Shown in pieces: positions 1 to 64,000 of a DNA stretch of 64,000 bases. The position numbers and the translations under genes were made by a program. Every line of letters starts with the position of its first letter. Position 1 is the stretch's first letter. The DNA is from Limnoperna fortunei. Taxonomy: Eukaryota; Mollusca; Bivalvia; Mytilida; Modiolidae. The stretch lies in the NCBI GenBank assembly GCA_944474755.1, contig OX104112.1, positions 56,525,176-56,589,175 on the forward strand, written 5' to 3'. Under the pieces are notes generated by a model. The model was given only the letters and a program-made list of their open reading frames with translations, searched no databases and was not told the origin of the DNA.

Positions 1-985
1 CTATGAGAGCTACAAAAATGTCTTAGGGTCAAGATTGTTTGATAAACCGTTTAAGAGTTATTCCACTTGAACTGTTTTTTTTTAATCGGTTTTAATTGAT
101 TTTTAAAAATCTTCTCCTCTGAAACCACTGAAAGTACTGCTTTGAAATTTTGTACACGTTATCCGTCAAATGTCTTCAACCAAGTTTGCACAAACCATGG
201 CCACAGATTAACCAACATGGCTGCCATGGCTAAAAATAGAACGGGGGGGGGTCAAAATACAGTTTTTGGCTTATAGTTCGAAAAGTATGACAGATACAGG
301 AAAACTGAAGCGACCAGCCTTCATCAGCATCGAAAGCTCTACAAAACACTCCATTGTGTCGAAGTTGTATGATGACTCCTTGTTGGAGTTATTGCCCTTT
401 AATTGTCGAAATTTGATTATTTTTGCTATTTTTGCCACAAAATCTTGAAAATTTTTAGAACTGGAGAAAAAGTTAGCATTGCTTAAATGTTCTGCTCCAT
501 GAGGGCTACAAAAATGACTTTAGGGTCAAGATTGTCTGATTAACCGTTTAGGAATTATTCTCTTAGAACATTTTTTTAATGAATTTTAATTGATTTTAAA
601 AAATCTTCTCCTGTGACCAATGAAAGGACTGCTTTGAAACATTGCACACAGCATCTTTAGGATGTCCTCTACCAAAATCGTGCAAATCATTACAGCTGAC
701 TACCTACATAGCTACGTTGGCTTAAAATATAAAGGGGGGGGGGGTCAAGGGAGTTTTTGGCTGATAGTTAAAAAAGTATAACAGGTACAGCAAATTTCAA
801 GTTATCATCCCTCCTAAGCATCAAAAGCTCCTCCTTATAGGAGTTATTTCCCTTAAAAGGTCAAAATTAATGACTTTTTCAGAAGTGTTGGTCAATTCCT
901 TATAGGAACGAAATTCTATATAAAAAAGGGTTGTTTTTTTCAGGTTCAGTTGAGCGATACAGGCTCCTGGGAGCCTCTAGTTAGA
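1..985 (+). repeat. Two tandem decayed units of a hairpin-ended repeat
   Basis: Two units of about 490 bp lie head to tail. Unit 1 begins with a 'gagagctacaaaaatg' word and the closely similar 'gagggctacaaaaatg' recurs at about 505. Both units carry the sequence around 'gggtcaagattg', a 'cttctcctctgaaacc'-like word, and a run of G followed by a 'caa..ttttggct' block. The second unit ends at about 960-985 in the small hairpin aggctcctgggagcct, preceded by a gagcgatacagg word. The same end occurs in the complete element at 23,000-24,425, so this is an older relative. No coding potential was found; the 60-aa open frame at 266 lies inside the repeat. Confidence 0.6.
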
Positions 986-1390
986 TTTTTCTTACCTTTG
1001 GACTTATTTTAAGTTTAATATATCAGAAACTATGTTAATATTTTTCAGTAGTTTATATTGCATATTGTTAAGCACATAAATATCTACAAAATATATATTA
1101 TACATGGTGAAAGTCATAGGATCATTACTTATATGAGTTACTCCCATTTAAAAATTGACCATTTAAAAAGTTTTTCCTCATTAAAAATGAAAACCTTCAA
1201 AGCTAGACAAAAACTTAATTACAATATATTGAGGTCAAGAAAAAACTCCATTTAGTTGAAATTTTCAGATGATCCTTATAGAAATTATGGCTCTTTAAAT
1301 CTTAAAAATAGTTGTTTTTGCCATACTGCTTAAACATGAAGGTATTGAAGTCAGGTGAGCGGCTCAGGCTACTGGAACCCTTTTGTTTTA
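986..1390 (+). repeat. Third, decayed 3' end of the same repeat
   Basis: The sequence ends at about 1,351-1,375 in caggtgagcggctcaggct, the same terminal word as in the preceding units and in the 23,000-24,425 element, but the terminal stem is degraded. The interior is AT-rich and only loosely alignable, so it is probably an older or partial unit. Confidence 0.4.
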
Positions 1391-2378
1391 GTTTCTTTCT
1401 TATTTTAAGTAGTATTATTATTTCTTAGTGATTTCTTACCATATGTGTAAGAAATCAATCATGGGTATACAAAGTTTGTCTTCCTACTTGTGAGAGCTTT
1501 ACTTATAGATGGGTACATGTATTGTTAGTTGATCATGAAAAAAATAAAATAAAGTGTGTCAAATAGTACAGCCTTTTAAAATAATATTTAACACAATGAA
1601 AGCTACATCCCTGAATACATTTAATGGCAACCTTCATAACTATTTTCATAAATGTGACATTGTTTATTAAATTGTTAATTATGGTTTAGAATTGATAGTA
1701 TACATGTACATCATCTGAGATGCTTGTTGTGTACACCAGAAATGTAAGTTTATTGATTTACCTTACAAAGGCAGTATTTATGTTATTTTGGTTTTTATAT
1801 TTAGAAATGGATCTATATGTACTGCAAATGTGTTCTAACACTATAATAATTTTCTAATATTGGAAATTAATGTATTCAATCATTTTATTTTGTAATTTCT
1901 ATTTTAACACTTTGAAGTCATGTCATTCTTTTATACAAGCTTAACTTTGTATCACAGACTTTTCTGTACATTAATCTTAATCTAGATTTTATAAACAAAA
2001 AACCTGTTTTGTATAACTATTGCACTTATACTTGTTATGTAATTTGATATTATAATTTAAATTGTTACATTTGATATTATTTGTTTCAGTATTTTTGTAT
2101 CTTCACTTTATACTAATTCATTTTTTATAGAAATTTACCATGCTTGCAGAAAGCTAAATAAATTATAATTAATTCTGTTTTTGTCCTTTATATTACCTAT
2201 ATTTCAGATGGATTGATACTTATATAAAGAATTTGATTAATATCTGTCCTTTCAGCTTTATTGAAAAATCTTATGTCTGTTCTTGTGTTAATCCTGTTGA
2301 TTGGTTTATATTAAGAGTAATAGATAATTACTAAGTGGGCATTTGAATGAAAAAAAAATAAAAATAACCAATAGAAAA
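1391..2378. other. AT-rich stretch without recognised features
   Basis: I see no open frame with recognisable content, no tandem repeat and no splice-bounded exon here. It is low-complexity AT-rich intergenic or intronic sequence. Confidence 0.5.
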
Positions 2379-2630
2379 ACGCCACTTTCAGCAATTTTTC
2401 AGCTTCATCACGGTGTCCAGTTTTTATTGTGGGAGGAAGCCAGAGTGCCAAGAGAAAACCCCCTACCTTCAGTAGGAAAACTGGCAATCCTTGTCATACA
2501 GATTGGAGTCGAGTGACCCTGCCCACAGTGAGTCTCAAACCCGCAACCTATGTGTTGAAAGACCAAGTGTTGAAAGACCATGTGATCAATAGTAGATGAA
2601 CTACCTTAACAATTCGACCACCCATGTCCC
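2379..2630 (-). mobile_element. tRNA-derived SINE, near full length
   Basis: Read on the minus strand it begins with a tRNA-like head (GTTAAGGTAGTTC as an A-box-like word, then a GGGTTTGAGACTCAC B-box-like word). The conserved body follows: GACTCCAATCTG, TTGCCAGTTTTCCTAC, GGCTTCCTCCCACAATAAA and a GCTGAAAAATTGCTGAAAG tail ending in GGCGTTTT. The same body occurs in seven further copies in this window. The layout matches broadly distributed molluscan tRNA SINEs; the exact family name was not verified. Confidence 0.8.
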
Positions 2631-2667
2631 AACAAAATTAGGAGAAACACTTTAAAAGGACACACAG

Positions 2668-5600
2668 GATATAAAAGGTCTAGTGTGTGCATAGAAGTCT
2701 GTGGAGCATGACAAGGTGATAAATGTAGTATTATAGACTTTATGGTGGATATACTAGGTCTAGTGAGTGCATAAAAGTCTGTAGAATAGGACTAGGTGAT
2801 ATACAGGGCATGACTAGGTGATAGACATATTATGGACCTTAGAGTGGATATACTAGGTCTAGTGAGTGCTTATTAGTCTATAGAGCAGGACTAGGTGATA
2901 TACAGGGCATGACTAGGTGATAGACCTATTATGGACTTTAGAGTGGATATACTAGGTCTAGTAAGTGCTTATTAGTCTATAGAGCAGGACTAGGTGATAT
3001 ACAGGGCATGACTAGGTGATAGACCTATTATGGACTTTAGAGAGGTCTAGTGAGTGCTTATTAGTCTATAGAGCAGGACTAGGTGATATACAGGGCGTGA
3101 CTAGGTGATAGACCTATTATGGACTTTAGAGTGGATATACTAGGTCTAGTAAGTGCTTATTAGTCTATAGAGCAGGACTAGGTGATATACAGGGCATGAC
3201 TAGGTGATAGACCTACTATGGACTTTAGAGAGGTCTAGTGAGTGCTTATTAGTCTATAGAGCAGGACTAGGTGATATACAGGGCATGACTAGGTGATAGA
3301 CCTATTATGGACCTTAGAGTGGATATACTAGGTCTAGTGAGTGCTTAGTAGTCTATAGAGCAGGACTAGGTGATATACAGGGCGTGACTAGGTGATAGAC
3401 CTATTATGGACTTTAGAGTGGATATACTAGGTCTAGTAAGTGCTTATTAATCTATAGAGCAGGACTAGGTGATATACAGGGCATGACTAGGTGATAGACC
3501 TATTATGGACTTTAGAGAGGTCTAGTGAGTGCTTATTAGTCTGTAGGGTAGGACTAGGTGATATACAGGGCATGACTAGGTGATAGACCTATTATGGACC
3601 TTAGAGTGGATATACTAGGTCTAGTAAGTGCATAATAGTCTGTAGAGTAGGACTAGGTGATATACAGGGCATGACTAGGTGATAGACCTATTATGGACCT
3701 TAGAGTGGATATACTAGGTCTAGTGAGTGCTTATTAGTCTATAGAGCAGGGCTAGGTGATATACAGGGCGTGACTAGGTGATAGACCTATTATGGACTTT
3801 AGAGAGGTCTAGTGAGTGCTTATTAGTCTATAGAGCAGGACTAGGTGATATACAGGGCATGAATAGGTGATAGACCTATTATGGACTTTAGAGTAGATAT
3901 ACTAGGTCTAGTAAGTGCATAACAGTCGGTAGAGTAGGACTAGGTGATATACAGGGCATGACTAGGTGATAGACCTATTATGGACCTTAGAGTGGATATA
4001 CAAGGTCTAGTAAGTGCTTATTAGTCTATAGAGCAGGACTAGGTGATATACAGGGCATGACTAGGTGATAGACCTATTATGGACCTTAGAGTGGATATAC
4101 TAGATCTAGTAAGTGCTTATTAGTATATAGAGCAGGACTAGGTGATATACAGGGCATGACTAGGTGATAGACCTATTATGGACCTTAGATTGGATATACT
4201 AGGTCTAGTAAGTGCATAATAGTCTGTAGAGTAGGACGAGGTGATATACAGGGCATGACTAGGTGATAGACCTATAATGGACTTTAGAGAGGTCTAGTGA
4301 GTGCTTATTAGTCTATAGAGCAGGACTATATGATATTCATGGTGCGACTAGGTGATAGACCTATTATGGACCTTAGAGTGGATATACTAGGTCTAGTGAG
4401 TGCTTAGTAGTCTATAGAGCAGGACTAGGTGATATACAGGGCATGACTAGATGATTGACCTATTATGGACTTTAGAGAGGTCTAGTGAGTGCTTATTAGT
4501 CTATAGAGCAGGACTAGGTGATATACAGGGCATGACTAGGTGATAGACCTATTATGGACCTAAGAGTGGATAAACTAGGTCTAGTGAGTGCTTATTAGTC
4601 TATAGAGCAGGACTAGATGATATTCATGGTGTGACTAGGTGATAGACCTATTATGGACTTTAGAGTAGATATACTAGGTCTAGTAAGTGCTTATTAGTCT
4701 ATAGAGCAGGACTAGGTGATATACAGGGCATGACTAGGTGATAGACCTATTATGGACTTTAGAGAGGTCTAGTGAGTGCTTATTAGTCTATAGAGCAGAA
4801 CTAGGTGATATACAGGGCATGACTAGGTGATAGACCTATTATGGACCTTAGGGTGGATATAGTAGGTCTAGCGAGTGCTTATTAGTCTATAGAGCAGGAC
4901 TAGATGATATTCATGGTGTGACTAGGTGATAGACCTATTATGGACCTTAGAGTGGATATACCAAGTCTAGTAAGTGCATATTTGTCTATAGAGCAGGACT
5001 AGGTGATATACAGGGCATGACTAGGTGATAGACCTATTATGGACCTTAGAGTGGATAAACTAGGTCTAGTAAGTGCATAATTGTCTGTAGAGTAGGACTA
5101 GGTGATATACAGGGCATGACTAGGTGATAGACCTATTATGGACTTTAGAGAGGTCTAGTGAGTGCTTATTAGTCTATAGAGCAGGACTAGGTGATATACA
5201 GGGCATGACTAGGTGATAGACCTATTATGGACCTTAGAGTGGATATAGTAGGTCTAGTGAGTGCTTATTAGTCTATAGAGCAGGACTATATGATATTCAT
5301 GGTGCGACTAGGTGATAGACCTATTATGGACCTTAGAGTGGATATACTAGATCTAGTAAGTGCATAATAGTCTGTAGAGTAGGACTAGGTGATATACAGG
5401 GCATGACTAGGTGATAGACCTATTATGGACTTTAGAGAGGTCTAGTGAGTGCTTATTAGTCTATAGAGCAGGACTAGGTGATATACAGGGCATGACTAGG
5501 TGATAGACCTATTATGGACCTTAGAGTGGATATACTAGGTCTAGTGAGTGCTTAGTAGTCTATAGAGCAGGACTAGGTGATATACAGGGCGTGACTAGGT

Positions 5601-8337
5601 GATAGACCTATTATGGACTTTAGAGTGGATATACTAGGTCTAGTAAGTGCTTATTAATCTATAGAGCAGGACTAGGTGATATACAGGGCATGACTAGGTG
5701 ATAGACCTATTATGGACCTTAGGGTGGATATAGTAGGTCTAGTGAGTGCTTATTAGTCTATAGAGCAGGACTAGGTGATATACAGGGCATGACTAGATGA
5801 TTGACCTATTATGGACTTTAGAGAGGTCTAGTGAGTGCTTATTAGTCTATAGAGCAGGACTAGGTGATATACAGGGCATGACTAGGTGATAGACCTATTA
5901 TGGACCTAAGAGTGGATAAACTAGGTCTAGTGAGTGCTTATTAGTCTATAGAGCAGGACTAGGGGATATACAGGGCGTGACTAGTTGATAGACCTATTAT
6001 GGACTTTAGAGTGGATATACTAGGTCTAGTAAGTGCTTATTAGTCTATAGAGCAGGACTAGGTGATATACAGGGCATGACTAGGTGATAGACCTATTATG
6101 GACCTTAGGGTGGATATAGTAGGTCTAGCGAGTGCTTATTAGTCTATAGAGCAGGACTAGATGATATTCATGGTGTGACTAGGTGATAGACCTATTATGG
6201 ACCTTAGAGTAGATATACTAGGTCTAGTAAGTGCTTATTAGTCTATAGAGCAGGACTAGGTGATATACAGGGCATGACTAGGTGATAGACCTATTATGGA
6301 CTTTAGAGAGGTCTAGTGAGTGCTTATTAGTCTATAGAGCAGGACTAGGTGATATACAGGGCATGACTAGGTGATAGACCTATTATGGACCTTAGGGTGG
6401 ATATAGTAGGTCTAGCGAGTGCTTATTAGTCTATAGAGCAGGACTAGATGATATTCATGGTGTGACTAGGTGATAGACCTATTATGGACCTTAGAGTGGA
6501 TATACTAAGTCTAGTAAGTGCATATTTGTCTATAGAGCAGGACAAGGTGATATACAGGGCATGACTAGGTGATAGACCTATTATGGACCTTAGAGTGGAT
6601 AAACTAGGTCTAGTAAGTGCATAATTGTCTGTAGAGTAGGACTAGATGATATACAGGGCATGACTAGGTGATAGACCTATTATGGACTTTAGAGAGGTCT
6701 AGTGAGTGCTTATTAGTCTATAGAGCAGGACTAGGTGATATACAGGGCATGACTAGGTGATAGACCTATTATGGACCTTAGAGTGGATATAGTAGGTCTA
6801 GTGAGTGCTTATTAGTCTATAGAGCAGGACTATATGATATTCATGGTGCGACTAGGTGATAGACCTATTATGGACCTTAGAGTGGATATACTAGATCTAG
6901 TAAGTGCATAATAGTCTGTAGAGTAGGACTAGGTGATATACAGGGCATGACAAGGTGATAGACCTATTATGGACTTTAGAGAGGTCTAGTGAGTGCTTAT
7001 TAGTCTATAGAGCAGGACTAGGTGATATACAGGGCATGACTAGGTGATAGACCTATTATGGACCTTAGAGTGGATATACTAGGTCTAGTGAGTGCTTAGT
7101 AGTCTATAGAGCAGGACTAGGTGATATACAGGGCGTGACTAGGTGATAGACCTATTATGGACTTTAGAGTGGATATACTAGGTCTAGTAAGTGCTTATTA
7201 ATCTATAGAGCAGGACTAGGTGATATACAGGGCATGACTAGGTGATAGACCTATTATGGACTTTAGAGATGTCTAGTGAGTGCTTATTAGTCTGTAGAGT
7301 AGGACTAGGTGATATACAGGGCATGACTAGGTGATAGACCTATTATGGACCTTAGAGTGGATATACTAGGTCTAGTAAGTGCATAATAGTCTGTAGAGTA
7401 GGACTAGGTGATATACAGGGCATGACTAGGTGATAGTCCTATTATGGACCTTAGAGTGGATATACTAGGTCTAGTGAGTGCTTATTAGTCTATAGAGCAG
7501 GGCTAGGTGATATACAGGGCGTGACTAGGTGATAGACCTATTATGGACTTTAGAGAGGTCTAGTGAGTGCTTATTAGTCTATAGAGCAGGACTAGGTGAT
7601 ATACAGGGCATGAATAGGTGATAGACCTATTATGGACTTTAGAGTAGATATACTAGGTCTAGTAAGTGCATAACAGTCGGTAGAGTAGGACTAGGTGATA
7701 TACAGGGCATGACTAGGTGATAGACCTATTATGGACCTTAGAGTGGATATACAAGGTCTAGTAAGTGCTTATTAGTCTATAGAGCAGGACTAGGTGATAT
7801 ACAGGGCATGACTAGGTGATAGACCTATTATGGACCTTAGAGTGGATATACTAGGTCTAGTAAGTGCTTATTAGTCTATAGAGCAGGACTAGGTGATATA
7901 CAGGGCATGACTAGGTGATAGACCTATTATGGACCTTAGATTGGATATACTAGGTCTAGTAAGTGCATAATAGTCTGTAGAGTAGGACTAGGTGATATAC
8001 AGGGCATGACTAGGTGATAGACCTATAATGGACTTTAGAGAGGTCTAGTGAGTGCTTATTAGTCTATAGAGCAGGACTAGGTGATATACAGGGCATGACT
8101 AGGTGATAGACCTATTATGGACCTCAGAGTGGATATAGTAGGTCTAGCGAGTGCTTATTAGTCTATAGAGCAGGACTAGATGATATTCATGGTGTGACTA
8201 GGTGATAGACCTATTATGGACCTTAGAGTGGATATACTAGGTCTAGTGAGTGCATAATAGTCTATAGAGCAGGACTAGGTGATATACAGGGCATGAATAG
8301 GTGATAGACCTATTATGGACTTTAGAGTAGATTTACT
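2668..8337 (+). repeat. 5.7 kb satellite array, 89/99-bp units
   Basis: The array has about 60 head-to-tail units around the words gactaggtgatagacc, tattatggac, ggtctagtgagtgctt, attagtctatagagcagg and gatatacagggcat. The long unit is 99 bp. The short unit lacks about 10 bp (the 'tggatatacta' segment) and is 89 bp. A third variant replaces 'gatatacagggcat' with 'gatattcatggtgtg'. Each unit contains two 'gactaggtgata' words, which suggests an older half-unit. Edge units at 2,668-2,800 are more diverged than central ones. Large internal duplications are superimposed: about 3,170-4,325 matches 6,921-8,076 at an offset of 3,751, and 4,590-5,715 matches 6,134-7,259 at an offset of 1,544. No open frames of note. 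Confidence 0.95.
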
Positions 8338-10284
8338 AGAAAATAAAGGAGCCTAAAATAAAATAACTTTTTTAAACGTGATGTGTGTCTAGAACATAAG
8401 TACATAAATTATTAGTTTGTTGTTGTTGTTTATTTATATGTATTTTCTAAGCGACGGGGAGAATGTTAAATTATGCCCAAGATTTCTTTCCAAATGTAGA
8501 GATGGTGTGCAAATCTTTTTATCCTTGCAGTTCTTTAACAACTCAAAAAACCCAACACCCAACGTATATTAAAACAAGCACTATCTTTAAAAAAGATAAC
8601 CGACGCATTAAAGATATAAATTGAGTTATGCATTAAACTATGAATCGTCATTATTGTCATACAAATTCCCCGTTTCAATAGACCAGAAATGTTTGATGGA
8701 AATTTTTTGGGGGAAGTACTGACGGACAATTATTACTACGTGAAAGAAGTCATGAACCTATAAATTAACATTAGTCCCAGGTGAAACGAGTTGGAAATTA
8801 TTAATTTATACATGTGTTCGCCCCCCCCCTTTTTTTTATTTACGTGTTTTCAATATTTACAGATTTATCAAGCATACAGTTAACTCAAAATTTATATTTT
8901 GTTGTACATGTACATGTATTCCAGAACGTTTATTGCTATTATGTATTGAAACCCACTGCCTAAGATACAGAAATGAAGTTTTTCTGCGAGCACCAAAAGC
9001 TGTTATGCAATTATGTCAACAAATTGAATATAAGAATTGTTTAATAAAATGTTTATAGTTTAAAATTTACTGATTTAGCAAAGTATACTTTACAATTAGA
9101 GCCACAACTCTCTATCTATGTGTGTACTACGACGGACGCCCAAGAACAATAATAACACATTTGATTTACTATCGACATGAATATATAATGATTGTTAATT
9201 TGTATTTTTTAAAGAAATTAATTAAAACTTCTTCTCTTCGTTTCTTTTACACTCTATAAAATCCCGGAAAAATCCAGGGTGTTAATATGCGTTTTAATTT
9301 GCGCTGTACTTCAAATAAAAAATATTTAACATTTTTGTACAAGTAGCTTAATATAAAACTGCAGCTCATCGCTATCGTTCTTAATACTTAAATTGCACTA
9401 TGAAATAATTTTATAAACAAACAGACGGCAAAATCTAATAATAATAGTACACAATTTTAAAAGGAGAATTGCCAATTTACCATCCTGTTCCGAACCCCTG
9501 TCCAACTGATTACCCTGTTTGGAACCCCCGTCCAAATTGGTTTTTGACTAATCAAGAAACAGAATTAGGATCACGTTACTTGCTTTTCGAGAGGTGAAGT
9601 GTCATGAGGTCAAAGGGTAAAAAGTGAATATAATACCGACTGCGTCGGAAAAAGAAATCACTACTGCAGTAATACATTCATTTGTGAAAATTCCTTATGT
9701 GCAGTTAGCAATGTATATTCCAAAAAAGACATTGATCCATCATTCAAAGACTGGTGATAATTGTTTTATTACACATCATTGATTATACATATAACTTAAT
9801 AGATATTTATCATATTCATACTGTTTTCCTTTTTTACATTATTTTTTTATAGTGAAAATTGCGTCGTGATATATTATTTTCTTTTCGGTTATTAGATATA
9901 TCCGAGGACTCCCTCAATTCTATTTTTAGAAAGCAGGACTGCGTTACAAATAACGCCGACCGAAATCCAATGCTCCTGACCTGACGTTATATCCGAAGGC
10001 CGCTTAGGCTAATGAGGATATCATCGTCAGGGTACCAGAATATCCCTCGATGGAGAAAATATTTTTTGTAGGTAATCCTTAATAACCTAACTTGGTTTTT
10101 CAGCACGTGACTGATTTTGACGTCATAATAAGATGTATTGATGACGTTGACTATACAAATACATGAATTCTTCCGCAAACAACAAGTGACGACACTAAAA
10201 TTGTGAATTGCAAATATTATTTGATTACTTAAATATTGTTTTTGTTACTTCATTTCTACTATATAGAATTTAAAATATAAGGTT
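8338..10284. other. Sparse AT-rich sequence, no gene recognised
   Basis: No coding sequence could be supported. Small features are a near-duplicated 'gaacccctgtccaa' word at about 9,493 and 9,521, a poly-C/poly-T run near 8,821-8,837, and a single TGACGTCA palindrome near 10,118 (CRE-like, no context to judge it). The two minus-strand open frames near 8,535 and 9,987 look random. Confidence 0.5.
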
Positions 10285-10451
10285 TGTTTTCAATTGCTGG
10301 TTAGATTATTGGATATAAACGACTTTGGATCGATTTACGCTGCAACATAACGACTTTGGATCGATTTACGCTGCAACATATTCGCGGTTTATTCAGCGTA
10401 AATCGACCCAAAATCGTTTATATCCAATAATCTAACCAGCAATTGAAAACA
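10285..10451. repeat. Palindromic (foldback) element with internal direct repeat
   Basis: The left arm 10,285-10,342 (ttttcaattgctggttag ... cgatttacgctg) is the inverted complement of the right arm 10,394-10,451 (cagcgtaaatcgac ... caattgaaaaca), with few mismatches over about 57 bp. Between them the end of the left arm, a 31-bp block with gactttggatcgatttacg, is directly repeated. It could be a MITE or a hairpin locus. No target-site duplication is evident. Confidence 0.8.
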
Positions 10452-10942
10452 ATCCTCAAATAATACATACCTCACAAATGACCACAAAAAATGGATATAC
10501 CTAAATTGCCTAGTAAAACATAACTCACAATTGAAAAAGCTCAGTTATGCAATCTAAAACTGCGTGGGAACCTGGGCCTATTTATGATGTTATCAAGATC
10601 AGAAGTTAATGCAGGTCAAAGGGTGAGATAAGTGGCTTCGGTGGTCGATTTGTTACGATAGTTAGTCTACCTATACGTGCCTGTGTTGTTAACACAAGAC
10701 AAGACAAGACAATGCTTTTATTTACTCAGACACAAACGTGTACAAGAGGACAAAATAATACATTTTTCAATATCAGATGATAGACAAACCTGACAACAGA
10801 GACATACATAAATACACAAAACACATAACATACTAACATGTAAAACAATTACACAGCTCACAATATCATACCTATTCGGCAGATAGGCTAGAATACATAA
10901 ATACACACAGCACATACAAACATGTATGTATAAAAGTACTTA

Positions 10943-11440
10943 TTACAAAAAATTTATCAGCTTTCTAAGAAATATTGATATTTTCTTGTATAATGGAACG
11001 TTACAAAATGAAAAGAGTCTATTCATTTTTACTCTGCTTGGATTTGATCGGTAATAGAGTGGTATGTATTTAATTTGGAGGTCTTTAATTTGCGGCATCT
11101 TACACTCGAACATATAGCGAAATTCGTCGCCTATTTTATCCTGACAGTAACTACAAACTCGGTTTTCTCTTGGAATACCAGCCCATCTGCCTATTTCAAT
11201 GGGAAATTTAATATTACAACATCTAAATTTTGTAATGATGATTCTATCTGCTGTATTAAGTCTCATCAAGTATGGTTCTAACATAAACTTACTTTTAAAC
11301 ATTGTGTAAAAATCACCTCGATAAGTATTTATTGTTTGCGAGAACCAGCGCTGAATAAACTGATCATTTAGTGTTTGTTTAATAATAGATTTAAGATTAG
11401 ATCGATCGAGCGGAATCTGATTGTCCCACATAAAACTCAA
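10943..11440 (-). pseudogene. LINE-A ORF2, C-terminal zinc-finger region
   Basis: This 165-residue frame is the C-terminus of LINE-A ORF2. It contains a CSYCQDKIGDEF..FEC pattern, the C-x2-C...C cysteine cluster typical of the C-terminal domain of CR1/jockey-like LINE proteins, preceded by 'FMLEPYL' and 'RCCNIKFPIEIGRW' segments. Between it and the next upstream piece (11,440-11,665) the reading shifts frame more than once, although the thumb-type sequence 'YPLEIVIKQRM' is still recognisable there. This is a non-functional fragment of a once continuous ORF2. Confidence 0.8.
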
Positions 11441-11664
11441 GCCACACCCATTTAAAATAGATTTTACATATTATATCCATTTAAATTTCTCTGGATTCTT
11501 ACCGTGTAGTTTTAGCATTAGTCTATATAAAATAGATGACAGTTTATTGTTGTTCAGAAGTAGGCTATTCCAAAACAATACCATCCTTTGCTTTATAACA
11601 ATTTCTAGTGGGTATCGACCCAGCTATCCATATACCATGTAGTTTGTGGTGCTGGTACGAACTT

Positions 11665-12312
11665 TTAATATTTTTTTGCAGAACTGTAAATGCGTTTTTT
11701 AAATAGTCTCCTTATTTTCAAAACCCCAGACTCGGATGAGTACAATAAAATAGGCGCCACTAATGCGTCGAAAAGTTTCAATTGTAGGTCTATAGGTATA
11801 CTTATATTTTGGATTTTTTTATACAAAGCATATAGAGATTTCTGTGCTTGTTCGTGCAATTTTTTTCTTGCAGTACAAAAGCTACCGTTATAATTAAAGA
11901 CTATTCCAAGATACGTATAAGAATTTTGAATATCAATATCATGACAAAAGAGTTTAAATTTGTAACTCTGAGTGGGTTTTCTCTTACTGAAGACCACGAT
12001 TTTAGTTTTTTCTGTATTTACGTTTAGTTTCCACATTTCACAATACTGTTCAAAAATATTTAGAGCGTTTTTCATGCCATTAGCGCTTTCTGACAACAAT
12101 ACCGTATCATCAGCATACAATAACAGAAATATTTTCATATACATATTTAATTCATTTTGACATAGTTCAGCAAACTTTTCCAAACTATCTATATTATTAA
12201 CTACAAAATATTCCTCCAGATCATTCAGAAACAATGAAAAAAGAAAGGGAGATAAATTCTCTCCCTGCTTCACTCCTATTTTACAGGTAAAGATCTCAAT
12301 ATTCATTTCCAT
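11665..12312 (-). pseudogene. LINE-A ORF2, reverse transcriptase palm (YADD)
   Basis: This piece of 215 residues has the palm motifs GVKQGENLSPFLFSLFLNDL (block 4) and LLYADDTVLLSE, the catalytic YADD box. The two adjacent aspartates and the upstream palm residues look intact. It is followed by the WKLNVNTEKTKIVVF and YLGIVF motifs and the start of the thumb. It overlaps the preceding frame (12,296-13,999) by a few codons in another phase, so a frameshift lies at about 12,300, inside RT. Confidence 0.85.
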
Positions 12313-13999
12313 ATTTTACATATGATTTAATGTTTTTGTACATATTATATATTACAGCAAACATTTTACCTGTAATATTTGATCGTATCAGTTTTTGCAA
12401 TAAACCCGCTCTCCATACAGTGTCAAATGCGCTTTTAAAATCAATAAAAGTGCAAAAAAGCTTTTTGTCAGCTGAAAAATATATAGAGATCAAAGAAAAG
12501 AGGACAAAAATATTATCAACAGTAGAAAACCCCCTTCGAAATCCTGCCTGACATTTAGAAATTAGTTCAACGTGATCTGCAAAATCATTTAATCGAGTAT
12601 TCAGAATAGACGTAAATGTTTTACTAAAACAGGAATTTAAGGTTATTCCCCTGTATGCTGCGGTGTCACTTCGGAGTCCTTTATTTTTAAAGATAGGGGT
12701 CAATATACCCATACACCATCCATCGGGAATTACGCCTTTGTCAAGAATTAAGTTAAATAATCTAACATAAATAGGCATAAGGTCATTTAGGGTGTATTTT
12801 ATATATTCGTTTAAAATATCGTCGTCTCCAGGCGATTTACCATTTTTGAGATTTTTAACGACCTTCTGGATTTCTACTTCTGTGATGGGACAATTCAAAA
12901 AGTTTTGAGCTTCTTCCGGAATATTATCAAAGTTAAGATTTAATTCCGTACAATCTTCCAAATCTACATCATCATTAAGGTTTTTAAAGTGATTGTATAA
13001 TGTCTCAATATCTATATCACTATTTGTTTTAACATTTTCTCTTACACTATTGAGTATTTTCCAAAAGGATTTCGAGTCTTTTATTAGAGAGGTATTCCTT
13101 AATTTGTTGGCGAATGCATGTTGATATGTAGCATATTCAGAGTTTAAGGTGGATTTATAATTTTTACTTTCTTGAAGCATTTTTTGTCTATTTTCGGCAT
13201 TTTTCACAAAGCTATAGCGTTTCCGCGCTTTATGAAATTTTTTCTTATTTACTGCACATTTCTTATTAAACCATGGTTTTGAGTTACTATGTTTTTTTAA
13301 GTTTTGACTACCATAAAATTTGCCAAATGTTTCCTGCGCAGCGCATCTAAAATTATCTGCTATTTTATTAACTATACTATCCATATTACTCTGTTGTATA
13401 ACTTGCCTCGATGATAAACTATCGATTTCGTTCAACACATCTAGTATAACTCCGTTTTGATCCTCATGAACATAATTCACAAAGTTATTTGTTTTTTTAC
13501 TATTCCATTTTACATACAATTGATTTGGGGGATTAGTAGTGTTGGAAGTATTAACAGGTAATTGACAATTAAACGTGAAATCAATCATACAGTGACAATC
13601 GGAATACAGTGGTTCAAACAGTTCAACTTTAAATTTTGTAATCAGGGGAAATAACTGTGACGTTCCGATGAGATAGTCTACGACACTTGCATCTTTACAT
13701 GTTTTAGCCCCTATACCTTTATCATCACCAATTCTAGAGTTCGCAATATACAAATAAAGTTTTCTACATAAATTCAATAATTTATGACCATAACTATTTG
13801 GTTTACACTGACACTGAGTTACTCTTTCTAGAGGGACATTGTTCCGGCATAGATTTTGATAATCAAACATATAGTTAACAATTTCAGGATCATCTTCAAT
13901 ACTGAACATGTCAAGTAATGTATCATCTGGTACAATAAAATCATTGAGGACACCTGTTTTTGCATTAAAATCACCAATAAGTGCATGGGCATAATACAT
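12296..13999 (-). pseudogene. LINE-A ORF2, endonuclease end, linker and RT fingers
   Basis: This 567-residue open frame starts within the endonuclease (ALIGDFNAKTG motif near residue 7, the DFN metal/substrate-site motif) and passes through a VDYLIG..SDCHCMIDF segment resembling the terminal SDH motif. A lysine-rich linker follows, then RT blocks 'NGKSPGDDDI', 'FKNKGLRSDTAAYRGITL', 'CQAGFRRGFSTVDNI' and 'CTFIDFKSAFDTVWR', which holds the first catalytic aspartate. The N-terminal part of the endonuclease lies upstream in another frame and here runs only to 14,291, where LINE-B interrupts it. Residues 1 to about 405 are repeated almost exactly at 16,280-17,494. Confidence 0.85.
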
Positions 14000-14291
14000 T
14001 TTTTAGACAACTCTTGGAATTCATTTTCTATTTCATCAAATGCTTCTTTATTTGAATATTTAGAGTTTTCTGGGGGCACATAGATAGAGCCTAATAATAC
14101 ATTACTTTTAACTTGCAGTATTTCACCTGAAATTTCAAACCACAGGACTAATTCGCTTTCAGTTCCAATAAATTTGATATAATCTTTAATATTAGCTTTA
14201 TAAATAATTGCAATTCCACCGGAAGCGTTTTTTTATTTGTTTCTATTTTTTGTATAGTATAAGTAATCAGTAGGAACATTTAACACATCAA
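12785..14291 (-). repeat. 1,507-bp direct duplicate, copy 1
   Basis: The segment aligns to 16,280-17,786 with a constant offset of 3,495 and no indels. The only differences I found are at 13,248/16,743 and 13,957/17,452, both T/C. Both copies share the same in-frame stop near the 5' end and the same frameshift in the endonuclease, so those lesions predate the duplication. LINE-B sits exactly between the copies. Confidence 0.9.
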
Positions 14292-14491
14292 TTCATTCAT
14301 TCATTCATTCATTTCTTTAATTCCTCAAAAATGAGATTACAATGAATATTTTACATATAAGTCAACATCAATACAAACAATAAAATAAAATTTGTATAAC
14401 CTATAATACACTACTTTATCAATATGAATACGGAACATAGGGATATAAATGTACATGTGTATAATAATTTGACACAAGAAGGTGCAAAGGG

Positions 14492-15376
14492 CTAGACATG
14501 TATATCATGCATCGCAACAAGCCGGCTATATGTGGCTGAACATTGCACTATATGGGTATGACACAGTTTTCTGAAAGATATAAACTTGCGGTCTTCTAAT
14601 TCGGTGTTTGGCCGTTTTCCAAGTAAAACTTCATACAAAACTTCTTCATGGTAGTAAGAAAGTTCCTGATACAGCGACAAATTAAAGTTTTCGATAACAA
14701 TATCGGACCATACATCGCGCAAATCTTTAGTACTCGGGCAACTACATGATATATGCGAGAATAAATCTCGATATAAACAACAACATAAGGGACAGGACTT
14801 CTCTGAGAGATCAGGTGTATCACACAACAGTTTCGTTATAAAATACGAAGTTCTTATTTCACTGTAAGTTTTGGCTGTAACCCAGTAATCCGCAAGCGCA
14901 ACAGATGTGTGGATGTTCAGAAATCTAGAAAAGTCTCTTTGATGTTTTGTACGTTGTTCCCAATTTTCGGTTTGAACTTCGTTAATTTTGGAATTCACTA
15001 TCTTTTTCCAGGCATGTTTCAACGGAAAATGGCCTTCATTGATAAACGTTGAAAGATATTCCTCTAGTCCATAGCGGTACAATATACTAATAATGTCTGG
15101 TATAAATCCCAATGGTTTTTTGCACGGTTGGTATAAATATAAGAATAATCTCGCAAGAAAAATGTTTTTTGATAAATTGTTATAGTCCAAAGAACAAAGT
15201 TTTTGTAAAAAGAGCAGCTTTCTTTTATCTATCTGACTAATGATTGGGTGAAGACCAGGGATGCTCTCGCACATGTCAGAGCGTGTTTGCCGTTTTACTC
15301 TCAGAATATCTTTGACAATAGAGTGTTGGAACACGTTTAAGGAAGCCAAGTCCGCAGATTTAAAATTAGTCCACAT
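14492..15376 (-). pseudogene. LINE-B ORF2 C-terminal region with zinc-finger motif
   Basis: This 294-residue frame begins just after the palm/thumb ('MWTNFKSADLA'; just upstream, 'YGCE'-type codons are broken by a small deletion). It continues with LINE thumb sequence ('FQHSIVKDILRVKRQTRSD') and contains CPLCCCLYRDLFSHISCSCP, a C-x2-C...H..C type C-terminal motif. It is separated from the preceding RT palm frame by a 1-2 nt frameshift at about 15,376-15,395. Confidence 0.8.
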
Positions 15377-15377
15377 T

Positions 15378-15974
15378 TCACAGCCATAAAGTAAGGATTA
15401 CGGAATTATAAAGCTTAATCAAGACATTTGGATTAGTCCGCTCAGACGATATTTCTTTTATTGCAAAGTAACAGTTTCTACCTTTTCGACAACAGTTAGA
15501 AGTTCTTTCGTGAGATTTAAAATGCGCATTCAATTCAATTCCTAGATGGGTTTGATTTTGGACAACGGGTACGACGTCATCGCCTATTTTCCACACAAAG
15601 TCTACAGGAGGGTTTCTGGTGTTCATTGAGAAGCGAATAATAGATGATTTATTTGCACTAAACTTGAAATGCCATTTTCTAGAATAAGTATAGCAGACAT
15701 CAAGCATACGTTGGATAATAGCCGGGTTGTTACCAATGCATGATATATCATCTGCAAGAGAAGGAGCACAACTGGTAATATTAAGAATACCGGTATTAGG
15801 ATTTGACATTTCCAAATCATACAATAGATCGTTAATAAAAACTAAGTATAAAATACCGGACAAAACACCACCTTGTCTTACACCTTCAAGGACAGGGAAG
15901 AAACATGATTGAGTTTGATTTACAACAATTGCGCTATTAGTATCAATATGACAGTCATCAATGATTCGCCACAA
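15378..15974 (-). pseudogene. LINE-B reverse transcriptase palm
   Basis: This piece of 198 residues contains GVRQGGVLSGILYLVFINDL followed by APSLADDISCIG. LADD stands where YADD is usual, with both aspartates kept. WHFKFSANKSSIIRFS and HLGIELN blocks follow. The upstream fingers lie in another frame (overlapping 15,920-16,279), so a single frameshift falls at about 15,960. Confidence 0.8.
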
Positions 15975-17494
15975 TTTACATTTACCCCTAATTTGTTAAG
16001 TTTATACATCAATCCCCTACGCCATACGGTGTCAAAAGCTTTTCTACTATCTAAAAATGCAACATATACATTTTGTGCCAATTCTAAATTATAATACAGT
16101 GTTTCATGAAGGTTAAAAGAAGCTGTTAGGCAGCTGAGACCTTTCTGGAATCCTTGCTGCTGGGGGTTTGGGAACGTATGGTGATCTGATATTACACATT
16201 CCAAGCGTGACTTAAGTATCTGTTCAAACAATTTTAAGGTGCACGACAGCAAGCTTATTGGACGGTAACTGTCAGGGGAATTTAGGGTGTATTTTATATA
16301 TTCGTTTAAAATATCGTCGTCTCCAGGCGATTTACCATTTTTGAGATTTTTAACGACCTTCTGGATTTCTACTTCTGTGATGGGACAATTCAAAAAGTTT
16401 TGAGCTTCTTCCGGAATATTATCAAAGTTAAGATTTAATTCCGTACAATCTTCCAAATCTACATCATCATTAAGGTTTTTAAAGTGATTGTATAATGTCT
16501 CAATATCTATATCACTATTTGTTTTAACATTTTCTCTTACACTATTGAGTATTTTCCAAAAGGATTTCGAGTCTTTTATTAGAGAGGTATTCCTTAATTT
16601 GTTGGCGAATGCATGTTGATATGTAGCATATTCAGAGTTTAAGGTGGATTTATAATTTTTACTTTCTTGAAGCATTTTTTGTCTATTTTCGGCATTTTTC
16701 ACAAAGCTATAGCGTTTCCGCGCTTTATGAAATTTTTTCTTACTTACTGCACATTTCTTATTAAACCATGGTTTTGAGTTACTATGTTTTTTTAAGTTTT
16801 GACTACCATAAAATTTGCCAAATGTTTCCTGCGCAGCGCATCTAAAATTATCTGCTATTTTATTAACTATACTATCCATATTACTCTGTTGTATAACTTG
16901 CCTCGATGATAAACTATCGATTTCGTTCAACACATCTAGTATAACTCCGTTTTGATCCTCATGAACATAATTCACAAAGTTATTTGTTTTTTTACTATTC
17001 CATTTTACATACAATTGATTTGGGGGATTAGTAGTGTTGGAAGTATTAACAGGTAATTGACAATTAAACGTGAAATCAATCATACAGTGACAATCGGAAT
17101 ACAGTGGTTCAAACAGTTCAACTTTAAATTTTGTAATCAGGGGAAATAACTGTGACGTTCCGATGAGATAGTCTACGACACTTGCATCTTTACATGTTTT
17201 AGCCCCTATACCTTTATCATCACCAATTCTAGAGTTCGCAATATACAAATAAAGTTTTCTACATAAATTCAATAATTTATGACCATAACTATTTGGTTTA
17301 CACTGACACTGAGTTACTCTTTCTAGAGGGACATTGTTCCGGCATAGATTTTGATAATCAAACATATAGTTAACAATTTCAGGATCATCTTCAATACTGA
17401 ACATGTCAAGTAATGTATCATCTGGTACAATAAAATCATTGAGGACACCTGCTTTTGCATTAAAATCACCAATAAGTGCATGGGCATAATACAT
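15920..17494 (-). pseudogene. Chimeric frame: LINE-A endonuclease/linker fused to LINE-B RT fingers
   Basis: This 524-residue open frame has two origins. Residues 1 to about 405 come from LINE-A (copy 2 of the duplication; ALIGDFNAKAG and the whole linker). After 'EYIKYTLN' it switches in frame to LINE-B: SPDSYRPISLL, 'PNPQQQGFQKGLSC' and 'VAFLDSRKAFDTVWRRG', the first catalytic aspartate motif. The switch point is at 16,279/16,280, the edge of the duplicated block. The fusion probably arose from insertion rather than selection. The frame is lost again at about 15,960, so no complete protein results. Confidence 0.85.
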
Positions 17495-17786
17495 TTTTTA
17501 GACAACTCTTGGAATTCATTTTCTATTTCATCAAATGCTTCTTTATTTGAATATTTAGAGTTTTCTGGGGGCACATAGATAGAGCCTAATAATACATTAC
17601 TTTTAACTTGCAGTATTTCACCTGAAATTTCAAACCACAGGACTAATTCGCTTTCAGTTCCAATAAATTTGATATAATCTTTAATATTAGCTTTATAAAT
17701 AATTGCAATTCCACCGGAAGCGTTTTTTTATTTGTTTCTATTTTTTGTATAGTATAAGTAATCAGTAGGAACATTTAACACATCAA
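16280..17786 (-). repeat. 1,507-bp direct duplicate, copy 2
   Basis: This is the partner of 12,785-14,291 (constant offset 3,495). This copy is continuous at its high-coordinate end with the rest of LINE-A (remaining endonuclease N-terminus and ORF1). Copy 1 is continuous at its low-coordinate end with the remaining RT. Removing LINE-B and one copy would give a single uninterrupted LINE-A. Confidence 0.9.
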
Positions 17787-17930
17787 GATCTGAAAGCTTT
17801 GTTTCAACGAATATACATATGTCATGGGTTTGGATAATTTCATTAAAATCAGGATATGTAAGTTTCTTTTTTAAACCACAAACATTCAAATAGCAAAATT
17901 TTAAGTTAGTGTTATTACAAGGTAGCTAAT
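17323..17930 (-). pseudogene. LINE-A ORF2 endonuclease N-terminal part
   Basis: Read by eye on the minus strand from about 17,910, the frame gives CYLNVCGLKKK (motif I with the conserved Asn), then FVETKLSDLD (metal-binding Glu in an E-T-K motif), SGGIAIIY and GSIYVPPENS. These are the ordered APE-endonuclease motifs. A stop interrupts at about 17,724, and a frameshift near 17,490 separates it from the DFN motif. It is the beginning of ORF2; no initiator codon is certain. Confidence 0.8.
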
Positions 17931-17989
17931 TTACCAGTACAATTTTGTATATTTTCACTATGAACACATAGCCCTCTTGTACCATACTC

Positions 17990-18550
17990 CTATCTAGGTG
18001 GTACAGCATTATTGTGAGAGAAAGTATGCTGCTCATGTTCGGTTGACCGCGGATAAAATCGTCTTCCATCAATATAGAGTTTGTCATCCCTTAGTGTAGC
18101 AGTATGTCGTTTGCTCCTTGCATCCAGCATAATTGGGATCAACTTCCGTCGTCTTTCTACTACTTCCATAGGAAATTGTTCGTGCACCGAGTAAAGTTCA
18201 CTGTCTTTTAACTTCTCCCGTGCTGTTTTTAGGACTTTGTTCCGGTCTTTGCGTCTCTCAAATTTTGCAACAATATTGCGTGGCTGATTATTCGGTCTCG
18301 GTTTCAGTCGATGGACAACATGGAATGGAATATTTTCATCTATTCCTAATTCTTCTTTAAGAAATGATTGTAGTTTTTCCTCTGTATTTTCTTCGCGTCC
18401 GTCAGTTTCTGGTATCCCTTTAACGATTAAATTGTCTCTCATTGATCTCGTTTGAGAATCTAGAACCGACTCTTTTAGTTTACCATTTTCATCGTATAGC
18501 CACCTATTATCGTCCTGAAGCTTGTTAATTCTACCCTCAATATTGTCCAT
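17990..18550 (-). pseudogene. LINE-A ORF1, RNA-binding and C-terminal domains (L1-type)
   Basis: This 186-residue frame matches the layout of L1-type ORF1 proteins, RNA-binding nucleic-acid chaperones that coat the element's RNA. The end of a coiled coil ('INKLQDDNRWLYDENGKL') is followed by an RRM-like block (MRDNLIVKGIPETDG ... FHVVHRLKPRP ... RNIVAKFERRKDRNKVLK) and a C-terminal domain (YSVHEQFPMEVVERRRKLIP ... LYIDGRRFYP). It overlaps the upstream piece (18,537-18,971) by 14 nt in another frame, so ORF1 is split by one frameshift. Confidence 0.8.
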
Positions 18551-18971
18551 ATGCTTCGAGCAGTTTTGCAGCTTCTATCTGGTTACACTGTAATTGTCTT
18601 TTCACCTGCTCCAACTCTGAGGTTACAGTATTACAAAATTTTTCTAGGTTAGACATTCTCAGACATAAATCGTCGAGTACATCCAACTTAGTAAGTTTTC
18701 TGTTTACCTCATTCATGAATTTGTCCAATCTGTCATAAAACTGCGGCGGAGGTGGTGGCGGGGATGGAGAAGTAAGCACAAATGGGCCTGGCTGTGCTGT
18801 ATATAGTCCAGCTGGTGTTGTATAAGGGCCTGGTGGTTGGTATGGCGTGTATGGTGTATTCGGATAGTTAAACCCTTGTAATGTCTGATTTGCCGCAGTA
18901 AACACGCCACTAAGTGAACTATGATCGTTACTCGGTATATTAACTGAGGGTGCCGTTTCGAGTCGTATTTC
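18537..18971 (-). pseudogene. LINE-A ORF1, N-terminal proline-rich and coiled-coil part
   Basis: The frame encodes a Pro/Tyr/Thr-rich stretch ('YTPYQPPGPYTTPAG', then a run of six prolines) followed by heptad-like coiled coil ('FMNEVNRKLTKLDVLDDL', 'TSELEQVKRQLQ'), as expected upstream of the RRM in L1-type ORF1. The open frame continues to 19,007 only by reading into the antisense of the adjacent SINE and has no ATG there (TTG), so the true ORF1 start is missing. Confidence 0.7.
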
Positions 18972-19122
18972 GGGCAGAGTGTACTCGACTCCAATCTTAA
19001 TTGACAAGGATTGCCAGTTTACTACCGTAGGTTAGGGTTTTTCCCGGTACTCCGGCTTCCTCCCCTCAACAAATTGGACGCCATCATAAAGCTGAAAAAA
19101 TTTTTATTAGTAGCGTTTGTTG
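18972..19122 (+). mobile_element. 5'-truncated SINE abutting LINE-A
   Basis: It carries the SINE body (gtgtactcgactccaatc, attgacaaggattgcc, ggcttcctcccctcaac, gacgccatcataaagctg) and the gcgtttgttgtttgattg tail. The tRNA-like head is missing. Its 5' end coincides with the 5' end of LINE-A. Confidence 0.75.
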
Positions 19123-19142
19123 TTTGATTGAATGATTTTTAA

Positions 19143-19205
19143 ATCCACTCTCAGCCATTTTTTCAGCTATATCATTGCGTTCAGTTTTTATTCGGGCAGG
19201 AAGCA
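19143..19205 (-). mobile_element. SINE 3' fragment, inverted
   Basis: The minus-strand copy of the SINE 3' body (ttcagctatatcattgcg, cagtttttattcgggcagga) faces the preceding plus-strand SINE tail to tail about 20 bp away. Confidence 0.6.
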
Positions 19206-19394
19206 GAAGTAACCGGCGAAAATATTTCACGATATTGTTTTTCAAATTTTATATTAAGTTCATGAATGGAAATTCTCGGAACTAGGTCAAATTATTTATC
19301 TTTATTAATGCAAATTTATACCCCGAAGGGTTGAAAGCATACAAACAAATATAAATAAAAAAAGGTCACAAAACATATAAACAGCATGTAAATT

Positions 19395-20243
19395 AAAATT
19401 TACGTTTCCCGAAACGTTGAAGTCGCCTCCCGTTCCGCACTTTTGACCGAGTAGAGGGAACTAAAAGTCAAGAGCACAACTTCATAACATGAGCTTTCAG
19501 TTGGCCAAGTTTCATTTCGATCGGTTAAAAGATGAGCGAGAAAACGAGCAAACTTTAAAACGGCCGCCATTTTGAAACCGGAAGTCGGACAAAAAATTTT
19601 TTTTGCAAAAATGCTCAGGATAGTTAGCTGTATCAGTATACCAATTTTCATTGAAATTGTTCTGGCCATAACTGAGATCTGACAACGGCCGCCATTTTGT
19701 AAAACTTTAAAACGGCCGCCATTCTGAAACCGGAAGTCGGACGAAACATTTTTAAATAGTGGCACACTTAGGGTATCATAAGCTACCTGTATACCAAATT
19801 TCGTCTAAATCGGATGACGTTTAAATTTTTACATTTTTAGGGGGGTGGTGTTCGGATGGCGGCCATTTTGAAATGTCGGCCGCGTCAAATTTTTTTTTGC
19901 AAAAATGCTCGGGATAGTTAGCTGTACCAGTATACCAATTTTCATTGAAATTGCTTTGGCAATTACTGAGATCTGACAACGGCCATCATTTTTTTTCAAC
20001 GGCGGCCATTTTGAAAATGGCGGCCATTTTGAAAATTTCAAAAGTGGATTGCACAACTTCAGGTCACCCTTAACATGTTCCCAAAGTTTCATTTCGATCG
20101 GTTAAAAGATGAGCGAGAAAACGAGCGGACAACATTGCGAGGGGAAAAAGGAAAACATAAGAAGTATGAAAATAATAATAATAATAATAATAAGAAACGG
20201 AGTAAAAACAATAAGTCGCCCGACACTTCGTGGTCGGCGACTT
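19395..20243 (+). mobile_element. Stand-alone G-family hairpin-ended element
   Basis: A complete, uninterrupted copy of about 849 bp defines the G unit outside the 32-59 kb block. The head aaaatttacgtttcccgaaa contains the inverted repeat cgtttc/gaaacg, followed by AAGTCGCC. The body contains two copies of a 'gcaaaaatgctc..gatag..agctgta' block about 310 bp apart and many GGCGGCCATTTTG words. It ends with (AAT)n, AAGAAACGGAGTAAAAACA and the hairpin 20,213-20,243 (aagtcgcccgac/gtcggcgactt). No TSD is visible; it sits in A/T-rich sequence. It has no coding capacity. Confidence 0.85.
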
Positions 20244-20872
20244 AATTATACAAAGAAAATAATAATACCATCAAAATTACTGTCAGTGGTGAATCATGCA
20301 ATTGACGTTTCAATTTTTCTTAGTATAAGTGACTTTTTAATAAATGGAGCAACGTATTGCAAATGATCCGATAGAGACAATATTTCAAAAAGTTTATTTG
20401 TTTCGTCAATTGATTCCTTTTCTATTTGAAAAGTGTAATTATTTTGTTTCTTAAATTCTTCTCTTATGGAGTTGTATTTTGTACATTATTAATAATTCTA
20501 AATTCAGAATTGTGGCAAAACATTTTAAAACAATATTCTGACTTGTTTCTTGACCCCATGAAAAAGACCCAGATTCCCATTATTTGCACATTTAAAACAT
20601 CAACTGCTACAATTCTGAATTGTATTTTTTCTTTCTCATCCTAATGATAATGATTAATGCAATTAACATTTAGAATTCTCAATATTCTGAAAATGTAAGA
20701 AAACTGTTTTGAATGTAAAGTTCTATGACCATTCTTAAACACTGTATGTTAATGTGTCTGTTTAATAACACGTGTTTTGCATAAATTAAAAGCTTAATTT
20801 TCATAATTCAAAAACAATTTGAATGATCTTCAGCAAGTCAAATCTAGTTTAATATATTTTTACTTTTTTTTC
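20244..20872. other. AT-rich stretch, nothing recognised
   Basis: No exon, repeat or RNA gene could be supported. The 72-aa open frame at 20,426 is hydrophobic low-complexity translation of AT-rich DNA. Confidence 0.5.
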
Positions 20873-21100
20873 TATTGATCACGTGGTCTGTCAACACTGA
20901 GATTGCGGGTTTGATTCTCACTGCAGGCATGGTGTACTCGACTCTAATCTTAATTGACAAGGATTGCCAGTTTTCCTACCGCAGGTCGGGGGTTTTCTCC
21001 GGGTACTCCGGCTTCCTCCCCCAATAAAAACTGGACGCCATGATATAGCTGAAAAATTGCTGGAATTGGCGTTCGTTAAACACCATCGCAAACAAACAAA
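20873..21100 (+). mobile_element. SINE, first copy of a tandem pair
   Basis: It carries an attgatcacgtggtctgtc head, a gcgggtttgattctcac B-box-like word, the conserved body and an 'ggcgttcgttaaacaccatc' tail. It is closely similar to the following copy at 21,114. Confidence 0.85.
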
Positions 21101-21113
21101 CATATTTTTTTAC

Positions 21114-21335
21114 TATTGATCACGTGGTCTGTCAACACTGAGATTGCGGGTTCGATTCTCACTGCAGGCACGGTGTACTCGACTCCAATCTTAATTGACA
21201 ATGATTGCCAGTTTTCCTACCGCAGGTCGAGGGTTCTCTCCGGGTACTCCGGCTTCCTCCCCCAATAAAAACTGGACGCCATGAAATAGCTGAAAAATTG
21301 CTGAAAGTGGCGTTAAAACGCCATTCAAACATATT
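21114..21335 (+). mobile_element. SINE, second copy of a tandem pair
   Basis: It begins with the same attgatcacgtggtctgtc head about 13 bp after the previous copy ends, with B-box-like gcgggttcgattctcac and body, and it ends at ggcgttaaaacgccattc. It is separated from the first copy by a short T-rich spacer. Confidence 0.85.
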
Positions 21336-22639
21336 TTTTTAAGAATCTAATTGTGTTAATATTGTATTATTCTACTTTAAAAAATATTTGATTGAATGAT
21401 TGCTTCGTCCTCGGTAAGTTGTAATTCAGCTATATTAATGAGAAGATCATTTCAATAAATAAAAAAGCAGTAAGGCTGGGAAAATATGCTAAATATGTAG
21501 AAATTCTACTTCCATAGCAAAAGTCATCTAGGGGTATAAATTTTTTCCTTCTGTAACTGCTACAATTTAAAGAAGTCAGACCATCTCCAAATGCAAGCAA
21601 TATGATCTAGCCAGTTTCATGACCATTCATTTTTCCCGATAATGTTTATCTGTAGATATGCAAATTCATTTAATTTCAAAAACTAATGTCACATACAATG
21701 TCCACCAGTGTGGAGTTATTTTAGTACTATCCAATGTGTATATTCTACATGTACATTTAATATAATGATTTTGGCACAATGTTTATAGTCAGTTGAGTAG
21801 TTCTGAGATATATGCTATCACAAGAAACCGAAGTTTTTACTGGAGTATCTGTAAATGATTCATTTTGACATTGTGAATGTGCAATTTAGGACCTATAATT
21901 GAAGTTGCCGTTTAATTTTATTTTTTGATCAAAAAATATACAGCTGTAATAAACCAGGTGACTGCTAATGATACAAAATATACTGTTTTACACCGAGTAA
22001 AGGTTAAAAACAAATGTAGTTTTGAGTAAAAAATAGCTAATAGTTGTATAGTATTTCCGATGTTTACCGAACATTACCGATGTCAGATCAATTGAAAAAC
22101 AATTGACAAGGGACAACAAATATGATCATGTGGTCAATTGTGGTTCGGATACCTTAAAACAAGAGTCTGTTATAAAGAGAAAATGTGTTTTCATTATTTT
22201 AACTCTATCGAAACATCTCTCGATAATTTCCGTCAAGGGGGAGATGACCATAAGCGGAAATAACCGAGATGATCCGATTGATTTTTACATCGATTGTAAA
22301 AGTTTGGCTGTCTCCAATATAGTAATACCTGCAACAATTTTACAGGAATATAGATTCTACCTACTCATTGTCACAGGATCTACTGTCACGTATAAATATT
22401 ATCAGTAATTATGTCTGTTATTTACCTTTGAGGAGGGGATAGTTTTTGAGCGTTGTAAGTGTATTGAACTGATAATTATGTAATTGGTTCTTACACTCAG
22501 CTGCCATTTCAGACACACCTGTTATAGTGCTGACCTATATAACATGTATAAAATGCATATTCAAATATGTAAATGTCTGAATAAAAAAAATAACTTCTAA
22601 AAGAATAAAATCTTAAATCATTTCTTGTAACACTAAGGG
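21336..22639. other. AT-rich stretch, no supported gene
   Basis: Nothing recognisable. A 101-aa plus-strand frame at 22,103-22,408 has no ATG at its start, no recognised domain and no splice context, so I do not call it. Confidence 0.5.
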
Positions 22640-22868
22640 CCTTCAGTTCGCAAGTGGCTAAGATAGTTAGTCATCTACTATTTGGTCACATTCCTGTGAG
22701 CACTTAAGTTGCGACAGGTGTGGTCGCCTCCATTCTTGATTGACAATTACTTAAAGTTTTTATTACGACGGTTTTTTTATGCTCCGGCCAACCCTCCCCT
22801 CCCCGTTTAAAAACAGGACGCCCAACATAGCTGAAAAATTGCTGAAGGTGGCATTTTAACAAACAATG
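22640..22868 (+). mobile_element. SINE, diverged copy with A- and B-box-like head
   Basis: The head contains caagtggctaagatagttag, a good A-box-like word, then a diverged B-box region. The body includes cattcttgattgacaatta, ctccggccaaccctcccc and ggacgcccaacatagctg, and the tail is gctgaaggtggcattttaac. It is more diverged than the 20.9-21.3 kb pair. Confidence 0.75.
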
Positions 22869-22999
22869 TTTTCGAACCGCGTGATTCAATACTAAATTTG
22901 CCCACACTGCTGCAACCAGGAATGGAATAGTTACCTATACTATCGATTTTATCGATGCAACTGTATGTAAATTGATGTACCTAATTTTCTGATCTATTA

Positions 23000-24425
23000 T
23001 TAGCTCATCTGACCCAAAGGGTCAGGTGAGCTATTGTTATCACTTTGCGTCCGTCGGCGTCGTCGTCTGTAAACTTTTTACATTTTAATCTTCTTCTCTG
23101 AAACCACTTGGCCAATTGAAACCAAACTTGGCCATAATGTTCATTGGATGGACCTTTACAAAGTTTGTGTTTTTTATTTTGATTGGTAAACCAATATGGC
23201 CACCACCTCAAGACTTAGTTTAACATAGGACCCTATGGGAAAAAAGTTAAAAAGGGCTTCTTCTCTGAAACCGTTTAACCAATCAAAACCAAACTTACTA
23301 GCAATATTGTTTGGATGGTCCTCTATAAAGCTTGTGTTTTTGATGGGAATTGGAAATTCAAAATGGCCGCCACCCCAGGACTTAGTTTAACATAGAACCC
23401 TATGGGAAAAAGTTTTAAAAGGCTTCTTCTCTGAAACCGGTTAATCAATGGAAACAAAAACTTACTAGCAATATTGTTTGGATGGTCCCCTATTAAGTTT
23501 GTGTTTTTATAGCAATTGGAAATTCAAAATGGCTGCCACCGCAGGACTTAATTTAACATAGGACCCTATGGGAAAAAGTTTGAAAGGCTTCTTCTCTGAA
23601 ACCGGTCAACCAATGGAAACAAAACTTACTAGCAATATTGTTTGGATGGTCCTCTATAAAGTTAATGTTTTTTATCCCAATCGGAAATTTAAAATGGCCG
23701 CCACCGCAGGACTTAGTTTAACATTCGACCCTATGAGAAAAAAGTTTAAAAGGGCTTCTCTGAAACTGTTTAAGCAATCAAAACAAAACTTACTAGCAAT
23801 ATTGTTTGGATGATCCTCTATAAAGTTTATGTTTTTTATGGCAATTGGAAATTCAAAATGGCCGCTACCGCAGGACTTAGTTTAACATAGGACCCTATGG
23901 GAAAAAGTTTTTAAAGGCTTCTTCTCTGAAACCGGTTAATCAATGGAAACAAAAACTTACTAGCAATATTGTTTGGATGGTCCTCTATAAAGTTTATGTT
24001 TTTTATGGCAATTGGAAATTAAAAATGGCCGCTACCACAGGACTTAGTTTAACATAGGACCCTATTGGAAAAAGTTTTTAAAGGCTTCTTATCTGAAACC
24101 GGTTATTCAATAGAAACAAAAACTTACTAGCAATATTGTTTGGATGGTCCTTTATAAAGTTTATGTTTTTTATGGCAATTGGAAATTCAAAATGGCCGCC
24201 ACCGCCGCAGGACTTAGTTTAACATAGGACCCTATGGGCAAATAAAAAAAATCTTCTCTATACAACCGGTTAACCAATGAAACAAAGCTTTCTAGTAATA
24301 TTGTTTGGATGGTTCTATTTAAAGTTTATTGAAAATTACAGGACTTACTTTAACATCAGGGAAATGCCATCTTCATTGCCTATAAAATCAGGTGAGCGAT
24401 ATAGGCTCTTAAGAGCCGCTGGTTT
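23000..24425 (+). mobile_element. Complete hairpin-ended element with tandem core of about 165 bp
   Basis: The 5' end is the hairpin agctcatctgaccc/gggtcaggtgagct (23,002-23,032). The 3' end is 'tcaggtgagcgatatagg' followed by the perfect palindrome ggctcttaagagcc (24,404-24,417) and a T-rich run. The word TCAGGTGAGC is therefore present at both ends in the same orientation. Between the ends are about seven tandem units of roughly 165-170 bp, each with ttctctgaaaccggtta, 'caatattgtttggatgg', aaaatggccgccacc and gacttagtttaacatag. This matches the tandem-core, non-autonomous 'pearl'-like layout known from bivalves (family knowledge, not verified). No coding capacity. Confidence 0.8.
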
Positions 24426-25668
24426 TTTTGGTTTTTTTTTTTTTTGTTTTTTTTTTGTCTACGCTGTACTTAATCGAGCGAGAATCGTTAAAATGATGTT
24501 TGATTTAGTGGTCCGGCTGTTTAAAATGTTGCCACGCGGCAGGACATTTTCTGATATTCATAAACATGCGTTTGTTTAGTCGCCTATTAGTATCTCATAA
24601 GCGTAGACACTGTTTTTCATGAATTCAGATCGTCAAAATTTCTGGTGTGATATGTTTTGTTACTAAAATTGTTAGTAAATTTAGTATTTGTCATCAAACT
24701 ACTTCACGTTTAACAATCCTTAGATTTACTTTTAGAGATGGTACAATGTTGTTCATCGTCCTAAAAGTTAACGATGTCATGTAACTGGACAGTATTCTGT
24801 CTTTTATACTGGAAACGACGGTCGTCAGATTGAACTAACTAATTCCGATTCGGTTTGCACACCTGTCTTACAAGATAACAACGTGTTCGTAAGGACCTCT
24901 TTGTAACAAGTCAACATATTACAAATCAATTCGACAAAGATTGAGCGAAGGGTAAACATTTTAACTGCCACTGGAAAAGTATTGGTACGGCGGAAAATTT
25001 GACCTGGAGCGGCTACAACTAGCTTACTGCTATCGACATCTACTAGGGGTTTTAATCGTGCATGAATTGTGGCATACGAATACGGTTGGAATTATGACTT
25101 TTTGAAATCTACTGTATAAAGAAATCTGTATTTTCAAAAACATTTAAATGTAGTTATTTAATAAAACCTTTTACATTAAAATGATCGAGTTTTCATGTGC
25201 ATAAACGATGTATCATGTAATAAACGTAAGATATGATATTGATTACACCAAAGCTTAATATTAGTATATGAACATATGTAAGTTACGACAATAAACACTA
25301 GTAAAATTAAATTATTTAATAATATAAAAAAAACAAATTATTTTATATAATTCATATAGTTCTATTACATGGGTGTCATAAAAGTACAAAAACAAAACAA
25401 ATACTTAAAAATTGATACTACATTTTGCATTAAAAATTCATAAAAAGTGAAAAGCACTCAAAGTTCTAAATCCCTAAATGTAATTTTTTACGGTCATATC
25501 ATTAGTGCATTACTTCGTAAAAATATTAAACCGTTTGCAGACAAAAAATTAAACGTGGCAGTTTGAAAAGGGTCAACATATTAAGAATTATAATATTGAA
25601 TTTTGTGCACTGTTTTAAAACTGACAAGACGTAAAATTTAATGCCTAGAACGAAGAGCATGGAGCAGA
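24426..25668. other. AT-rich sequence downstream of the MS4A-like gene
   Basis: After a T-rich run I see no coding exon, repeat or RNA gene. It lies 3' of the minus-strand gene at 25,920-30,570. Confidence 0.5.
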
Positions 25669-25674
25669 TTTATT
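25669..25674 (-). terminator. Candidate AATAAA polyadenylation signal
   Basis: An AATAAA hexamer on the minus strand lies about 245 bp downstream of the stop codon of the MS4A-like gene. In such AT-rich DNA the hexamer is common, so this is only the nearest reasonable candidate. Confidence 0.3.
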
Positions 25675-25919
25675 ATGAATCCGAAGTTCAGAACATATTA
25701 CTAGTAGTTTGTGGAATTAAAATAATCCTGACTCAAAAATGAAAGTATTTAACATAACAATATCTCAAGATAAACTACTCTATTTCAAGTGTACAAGCGT
25801 AGTACAATCTATAACGCAGCCTCACAATGATCGGCGAGACATACGGAAAGTCTATCAAACGTGTATAACAGGATGGATTGTGTTTTCATGTCATAAGCAC
25901 CAGAGGCTTATAAAAAAAG

Positions 25920-26240
25920 TTAATTTAGTTTATTTGATGGGGTCGACGCCATCACTGGTGTTAGTTGGTTTACAACTCCTCCAGCCATGTTTGAATGTTG
26001 TTGGTTCACAGCTGCCTGCCATGCGGCAGGATACATATATCCCCAATGTTGTGAATTTTGTTGTGGTTGATTAACAGGTACTCCAGGGTAAGCATACCCT
26101 ATTGCCTGCCCATGTTGATGTATTTGCTGGCCAGGTGTTCCCCACAGTGGTGTCATACCATACGGATTTCCTGGCGATATTTGGGTTTGTTGCATGCCGT
26201 ACATTATACCAGTCTGGTTTACGAAGACAACGCCAACGTT
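25920..26240 (-). CDS. MS4A-like gene, exon 5 (cytosolic tail, stop)
   Basis: The acceptor ttttttag precedes the exon at 26,241-26,243. It encodes residues 195-300: NVGVVFVNQTG, then a tail rich in Q, P, Y and G, ending in TAA at 25,920-25,922. The frame agrees with the upstream exons. Confidence 0.7.
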   Translation of the reverse strand, partial: NVGVVFVNQTGIMYGMQQTQISPGNPYGMTPLWGTPGQQIHQHGQAIGYAYPGVPVNQPQQNSQHWGYMYPAAWQAAVNQQHSNMAGGVVNQLTPVMASTPSNKLN

Positions 26241-29200
26241 CTAAAAAATTACAGGAAGTTTGTGCATATAAAATAGGTTGTCAATTTGAAAGTATTAAAA
26301 TCTAATTATAACAGTCATAACAGTGTTGGGTTTAATTTGTATACGTATAGATAAATATTTGATATTAACCCTGTATTTCTGATGTTTCATACGTCTACAA
26401 ATTAAGCCCAACACTGTTTGAATTAGATTTTTAACACTGTCAATTTTTTGCTTACCCTCAGCGGGATTCGAACTCGCACCGTTGTGACACTATGGCACCA
26501 ATTCGCCTGCACTATGTCCAGCGGTCTAGACCCCTCGTCCAAATCCGCTATATATCTTCGAATCCCGCTGAGGGTAAGCACAAATTTGACAGTGTTAAAA
26601 ATCTAATTCAAACAGTGTTGGGCTTAATTTGTAGACGTATATATAAATATTTGATATTAACCCAGTATTTCTGATGTTTCAGAAATCCGCTGGATAGATA
26701 TATTATATGGTTGTCACATTACTTAGACTTTTGTGTATATATATTATATGATTATCACAATACTTATATTTTCCTGTGAACGTTAAGTCAATATTTTTAT
26801 TGCTATAGTTTTTATTTATCAGTTTCACAGTTGTGTATTTGTGAGGAGTATTAAAAATATTACCCGTGAAATACATTTTGATACTTTATCTTGACCAACG
26901 CGTACGTTGGAAGTATTTCCCTCTTATTTCTTACTTAGGACAAACAGAAAACCTTGTGACTTCATGTTTATTATCTAACAGCATAATGGCACTACCGCCT
27001 AGTCGTTATATTTAACTCATGTTCATTTCATTTTTGTTTACAGTATGTTATGAAATCTTTGTCAGATTTGTTGTTCTTTCATTCATTTTTTTACAATATA
27101 CTTACATTAGAACGTTTTAGAAGTGAACAACAACAGCAGAATGACGCAGCAACAATGGTTACAACAAACTCGATGAAGGAAATTACAGCCAGGCAAGCCG
27201 TTAATACAGTGGTAGCGCTGTGGTCAGACCTCACTCCACTCTACAAATAAGAATACAATTACACTGGTATAAGTTGCTTTAATATATGCTGTTAGTATTT
27301 TTTTATGTTTGTGATCTTATGTTGCCACAGTCGTTTCATGTAATGTGCAAATTAGTTTTAAATTGTGGATATTACTATTTAAAATGGTAAGAAATAGAAA
27401 TATGTCAAAGAACATATGTAAGTAATTAGATGGTTGTGTGCTTTTTAGTCATTTGCTAGTGCTTATTTCACGGGGGAGGGGGTAACTTGGTATATAAAGG
27501 TAATACGGATGTGCGGCCCGAATGGGTCACTTTTTTAGCTCTCCAAAATATATGAATAGGTAGCTTTTTTCATTGAAAAATATATCATTGGGTAGTTGTA
27601 AATTATCAAAATATATCCATGCTTCAATTCTCATCTTAAGCATGTTAAGCCTATGTAAGCACAGTGATTCTACAAATAAAGTGTTCCATTAACATCAATT
27701 TATCATTTTGGTATTGAGTGTACTATTTTGTCAATGGGGATGTGCAGTAATAAAATATATGAATAGGTCTGATTTAATCATTCAATATATGTTTAGATCC
27801 TGTTTTATAATGTCTGAAAATATATGAATTGGGTGGGTTTTCAAATGTTCGTCTGCAGACCTGTACCTAAAAGTATTCTTAGTTACCCCCCTCCCCCACC
27901 CCCGTGGCTTATTTAATAATTTAAAAAATACGTTTGGCTTCGCAACTTACCAGAAGAGATCCTACAATTCCTAAAATAAAGACTGTTGACGCGAAGATGA
28001 CAGATCCAACAATATTCAGCACCAAAAATGTTATTGTCTGAAAATATAATAACTATTTGTTTATCTTTGGTATAGTGTTAGTGTGTATATATTTTGCTTA
28101 GATCAGAAGCTGCTGTTGACTTTAAAGCTACTCATACAAGGATTTGTTGTATCGAAGTTGATGTTATCTTCTCAGATGTTCTGAGGTCGTCCTCATTACT
28201 TAATCAATCCTTGCGGGAAATCTATATCTTAAATATGAAAGCATTTACGCTGAGCGACATGTTTTTTTCTCGTTTTAAGGATTTGTCTTACCTTAGACAT
28301 GGCAAAAAATGAGCAACTCAAGTGCTAGTTTAATAAGAGGCAGACACTTACTACTCGCGTGGACCAACTTTTAAAAATTTGGTTCGGGTTACTGACATTC
28401 AGTTTGTTGTGTTCTAAATTATGTTAGTCTTAGTCGGATTTGTAATCGTAGTTGCCTTTCGGCACATGTTCGGACGGTTCACTTGCTTTTTGTCTAGCAT
28501 ATTTTAAAATCAATTAATGATCAAATTGCTTAATGTTTACGTGCGTAATTGAATTGAAATACTTCCAAGTTTATGAGTTTATTTATTATTACCAATATAT
28601 ATTTATGTTAAATATTAAGAATAACTGAAATAATTGATCACGATAAAATTTGTTGGCATCTTTTCTTTATTTTTCTTATCTATTTGCAAACACCCTAATA
28701 AATCATTCGGGTAATAAGGACGTTGTAGCCCTTGTAGTTTACACGGGCATTATTAGGTTACCTATTTGTAAAATACTATTTTCATTGCACTTTAAAGAAT
28801 CGGTTTGTAGATGTCGAATAAGAGTAGGCTCATTGTAACATATACAAAAGGCTTAATTTTCCATCCATACCCACAATCTCTATATATGGCTTTAAAACTT
28901 TTTTTTTTTGGTTCATCTTATTTCTTAATTGATTTTATTGTGGTTTTTTACACGTTTCCAATACGTATCGAATACAGCTAAAATACTGATAAACATGCTA
29001 AGTGAATCGCTTATCTTTTACTAATATTTTTAAATTTTATACCATCTGTCATGTCTGTAATTTAAGTATTTTTGTTTTTGTGTTAATTTCATTTAAAACC
29101 TTTCATATTAATTCCATTCGTATGTTTAATCGCTTGCAAGTAAAGGTATTGTCTATTATTTTCAATTCACCTACTTTTATTTTTATCCATTTTCATATAG

Positions 29201-30570
29201 TGCATTAAAGTATTAAATTGTCTATATTAATACTTTTGCAATGTGATACTCATTTTATATATGCATGTTGTAAAACGCTTAGAGTGATTCTTATATTATA
29301 TTAGATTGCGGGTTCGATTCTCACTGCAGGCAGGGTGTACTCGACTCCAATCTTAATTGACAAGGATTGTCAGTTTTCCTACCGCAGGTCGGCGGTTTTC
29401 TCCGGGTACTCCGGCTTCCTCCCCCAATAAAAACTGGACGCCATGATATAGCCGAAAAATTGCTGAAAGTGGCGTTAAACACCATCAAACAAAAAAAACA
29501 ACATATATTATATTAGGCGCTAAACAAAAAAAACCTTGTAATAATAAATAAATAATATTAAATCATCTTTTCTACTTCAAAAACATAAATATAGTTCTGC
29601 AAATGTATAGTCCTGCTGCATTTAAACATACCAGACATCTCCATTTAGACTCACGATTTTCCGTCATACAAAATGGTATAAGGCCAGTCAAGATGAACTA
29701 AAATTAAAAACTTTAAACTAAACTATGATTGCCTGACATATGTTACGAAAATCCATCATGCTTTTTATCAGCTAATTTCATAAGTATAAAAATAAACTAT
29801 GATTCTATAGTTCTATAGTTAATATTGAACAGTGGAACATACAACATGACATATTAGATCTATAATCGCGACGTTTAATCAGTCTTGCCAAATGGATCAA
29901 ATTAATGATCGATATACACTGGCAAACAATGTAAGCGCTGAAACTGTATGAAATTAGTGTATTTCTGTATTACTGTTTGTGTATAAATTTATAATTATCA
30001 ATTGAATATTATAGTATTCTCTTCGATAACAGCAAAACTGTCCATATGATATATTTTACGAAACAAGTCCAATACACATTCGGCTGATCCGGACCTGTAT
30101 TAGACTGACTGTGACAAAATATTCAATTCACATGCTTATTAATTTGGTGAGATGATTCAGAGAACTGTTGTTATGGCTAAAGTAATTAATAAAGATATCA
30201 CTACGAGATGATTTATGAATTGGCCTTGTTATTTGTCCAAACTGCTGATTTGGCCTGAGGCGCACTGGTACTTACCCAACCTGAAAATACCATGGTAACA
30301 ATAGTTATAACTAACACATTGTTAGAACCTCCGCAATCTTCACTGCCGTAACTGATACCAATGTTTGGATCGTAGTATGTATAATAATTGCATTTGAAAT
30401 TGTTTCCGCTGCTTATAATCACTCCAACAAGACTAAGAACAACACATAAAATACCAAGTCCAACATGTATGCCGCCAAAAATTTTAAGTGATCGAACTCG
30501 TGATAATTTCTGGTCTGGTGTTATCTGATTGCAAACAGCGTGACCAGCTTGTGCATGTGAGTTCATCATT
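25920..30570 (-). CDS. MS4A/CD20-like four-transmembrane protein gene (five coding exons)
   Basis: Joining five minus-strand exons at good splice signals gives a protein of about 300 aa with every junction in phase 0. Exons are 30,276-30,570, 29,632-29,697, 27,951-28,037, 27,106-27,240 and 25,920-26,240. Predicted layout: N-tail; TM1 about 28-53; a 30-residue loop with two Cys (60 and 79); TM2 about 84-109 across the SGW/FIL junction; a short charged loop (TENRESKWR); TM3 about 121-149; TM4 about 162-182 followed by a CCCC cluster at 184-187; and a Gln/Pro/Tyr/Gly-rich cytosolic tail of about 110 residues. The spacing and the 'LKIFGG..GILCVV..G' and 'FSGWFILTGLI' words resemble MS4A/CD20-like membrane proteins. 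Function is unknown. A splice acceptor one base before the ATG implies an upstream 5' UTR exon not located here. Alternatives are another tetraspan family, or a gene with extra exons missed. Confidence 0.7.
26297..26690. repeat. Intronic foldback element with tRNA-like centre
   Basis: A block of about 85 bp (aaaatctaatt..aacagtgttggg ... ctgatgtttca) occurs in direct orientation at 26,297-26,390 and 26,598-26,682. An inverted partial copy lies at 26,391-26,448 (acgtctacaaattaagccc ... aacactgtcaa). The inverted arms extend as far as ttaccctcagcgggattcga near 26,455 and tcgaatcccgctgagggtaa near 26,560. Between them on the minus strand is a tRNA-like stretch with the T-arm/B-box word gagttcgaatcccgc. 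It lies in the intron between exons 4 and 5. It may be a SINE-like or MITE-like foldback element. Confidence 0.65.
27106..27240 (-). CDS. MS4A-like gene, exon 4 (TM4)
   Basis: It encodes residues 150-194, including TM4 (LTACLAVISFIEFVVTIVAA) followed by SFCCCCSLLKR. The donor is GTAAGT immediately after AAT at 27,106. The acceptor region reads ttatttgtagag on the minus strand. Only the second AG keeps phase 0 with exon 3; use of the first AG would cause a stop, so this boundary is the least certain. Confidence 0.6.
27461..27914. mobile_element. MITE with G-rich terminal inverted repeats and 8-bp TSD
   Basis: The left end is CACGGGGGAGGGGGTAACT (27,469-27,487) and the right end is AGTTACCCCCCTCCCCC.. 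..CCCCGTG (to 27,906). Together they form terminal inverted repeats of about 20-26 bp. The octamer GCTTATTT flanks both sides exactly (27,461-27,468 and 27,907-27,914). An 8-bp duplication is typical of hAT-like DNA transposons. The 438-bp interior has repeated aatatatgaa-type words and no coding frame. It lies in the intron between exons 3 and 4. Confidence 0.8.
27951..28037 (-). CDS. MS4A-like gene, exon 3 (TM3)
   Basis: The exon is 87 nt and encodes residues 121-149 (TITFLVLNIVGSVIFASTVF then ILGIVGSLL), almost entirely TM3. The acceptor is ttttcag at 28,038-28,044 and the donor is GTAAGT at 27,945-27,950. Both junctions are phase 0. Confidence 0.75.
29304..29505 (+). mobile_element. SINE, 5'-truncated, intronic
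   Basis: It begins at agattgcgggttcgattctc, the B-box-like region, and carries the full body and the gtggcgttaaacaccatc tail plus an A-rich end. It is antisense to the host gene, in the intron between exons 2 and 3. Confidence 0.85.
29632..29697 (-). CDS. MS4A-like gene, exon 2 (end of TM2 and loop)
   Basis: The exon is 66 nt and encodes residues 99-120 (FILTGLIPFCMTENRESKWR then CL), completing TM2 and a basic loop. The acceptor is attttag and the donor is gtatgt. Phase 0 at both ends. Confidence 0.75.
30276..30570 (-). CDS. MS4A-like gene, exon 1 of coding region (start, TM1)
   Basis: ATG is at 30,567-30,569. The acceptor ttttccacag ends at 30,571, so translation starts one base into this exon. 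It encodes residues 1-98: a hydrophilic N-tail, TM1 (IFGGIHVGLGILCVVLSLVG then VII), a loop with CNYYTYY and EDCGG cysteines, and the first part of TM2. The donor GTAAGT is at 30,270-30,275 after GGTTGG. Reading on past the donor, as a simple open frame does, adds a false tail. Confidence 0.75.
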
Positions 30571-31224
30571 CTGTGGAAAAGAAAAGTATTGGTTTTTTGT
30601 TAGAACCAACGATCAATTCTTGTAGATTACGTGTTTTGAATAGTACCTGATAATGTTGCATTAAAGGCAGTTTAAAGAGATATCAAATGACAGGTAATCG
30701 TCTAAGGATAATGACACGCAAATGAATAAATATATGACAAAAGAAATAAAATTTTAATTGTAATGAATAAGATAAGACAATTGTGGTTTATCTTGTGAGG
30801 ATTTCAGATGAATATTATGGAAAACTTAAATGTTATAATCCGAATGGTTTTTACAGTTGTTATTGGATTTTCCACAGTCTATAACAACTACCTACAATTC
30901 ACAAAACTTGCCCTTTAAAACAGTGTCTATCAATTTGAACAATAACTTATTTCATTGATTGATTTATTGTATTTTTGCTTTTCTTCTAGAGAGAGTAATT
31001 CAGCTTTTGGCGTCGGGCAATATAACATATACATGCAATTCCAGGTACCTCGGGAAAATATTCTTGTATATTGACCACAATCATATGGAATATTTGTATA
31101 ATATGTTTTCGCGTTTGTCGTAAATTGTATTCAGTGTAATACACCGGAGTTGTTAGGAATTGTGGCACAGAAAGAAAACTGATCAAACCGCGACAAATGA
31201 TCTTTCTAGGCGTTGTAATAAAAA
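30571..31224. other. Upstream/intronic region of the MS4A-like gene
   Basis: It probably contains an intron leading to an unlocated 5' UTR exon (an acceptor lies at 30,571). No coding exon, promoter motif or repeat could be supported. Confidence 0.4.
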
Positions 31225-31450
31225 ACCTCGACCTCGGTGGTTAAGGTACCAGTAATCTATTATTGATCACCGAGTTGTCTGTTCGACCGGGAGGATGTGC
31301 TCGACTCATCCCTAAATTTGCACCATTTTTTTCTCTGTCGAAGGTCTGCTGTTTCGTTGGGTACTCCAGTTCTTCCCTATAAACACTCGACGCCATATTG
31401 TATTGACTAATATTATTTTTGAAAATAGTGTTAAACAATCTTAAAACATA
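31225..31450 (+). mobile_element. SINE, old diverged copy with tRNA-like head
   Basis: The head ctcggtggttaaggtacc (A-box-like) and ttgatcaccgagttgtctg are followed by gtgctcgactcatcc, gtactccagttcttccc, cgacgccatattgtattgac and gtgttaaac. The order is that of the other copies but with many substitutions. Confidence 0.7.
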
Positions 31451-31870
31451 CATACATATAATGTTTAATTTAAGCGCGAAGTGAAAAAAATGTTACGATT
31501 CCGCCTTTCCATTATTAATCATACCTTTAGACTAGACTTTTTCCGCTTTTAAAAAATACGCCTTAGCATGCGAAGTCAAATTTTTTTTAAAGTCATTGCG
31601 TGTGTGGTTTGTTTGTTTTTTTTATTTACTATGTTTTAATTTACTTTGTTTTAATTATTTTGTTAATAAAATGACAAATATGATGTTTATATTTCGCCAC
31701 AGATGCATTAGTTATAGATTGTGGAAATTTCCATTTATATCATTTATAACTTTAGACCAGTTTTAGCCTTATTATTAGGTAAAACGATCCATAAATGATG
31801 ACATAACAGTGGACATTTTTATACTTCTAATTTGCGAGTGAAACGAATGGACGGATTAGAGCGATCAGTC
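31451..31870. other. AT-rich stretch, nothing recognised
   Basis: No coding exon, RNA gene or repeat was recognised in this interval. Confidence 0.5.
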
Positions 31871-31983
31871 CAAATAAATCAGTCAGATCAGTCAAATCGT
31901 TCCAAATCCGTCAATTGACGGATGGACGGATTGGGAACGATTTGACGGATTGGTAACGATTAGACTGATCTGACTGATTGATA
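31871..31983. repeat. Imperfect palindrome rich in GACGGAT/ATCCGTC words
   Basis: The left half (aatcagtcagatcagtc, aaatcgttccaaatccgtc) is complementary to the right half (ggattgggaacgatttgac, gactgatctgactgattgat) around the centre tcaattga at about 31,911-31,918. The right half contains an extra, partly duplicated 'ttgacggattggtaacga' segment. It is a foldback locus or small palindromic element. Confidence 0.7.
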
Positions 31984-32188
31984 ACTGAGGGATCATAACC
32001 GATTGCTGACGGCTTTTGGACCTCATTTGACAGATTTAAGCAGCATACTTATGTCATCAGAGGATACGTTTTATTGGAATTGTACCATTTAGATGTGTTG
32101 TTTCATTGAGTTGTTGTCTAATGTTTGGCGAACAGTTTAGTTTTTTGGCTACATTGAGGACTGGAACAAAGCAACAAAAATTAAAAAT

Positions 32189-32740
32189 AATGTGTTGGGA
32201 TGCCAAGACAGAAGTCACCCAAAATCCCCATAGTATTGCAGTCGATTCAGGACACTGAAATGTACCTACACTTCAAATTTCATTAAAATCCGACAATGTT
32301 GAAAATTTGACGCGTTTTTGGTGGCCATTTTGAAACCCACTATTCAAAAAAAAAATTCCGAATGTGCATTAATTCTTCCTCCACATTTTTTTTTTTGCAA
32401 TCGGAGCACGTTAACTAATTATACACGTTTTTGAGGCCATTTTCAAACGCGTCGTCCGAAAAAAATTATAAGGTCGAATTACTAAAATCTACCTCCATAC
32501 CGAATTTCGTTGAAATCGGACCAAGGGAAAATTTTTGCCATTTGTGGGTGGTTGTGGTCAAGTGGCGGCCATTTTTTAATTGGCAACCATTATCAAAACT
32601 CTTTCTATTGACTGCTCCCCTCCATATGTCGATCTACAACTGTGCCAAGTTTCATTTGATTCTATTAAGTCGTCTCTCAGAAATGTGTCGGACAAGTTCA
32701 CGATCTAGAAAAAGTGGAAACCGAAATAATAATTATAATT
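32189..32740 (+). mobile_element. N element a (body only)
   Basis: The head tgtgttgggatgccaagac is a slightly mutated hairpin. The body runs to ccgaaataataattataatt, where G element b starts. No matching N tail follows directly; the only unassigned N tail is the cut one at 59,292. Confidence 0.75.
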
Positions 32741-34667
32741 AAAATTTACGTTTCCCGAAACGTTGAAGTCGCCTCCCGTTCCGCACTTTTGACCGAGTAG
32801 AGGGAACTAAAAGTCAAGAGCACAACTTCATAACATGAGCTTTCAGTTGGCCAAGTTTCATTTCGATCGGTTAAAAGATGAGCGAGAAAACGAGCAAACT
32901 TTAAAACGGCCGCCATTTTGAAACCGGAAGTCGGACAAAAAAATTTTTTTGCAAAAATGCTCAGGATAGTTAGCTGTATCAGTATACCAATTTTCATTGA
33001 AATTGCTCTGGCCATAACTGAGATCTGACAACGGCCGCCATTTTGTAAAACTTTAAAACGGCCGCCATTTTGAAACCGGAAGTCGGACAAAAATTTTGAA
33101 AATAGTGGCACACTCAGGGTATCATAAGCTACCTGTATACCAAATTTCGTTTAAATCGGATGACGTTTAAATTTTTACAGTTTTAGGGGGGTGGTGTTCG
33201 GATGGCGGCCATTTTGAAATGTCGGCCGCGTCAAATTTTTTTTTGCAAAAATGCTTGGGATAGGGAGCTGTATCAGTATACCAATTTTCATTGAAATTGC
33301 TTTAGCAATTACTGAGATCTGACAACGGCCGTCATTTTTTTTCAACGGCGGCCATTTTGAAAATGGCGGCCATCTTGAAAATTTCAAAAGTGGATTGCAC
33401 AACTTCAGGTCACCCTTATTAAGTTCCCAAAGTTTCATTTCGATCGGTTAAAAGATGAGCGAGAAAACGAGCGGACAAGATTGCGAGGGGAAAAAGGAAA
33501 ACATAAGAAATATGAAAATAATAATAATAATAATAACAAGTGCTGATTGTGATTGCAAGCAAGTCACAAAAAAATCCCCTCCCGTGCCCACTTTTGTCAC
33601 AATTCGGACAACTTTTCAATTTTCGCACTTTGGCGGCCATTTTGAATATGGCGGCCATCTTGGACTTTGGCAGCCATCTTGGATTTGTTCGACATGTTGT
33701 TCGTAATATCAATATTGACCTAAATGCCAATTTTTGTTGAAATCAGACAACTTTTCAATATTCGCACTTTGGCAGCCATTTTGAATATGACAGCCATCTT
33801 GGATTTGTTTGAAAGTGTCGCCATGTTGTTCGTAATATCAATATTGACCTAAATGCCAATTTTCGTTGAAATCGGACAACTTTTCAATTTTCGCACTTTG
33901 GCGGCCATTTTGAATATGGCGGCCATCTTGGACTTTGGCGGCCATCTTGGATTTGTTCAAACATGTCACCATGTTGTTCGTAATATCAATATTCACCTAA
34001 ATGCCAATTTTCGTTGAAATCGGACAACTTTTCAATTTTCGCACTTTGGAGCCCATTTTGAATATGGCGGCCATCTTGGACTTTGGCGGCCATCTTTGAT
34101 TTGTTCGAACATGTCACCATGTTGTTCGTAATATCAATATTGACCTAAATGCCAATTTTCGTTGAAATCGGACAACTTTTCAATTTTCGCACTTTGGCGG
34201 CCATTTTGAATATGGTGGCCATCTTGGATTTTTCGGAAAATGGTCCCATATTGTCCGGGACCTTAATATTGACCTATAAACCTATTTTGGTTCATATCCA
34301 TATTGTTTGTGATTTTTTATGATTAATTTTGTATTTTTTTCAAATTCAAAATGGCCGCCAATCCAAGATGGCCGCCATTTTCAAAATTTCGAAATCGGAA
34401 ACAACATTTCCTAGTGGTGACCTATCTTTCTGGTAAGTTTCATTGACCTATGTCTTTTCGTCTTCGAGAAATCCTACGGACAAAGTTAGGTCCAGAAGAA
34501 GAAGAAGAAGAAGAAGAAGAAGAAGAAGAAGAAGAAGAATAATAATAATAATAAGAAACGGTGCAAAAACAATAAATCCCCGACACTTCGTGGTCGGGGA
34601 TTTAATAATAATAAGAAACGGAGTAAAAACAATAAGTCGCCCGACACTTCGTGGTCGGCGACTTAAT
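32741..34667 (+). mobile_element. G element b, interrupted by X element c
   Basis: The head and body occupy 32,741-33,536. X element c sits in its (AAT)n tract. Its own tail resumes at 34,606 with hairpin 34,634-34,664 (aagtcgcccgac/gtcggcgactt). Confidence 0.85.
33537..34604 (+). mobile_element. X element c
   Basis: The head is caagtgctgattgtgattgc with AAATCCCC about 30 bp in. The body has five tandem units of about 148 bp (gttgttcgtaatatcaatat ... ggcggccattttgaatatgg), then (AAG)n/(AAT)n, AAGAAACGGTGCAAAAAC and hairpin 34,572-34,604 (taaatccccgac/gtcggggattta). Confidence 0.9.
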
Positions 34668-34670
34668 AAT

Positions 34671-35149
34671 TTAACATGATTATGATCTTATGGATCATAA
34701 CTGGCTCCCAAACGACCCCCGTGGACACTTGAGTTCAGACATCAATTCACAGCAACTTTATCTGCCAGAAAACCAAGTTTCGTGCAAATCGGAGCATTTT
34801 CCAATTTTGTCGGTCATCTTCGATTCAAAATGGCTTCCATAAAAAGTCGACATGTGCGTCATATGGTACGGTATAACATACTCTACTTATATTCCAATTT
34901 TCAGCGAAATCCGTTAACTTTTGGATTTTTATGGATTTATTTTCATTTTCAAAATGGCCGCCATTTCAAGATGGCGGCCAATTTCACCAATGCACCACTT
35001 CAAGTCATGACCTATTTTTGGGTGAAGTTTCATATTGATCCACTTTACGGTCTCCGAGAAAACGGAAAAAAAATAATAATAATAAGAAGAAGAAGAAGAA
35101 ACGGAGCAAAAACAATATGTCTCCCAAATTTTCGTTTGGGAGCCATAAT
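34671..35149 (+). mobile_element. M element d
   Basis: The head ttaacatgattatgatctta is a hairpin with ggatcataa, followed by TGGCTCCCAAACGA. It is short and uninterrupted. The tail hairpin is at 35,117-35,146, and its right arm tcgtttgggagcca is the exact complement of that head word. Confidence 0.9.
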
Positions 35150-35150
35150 T

Positions 35151-35709
35151 AAAAATAATGTGTTGGGATGCCAACACAGAAGTCGCCCAAAATCCCCATG
35201 GATAGTATTGCATTCCACTCAGGACATTGAAATGTACCTACATATCAAATTTCGTTAAAATCGGACAACGTTGAAAATTTGACGCGTGTTTGGCGGCTAT
35301 TTTGAAACCCACGGTCCAAAAAAAATTCCGAATGTGGAGTTCCACTCGGGACACTTAAATCTACCTCCACACCAAAATTTTTTTGGAATCGCATCACGTT
35401 AAATTTAATCGAGATCGGTTAACGTTGAAAATTATACACGTTTTTCGCCACCATTTTGACACGCGCCATCGGAAAAAAATTTCAAAGGTAGCGGGAAAAA
35501 TATTTCCCATTTTGGATGGGTGTTGTCAAGTGGCGGCCATTTTGAATTGGCTGCCATTATCAAAATTCTGACTATTGACTGCACACCTCTATATGTCGAT
35601 CTACAACTGCGCCAGGTTTCATTTGATTCTATTAAAGTGTCTCTGAGAAATGCGTCGGATAAGTTCACGATCTAGAAAAAGGAGAAACCGGAATAATAAT
35701 AATAATAAT
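35151..35709 (+). mobile_element. N element e (body only)
   Basis: It has an intact head (tgtgttgggatgccaacaca, then AAGTCGCCCAAAA) and a body ending at gaaaccggaataataataat. The next N head follows directly, and no tail of its own is seen. Confidence 0.8.
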
Positions 35710-35710
35710 T

Positions 35711-36298
35711 AAAAATAATGTGATGTGTTCGGTTTCCAACACAGAAGTCGCCCAAAATACGCATGGATAGTATTGCGTTCCACTCAGGATATTAAAATGA
35801 ACCTACACATCAAATTTCATTAAAATCAGACAACGTTTCACATTTGACGCGTGTTTGGCGGCCATATTGAAACGCCAGGTGAAAAAAAATTCCGAATTTG
35901 GATTTCCACTCGGGACTCTTAAAACCACCTCCACACCAAATTTTGTTGCAATCAAAGAACATTAAATGTCATCGAGATCGGATTACGTTGAAAGTTATAC
36001 ACGTTTTTAGTGGCTATTTTGAAACCCGACGTCGGAAAAAATTTTTAAAGGTAGCGTTTCACTAGAAATCCTAACCTCTACCTCCATACCAAATTTCGTT
36101 GAAATCGGACCACGGGAAAATTTTCCCCATTTTTGGGTGGGTGGCGGCCATTATCAAAATTCTGACTATTGACTGCACCCCTCAATATGTCGATCTACAA
36201 CTGTGCCAAGTTTCATTCGATTCTATTAATGCGTCTCTGAGAAATTTGTCGGACAAGTTCATGATCTAGAAAAAGTGGAAACCGAAATAATAATAATA
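35711..36298 (+). mobile_element. N element f (body only)
   Basis: The head has a rearranged hairpin (tgatgtgttcggtttccaac) followed by AAGTCGCCCAAAA. The body ends in (AAT)n where X element g inserted. The (AAG)n at 37,360-37,377 may be the start of its tail, which LINE-C interrupts. Confidence 0.75.
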
Positions 36299-36299
36299 A

Positions 36300-37358
36300 C
36301 AAGTGCTGATTGTGATTGCAAGCAAGTCACAAAAAAATCCCCTCCCGTGCCCACTTTTGTCACAATTCGGACAACTTTTCAATTTTCGCACTTTGGCGGC
36401 CATTTTGAATATGGCGGCCATCTTGGACTTTGGCAGCCATCTTGGATTTGTTCGACATGTTGTTCGTAATATCAATATTGACCTAAATGCCAATTTTTGT
36501 TGAAATCAGACAACTTTTCAATATTCGCACTTTGGCAGCCATTTTGAATATGACAGCCATCTTGGATTTGTTTGAAAGTGTCGCCATGTTGTTCGTAATA
36601 TCAATATTGACCTAAATGCCAATTTTCGTTGAAATCGGACAACTTTTCAATTTTCGCACTTTGGCGGCCATTTTGAATATGGCGGCCATCTTGGACTTTG
36701 GCGGCCATCTTGGATTTGTTCAAACATGTCACCATGTTGTTCGTAATATCAATATTCACCTAAATGCCAATTTTCGTTGAAATCGGACAACTTTTCAATT
36801 TTCGCACTTTGGAGCCCATTTTGAATATGGCGGCCATCTTGGACTTTGGCGGCCATCTTTGATTTGTTCGAACATGTCACCATGTTGTTCGTAATATCAA
36901 TATTGACCTAAATGCCAATTTTCGTTGAAATCGGACAACTTTTCAATTTTCGCACTTTGGCGGCCATTTTGAATATGGTGGCCATCTTGGATTTTTCGGA
37001 AAATGGTCCCATATTGTCCGGGACCTTAATATTGACCTATAAACCTATTTTGGTTCATATCCATATTGTTTGTGATTTTTTATGATTAATTTTGTATTTT
37101 TTTCAAATTCAAAATGGCCGCCAATCCAAGATGGCCGCCATTTTCAAAATTTCGAAATCGGAAACAACATTTCCTAGTGGTGACCTATCTTTCTGGTAAG
37201 TTTCATTGACCTATGTCTTTTCGTCTTCGAGAAATCCTACGGACAAAGTTAGGTCCAGAAGAAGAAGAAGAAGAAGAAGAAGAAGAAGAAGAATAATAAT
37301 AATAATAAGAAACGGTGCAAAAACAATAAATCCCCGACACTTCGTGGTCGGGGATTTA
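36300..37358 (+). mobile_element. X element g
   Basis: It is nearly identical to X element c and shares its private variants (ggagcccattttg, tttgaaagtgtcgcc). The tail hairpin is 37,327-37,358. Confidence 0.9.
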
Positions 37359-37818
37359 ATAAGAAGAAGAAGAAGAATTTTGAATTTTCAATACCCTTTA
37401 TTAAATAAAACAATCAATCACAGTTTAACAAGGTATCAAAAATTCATATTATATAAAATATGAACCTAACTATACATTATTTGACAAGCTACATTAACAA
37501 TTTTGAATATACATATGAATAATAACTTTAAATCCAAAATCATGTGAAAATACAATAGAAAAATAAAAGACTTTGTCCAACTGATCAAAGTCAGCTTAAA
37601 CTGATACAAGCCAGTTTAAACTTTAATAATTAATTTATTACCTACCTAACATTGAACCTAAAAACACCTATAAAAGACTTTGTCATAATGATCAAAGTCA
37701 ACATGGAATGGTACACGCCAGTCCATGTTTTAACCTTTAACACATCGCGGTTTACAATATATAAACACGACAAGAAAATAAAAATCAAAAATACAAATAC
37801 AATTAAAATAACTTACCA

Positions 37819-38994
37819 TTAAATATTAACAAAAAGCTTGTCAATAGAAATAAAACACAAAACATTATTAAAACACCAAAAGTCTGAAAAAGAATCAACA
37901 TTATGTACAAACCTATAATAGGCAAACTCAATTGCCAGCCGGGCGCGAATACGCGACCTGAACTCCTGTAGTGCGTCTGTTTGTCCACCGCCAGTCTTCA
38001 GGTGTTACAATGTGACGTAGGTGGCCATCTTTGCTTGTGTGGCAATCCATTGGTACAGTCGTCTTGGGATCATGTACCGCTTGCTCCATCGTTGCGTGTT
38101 GGTACATTCTCCCAAAACGAATGTTCCATTCTTCGTTATCATTGGCTGTCTTGTAGTCTCTGGACAGCCGACCCTGGATGAAGTGTGGTCGGCTGGTACT
38201 GGAATCTCTGGACAGCTCATCCTAGTTGACGGTGGATCAGCTGGAGTCGATCTCCTAACTGGACAGCTGTCTGATGATGTCGTGTAGACAGCTGCAGGAG
38301 ATCGATTTGCACTGACCAGATAAGATGTTTCATCAGTTCCTGTGAAGGTTGAAGGTCCAAAAATAAATGATTGCATCGAACCTTCATCATTATCGTTAAA
38401 TTTTGTGGCAATACTGTAAAAATAATTTAATGATTGTTTGATTCTCGGACAAGAAACGAAAATATGTAATATATCCTCTTGTACACAACAAGCAGGACAA
38501 ACATCAGATGACCAGCTTTATAATAAAATTTGCCAGTTGAAATAGCACCATAAAGTATTCTCCAGTTAAGGTCACCTTCATGCATGCTATGAGGATATTC
38601 ATAAACATGACTAAATATAACATTAGTGGGGACATTTGATTGCAACATATTATTCTAGGGGGACAACAATTTTTTAGCACGGGAACTATGAACATTTTGA
38701 ATAACAGATAATAAATAAATCATTTTCTTAGGATATTTATCAAGAACAACGCCCTTACTTGATTCAGGAGTATTGTCAATATCTAATTTAAAAATATATT
38801 GGTGAACAACACCAATATCAATATCACTATTTAGAAAACCATCTATCAAATTATTCCACTCTGGGGGAAAAGACGACCACAGTAAATCCAAGTGTTGTTG
38901 GATACAGCGTTCAGAACGCCAACAAGATCTGCTGCAGTAAATTTTCGTTTTAGACTGGTATCAAACAGATCTTTAACTTTAGTCATACCAGAAA
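37819..38994 (-). pseudogene. LINE-C ORF2 C-terminal domain
   Basis: It begins with 'WSSFPPEWNNLIDG' (38,891-38,655) and continues through frame changes to CPACCVQEDILHIFVSCP (about 38,490), the C-x2-C...H..C motif. It ends in EFRSRIRARLAIEFAYYRF, WCFNNVLCFISIDKL and a TAA at 37,819-37,821. Between TSYLV and TQAKMATYVT there is an extra stretch of about 90 codons, open in frame, that includes a 16-17 residue tandem repeat with 'SCPEIPVPAD' words (38,157-38,275). Confidence 0.75.
38157..38275 (-). repeat. In-frame 48-51 bp minisatellite inside LINE-C ORF2
   Basis: The word ggacagc recurs at 38,162, 38,210 and 38,261. The intervening sequences are similar (ggtcggctggtactggaat versus ggatcagctggagtcgat). 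On the minus strand this encodes repeated CPE..PAD-type segments without breaking the local frame. It lies in an apparent insertion relative to related LINE C-termini. Confidence 0.6.
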
Positions 38995-40113
38995 TTACAA
39001 ATTTTCTAAATAAAAAGGTTCATCAGTTTTAGGGTTAATTAATGCAGGATTAAAGAATAAAGGTTCTTCTATAATGTCTGCAACTGAGGTATCATCTATT
39101 TTTATTCTAGATGATTCAAAATATTTCCAGGCTTTTATAAAATCTTGATAAAAGCTTGGAATGTTAGTATACTGAAAATCCCCATCAAGTAATAACAACT
39201 GAACATCATAATTCAAATTAGAAACAGTAGACAAAAAATATTTACAAAAATAATAACAAGTGTGAACTTCTTCACCATTCATTAATGTTAAAGATCTATA
39301 CATAAATTGAATTCGAAAATCACGAATTCTAGATAAAATATGAACCAAGCCCTGTCCTACAGTACATACAGGAAGATACAACATTTCTTTGGAAACCCAA
39401 TGTTTTCCTTGCCATAAAAATTCTACAAATTTATTTTGAATGGGATTTATAATTTCATCGGGCACGACCACTGAATTTAGTCGATGCCACAATTTTGACG
39501 CGGAAAGTAAATTAATTACAAGCGTTCGTCCTCTAAGTGACAAACCACGAGCAAATGGTTTCCACCTGTCAAGTTTGATAGTAATACCCTCCTCCATCCC
39601 TTGCCAATTTTGTTTATAAAAATCACGAGTGTTTCCAACAAAAGTCCCTAAAACTTTAAGACCTTTATTATTCCATTTGAGACCAAGTGGACAATTATTT
39701 CTTTTTTTCCAACTTCCCACCCACAAACCTTCGGACTTTTGTAAATTAATTTTTGAATTTGAAGCTTTCTGGTTTATATCTAACCAGAAAGACAACCTAT
39801 CAAAATCAGAGTCCTGTGTTAACAGAGTATCCAAATCATCTGCATATGCAGATAAACAACTTTTCTTACCATCAGACAATGGAAGTTCAAGGCCTGATAG
39901 GCCGTCTTTTGACCTTATTTTGTGTAAAAGAGGTTCAAGGCAAATAGCATATAATTGACCAGAAAAGGAACATCCTTGTCGTATACCTCGTTTAAATTGA
40001 AAAGGGGAAGATAACGAATTATTAATTTTCAGTAAGCTATGTACATCTGTATAAATAGTTTTTATACATGATATAAAATAATCGCCAAAACCGAAGGCTT
40101 CTAATGTCTTCAT
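38995..40113 (-). pseudogene. LINE-C reverse transcriptase palm and thumb (YADD)
   Basis: This piece of 372 residues contains FKRGIRQGCSFSGQLYAICL, SCLSAYADDLDTLL (catalytic YADD intact), NSKINLQKSEGLWVG and LKVLGTFVG, then the thumb region with 'NKFVEFLWQGKHWVSKEM'. It overlaps the preceding fingers frame by one base, marking a frameshift at about 40,113-40,150 beside the first catalytic aspartate. Confidence 0.85.
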
Positions 40114-40616
40114 TAAATAACCATGATGAACACGATCAAAGGCCTTCTCTTGGTCAAGGGAAACAATAGCAAGGGGATATTTTCCCGATTAGCATAAGTA
40201 GCATCAGAAATAAAACGAATATTGTCACTGATATGACGACCGGGAACAAAATAACTTTGATCGATATGTAATATATCTGGTAGAACGGTACGAAGTCTTA
40301 GCGAGAAAGCTCTCGTAAATATTTTATAATGACAACAGAGAAGAGACACTGGTCTCCAGTTTTTCAACAAACTACTGTCACATCTCTTTGGAATCATCGT
40401 TAGAACGGCTCTTCTGCACGAAAGTGCAAGTCTGTTTTCTTCAATAGAAGAAACAAAAACTTCGTACATATCTTTCCCAATGACGTTCCAAAAGGTTTTG
40501 TAAAATTCACTAGGCAGCCCATCAATAACAGGGGACTTATTATTATTCATTTTTAAAACAGCAAAGGACAATTTATCATAACTTATAACACTATCTAATG
40601 CTTTTTTGGATGTCAC
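40113..40616 (-). pseudogene. LINE-C reverse transcriptase fingers
   Basis: It has NNNKSPVIDGLPSEFYKTFW, LKNWRPVSLLCCHYKIFTRA and IDQSYFVPGRHISDNIRF, the ordered N-terminal RT blocks of L1/Tx1-type elements. After 'ENIPLL' the correct frame shifts to read SLDQEKAFDRVHHGYL, the block with the first catalytic aspartate. Confidence 0.85.
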
Positions 40617-40956
40617 TTATTTTAGGAAGGTCTTTCAAAATTTCATTTTGACAACCTTCATCAACAGGGTCGGGGCTATACAAATCGGAGTAAAAATTTC
40701 GGGCAAGGGTTCTTATTTCCTGATCTGAATCAGTTACACTTTCATCAGGCAAGGTTAAATGGGATAATAATTTCTTTGTACCACGTTTCTTTTCAAGATC
40801 AAAGAAATATTTTGTAGGTTTATCTGAATCATTAACATATTTGAATCTTGAACGAACCCAAGCACCACGGGCCTGGATTCGTTCAAGTTCAGATAACTGA
40901 TGTTGCTTCTCAATTAAAATGACATTGAGATCATGGTTTGTTGCAATATTTGATTT
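40617..40956 (-). pseudogene. LINE-C linker between endonuclease and RT
   Basis: The minus strand gives GAWVRSRFKYVNDSDKPTKY, FFDLEKKRGTKKLL and FYSDLYSPDP, the conserved segment that precedes RT in Tx1/L1-type ORF2. It is open but in a frame different from the neighbouring pieces. Confidence 0.7.
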
Positions 40957-41541
40957 TCATAAATCAATATCGGATTGTAAACTATCAAATTTACGTTTAA
41001 AATCAAAATTCTTTTTAATAGAAAATTCTTGCGAAAGTTCCTTTATTTTGTATTTTCCACGATCCCACCAATCTTGAATACACTTTAACTCAGATTTTTG
41101 TAATCGCCAGGAAAGCCAAAAACTATTTACCATGTCAACATACAATTTATCATCTAAAAGAGATGTATTTAAACACCAGTAAGCACTCTTGTGTTTACTT
41201 GGTATTTCTTTAAAATAAGCACGAACGTAATCATGATCAGAATATGAACATTGTTTTATTTCTGAAGATCGAATAAACTGACTATAATGTTTGGAGATAT
41301 AAATTCGATCAAGTCTTGCGGCGACGCCGTCATTTCTCGACCAAGAATATATTTTATTATACGGATGAATATTGCGAAACGTATCAATAAATTTGAAACG
41401 TTTAACAATATTTTTAAATTCATTACAAGAATAGGGGTGGGGTTCAACATCTCCTGTCCTACATTTATCTAAAGAAGGATTGGTAGTACAATTGAAATCA
41501 CCTCCAAGAAATATTGGATAGGAAGAATCAAGTTGATTCAA
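40957..41541 (-). pseudogene. LINE-C endonuclease, C-terminal part
   Basis: It contains FLGGDFNCTT (DFN motif), DTFRNIHP..KIYSWSR, ARLDRIYIS and CSYSDHDYV, with the terminal SDH catalytic histidine. These are the later APE-endonuclease motifs in the right order and with all key residues present. Confidence 0.85.
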
Positions 41542-41932
41542 ATGGTGTTTTCAAAAATTCTAGGTTTTCTTTGGGACAGGTGGGGGGATAGACATTCAAC
41601 AAATAAACAGTTTGCTCATGTAATTTGATAGTAGCATGTAAAAAATGTAAAATGCGACCGGGTAATATAACTTTATGATCTAGAATAGTATATTCTAAAT
41701 TATTCGAAAAACATATCGCTAATCCAGCAGAAATAGTTGAGAGATTAGAGAACACTATTTCTCCTCTCCATATCATTTTCCATATACCTTCATCAGAAGG
41801 AATGGTATGAGCATCTTGAAGAAAAACTAAACCTGCATTTAATTTAGATTTTAAAGAATCTAATATAAAATATCTTTTAAATGAGTCACGACAACCTTGA
41901 GTATTCAAGGAAAATAATGAAAAACTGGACAT
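41528..41932 (-). pseudogene. LINE-C endonuclease, N-terminal part and ORF2 start
   Basis: The start is placed at the ATG at 41,930-41,932, just before SSFSLFSLNTQGCRDSFKR (motif I Asn). A longer frame upstream starts only at TTG. It continues with GLVFLQDAH (Q-D in place of Q-E at the metal-site motif) and SAGLAICFSNN. The frame shifts at about 41,535, overlapping the next piece. Confidence 0.8.
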
Positions 41933-42068
41933 TACAATTGTAATTGTAATACAAATACAGAACAAAGAAGCATAATTAAGTATACAATAGATTTATTTTA
42001 TCTCTAAGCATAAGTTTTCAGGTACATGTAGGTTTTTAATTTCTTGATCAATTTATTTAAACGGGCTT

Positions 42069-43413
42069 TCAGCTGGGAAGAGGACTTGGGTTTCGTCGAA
42101 GGTCGATAAAATCTTGACATAGTTGCCTGAGATTGGTGGTACACTCTAGGCATTTTTCTACTGGTTTTTTGTTACTTTTAAGTTCCACAAGAAGTCTATC
42201 CAGCTCCTCAGTGGATAATTTGTGCTCAGTATCCACCACTACTTGCGATAAATTTAGCTCTGACAAATCAGAGGATATAGACTCAACGTCTATATCCTCG
42301 TCTTCATTGCTGTTGGAAATACAATTAGATGAAGGGGGTAAATCCCATATACTTGTATTCTCTTCAGTAGAAACATCTTGACTTTTATCAGTTGTGGGAG
42401 TTTTAACACATATAACTAAATCATTACTCTCTGCTGCTTTTTGTTTGACTGAAGCTTTAACTGGCAGCTGATCAGTCTCGTGTTTTTCAATAGGGGGTTA
42501 TTAGCAACAATTTTATTAGAAATAGTAGTAAAATTGGCTGGGTTTTTTGAGGCAGTAGCACAGACGCCAGAGTTCGAGGCAACAGCCTGCTGACTAGTCT
42601 CATTTGGGAGTACCGGTTCAGCCGTAAATATGGCATCTGTATTTGTTTCCGATTTTTTGTTCTCGGCTGCAGTTCTGTTTTCGGGACATCGATTTTGTAT
42701 ATGTCCAGTCTGTTTACATTTAAAACAAATAACATCGTCATTTACAAATATTCTATAATTTTGTCTTTGATAGTACATATCAAAGTATTCCGGTAACACG
42801 ATATGGGGATGGGGAAGAAGGAAAATCTGCCTCCTAAAAGACTTAACATGTTTTAGTGCTTGCAGTTTGATGCCTAGTGCAATAGGCTTAATATCGGAAA
42901 GAATGCGTCCATAGCGCATCAATTCGTCTTCTAATAGGTCATTCGGTATAAAAGGAGGGCAGTTTGACAATGTTACCTTTTGGGAATTTTAACGAGACAT
43001 TGAACATCAATATATTCATCCCCGATACTTAAGCCATTTGAATACAAATGCTCAACATCGTCAAGGTTGGATAAGAATATCACAACTCCAGGCCTCATAC
43101 GGGAGGCAGCCACTATATTCTCTGGGTTCACAACAGAGGAAACAGCAATAACATTCTGTTCAATAGAGACTGACTTTATGTTTCTTAATTTTACTCCATG
43201 TTTCTTCGATACCAAACGAAACGGCTTATGTCCGAACGAAGGCATGTTATCGTCTTGTTCAGATCTTGAACTTTCTCTTTCGAGGAGTACATTGTTTTCA
43301 CCTGACAAATCTAATCTTTTTGCTCTTGAACTTTCGCAGTTCAATTTTGATTTAACAATGTTATTAACATTATTAGCCTGAAGCTCGGATTTACCACCTA
43401 CCTTTGACGGCAT
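42069..43413 (-). pseudogene. LINE-C ORF1 with CCHC zinc knuckle
   Basis: ORF1 is read in three pieces. 43,413-42,973 has a basic, low-complexity N-terminus followed by PFRLVSKKHGVKLR ... MRPGVVIFLSNLDDVEHLY. 42,970-42,416 has CPPFIPNDLLEDELMRYGRI ... CFKCKQTGHIQNRCP, a C-x2-C-x4-H-x4-C knuckle. 42,266-42,069 is an acidic/leucine-rich end, LSTEELDRLLVELKSNKK. A 1-nt shift at about 42,972 and another break at about 42,416 separate the pieces. It corresponds to the Tx1-type ORF1 RNA-binding protein. Confidence 0.8.
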
Positions 43414-43688
43414 TGTCCTCTTAATTAAATTGAGATATCCGTATTACATGACAAAGAATTGCCCGAGGCAACTACAGTCGACAACTGAGTAGATTTTCCC
43501 ATGACCACACTGGAAAACGAAGGCGACGCCATCTTTAAACCAAAAATTAAACCAATAAACAAAAACACAATCCACCAAAATTCTCGGCAATCCGAGAATA
43601 AATCACGAAAATAACCCCACAAAATGAAAGAACTTCTTCTGAATATAACAATAAAAATTTTGACGAACCACAATACAAAATAACCAAT

Positions 43689-43780
43689 GTTTCATTCGAT
43701 TCTATTAAGGCGTATTTGAGAAATATGTTGGACAAGTTCATGGTCTAGGAGAAGTGGAAAGCGAAATAATAATAATAATA
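43689..43780 (+). mobile_element. N element 3' body fragment
   Basis: gtttcattcgattctattaa through gtggaaagcgaaataataat matches the last 90 bp of other N bodies. The head and most of the body are missing on the LINE-C side. Confidence 0.8.
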
Positions 43781-43785
43781 ATTAA

Positions 43786-45907
43786 CAAGTGCTGATTGTG
43801 ATTGCAAGCAAGTCACAAAAAAATCCCCTCCCGTGCCCACTTTTGTCACAATTCGGACAACTTTTCAATTTTCGCACTTTGGCGGCCATTTTGAATATGG
43901 CGGCCATCTTGGACTTTGGCAGCCATCTTGGATTTGTTCGACATGTTGTTCGTAATATCAATATTGACCTAAATGCCAATTTTTGTTGAAATCAGACAAC
44001 TTTTCAATATTCGCACTTTGGCAGCCATTTTGAATATGACAGCCATCTTGGATTTGTTCGAAAGTGTCGCCATGTTGTTCGTAATATCAATATTGACCTA
44101 AATGCCAATTTTCGTTGAAATCGGACAACTTTTCAATTTTCGCACTTTGGCGGCCATTTTGAATATGGCGGCCATCTTGGACTTTGGCGGCCATCTTGGA
44201 TTTGTTCAAACATGTCACCATGTTGTTCGTAATATCAATATTCACCTAAATGCCAATTTTCGTTGAAATCGGACAACTTTTCAATTTTCGCACTTTGGAG
44301 GCCATTTTGAATATGGCGGCCATCTTGGACTTTGGCGGCCATCTTTGATTTGTTCGAACATGTCACCATGTTGTTCGTAATATCAATATTGACCTAAATG
44401 CCAATTTTCGTTGAAATCGGACAACTTTTCAATTTTCGCACTTTGGCGGCCATTTTGAATATGGTGGCCATCTTGGATTTTTCGGAAAATGGTCCCATAT
44501 TGTCCGGGACCTTAATATTGACCTATAAACCTATTTTGGTTCATATCCATATTGTTTGTGATTTTTTATGATTAATTTTGTATTTTTTTCAAATTCAAAA
44601 TGGCCGCCAATCCAAGATGGCCGCCATTTTCAAAATTTCGAAATCGGAAACAACATTTCCTAGTGGTGACCTATCTTTCTGGTAAGTTTCATTGACCTAT
44701 GTCTTTTCGTCTTCGAGAAATCCTACGGACAAAGTTAGGTCCAGAAGAAGAAGAAGAAGAAGAAGAAGAATAATAACAAGTGCTGATTGTGATTGCAAGC
44801 AAGTCACAAAAAAATCCCCTCCCGTGCCCACTTTTGTCACAATTCGGACAACTTTTCAATTTTCGCACTTTGGCGGCCATTTTGAATATGGCGGCCATCT
44901 TGGACTTTGGCAGCCATCTTGGATTTGTTCGACATGTTGTTCGTAATATCAATATTGACCTAAATGCCAATTTTTGTTGAAATCAGACAACTTTTCAATA
45001 TTCGCACTTTGGCAGCCATTTTGAATATGACAGCCATCTTGGATTTGTTCGAAAGTGTCGCCATGTTGTTCGTAATATCAATATTGACCTAAATGCCAAT
45101 TTTCGTTGAAATCGGACAACTTTTCAATTTTCGCACTTTGGCGGCCATTTTGAATATGGCGGCCATCTTGGACTTTGGCGGCCATCTTGGATTTGTTCAA
45201 ACATGTCACCATGTTGTTCGTAATATCAATATTCACCTAAATGCCAATTTTCGTTGAAATCGGACAACTTTTCAATTTTCGCACTTTGGAGGCCATTTTG
45301 AATATGGCGGCCATCTTGGACTTTGGCGGCCATCTTTGATTTGTTCGAACATGTCACCATGTTGTTCGTAATATCAATATTGACCTAAATGCCAATTTTC
45401 GTTGAAATCGGACAACTTTTCAATTTTCGCACTTTGGCGGCCATTTTGAATATGGTGGCCATCTTGGATTTTTCGGAAAATGGTCCCATATTGTCCGGGA
45501 CCTTAATATTGACCTATAAACCTATTTTGGTTCATATCCATATTGTTTGTGATTTTTTATGATTAATTTTGTATTTTTTTCAAATTCAAAATGGCCGCCA
45601 ATCCAAGATGGCCGCCATTTTCAAAATTTCGAAATCGGAAAGAACATTTCCTAGTGGTGACCTATCTTTCTGGTAAGTTTCATTGACCTATGTCTTTTCG
45701 TCTTCGAGAAATCCTACGGACAAAGTTAGGTCCAGAAGAAGAAGAAGAAGAAGAAGAAGAAGAAGAAGAAGAAGAAGAAGAATAATAATAATAATAATAA
45801 GAAACGGTGCAAAAACAATAAATCCCCGACACTTCGTGGTCGGGGATTTAATAATAAGAAACGGTGCAAAAACAATAAATCCCCGACACTTCGTGGTCGG
45901 GGATTTA
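43786..45907 (+). mobile_element. X element h, interrupted by X element i
   Basis: The body runs 43,786-44,776. X element i is in its (AAG)n/(AAT)n tract. The second of two consecutive X tails (hairpin 45,877-45,907) is assigned to it. Confidence 0.85.
44777..45850 (+). mobile_element. X element i (inside h)
   Basis: Complete, with five tandem units, a long (AAG)n and tail hairpin 45,819-45,850. It shares the variants ggaggccattttg and ttcgaaagtgtcgcc with h, v and w. Confidence 0.9.
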
Positions 45908-46530
45908 AAAATAATGTGTTGGCATGCCAACACAGAAGTCGTCCAAAATCCCCATGGATACTATTGCGTTCCACTCAGGACATTGAAATGTACCTACACA
46001 TCAAATTTCATTAAAATTGGACAACGTTTTAAATTTGACATGTTTTTGGCGGCCATTTTGAAACGCAGGTGGGAAAAAAAATTCCGAAATTGGATTTTCA
46101 CTGGGGACACTTAAATCCACCTCCACACCATATTTTGTTGAAATCAGATCAGAGCACGTTTAATGTCATCGAGATCGGATAACGTTAAAAATTATACACG
46201 TTTTTAGAGGCCATTTTGAAACCCGACGTCGGAAAACAAATTTAAAGGAAGCGTTTCACTCCAAATAATAACATCTACCTCCATACCACATTTCGTTGAA
46301 ATCGGACCACGGGAAAATTTTTGCTATTTTTGGGTGGGTATCGTCAAGTGGTGGCCATTTTGAAATGGCGGCCATTATAAAAAATAAGACTATTGATTGC
46401 ACCTCTCCTCATGTCAATCTACAACTGTTCCAAGTTTCATTTGATTCTATTTAAGCGTCTCTGAGAAACGTGTCGGACAAGTTCACGATCTAGAAAAAGT
46501 GGAAACCGAAATAATAATAATTTAAAATTA
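45908..46530 (+). mobile_element. N element j (body only)
   Basis: The head is tgtgttggcatgccaacaca followed by AAGTCGTCCAAAA. The body ends at accgaaataataataattta, where G element k starts. No own tail is seen. Confidence 0.8.
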
Positions 46531-47369
46531 AAATTTACGTTTCCCGAAACGTTGAAGTCGCCTCCCGTTCCGCACTTTTGACCGAGTAGAGGGAACTAAA
46601 AGTCAAGAGCACAACTTCATGACATGAGCTTTCAGTTGGCCAAGTTTCATTTCGATCGGTTAAAAGATGAGCGAGAAAACGAGCAAACTTTAAAACGGCC
46701 GCCATTTTGAAAACGGAAGTCGGACAAAAAATTTTTTTTGCAAAAATGCTCAGGATAGTTAGCTGTATAAGTATACCAATTTTCATTGAAATTCCTCTGG
46801 CCATAACTGAGATCTGACAACGGCCGCCATTTTGTAAAACTTTAAAACGGCCGCCATTTTGAAACCGGAAGTCGGACAAAAATTTTGAAAATAGTGGCAC
46901 ACTCAGGGTATCATAAGCTACCTGTATACCAAATTTCGTTTAAATCGGATGACGTTTAAATTTTTACAGTTTTAGGGGGGTGGTGTTCGGATGGCGGCCA
47001 TTTTGAAATGTCGGCCGCGTCAAATTTTTTTTTGCAAAAAGGCTCGGGATAGGGAGCTGTATCAGTATACCAATTTTCATTGAAATTGCTTTGGCAATTA
47101 CTGAGATCTGACAACGGCCGTCATTTTTTTTCAACGGCGGCCATTTTGAAAATGGCGGCCATTTTGAAAATTTCAAAAGTGGATTGCACAACTTCAGGTC
47201 ACCCTTATTATGTTCCCAAAGTTTCATTTCGATCGGTTAAAAGATGAGCGAGAAAACGAGCGGACAACATTGCGAGGGGAAAAAGGAAAACATAAGAAAT
47301 ATGAAAATAATAATAATAAGAAACGGAGTAAAAACAATAAGTCGCCCGACACTTCGTGGTCGGCGACTT
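46531..47369 (+). mobile_element. G element k
   Basis: An uninterrupted G copy of about 840 bp with tail hairpin 47,339-47,369, co-linear with the stand-alone copy at 19,395. Confidence 0.9.
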
Positions 47370-47370
47370 A

Positions 47371-47986
47371 ATAATGTGTTGGGATGCCAACACAGAAGTC
47401 GCCCTATTCCCCATGGATAGTATTGCGTTCCACTCAGGACATAAAGATGTACCTAAATATCAAATTTAATAAAAATCGGACAACGTTTAAAATTTGACGC
47501 GTTTTTGGCGGCCATCTTGAAACGCCAGGTGGAAAAAAATTTCCGAATTTGGATTTCCACTCAGAACACTTAAATCCACCTCCACACCAAATTTTGTTGA
47601 AATCGGAGCACGTTAAATGTAATCGAGATCGGATAACGTTGAAAATTATACACGTTTTAAACGGCCATTTTGAAACCCGAAGTCGGACAAAAAATTGAAA
47701 GGTAGCATTTCACTCCAAATACTAACCTCTACCTCCATACCAAATTTCTTCGAAATGGGACCACGGGAAAATTTTTGCTATTTTTGGGTGGGTGTCGTCA
47801 ATTGGCGGCCATTTTGAAATGGCGTCCATTATTAAAATTCTGACTATTGACTGCACCCCTCAATATGTCGATCTACAACTTTGCCAAGTTTCATTCGATT
47901 CTATTAAGGCGTATTTGAGAAATGTGTCGGACAAGTTCATGGTCTAGGAGAAGTGGAAACCGAAATAATAATAATAATTAAAAATT
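47371..47986 (+). mobile_element. N element l (body only)
   Basis: It starts at the hairpin head directly after the G tail. The body ends in (AAT)n, where G element m starts. Confidence 0.8.
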
Positions 47987-49676
47987 AAAATTTACGTTTC
48001 CCGAAACGTTGAAGTCGCCTCCCGTTCCGCACTTTTGACCGAGTAGAGGGAACTAAAAGTCAAGAGCACAACTTCATAACATGAGCTTTCAGTTGGCCAA
48101 GTTTCATTTCGATCGGTTAAAAGATGAGCGAGAAAACAAGCAAACTTTAAAACGGCCGCCATTTTGAAACCGGAAGTCGGACAAAAAATTTTTTTTGCAA
48201 AAATGCTCAGGATAGTTAGCTGTATCAGTATACCAATTTTCATTGAAATTGCTCTGGCCATAACTGAGATCTGACAACGGCCGCCATTTTGTAAAACTTT
48301 AAAACGGCCGCCATTTTGAAACCGGAAGTCGGACAAAAATTTTGAAAATAGTGGCACACTCAGGGTTTCATAAGCTACCTGTATACCAAATTTCGTCTAA
48401 ATCGGATGACGTTTAAATTTTTACATTTTTAGGGGGGTGGTGTTCGGATGGCGGCCATTTTGAAATGTCGGCCGCGTCAAATTTTTTTTTGCAAAAATGC
48501 TCGGGATAGTGAGCTGTACCAGTATACCAATTTTCATTGAAATTGCTTTGGCAATTACTGAGATCTGACAACGGCCGTCATTTTCTTCAACGGCGGCCAT
48601 TTTGAAAATGGCGGCCATTTTGAAAATTTCAAAAGTGGATTGCACAACTTCAGGTCACCCTTAACATGTTCCCAAAGTTTCATTTCGATCGGTTAAAAGA
48701 TGAGCGAGAAAACGAGCGGACAACATTGCGAGGGGAAAACATAAGAAATATGAAAATAATAATAATTAAAATTTACGTTTCCCGAAACGTTGAAGTCGCC
48801 TCCCGTTCCGCACTTTTGACCGAGTAGAGGGAACTAAAAGTCAAGAGCACAACTTCATAACATGAGCTTTCAGTTGGCCAAGTTTCATTTCGATCGGTTA
48901 AAAGATGAGCGAGAAAACGAGCAAACTTTAAAACGGCCGCCATTTTGAAACCGGAAGTCGGACAAAAAAATTTTTTTGCAAAAATGCTCAGGATAGTTAG
49001 CTGTATCAGTATACCAATTTTCATTGAAATTGCTCTGGCCATAACTGAGATCTGACAACGGCCGCCATTTTGTAAAACTTTAAAACGGCCGCCATTTTGA
49101 AACCGGAAGTCGGACAAAAATTTTGAAAATAGTGGCACACTCAGGGTATCATAAGCTACCTGTATACCAAATTTCGTTCAAATCGGATGACGTTTAAATT
49201 TTTACAGTTTTAGGGGGGTGGTGTTCGGATGGCGGCCATTTTGAAATGTCGGCCGCGTCAAATTTTTTTTGCAAAAATGCTTGGGATAGGGAGCTGTATC
49301 AGTATACCAATTTTCATTGAAATTGCTTTAGCAATTACTGAGATCTGACAACGGCCGTCATTTTTTTTCAACGGCGGCCATTTTGAAAATGGCGGCCATC
49401 TTGAAAATTTCAAAAGTGGATTGCACAACTTCAGGTCACCCTTATTAAGTTCCCAAAGTTTCATTTCGATCGGTTAAAAGATGAGCGAGAAAACGAGCGG
49501 ACAAGATTGCGAGGGGAAAAAGGAAAACATAAGAAATATGAAAATAATAATAATAATAATAATAATAATAAGAAACGGAGTAAAAACAATAAGTCGCCCG
49601 ACACTTCGTGGTCGGCGACTTAATAAGAAACGGAGTAAAAACAATAAGTCGCCCGACACTTCGTGGTCGGCGACTT
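47987..49676 (+). mobile_element. G element m, interrupted by G element n
   Basis: The body is 47,987-48,767. G element n lies in its (AAT)n tract. The second of two consecutive G tails (hairpin 49,646-49,676) is assigned to it. Confidence 0.85.
48768..49621 (+). mobile_element. G element n (inside m)
   Basis: A complete G copy with tail hairpin 49,591-49,621. Confidence 0.9.
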
Positions 49677-50290
49677 AATAATGTGTTGGGATGCCAACAC
49701 AGAAGTCGCCCAAAATCCCCATGGATAGTATTGCGTTCCACTCAGGACATTGAAATGAACCTACATATCAAATTTCATTAAAATCGGACAACGTTTAAAA
49801 TTTCACCCGTTTTTGGCCGCCATTTTGGAAACCACGGTCGGGAAAAAATTTCGAATGCAGAGTTCCACTTGGGATACTTAAATCTACCTCTACACCAAAT
49901 TTCGTTGCAATCGGAGCACGTTAAATGTCATCGGAGCACGTTAAATGTCATCGAGATCGCATAATGTTGAAAACCTTACACGTTTTTGGCGGCCATTTTG
50001 AAACCGGAAGTCCGAGAAAAAATTTAAAGGTAGCGTTTCACTCCAAATACTAACATCTACCTCCGTACCAAATTTCGTTGAATTTGGACCACGGGAAAAT
50101 TTTTGCCATTTTTGGGTGGGTGTCGTCAAGTGGCGGCCATTTTGAAATGGCGGCCATTATCAAAATTCTGACTATTGACTGCACCCCTCCATATGTTCAT
50201 CTACAACTGTGCCAAGTTTCATTTGATTCTATTAAGGGGTCTCTGAGAAACTTGTCGGACAAGTTCACGATCTAGAAAAAGGAGAAACCG

Positions 50291-50321
<31 letters not shown>

Positions 50322-50322
50322 T

Positions 50323-52164
50323 AAAATTTACGTTTCCCGAAACGTTGAAGTCGCCTCCCGTTCCGCACTTTTGACCGAGTAGAGGGAACTAAAAGTCAAG
50401 AGCACAACTTCATAACATGAGCTTTCAGTTGGCCAAGTTTCATTTCGATCGGTTAAAAGATGAGCGAGAAAACGAGCAAACTTTAAAACGGCCGCCATTT
50501 TGAAACCGGAAGTCGGACAAAAAATTTTTTTTGCAAAAATGCTCAGGATAGTTAGCTGTATCAGTATACCAATTTTCATTGAAATTGCTCTGGCCATAAC
50601 TGAGATCTGACAACGGCCGCCATTTTGTAAAACTTTAAAACGGCCGCCATTTTGAAACCGGAAGTCGGACAAAACATTTTTAAATAGTGGCACACTAAGG
50701 GTGCCATAAGCTACCTGTATACCAAATTTCGTCTAAATCGGATGACGTTTAAATTTTTATTTTTAGGGGGGTGGTGTTCGGATGGCGGCCATTTTGAAAT
50801 GTCGGCCGCGTCAAATTTTTTTTTGCAAAAATGCTCGGGATAGTTAGCTGTACCAGTATACCAATTTTCATTGAAATTGCTTTGGCAATTACTGAGATCT
50901 GACAACGGCCGTCATTTTTTTCAACGGCGGCCATTTTGAAAATGGCGGCCATTTTGAAAATTTCAAAAATGGATTGCACAACTTCAGGTCACCCTTAACA
51001 TGTTCCCAAAGTTTCATCTTGATTGGACATTGCATCTCTGAGAAAATGTGCGGACAACATTGCGAGGGGAAAACATAAGAAATATGAAAATAATAATAAT
51101 AACTAGTGCTGATTGTGTTGGGATGCCAACACAGAATGTCTCCCAAACGAACCCCCATTGCCACTATATTTTTGTGCATGTTGAAAACCCCCAAATAGAC
51201 ATGATATTCTTAGTTTGTGGATTAAAATCTACCTACATATCAAATGTCGTTGCAATCGGACTAAGTTGACGTTTGGGGGGAGTGTGGTGAAACGGCTGCA
51301 ATCACAAAATAGTGTCATTCGCATCCAATTTTTTGGCAAAAATGCTCAGGATAGTTAGCTGTATCAGTATACCAATTTTCATTGAAATTGCTCTGGCCAT
51401 TACTGAGATCTTACAATGGCCGCCATTTTTTAAAACTTTAAAACGGCCACCATTTTGAAACCGGAAGTCGGACAAAAATTTTTTTTTGCAAAAATGCTCA
51501 GGATAGTTAGCTGTATCAGTATACCAATTTTCATTGAAATTGCTCTGGCCATAACTGAGATCTTACAACGGCCACCATTTTGTAAAACTTTAAAACGGCC
51601 GCCATTTTGAAACCGGAAGTCGGACAAAAATTTTGAAAATAGTGGCACACTCAGGGTATCATAATCTAGCTGTGTACCAAATTTCGTCGAAATTGGATGA
51701 AGTTTAAATTTTTGTATTTTTAGGGGGGTGGTGTTCGGATGGCGGCCATTTTGAAATGTCGTTCGCGTCCATTTTTTTTTGGCAAAAATGCTCAGGATAG
51801 TTAGCTGTATCAGTATACCAATTTTCATTGAAATTGCTCTGGCAATTACTGAGATCTGACAACGGTCGCCATTTTTTTATACGGCGGCCATTTTTAAAAT
51901 GGCGTCAATTTAAAAAATTTCAAAAGTGGATTGCACAATTTCAGGTCACCCTTAACATGTTCCCAAAGTTTCATCTTGATTGGACATTTCGTCTCAGAGA
52001 AAATGTGCGGACAAGATTGAACGGAAAGAAAAAAGAAAGAAGAAGAATAATAATAAGAAACCGGACAAAAACAATATGTCTCCCAAAACTTCGTTTGGGA
52101 GACATAATAATAAGAAACGGAGTAAAAACAATAAGTCGCCCGACACTTCGTGGTCGGCGACTTA
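50323..52164 (+). mobile_element. G element p, interrupted by O element q
   Basis: The body is 50,323-51,102, with a variant end (attggacattgcatctctg) in place of the usual 'cgatcggttaaaagatgag'. Its tail hairpin is 52,133-52,163, after the O tail. Confidence 0.85.
51103..52107 (+). mobile_element. O element q
   Basis: The head ctagtgctgattgtgttggg mixes X-like (gtgctgattgtg) and N-like (gtgttgggatgccaacac) words, followed by ATGTCTCCCAAACGAA. The body is mostly G-like blocks. The tail hairpin 52,076-52,105 has the right arm tcgtttgggagacat, the exact complement of the head word. It is the only O copy in the window and looks recombinant. Confidence 0.85.
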
Positions 52165-52251
52165 ATAATAATAATAATAATAATAAGAAACGGTGCAAAA
52201 ACAATAAGTCGCCAAAACTTCGTTTTGGGCGACTTAATAATAATAATTAAA

Positions 52252-52774
52252 ATTATGTGTTGGGATGCCAACACAGAAGTCGCCCAAAATCCCCATGGAT
52301 AGTATTGCGTTCCACTCAGGACATTGAAATGAACCTGCATATCAAATTTCATTAAAATCGGACAACGTTTAAAATTTCACCCGTTTTTGGCCGCCATTTT
52401 GGAAACCACGGTGGAGAAAAATTTCGAATATAGATTTCCACTCGGGACACTTAAATCTACCTCCAAACAAATTTCATTGCAATCGGAGCACGTTTAATGT
52501 CATCGAGATCGCATAACGTTGAAAATTATACACGTTTATGGCGGCCATTTTGAAACTGGAAGTCCGAGAAAAATTTAAAGGTAGCGTTTCACTCGAAATA
52601 CTAACATCTACCTCCATACCAAATTTCGTTGAATTCTGACTACGGGAAAATTTTTGTCATTTTTGGGTGGGTGTCGTCAAGTGGCGACCATTTTGAAATG
52701 GCGGCCATTATCAAAATTCTGACTATTGACTGCATTTGATTCTATTAAGGCGTCTCTAGAAAAAGGAGAAACCG

Positions 52775-52816
<42 letters not shown>

Positions 52817-52865
52817 GAAACGGTGCAAAAACAATAAGTCGCCAAAACTTCGTTTTGGGCGACTT
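52252..52865 (+). mobile_element. N element r, complete and uninterrupted
   Basis: About 614 bp with head hairpin, AAGTCGCCCAAAA word, body, (AAT)n, AAGAAACGGTGCAAAAAC and hairpin 52,836-52,865. The right arm gttttgggcgactt pairs with the head word. It gives the reference structure for family N, although a short stretch near its 3' body end is deleted relative to the other copies. Confidence 0.9.
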
Positions 52866-53846
52866 AATAATAATTTAACATGATTATGATCTTATGGATC
52901 ATAACTGGCTCCCAAACGACCCCCGTGGACACTGGAGTTCAGACATCCATTCACAGCAACTTTATCTACCAGGAAACCAAGTTTCAAGCAAATCGGAGCA
53001 TTTTTCAGTTTTGTCGGCCATCTTGGATTCAAAATGGCTGCCATAGAAAGTCCACATGTGCGTCATATGGTGCGGTATAACAGACTCTACTTGTATTCCA
53101 ATTTTCATTGAAATCCGTTAACTGTTGGTTTTTTAAGGATTTATTTTCATTTTCAAAATGGCCGCCATTTCAAGATGGCTGTCGTGTTCAAATTCAACTT
53201 TTGATGACTAGCATCTTATCGCGACATGGTAATCTACCTAAAAACCAAGTAACATGCGATTCCGAGCATTTTGAATGTTTGGCGGCCATCTTGGATTCAA
53301 AATGGCCGCCATAAAAAGTCAACATGTGCGTCATATGGTGCGTTATAACATACTCTACTTATATTCCAATTTTAAGCGAAATCCGTTAACTTTTGGATTT
53401 TTAAGGATTTATTTTCATTTTCGAAATGGCCGCCATTTTAAGATGGCCGCCATGTTCAAATTCCAATTTTGATGACTAACATCTGACCGCATCATGGTAA
53501 TCTACCTAAAAACCAGGTTTCGTGTGATTCCGAGCATTTTGAATTTTTGGCGGCCATCTTGGATTCAAAATGGCGCCAACAAAAAGACAACATGTGCGTC
53601 GCATGGTGCGGTATAACATACCCTACTTATATTCCAATTTTCATTGAAATCCGTAAACTTTTGCATTTTTAAGGATTTTTTTCGTTTTCAAAATGGCCGC
53701 CAATTTCAAAATTTTAAAACTTGAAGGCACCACTTCAAGTCATGACCTATTTTTGGGTAAAGTTTCATAATGATCAAATTTACGGTCTCCGAGAAAACGG
53801 TCGGACAAAATTTTGGCGGAAAGGAAAAGAAAAAATAATAATAATA

Positions 53847-55529
53847 AAATTTACGTTTCCCGAAACGTTGAAGTCGCCTCCCGTTCCGCACTTTTGACCG
53901 AGTAGAGGGAACTAAAAGTCAAGAGCACAACTTCATAACATGAGCTTTCAGTTGGCCAAGTTTCATTTCGATCGGTTAAAAGATGAGCGAGAAAACGAGC
54001 AAACTTTAAAACGGCCGCCATTTTGAAACCGGAAGTCGGACAAAAAATTTTTTTTGCAAAAATGCTCAGGATAGTTAGCTGTATCAGTATACCAATTTTC
54101 ATTGAAATTGCTCTGGCCATAACTGAGATCTGACAACGGCCGCCATTTTGTAAAACTTTAAAACGGCCGCCATTTTGAAACCGGAAGTCGGACAAAAATT
54201 TTGAAAATAGTGGCACACTCAGGGTATCATAAGCTACCTGTATACCAAATTTCGTTTAAATCGGATGACGTTTAAATTTTTACAGTTTTAGGGGGGTGGT
54301 GTTCGGATGGCGGCCATTTTGAAATGTCGGCCGCGTCAAATTTTTTTTTGCAAAAATGCTCGGGATAGTTAGCTGTACCAGTTTACCAATTTTCATTGAA
54401 ATTGCTTTGGCAATTACTGAGATCTGACAACGGCCGTCATTTTTTTCAACGGCGGCCATTTTGAAAATGGCGGCCATTTTGAAAATTTCAAAAGTGGATT
54501 GCACAACTTCAGGTCACCCTTAACATGTTCCCAAAGTTTCATTTCGATCGGTTAAAAGATGAGCGAGAAAACGAGCGGACAACATTGCGAGGGGAAAAAG
54601 GAAAACATAATAATAATTAAAATTTACGTTTCCCGAAACGTTGAAGTCGCCTCCCGTTCCGCACTTTTGACCGAGTAGAGGGAACTAAAAGTCAAGAGCA
54701 CAACTTCATAACATGAGCTTTCAGTTGGCCAAGTTTCATTTCGATCGGTTAAAAGATGAGCGAGAAAACGAGCAAACTTTAAAACGGCCGCCATTTTGAA
54801 ACCGGAAGTCGGACAAAAAATTTTTTTTTGCAAAAATGCTCAGGATAGTTAGCTGTATCAGTATACCAATTTTCATTGAAATTGCTCTGGCCATAACTGA
54901 GATCTGACAACGGCCGCCATTTTGTAAAACTTTAAAACGGCCGCCATTTTGAAACCGGAAGTCGGACAAAAATTTTGAAAATAGTGGCACACTCAGGGTA
55001 TCATAAGCTACCTGTATACCAAATTTCGTTTAAATCGGATGACGTTTAAATTTTTACAGTTTTAGGGGGGTGGTGTTCGGATGGCGGCCATTTTGAAATG
55101 TCGGCCGCGTCAAATTTTTTTTGGCAAAAATGCTCGGGATAGGGAGCTGTATCAGTATACCAATTTTCATTGAAATTGCTTTGGCAATTACTGAGATCTG
55201 ACAACGGCCGTCATTTTTTTTCAACGGCGGCCATTTTGAAAATGGCGGCCATTTTGAAAATTTCAAAAGTGGATTGCACAACTTCAGGTCACCCTTATTA
55301 TGTTCCCAAAGATTCATTTCGATCGGTTAAAAGATGAGCGAGAAAACGAGCGGACAACATTGCGAGGGGAAAAAGGAAAACATAAGAAATATGAAAATAA
55401 TAATAATAATAATAATAAGAAACGGAGTAAAAACAATAAGTCGCCCGACACTTCGTGGTCGGCGACTTAATAATAATAAGAAACGGAGTAAAAACAATAA
55501 GTCGCCCGACACTTCGTGGTCGGCGACTT
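53847..55529 (+). mobile_element. G element t, interrupted by G element u
   Basis: The body is 53,847-54,618. The second of two consecutive G tails (hairpin 55,499-55,529) is assigned to it. Confidence 0.85.
54619..55468 (+). mobile_element. G element u (inside t)
   Basis: A complete G copy with tail hairpin 55,439-55,468. Confidence 0.9.
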
Positions 55530-55531
55530 AA

Positions 55532-57613
55532 CAAGTGCTGATTGTGATTGCAAGCAAGTCACAAAAAAATCCCCTCCCGTGCCCACTTTTGTCACAATTC
55601 GGACAACTTTTCAATTTTCGCACTTTGGCGGCCATTTTGAATATGGCGGCCATCTTGGACTTTGGCAGCCATCTTGGATTTGTTCGACATGTTGTTCGTA
55701 ATATCAATATTGACCTAAATGCCAATTTTTGTTGAAATCAGACAACTTTTCAATATTCGCACTTTGGCAGCCATTTTGAATATGACAGCCATCTTGGATT
55801 TGTTCGAAAGTGTCGCCATGTTGTTCGTAATATCAATATTGACCTAAATGCCAATTTTCGTTGAAATCGGACAACTTTTCAATTTTCGCACTTTGGCGGC
55901 CATTTTGAATATGGCGGCCATCTTGGACTTTGGCGGCCATCTTGGATTTGTTCAAACATGTCACCATGTTGTTCGTAATATCAATATTCACCTAAATGCC
56001 AATTTTCGTTGAAATCGGACAACTTTTCAATTTTCGCACTTTGGAGGCCATTTTGAATATGGCGGCCATCTTTGATTTGTTCGAACATGTCACCATTTTG
56101 TTCGTAATATCAATATTGACCTAAATGCCAATTTTCGTTGAAATCGGACAACTTTTCAATTTTCGCACTTTGGCGGCCATTTTGAATATGGTGGCCATCT
56201 TGGATTTTTCGGAAAATGGTCCCATATTGTCCGGGACCTTAATATTGACCTATAAACCTATTTTGGTTCATATCCATATTGTTTGTGATTTTTTATGATT
56301 AATTTTGTATTTTTTTCAAATTCAAAATGGCCACCAATCCAAGATGGCCGCCATTTTCAAAATTTCGAAATCGGAAACAACATTTCCTAGTGGTGACCTA
56401 TCTTTCTGGTAAGTTTCATTGACCTATGTCTTTTCGTCTTCGAGAAATCCTACGGACAAAGTTAGGTCCAGAAGAAGAAGAAGAAGAAGAAGAAGAAGAA
56501 GAAGAAGAATAACAAGTGCTGATTGTGATTGCAAGCAAGTCACAAAAAAATCCCCTCCCGTGCCCACTTTTGTCACAATTCGGACAACTTTTCAATTTTC
56601 GCACTTTGGCGGCCATTTTGAATATGGCGGCCATCTTGGACTTTGGCAGCCATCTTGGATTTGTTCGACATGTTGTTCGTAATATCAATATTGACCTAAA
56701 TGCCAATTTTTGTTGAAATCAGACAACTTTTCAATATTCGCACTTTGGCAGCCATTTTGAATATGACAGCCATCTTGGATTTGTTCGAAAGTGTCGCCAT
56801 GTTGTTCGTAATATCAATATTGACCTAAATGCCAATTTTCGTTGAAATCGGACAACTTTTCAATTTTCGCACTTTGGCGGCCATTTTGAATATGGCGGCC
56901 ATCTTGGACTTTGGCGGCCATCTTGGATTTGTTCAAACATGTCACCATGTTGTTCGTAATATCAATATTCACCTAAATGCCAATTTTCGTTGAAATCGGA
57001 CAACTTTTCAATTTTCGCACTTTGGAGGCCATTTTGAATATGGCGGCCATCTTGGACTTTGGCGGCCATCTTTGATTTGTTCGAACATGTCACCATGTTG
57101 TTCGTAATATCAATATTGACCTAAATGCCAATTTTCGTTGAAATCGGACAACTTTTCAATTTTCGCACTTTGGCGGCCATTTTGAATATGGTGGCCATCT
57201 TGGATTTTTCGGAAAATGGTCCCATATTGTCCGGGACCTTAATATTGACCTATAAACCTATTTTGGTTCATATCCATATTGTTTGTGATTTTTTATGATT
57301 AATTTTGTATTTTTTTCAAATTCAAAATGGCCGCCAATCCAAGATGGCCGCCATTTTCAAAATTTCGAAATCGGAAACAACATTTCCTAGTGGTGACCTA
57401 TCTTTCTGGTAAGTTTCATTGACCTATGTCTTTTCGTCTTCGAGAAATCCTACGGACAAAGTTAGGTCCGGAAGAAGAAGAAGAATAATAATAATAATAA
57501 GAAACGGTGCAAAAACAATAAATCCCCGACACTTCGTGGTCGGGGATTTAATAATAATAATAAGAAACGGTGCAAAAACAATAAATCCCCGACACTTCGT
57601 GGTCGGGGATTTA
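55532..57613 (+). mobile_element. X element v, interrupted by X element w
   Basis: The body 55,532-56,512 has a 21-bp deletion in the fourth unit (near 56,060) relative to other copies. The second X tail (hairpin 57,592-57,613) is assigned to it. Confidence 0.85.
56513..57550 (+). mobile_element. X element w (inside v)
   Basis: A complete X copy with tail hairpin 57,519-57,550 and a short (AAG)n. Confidence 0.9.
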
Positions 57614-57691
57614 ATAATAATAATAATAATAATAATAAGAAACGGAGCAAAAACAATATGTCTCCAAACTTTCGTTTGGGAGCCATAATAA

Positions 57692-58392
57692 TTAAACATG
57701 ATTATGATCTTATGGATCATAACTGGCTCCCAAACTCCCCCCGTTGACCGTCAGGCTCAGCCATCCATTCACACCAACTTTTTCTTCCAGGAAACCAAGT
57801 TTCGTGCAGATCGGAGCATTCTTCAATTTTGTCGGCCATCTTGGATTCAAAATGGCCGCCATAAAATGTCAACATGTGTGTCATATGGTGCGGTATAACA
57901 TACTCTACTTATATTCCAATTTTCATCTAAATCTGTTTACTTTTGAATTTTTAAGGATTTGTTTTCGTTTTCAAAATGGCCGCCATTTTAAGATGGCCGC
58001 CGTGTTCAAATTCAACTTTTGATGACTAATATCTGATCGCAACATGGTAATCTACCTAAAAACTAAGTTTCATGCGATTCCGACCATTTTGAATTTTTGG
58101 CGGCCATCTTGGATTCAAAATGGCACCAAAAAAGATCAACATGTGCGTCATATGGTGCGGTATAACATATCCTACTTATATTGCAATTTTCGTCGAAATC
58201 CAAATGGCCGCCATTTCAAGATGGCCGCCAATTTAAAAATTTTAAACTTGACAGGCACAACTTCACATCATGACCTATTTTTTGTGAAGTTTCATTTGGA
58301 TCCAATTTACGGTCTTCGACAAAACAGCCGGACAAAAGTCTGGCGGAAAGTGGAAGAAAAAAAAATAATAATAACTTCCGTTTGGGAGCCAT
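57692..58392 (+). mobile_element. M element x with damaged tail
   Basis: The head hairpin attatgatcttatggatcat is followed by TGGCTCCCAAAC and a body similar to M s. Only the right arm of the 3' hairpin (cttccgtttgggagccat, 58,374-58,392) remains; the constant tail word and left arm are deleted. Confidence 0.8.
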
Positions 58393-58420
58393 AATAATAA
58401 TAATAATAATAATAATAATT

Positions 58421-59277
58421 AAAATTTACGTTTCCCGAAACGTTGAAGTCGCCTCCCGTTCCGCACTTTTGACCGAGTAGAGGGAACTAAAAGTCAAGAG
58501 CACAACTTCATAACATGAGCTTTCAGTTGGCCAAGTTTCATTTCGATCGGTTAAAAGATGAGCGAGAAAACGAGCAAACTTTAAAACGGCCGCCATTTTG
58601 AAACCGGAAGTCGAACAAAAATTTTTTTTTGCAAAAATGCTCAGGATAGTTAGCTGTATCAGTATACCAATTTTCATTGAAATTGCTCTGGCCATAACTG
58701 AGATCTGACAACGGCCGCCATTTTGTAAAACTTTAAAACGGCCGCCATTTTGAAACCGGAAGTCGGACAAAAATTTTGAAAATAGTGGCACACTCAGGGT
58801 ATCATAAGCTACCTGTATACCAAATTTCGTTTAAATCGGATGACGTTTAAATTTTTACAGTTTTAGGGGGGTGGTGTTCGGATGGCGGCCATTTTGAAAT
58901 GTCGGCCGCGTCAAATTTTTTTTTGCAAAAATGCTCGGGATAGGGAGCTGTATCAGTATACCAATTTTCATTGAAATTGCTTTGGCAATTACTGAGATCT
59001 GACAACGGCCGTCATTTTTTTTTCAACGGCGGCCATTTTGAAAATGGCGGCCATTTTGAAAATTTCAAAAGTGGATTGCACAACTTCAGGTCACCCTTAT
59101 TATGTTCCCAAAGTTTCATTTCGATCGGTTAAAAGATGAGCGAGAAAACGAGCGGACAACATTGCGAGGGGAAAAAGGAAAACATAAGAAATATGAAAAT
59201 AATAATAATAATAATAATAATAATAAGAAACGGAGTAAAAACAATAAGTCGCCCGACACTTCGTGGTCGGCGACTTA
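58421..59277 (+). mobile_element. G element y
   Basis: An uninterrupted G copy with tail hairpin 59,246-59,276, the last complete element of the array. Confidence 0.9.
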
Positions 59278-59280
59278 ATA

Positions 59281-59325
59281 AGAAGAAGAAGAAACGGTGC
59301 AAAAACAATAAGTCGCCAAAACTTA
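59281..59325 (+). mobile_element. N-type tail, cut in the hairpin: right edge of the array
   Basis: (AAG)n and AAACGGTGCAAAAACAATAA are followed by the left arm agtcgccaaaactt; the right arm is absent. It would close an earlier tail-less N element. The array ends here against unrelated AT-rich sequence. Confidence 0.8.
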
Positions 59326-60540
59326 ATAGGCTTTCCACTTTAAAAGAAGACCTTAAATAAATGACCTTGAAACTAAAAAAGGTAAGAAACATACGTAATT
59401 TGTCTATTGCATTTAATAAGAACAAAAATTATTTTAAAAAAAACTATTTAGGTATCTTTAAAAATAAGAAAGGTCATTAAATAGAACGTTTGAAAACTTG
59501 AATGACCTTGACAACTGATCTTTTAATCCACGTAAATATTACTTATAGACAATAGCATTAAAAGAATAAGACATTCAGAATACATAGTACCATGAAAAAC
59601 ATTTAAGAAGAACTTTGACCTTGACTCTTACAGATTGACCTTGACCACGCTGAAGGTCAACAGTGATCAACATTGAAGATTTGATGTCAATATCTCTTAT
59701 ATTCATTGAGATATGACTACTTATAATATATACAAAAAAATTAGAAAATGACCTTGACCTTTGACCTTGTATTTGTGTCCTAATGGTCTATAGTGAAGAC
59801 CCCATGCCTCTACTATCAATAGTTGATAAGCAATTGATTAAAAACTAATTATCAATGGTTTTAATGGGGGATAACTCCTATAAGATGAAGCCGGATCCTT
59901 TCCCTCCTATAGAAAAAAGTTGCGCCTTTATGAGACTAACATTTTTTCCATTATAACTTATTGCCTTTCTTTTACCGTTTTAAAGGAATAGCGATGACAA
60001 GACAATGCCAGGTCAAGGTAAATGATGACCAATGATATAAGGTTTCATATAAATATTTGTTATAGTTACTGAGATAAAGTGATATAATGCAATTCACAAT
60101 ATATTTTAGTAGTCTAGGGGGGAGATAACTTATAAAAATGTCAAAAAAAGTGACGATTCAAGTTCAAACATTTAAAGTTTATAACTAATTCGTTGGAAAA
60201 TAATGGTAACAGTAAATACTAAACAATTTCAGTTGATTGAAACAGATTTTTGTGATTGTTAAAAAGTATTACCACAGAAATTTAACAATCAGAATTTAAT
60301 TGACAAACACGATCAAGTGATAATTGGGTGTCTTATTATATTGCTAGCCGACACAATTGTCAGTGGAGTAAGAACATAACTGTAGTACGTGCACTAGTGT
60401 TATATTCTAACTCCCCTGACAATTTTGTAAAAAAAATGCATAGTACATTAAATACAAGAATTAATTATTGAGAATTAGCAGAGAACACTACACATTAGTA
60501 ACCTCTGCTCTGTACAAATATTTTACCCATTATGATATTC
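59326..60540. other. AT-rich region with clustered TGACCTTGA words
   Basis: No coding exon was recognised. TGACCTTGA occurs near 59,362, 59,503, 59,628, 59,637 and 59,749, the last continuing as tgaccttgacctttgacc. AGGTCAAGG appears near 60,011 in the other orientation. TCAAGGTCA is the extended half-site of several orphan nuclear receptors (family knowledge). The words may simply belong to an old repeat. Confidence 0.4.
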
Positions 60541-62600
60541 AAGGGCGATCAAATCTGAAATATATGTAAGACACACTCGGTAGCGATCCACACAAATGAC
60601 CTTCCATCTTCAGCATCGATCATGTTACAACTTATATTTAAAAAGATCATTTTTTGTATCGCCGACTGAGCACCACTAATGATTTGGCGAACAGCTCTTC
60701 TAACTCTACCTTCTTGAAATATTTACTGCTGTGGTTCGTAGGTCTTCATCAGGTGCATTGGCTTGCCTGATTCTGATGTTTACTTTATCGTTCGTGATGT
60801 GATCTCTGTTACAAAAGGCCAAGCATTTATAAACAATTTTCATTTCTGTGTCCTTTTCTCAAGTCTTGAAGTCCACGACTAGCATTTATATAGTAATATA
60901 TATTGAATGTACTGTTTCCAGTTTCTGGCTATTGATAATTAGTTAGTGTTAATGCTAGTAATATGTTGGTCATTTTATCGTTGATTTTGTGTCAATTGCA
61001 ACATCTGTCTTATTCTGGCGTTTTAACAAGTGAACTCTTTGGGGTTTTTTTCTGGAAGGCCTTAAATGTCATCAGCAAAGCGCTGGTGATTTTTCTTTCC
61101 ACGATCATGACCATTACTTCATCTTCTCGAACATCAGTGATGATTTTTTCTGACATTGTTGTATGTTATCTTTATTTCGTAAGGTTAATATCAGTGACTC
61201 TTATCATAATTGAGGCCACTACCCATGTTTTCCATATCTTGTTACGGATTATTCATAGGAACTTGTGATAGTTTCTCCCCTACTTGGGCTAGTTTCTTAT
61301 GAATGTTGTTTACCTGAACGGATGCCTTTTAATGACTTTATTGCATGTTCTGACCCTTCTCGGAGGATAAGATAGCTGCATGTGCTAGTTACTGGTGGGT
61401 TGTTCAATATTAATGGATACCTTTTGGCGGTTTGGGACAGTTTCCATCGTATCATGTAGGGCCGTTGAACTTCCTTTTTGTGCTGTTCAGGTCTTTCACT
61501 AGTTTCCTACTGTTGTTTGTCTTGAAGGAGTCTTCTATATCTTGACATTGTTCCTGGATACATTTGTTTTGCATTTTATTACTATTCTCGATTTTTCAGT
61601 TTTAAGCTTTATACTGCTTTGCTCTTAATCCTTTTTCTTGAGTTCTATGTATTTGTCACACAGACCCAAAATATCAACAGTGATCCAAATTTTAATCGTT
61701 GATGTTTGATCGTTGCTTCCCAAAGATTTAACTGGGTGTTTTGGTCACCGCTGTGTATATACAGATATACAGTATGTCTTTTTGATTGAGGTATTCAATT
61801 TAAGCGAGTATTTCTGTAATAATCTTGTATAACTGGCAAAATATTTCGGGATTATTTTCGTGAAAAAAAGGGAATTATATAAAAACTTGTTGTTTTTTGT
61901 CGTTCAGTTTCTTTATTTCAAACTTGATTTTTTTTAACAGCCCTGTTTGCTGACCTTGTTTTGGTGTACACGAAAGGTGATAGTCACTACGCCGTGATCA
62001 CTTCCTGAAAAGCGGGTCTTGGCGGTATTAAGGCTAAACTGAAAGCACCTTTTGATCACGATGTAGTTAAGTAGGTTGAGGTTTTGCCATTCGCACTTTG
62101 CAACGTTCATATTCAGGATTCCTTGAGTGAGACAAATCTGTTTAAGTTTATTGGCCTGACAAATATTATAAGTCTTAAACCTCTGCCATTTGTTTCTGCA
62201 TTGAAGTAGCAACCACATATGCCTTTCTAGTTTTCAGAAACATTCTCTCCCGCCTTGGAATTCCAAGCTCCTTGCACTCCAATGATATATTTCTTAGTGA
62301 TCTGATTAAGGAGTAGGGTGACTCTTTTTCTTATTCATTATGGTGTGTTGTTGAGCTATAGACATGTCCGGTCGTAATTTTGCACTAATATGGAATTTTG
62401 ATAAACCTGCTGGGGATAGGTCGTCAACCTATTATAGTATTTACAATTTCTTTGTTAAAAAGGAATACACTTTTCATGTTTTACCTCTCTGTCAATAGAA
62501 TTGAGTTTGTAATCTTTCAGGTTTGATTTTTCTGTGAAGTTAGTCTATCGTACTTCAAAGAGGCCCAATATGTTTTACTGATATTCATTGATCTCTTGTG
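60540..62600 (-). mobile_element. LINE-D: heavily decayed non-LTR retrotransposon
   Basis: Read on the minus strand, endonuclease-like words come first: IIGVQGAWNSKAG (62,310-62,250), resembling a GDWNAKVG motif, then KCEWQNLNLLNYIVIKRCF and SGSDHGVVTITFRV (about 61,960-62,110), a terminal SDH motif. An RT remnant with FADD (about 61,070-61,085) and a C-terminal DHITNDKVNIRIRQA word (about 60,740-60,790) follow. The word set matches the abundant invertebrate LINEs often annotated as 'craniofacial development protein 2-like'. Frames are broken throughout. Confidence 0.7.
61934..62218 (-). pseudogene. LINE-D endonuclease remnant
   Basis: This 94-residue frame holds the C-terminal end of an APE endonuclease: NLNLLNYIVIKRCF, then NTAKTRFSGSDHGVVTITFR, with the SDH catalytic triplet intact, followed by 'VHQNKVSKQG' at the junction to the linker. 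The upstream DWN-type motif lies in another frame near 62,260. Confidence 0.75.
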
Positions 62601-64000
62601 TTAATTTCCCTCAGTCAATTCCATAATAATAAAATAATACTCACAAAAGAACTATGCTTTTTCTTTCAAACACAACAAAAATATAAAATAACCCATATAA
62701 AACCAAAAACCACACCATATCCTTATCAATGATATATGGTTAGTTTGTACATCAGAGAGCTTCCTTTTTAGTACAATAGGCAATATTACAATAAGGGTCA
62801 TGTCAACGCATAATACAATACAATATTCGGGATTTTTATACTTTTCTCCTGACTTCCTCACTCCCACAAAAAAGTCAACATTTTTCTAACAGGTTAAATA
62901 ACTTTTAATATATGTGTATGAGATTCACCAATTGCATCTATGGTTATACCAATAGTAAACATTACACATCCTATACATCCAGATTTTTACTTGCATCTGT
63001 TGTGTTTATTTATTGTACTTTTTCCATACGAAAACCAAAATCCAAAATATTATTCCATGATTATACGTACATATTTCATAATATTTCTTTAAAATTGGAG
63101 TGAATTATCTCTGTTTCTTTTAAGATCTTACACTGTTTACAAAAGTTGGTATCTTTTGAAGAGGTTTGATTGTTACGGACAAACCGCTTGACTTTTCGAC
63201 AGTGCCAGGCGGAGAACGGAAAAATCGATTAGTACCACGTTACAGGTTCAAAACACGGTCAAAATTAACTGATGAAAATCTCAATATTAAAAATGAAAAA
63301 GACTGGATATAATGATGAGAAAATAATTGTTGATTTCAAACATTTCTATGTACAAAATTAGCATAAGTTTGACAAACCGCGTTTGCTTCAATGGGGATCT
63401 AGAATTAGCAGAGAAAAGGTATTTTAAATTTCAATTTCTTTATTACCTGGTAAATTATCTGACCTAAAATGAATCCTGCTTGGTACTTACATAATAAGTT
63501 ATTAGACATCAAATAATTAAATATATGCTTAAAAAAGACTTTATATGTAGATTTAATTTAGATTTAGTCAACAATTGACAAGAAGCATAGCAAGAGTTCT
63601 TTGGTGTTCTGTTTAGCATATTATAATTGCTTGTATCTGATAAAGTACCGTTAAATAATTTAAAATTTTGAAGGGTGTCTGTGTTCGTCAGGCGTAATTG
63701 TACTCAACTTTCTATAGACAAATAGCCATGACTAAATAACTATAACAGACATAAACACAGGATCATTGCTGTTGTTCATTGTTGACCTTTTGCCATGGTC
63801 AATGTAACACTGTAAGGAGCAAGGTTAAAGTCCTATTTTTTTCATTCCTTAAGTATTTTAAGTGAGTCATTCTTATAAATGCTATTTTTATTAATAATAT
63901 ATGAACAGTTCAAAAGTTCAATGCTCAATGTCATTTACTTTGCCTTATTTAATGACCATTTTAATTTTATAAGATATAAGAATGATTTTTTCCTTCATTC
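62601..64000. other. AT-rich sequence, nothing recognised
   Basis: I see no exon, RNA gene or repeat that I can support. The short open frames at 62,652 (minus) and 62,912 (plus) lack recognisable content. Confidence 0.5.

Follow-up and report, generated by a model that had tools for sequence, protein, structure and literature searches.

Probable nesting of Helentron-derived HINEs in one another's (TTA)n tracts over 27 kb of the Limnoperna fortunei genome

In the window analysed here (the whole 64,000-nucleotide stretch of Limnoperna fortunei DNA), the ends of several families of small repeats follow one another like brackets over 27 kb, which raises the question of what process could have ordered them. 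Pattern location and reading by eye of positions 32189-59325 identified 25 marks of one type of end ("heads", opening a bracket) and 21 of the other ("tails", closing it), in the following order by family letter:

First part: N( G( X( X) G) M( M) N( N( X( X), then a LINE and an N remnant
Middle part: X( X( X) X) N( G( G) N( G( G( G) G) N( G( O( O) G) N)
Last part: N( N) M( G( G( G) G) X( X( X) X) M) M( M) G( G) N)

The true orientation of these elements is that of the minus strand, so that the "tail" corresponds to the 5' module while the "head" is the 3' end; the preliminary description had drawn this polarity back to front, and it is fixed by the OTU-Rep-PIF1-endonuclease reading frame of an autonomous Helentron (see below). 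The components are listed here, assigned from pattern and flanks except where another basis is given in brackets.

19399..20243, minus, G, un-nested and outside the nest; reference copy with body, (TTA)n tract and 5' module uninterrupted (pattern)
32189..32744, minus, N, outermost, 3' end and body, 5' module not found (head motif; 40 bases on the left without an element end)
32745..34664, minus, G, encloses X 33537
33537..34603, minus, X, nested in G
34673..35146, minus, M, short
35159..35721, minus, N, 5' module not found (pattern)
35722..36299, minus, N within the TAA tract of N 35159, 5' module not found (mark list and flanks)
36300..37357, minus, X in the tract of N
37380..43687, minus, LINE with zinc knuckle and reverse transcriptase in two frames, 3' end abutting an (AAG)n run (boundaries by eye)
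43688..43785, minus, N remnant adjoining the LINE (read by eye)
43786..45906, minus, outer X, encloses X 44777
44777..45849, minus, inner X
45912..46533, minus, N, 5' module not found (pattern)
46534..47369, minus, G in the tract of N
47375..47990, minus, N, by strict order owner of the cut 5' module at 59282, otherwise 5' module not found (pattern)
47991..49676, minus, outer G, encloses G 48772
48772..49621, minus, inner G (2.8% from its outer partner, 0.13% from G 32745)
49682..52235, minus, N, encloses G 50327 and O
50327..52163, minus, G, encloses O
51103..52105, minus, O, internally deleted relative of the autonomous Helentron (identity to the autonomous copy)
52256..52865, minus, N without insertion; body, tract and 5' module uninterrupted
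52877..57686, minus, M, encloses a G-in-G and an X-in-X pair
53850..55529, minus, outer G
54623..55468, minus, inner G
55532..57612, minus, outer X with a 19-bp deletion
56513..57549, minus, inner X
57695..58392, minus, M, 5' module reduced to part of the hairpin (mark list and flanks)
58425..59276, minus, G
59282..59325, minus, N 5' module cut mid-hairpin; right edge of the nest (pattern, by eye)

The bracket pattern in the window is real. Each of the 21 tails closes the head most recently opened (last in, first out), as against a mean of 5.57 and a maximum of 14 matches when tail labels were permuted (n = 2000) and a mean of 4.87 and a maximum of 12 when all marks were shuffled. The mark list for this test was compiled by hand from pattern hits, and includes diverged N heads at 32189, 35720, and 45912 as well as a truncated M tail at 58379 and a truncated N tail at 59291. 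A fixed automatic caller, which misses four N heads and both truncated tails, found 22 heads and 20 tails in the whole window, the solitary G at 19399 included; all 20 closers matched, none were mismatched, and two heads stayed unclosed. The preliminary description had claimed that every G, X, M, and O head is closed in this order, and that is borne out for all 18 (eight G, six X, three M, and one O), although only the 3' part of the third M tail is left (58379-58392); the coordinates it quoted for example brackets agree to within about 20 bases. Its account of family N was likewise recovered: two of the seven heads have intact closing tails, and a third tail breaks off at about 59325. A further N copy, the eighth, lies at 43688-43785 and lacks a head. 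Five N heads and this remnant share one cut 5' module between them; the missing N 5' modules were presumably lost from the right edge or never inserted. That collapsed or scrambled repeats in the assembly produced the pattern is scarcely credible, as a scramble would not put 21 of 21 tails in order, nested copies mostly differ from one another (two X copies are identical), and the same architecture is found at unlinked places.

The elements themselves are HINEs, small and non-coding non-autonomous Helentrons, a group of rolling-circle transposons. Read on the minus strand, each 5' module carries a subterminal repeat (subTIR) and its complement as a hairpin, then the leader TATTGTTTTTRCWCCGTTTC (slightly altered in family O), and is followed by the HINE-type microsatellite, here (TTA)n; beyond this tract lie a body of diverged repeats, the 3' subTIR, and a palindrome close to the 3' end. 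Body repeats are satellite-like in X (129-148 bp) and M (268 bp). Head and tail subTIRs are complementary over 8-17 exact bases in seven of seven families, with a family's own partner the longest match or tied for it. The 5' hairpins of G (two modules taken together), X, M, N, and O fold better than shuffles, with z-scores from −3.9 to −6.1. The palindrome between the 3' subTIR and the end is present in the same five families; its folding is clear in N (z −3.4), weak in M and O (−1.8 and −1.7), and no better than shuffles in G and X (0.0 and −0.5). An Rfam search of the window returned no RNA family, indicating that the hairpins match no catalogued RNA at curated thresholds. When viral and prokaryotic collections were scanned for exact patterns, three scans had no hits, and the two contigs that a fourth returned contained no head or tail and were dismissed as chance matches. 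A first look at the 1.34-Gb assembly yielded candidates, most of them unscored, for G (1715), N (2156), and X (330).

Elsewhere in the same genome, an autonomous Helentron carries the ends of window family O together with the tract. Its frame of 2292 amino acids contains OTU, Helitron_like_N, PIF1, and Exo_endo_phos domains. The O element in the window is 97.7% identical to the autonomous copy over 172 bp and 93.5% over 552 bp; similarity between G and the autonomous Helentron is confined to the body (95% over 501 bp), and among G, X, M, N, O, S, and P, a partner with matching ends is established for O. One type of partner presumably moves all of the families. In one autonomous copy the tract is occupied by G elements. 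At the autonomous copy designated D, four G heads face three G tails, and the O closer there was therefore assigned by family and not by strict order.

This anatomy closely parallels that of HINE/DINE-1 elements as described in PMC4067079, which reports subterminal inverted repeats, an inverted repeat beside the 5' one, a microsatellite, a 3' palindrome, a TT target, and an autonomous partner with Rep, helicase, and endonuclease; clusters and tandem arrays are also described there. The window elements share the ends, hairpin, microsatellite, palindrome, target, and, for family O, the partner; unlike in that account, the microsatellite here is a favored landing site, resulting in deep nests on one strand. 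Cg_HINE of the Pacific oyster, in the description given in PMC7492417, similarly has a left flank of subTIR, inverted repeat, and microsatellite, a satellite-like center, a right flank of subTIR and palindrome, and a T-rich target. Its microsatellites usually have a four-base motif, GTCY for example, and that description links no autonomous partner to it, in contrast with the TTA tract and the family O partner found here. A MITE- or SINE-like identity, first drawn from the hairpin, was overturned by these HINE papers and by the Helentron partner; a cut-and-paste MITE was also rejected, the repeats being subterminal and the palindrome lying outside them at one end.

The reading that we favor, at a probability of roughly 0.87, is that HINEs mobilized by the rolling-circle transposases of Helentrons built up the region as a nest, by inserting in one another's (TTA)n tracts. 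The preliminary description had proposed repeated insertion at one internal position, and the flanks support this: read by eye, 14 of the 25 heads in the window are placed after another element's body end and TAA tract, 10 after another element's tail in a like tract, and one after DNA without an element end; moreover, an O tract with no insertion in it is seen where a second autonomous copy should have its 5' end. Among 20 X sites elsewhere, hand-picked from a longer list of X candidates, 11 follow a body end and TAA (nine of a recognized family, two by resemblance), three follow another tail, and six follow other DNA. All 20 of these X heads are preceded by AA, which reads TT on the element strand, and all 15 visible X tails are followed by it; over the whole window, AA also comes after 21 of 21 hairpin ends. 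The AA at both sides may be the element's own or a 2-base duplication.

Under the favored mechanism, the transposase would insert new copies at TT, and a (TTA)n tract, as a dense run of TT on one strand, would receive them in one orientation. Strand is uniform for 42 of 42 automatic marks in the window and for 420 of 430 at seven other loci; the presence of TT on only one strand of (TTA)n would explain this single orientation, the cause probably being a need of the Rep protein for TT on one strand. An insertion in the tract would split the older element but leave both of its ends intact. With the tract placed between 5' module and body, insertion there separates intact ends and so yields the bracket pattern; because elements land one inside another in a tract that they themselves carry, the order of ends would record the order of arrival.

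Nested elements, and unequal numbers of 5' and 3' ends, are also reported for Helitrons in maize (PMC3288121) and Fusarium (PMC5148889). Those accounts concern single or inferred cases without a fixed internal landing tract, whereas the cases here are many, use one kind of tract, and are balanced in the window except for N. Insertion into short tandem repeats is likewise a property of MuTAnT, a microsatellite-targeting DNA transposon found in (TA)n (PMC4486113, which also cites Coates 2010 for a Helitron-like element in (GAAA)n of moths); MuTAnT is described as targeting genomic microsatellites, but the target here is carried by the elements and is strand-asymmetric. Nested Helitrons and microsatellite-targeting elements are thus already known, and what is new is that Helentrons nest deeply and in one orientation through a tract that they carry themselves. 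Such nests let the order of insertions be read for a group of rolling-circle transposons about whose mechanism little is known, and they provide a natural setting in which to test whether targeting is strand-specific.

The preliminary description had further held that nesting gives a relative chronology without alignment, and that inner copies should be younger. The first part stands by logic, as nesting yields a relative order of insertion, and divergence fits an "outer older" order between families in the window. Full-length copies differ pairwise by 5.6-16.7% in N, 15.6-18.1% in M, 0.1-5.6% in G, and 0-0.4% in X; the strongly diverged N and M enclose G and X, and none of 14 closed G or X pairs encloses N or M. 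Within family G, divergence lends no such support: in 58 adjacent pairs, divergence from the consensus is higher for the outer copy in 22 and for the inner in 29, with seven ties. An apparent "outer old, inner young" relation for G pairs in the window, obtained with a window-only consensus, was discarded when 140 G copies reversed both pairs and displayed no overall trend.

Divergence also bears on a rival origin of the head and tail runs, in which unequal exchange between TAA tracts, and not insertion, would have produced them as tandem or segmental duplications. Neighboring G copies resemble each other somewhat more than G copies paired at random do (median 1.07% versus 1.61%; median rank of the neighbor 0.31), as duplication would have it, but in only five of 58 pairs does the outer G have its neighbor as closest or joint-closest relative, and in five of 58 the neighbor is among the nearest 5%, a weak test because many copies are near-identical. 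Four self-matches reach 1300 bp in the element region of the window: XX to XX at 98.1%, GG to GG at 97.7%, and two of N+G at 91-92%. Across three neighboring N+G stretches, N differs by 12.4-12.8% and G by 2.5-5.3%, and these stretches were therefore not copied as one unit. Nor can duplication yield a nested order of different families such as N G O O G N, and as the origin of such runs we regard it as very improbable.

Outside the window, duplication is plain: one locus (A_C8) contains 5.7 kb at 99.7% identity with a 2417-bp shift, and another (F_C3) 4.1 kb at 99.3% with a 1198-bp shift. The bracket order is not a universal rule. Among the 233 closers at seven further loci, 152 conform to it, 48 break it, and 33 meet an empty stack; the out-of-order closers occur amid tandem or segmental duplications. 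In a permutation test at six loci, four (A-D) gave higher values than any of the 300 permutations on both counts; the other two (E and F) did not. Reading X runs as tandem duplications from their equal spacing was abandoned, since base changes are mostly private to one of the X copies compared. The four-head X run at L097 resembles a doubled two-body unit, with four heads and two tails and a base change common to bodies 1 and 3; its three tracts are equal in length and unlike in make-up. Given this tract make-up and the mostly private changes among X copies, tandem duplication was kept for L097 only. Nested landing and tandem duplication, each seen at different loci, together suggest a possible route from dispersed transposons to satellite-like arrays.

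An excess of heads could instead be primary and not a result of loss, if rolling-circle concatemers or read-through of 3' ends made the clusters and nested donors emitted one 5' end with several 3' ends, as put forward for the maize and Fusarium elements (PMC3288121; PMC5148889). A unit with two heads, one tail, and exact outer ends exists (L090 with L038), an O 3' end is joined directly to an O 5' module at another locus (C7, L100), and the unclosed N heads could be such units. Concatemers nevertheless predict alternating heads and tails, and the window has four same-family pairs of consecutive tails; we consider this origin unlikely. In a run test set beforehand, heads equal tails in six of 15 runs, tails are fewer in three (heads/tails 5/0, 4/2, and 2/1), one has 3/2 before another head, and five were not resolved.

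Returning to nested insertion, we tentatively suggest, without holding it the likelier case, that Helentrons here carry their own polar landing strip: (TTA)n would attract later copies, force one orientation, and spare both ends, and nests might move as composites, shedding units with new combinations of 5' and 3' ends. If so, successive waves of transposition would be legible in nest order, and nests would give rise to new satellites. The tract between heads is alike in L090, L091, and L098, a recurrence that composite jumps or insertion at one phase could explain.

Family-specific ends were marked in the element nest at 32189-59325, in an assembly of 1,335,373,924 bases and 285 contigs, by pattern search on both strands followed by reading in the sequence. 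The marks comprise 25 heads (G 8, N 7, X 6, M 3, O 1) and 21 tails, the head being the 3' end and the tail the 5' module of a minus-strand element. All 21 tails close the most recently opened head; permutation of tail labels (2000 trials) placed a mean of 5.57 and a maximum of 14 in order, and shuffling of all marks a mean of 4.87 and a maximum of 12. The last-in-first-out nesting reported in the preliminary description is thus borne out, on marks hand-listed from pattern matches that include three diverged N heads and two truncated tails. A fixed automatic caller, which overlooks four N heads and both truncated tails, matched 20/20 closers across the whole window.

The landing sites agree with the accompanying claim of repeated insertion at one internal position: by eye, 14 of the 25 heads come immediately after the body end of another element and TAA, 10 come after a tail belonging to another element, and the outermost is preceded by DNA that shows no element end. 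Among 20 X sites elsewhere, hand-picked from the genome candidate list (the last flanked by neighbouring X copies ~0.4 kb apart), 11 lie behind another such body end and TAA (G 5, M 1, N-like 3, other families by resemblance 2), three behind another tail, and six behind other DNA. In the four cases with a G element outside and a tail or tail leader as the first mark beyond the X tail, that mark is also G (L046 in part, L048, L052, L060). AA stands ahead of all 20 X heads and behind all 15 visible X tails, corresponding to TT on the element strand.

Automatic marks fall on one strand in 42/42 cases in the window and 420/430 at seven other loci, the ten off-strand marks all lying in A_C8, the site of an inverted duplication. 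This duplication (L012-L013; C8:29559427-29561964 / 29565810-29568347) covers 2.5 kb at 99.9% within a G-rich cluster; no other of the eight loci bears marks on both strands. The (TTA)n tract between 5' module and body, (TAA)n on the forward strand, offers TT on just one of its strands; a transposase requiring TT in one direction would therefore insert in a single orientation, which would explain the one-strand arrangement.

Non-autonomous Helentrons (HINEs) have a described anatomy (passages of PMC4067079 and PMC7492417), and the window elements, read on the minus strand, have it: 5' subterminal repeat, its complement, microsatellite, body with satellite-like repeats, 3' subterminal repeat, and 3' palindrome. 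Folding of the 5' hairpins beats shuffled sequences by a wide margin in every one of the five families tested (z −3.9 to −6.1). Of the 3' palindromes, which are short, that of N alone stands clearly apart from shuffles in folding energy (z −3.4; M −1.8, O −1.7, X −0.5, G 0.0). Tails are family-specific, since each of seven families (G, X, M, N, O and, from other loci, S and P) has its own subterminal repeat, with head-tail complementarity of 8 to 17 bases in all seven and the own partner longest or tied for every head.

Searching the genome for Helitron_like_N gave at least 147 matches (150 of 180 candidates scored), one inside cluster D (C9:44445001-44485000). In this cluster, a 2292-aa frame on the minus strand comes after an O-type 3' end at D10544 and carries OTU, DUF6570, Helitron_like_N, PIF1, and Exo_endo_phos domains. 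Because this frame runs from the tail side toward the head side, the tail is the 5' end, reversing the polarity originally assigned. The window O element matches this autonomous copy at 97.7% over 172 bp at the 3' end and 93.5% over 552 bp in the 5' part, and on these matches looks like an internal-deletion relative; a G body is 95.2% identical to the 5' part of the autonomous copy over 501 bp. In the cluster D copy, the tract is occupied by G elements with the O 5' module after them, and strict order is off by one tail (four G heads, three G tails). A second copy on contig C7, also with a 2292-aa frame, was examined only where its two ends were expected: one holds an O 5' module, TTATTATTATT, and body start, all uninterrupted, and the other an O 3' end. 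At the latter, in L100 (positions 60-120; C7:34010921-34011060), an O 3' end is joined directly, head-to-tail, to another O 5' module, a junction that fixes the element ends.

At six further loci (A to F), chosen for many G copies, order and non-crossing counts exceeded all 300 permutations at A, B, C, and D and did not at E and F; with one additional N tail form, 29/31 closers at D keep the order, where 5000 permutations reach 28 at most. The seven loci A to F and H together have 233 closers, of which 152 match and 48 break the order. The other 33 arrive when no head is open, some of them at cut edges; the caller also overlooks mutated ends. A prediction set before the sequences were fetched was that n consecutive heads lead to n tails. 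Among 15 such runs, tails were equal in six and fewer in three, one had three heads and two tails before another head, and five lacked a clear count; in none of the counted runs did tails outnumber heads. Such an excess of heads can arise alike from tail loss, body duplication (L097), or jumps with several 3' ends, as proposed for maize and Fusarium in passages of PMC3288121 and PMC5148889. In the window, five N heads and an N remnant at 43688 have one cut 5' module in common. If these are true nests, the missing N 5' modules should form a run just past the cut module at 59282-59325, and a single truncation at that point could economically account for them; alternatively, these N heads may belong to multi-3'-end units.

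Neighbouring copies may in part be duplicates rather than separate insertions. Loci A to F are rich in tandem and segmental duplications, and G neighbours differ somewhat less than randomly paired G copies (median 1.07% vs 1.61%). However, ranked against all other copies, a G neighbour comes at a median of 0.31, and 5/58 fall in the nearest 5%; most G neighbours appear not to be close sisters. Four self-matches in the window's element region reach 1300 bp, two pairing X doublets and G doublets and two pairing N+G stretches around 45849-51100. In these stretches, however, N differs by 12.4 to 12.8% and G by only 2.5 to 5.3%, as expected of young G elements entering old N elements singly.

Separate insertion would also give a relative order in time, as the preliminary description proposed. 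Full-length window copies differ pairwise by 5.6 to 16.7% in N and 15.6 to 18.1% in M, and by 0.1 to 5.6% in G and 0 to 0.4% in X; N and M enclose G and X, and neither lies inside any of 14 closed G/X pairs. Between families in the window, divergence fits older outer elements. Outside the window, G heads also come after X bodies (L040, L043), so the waves overlap, and among 58 adjacent G pairs the proposed trend toward older outer copies is lacking (outer more diverged 22, inner 29, ties 7; p = 0.40). Divergence from consensus is a poor insertion clock because G copies derive from different subfamilies.

Passages of published work already cover HINEs with microsatellites (PMC4067079, PMC7492417), nested Helitrons and elements with extra termini (PMC3288121, PMC5148889), microsatellite-targeting transposons (PMC4486113), and, in a 2025 review, "shuffled" Helitron loci in oyster (PMC12628747). 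Among the open-licence papers listed, no title or displayed abstract beginning deals with deep one-strand Helentron nesting through the elements' own microsatellite; such nesting is regarded here as new, as a variant of known phenomena.

Other repeats in the window are as follows.
2729-8339: satellite array with periods of 99, 287, and 386 bp, and strong strand asymmetry (GC skew up to 0.39).
10943-17727, minus strand: two LINE copies with 1507 bp in common at 99.9% (12785-14291, 16280-17786), beyond which the two run on into reverse transcriptase halves that differ, as though two distinct back halves had been joined to a single front half.
23090-24329: 167-bp tandem array of 7.5 copies, also with ATGGCCGCC words, in which none of the seven families' ends was called.
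37380-43687: LINE whose 3' end adjoins an (AAG)n run.

A similar LINE 3' end occurs in the (AAG)n tract of 3/20 X sites elsewhere (L056, L066, L072), and these shared positions suggest that the LINE targets (TTC)n. The motif AANATGGCBGCC, which resembles the YY1 site, was counted on either strand: element DNA (32189-59325 without the LINE, 20.8 kb) has 182 occurrences, and 40.4 kb from the rest of the window has one, leaving aside the solitary G element and the array at 23090-24329; the copies are related, hence not independent.
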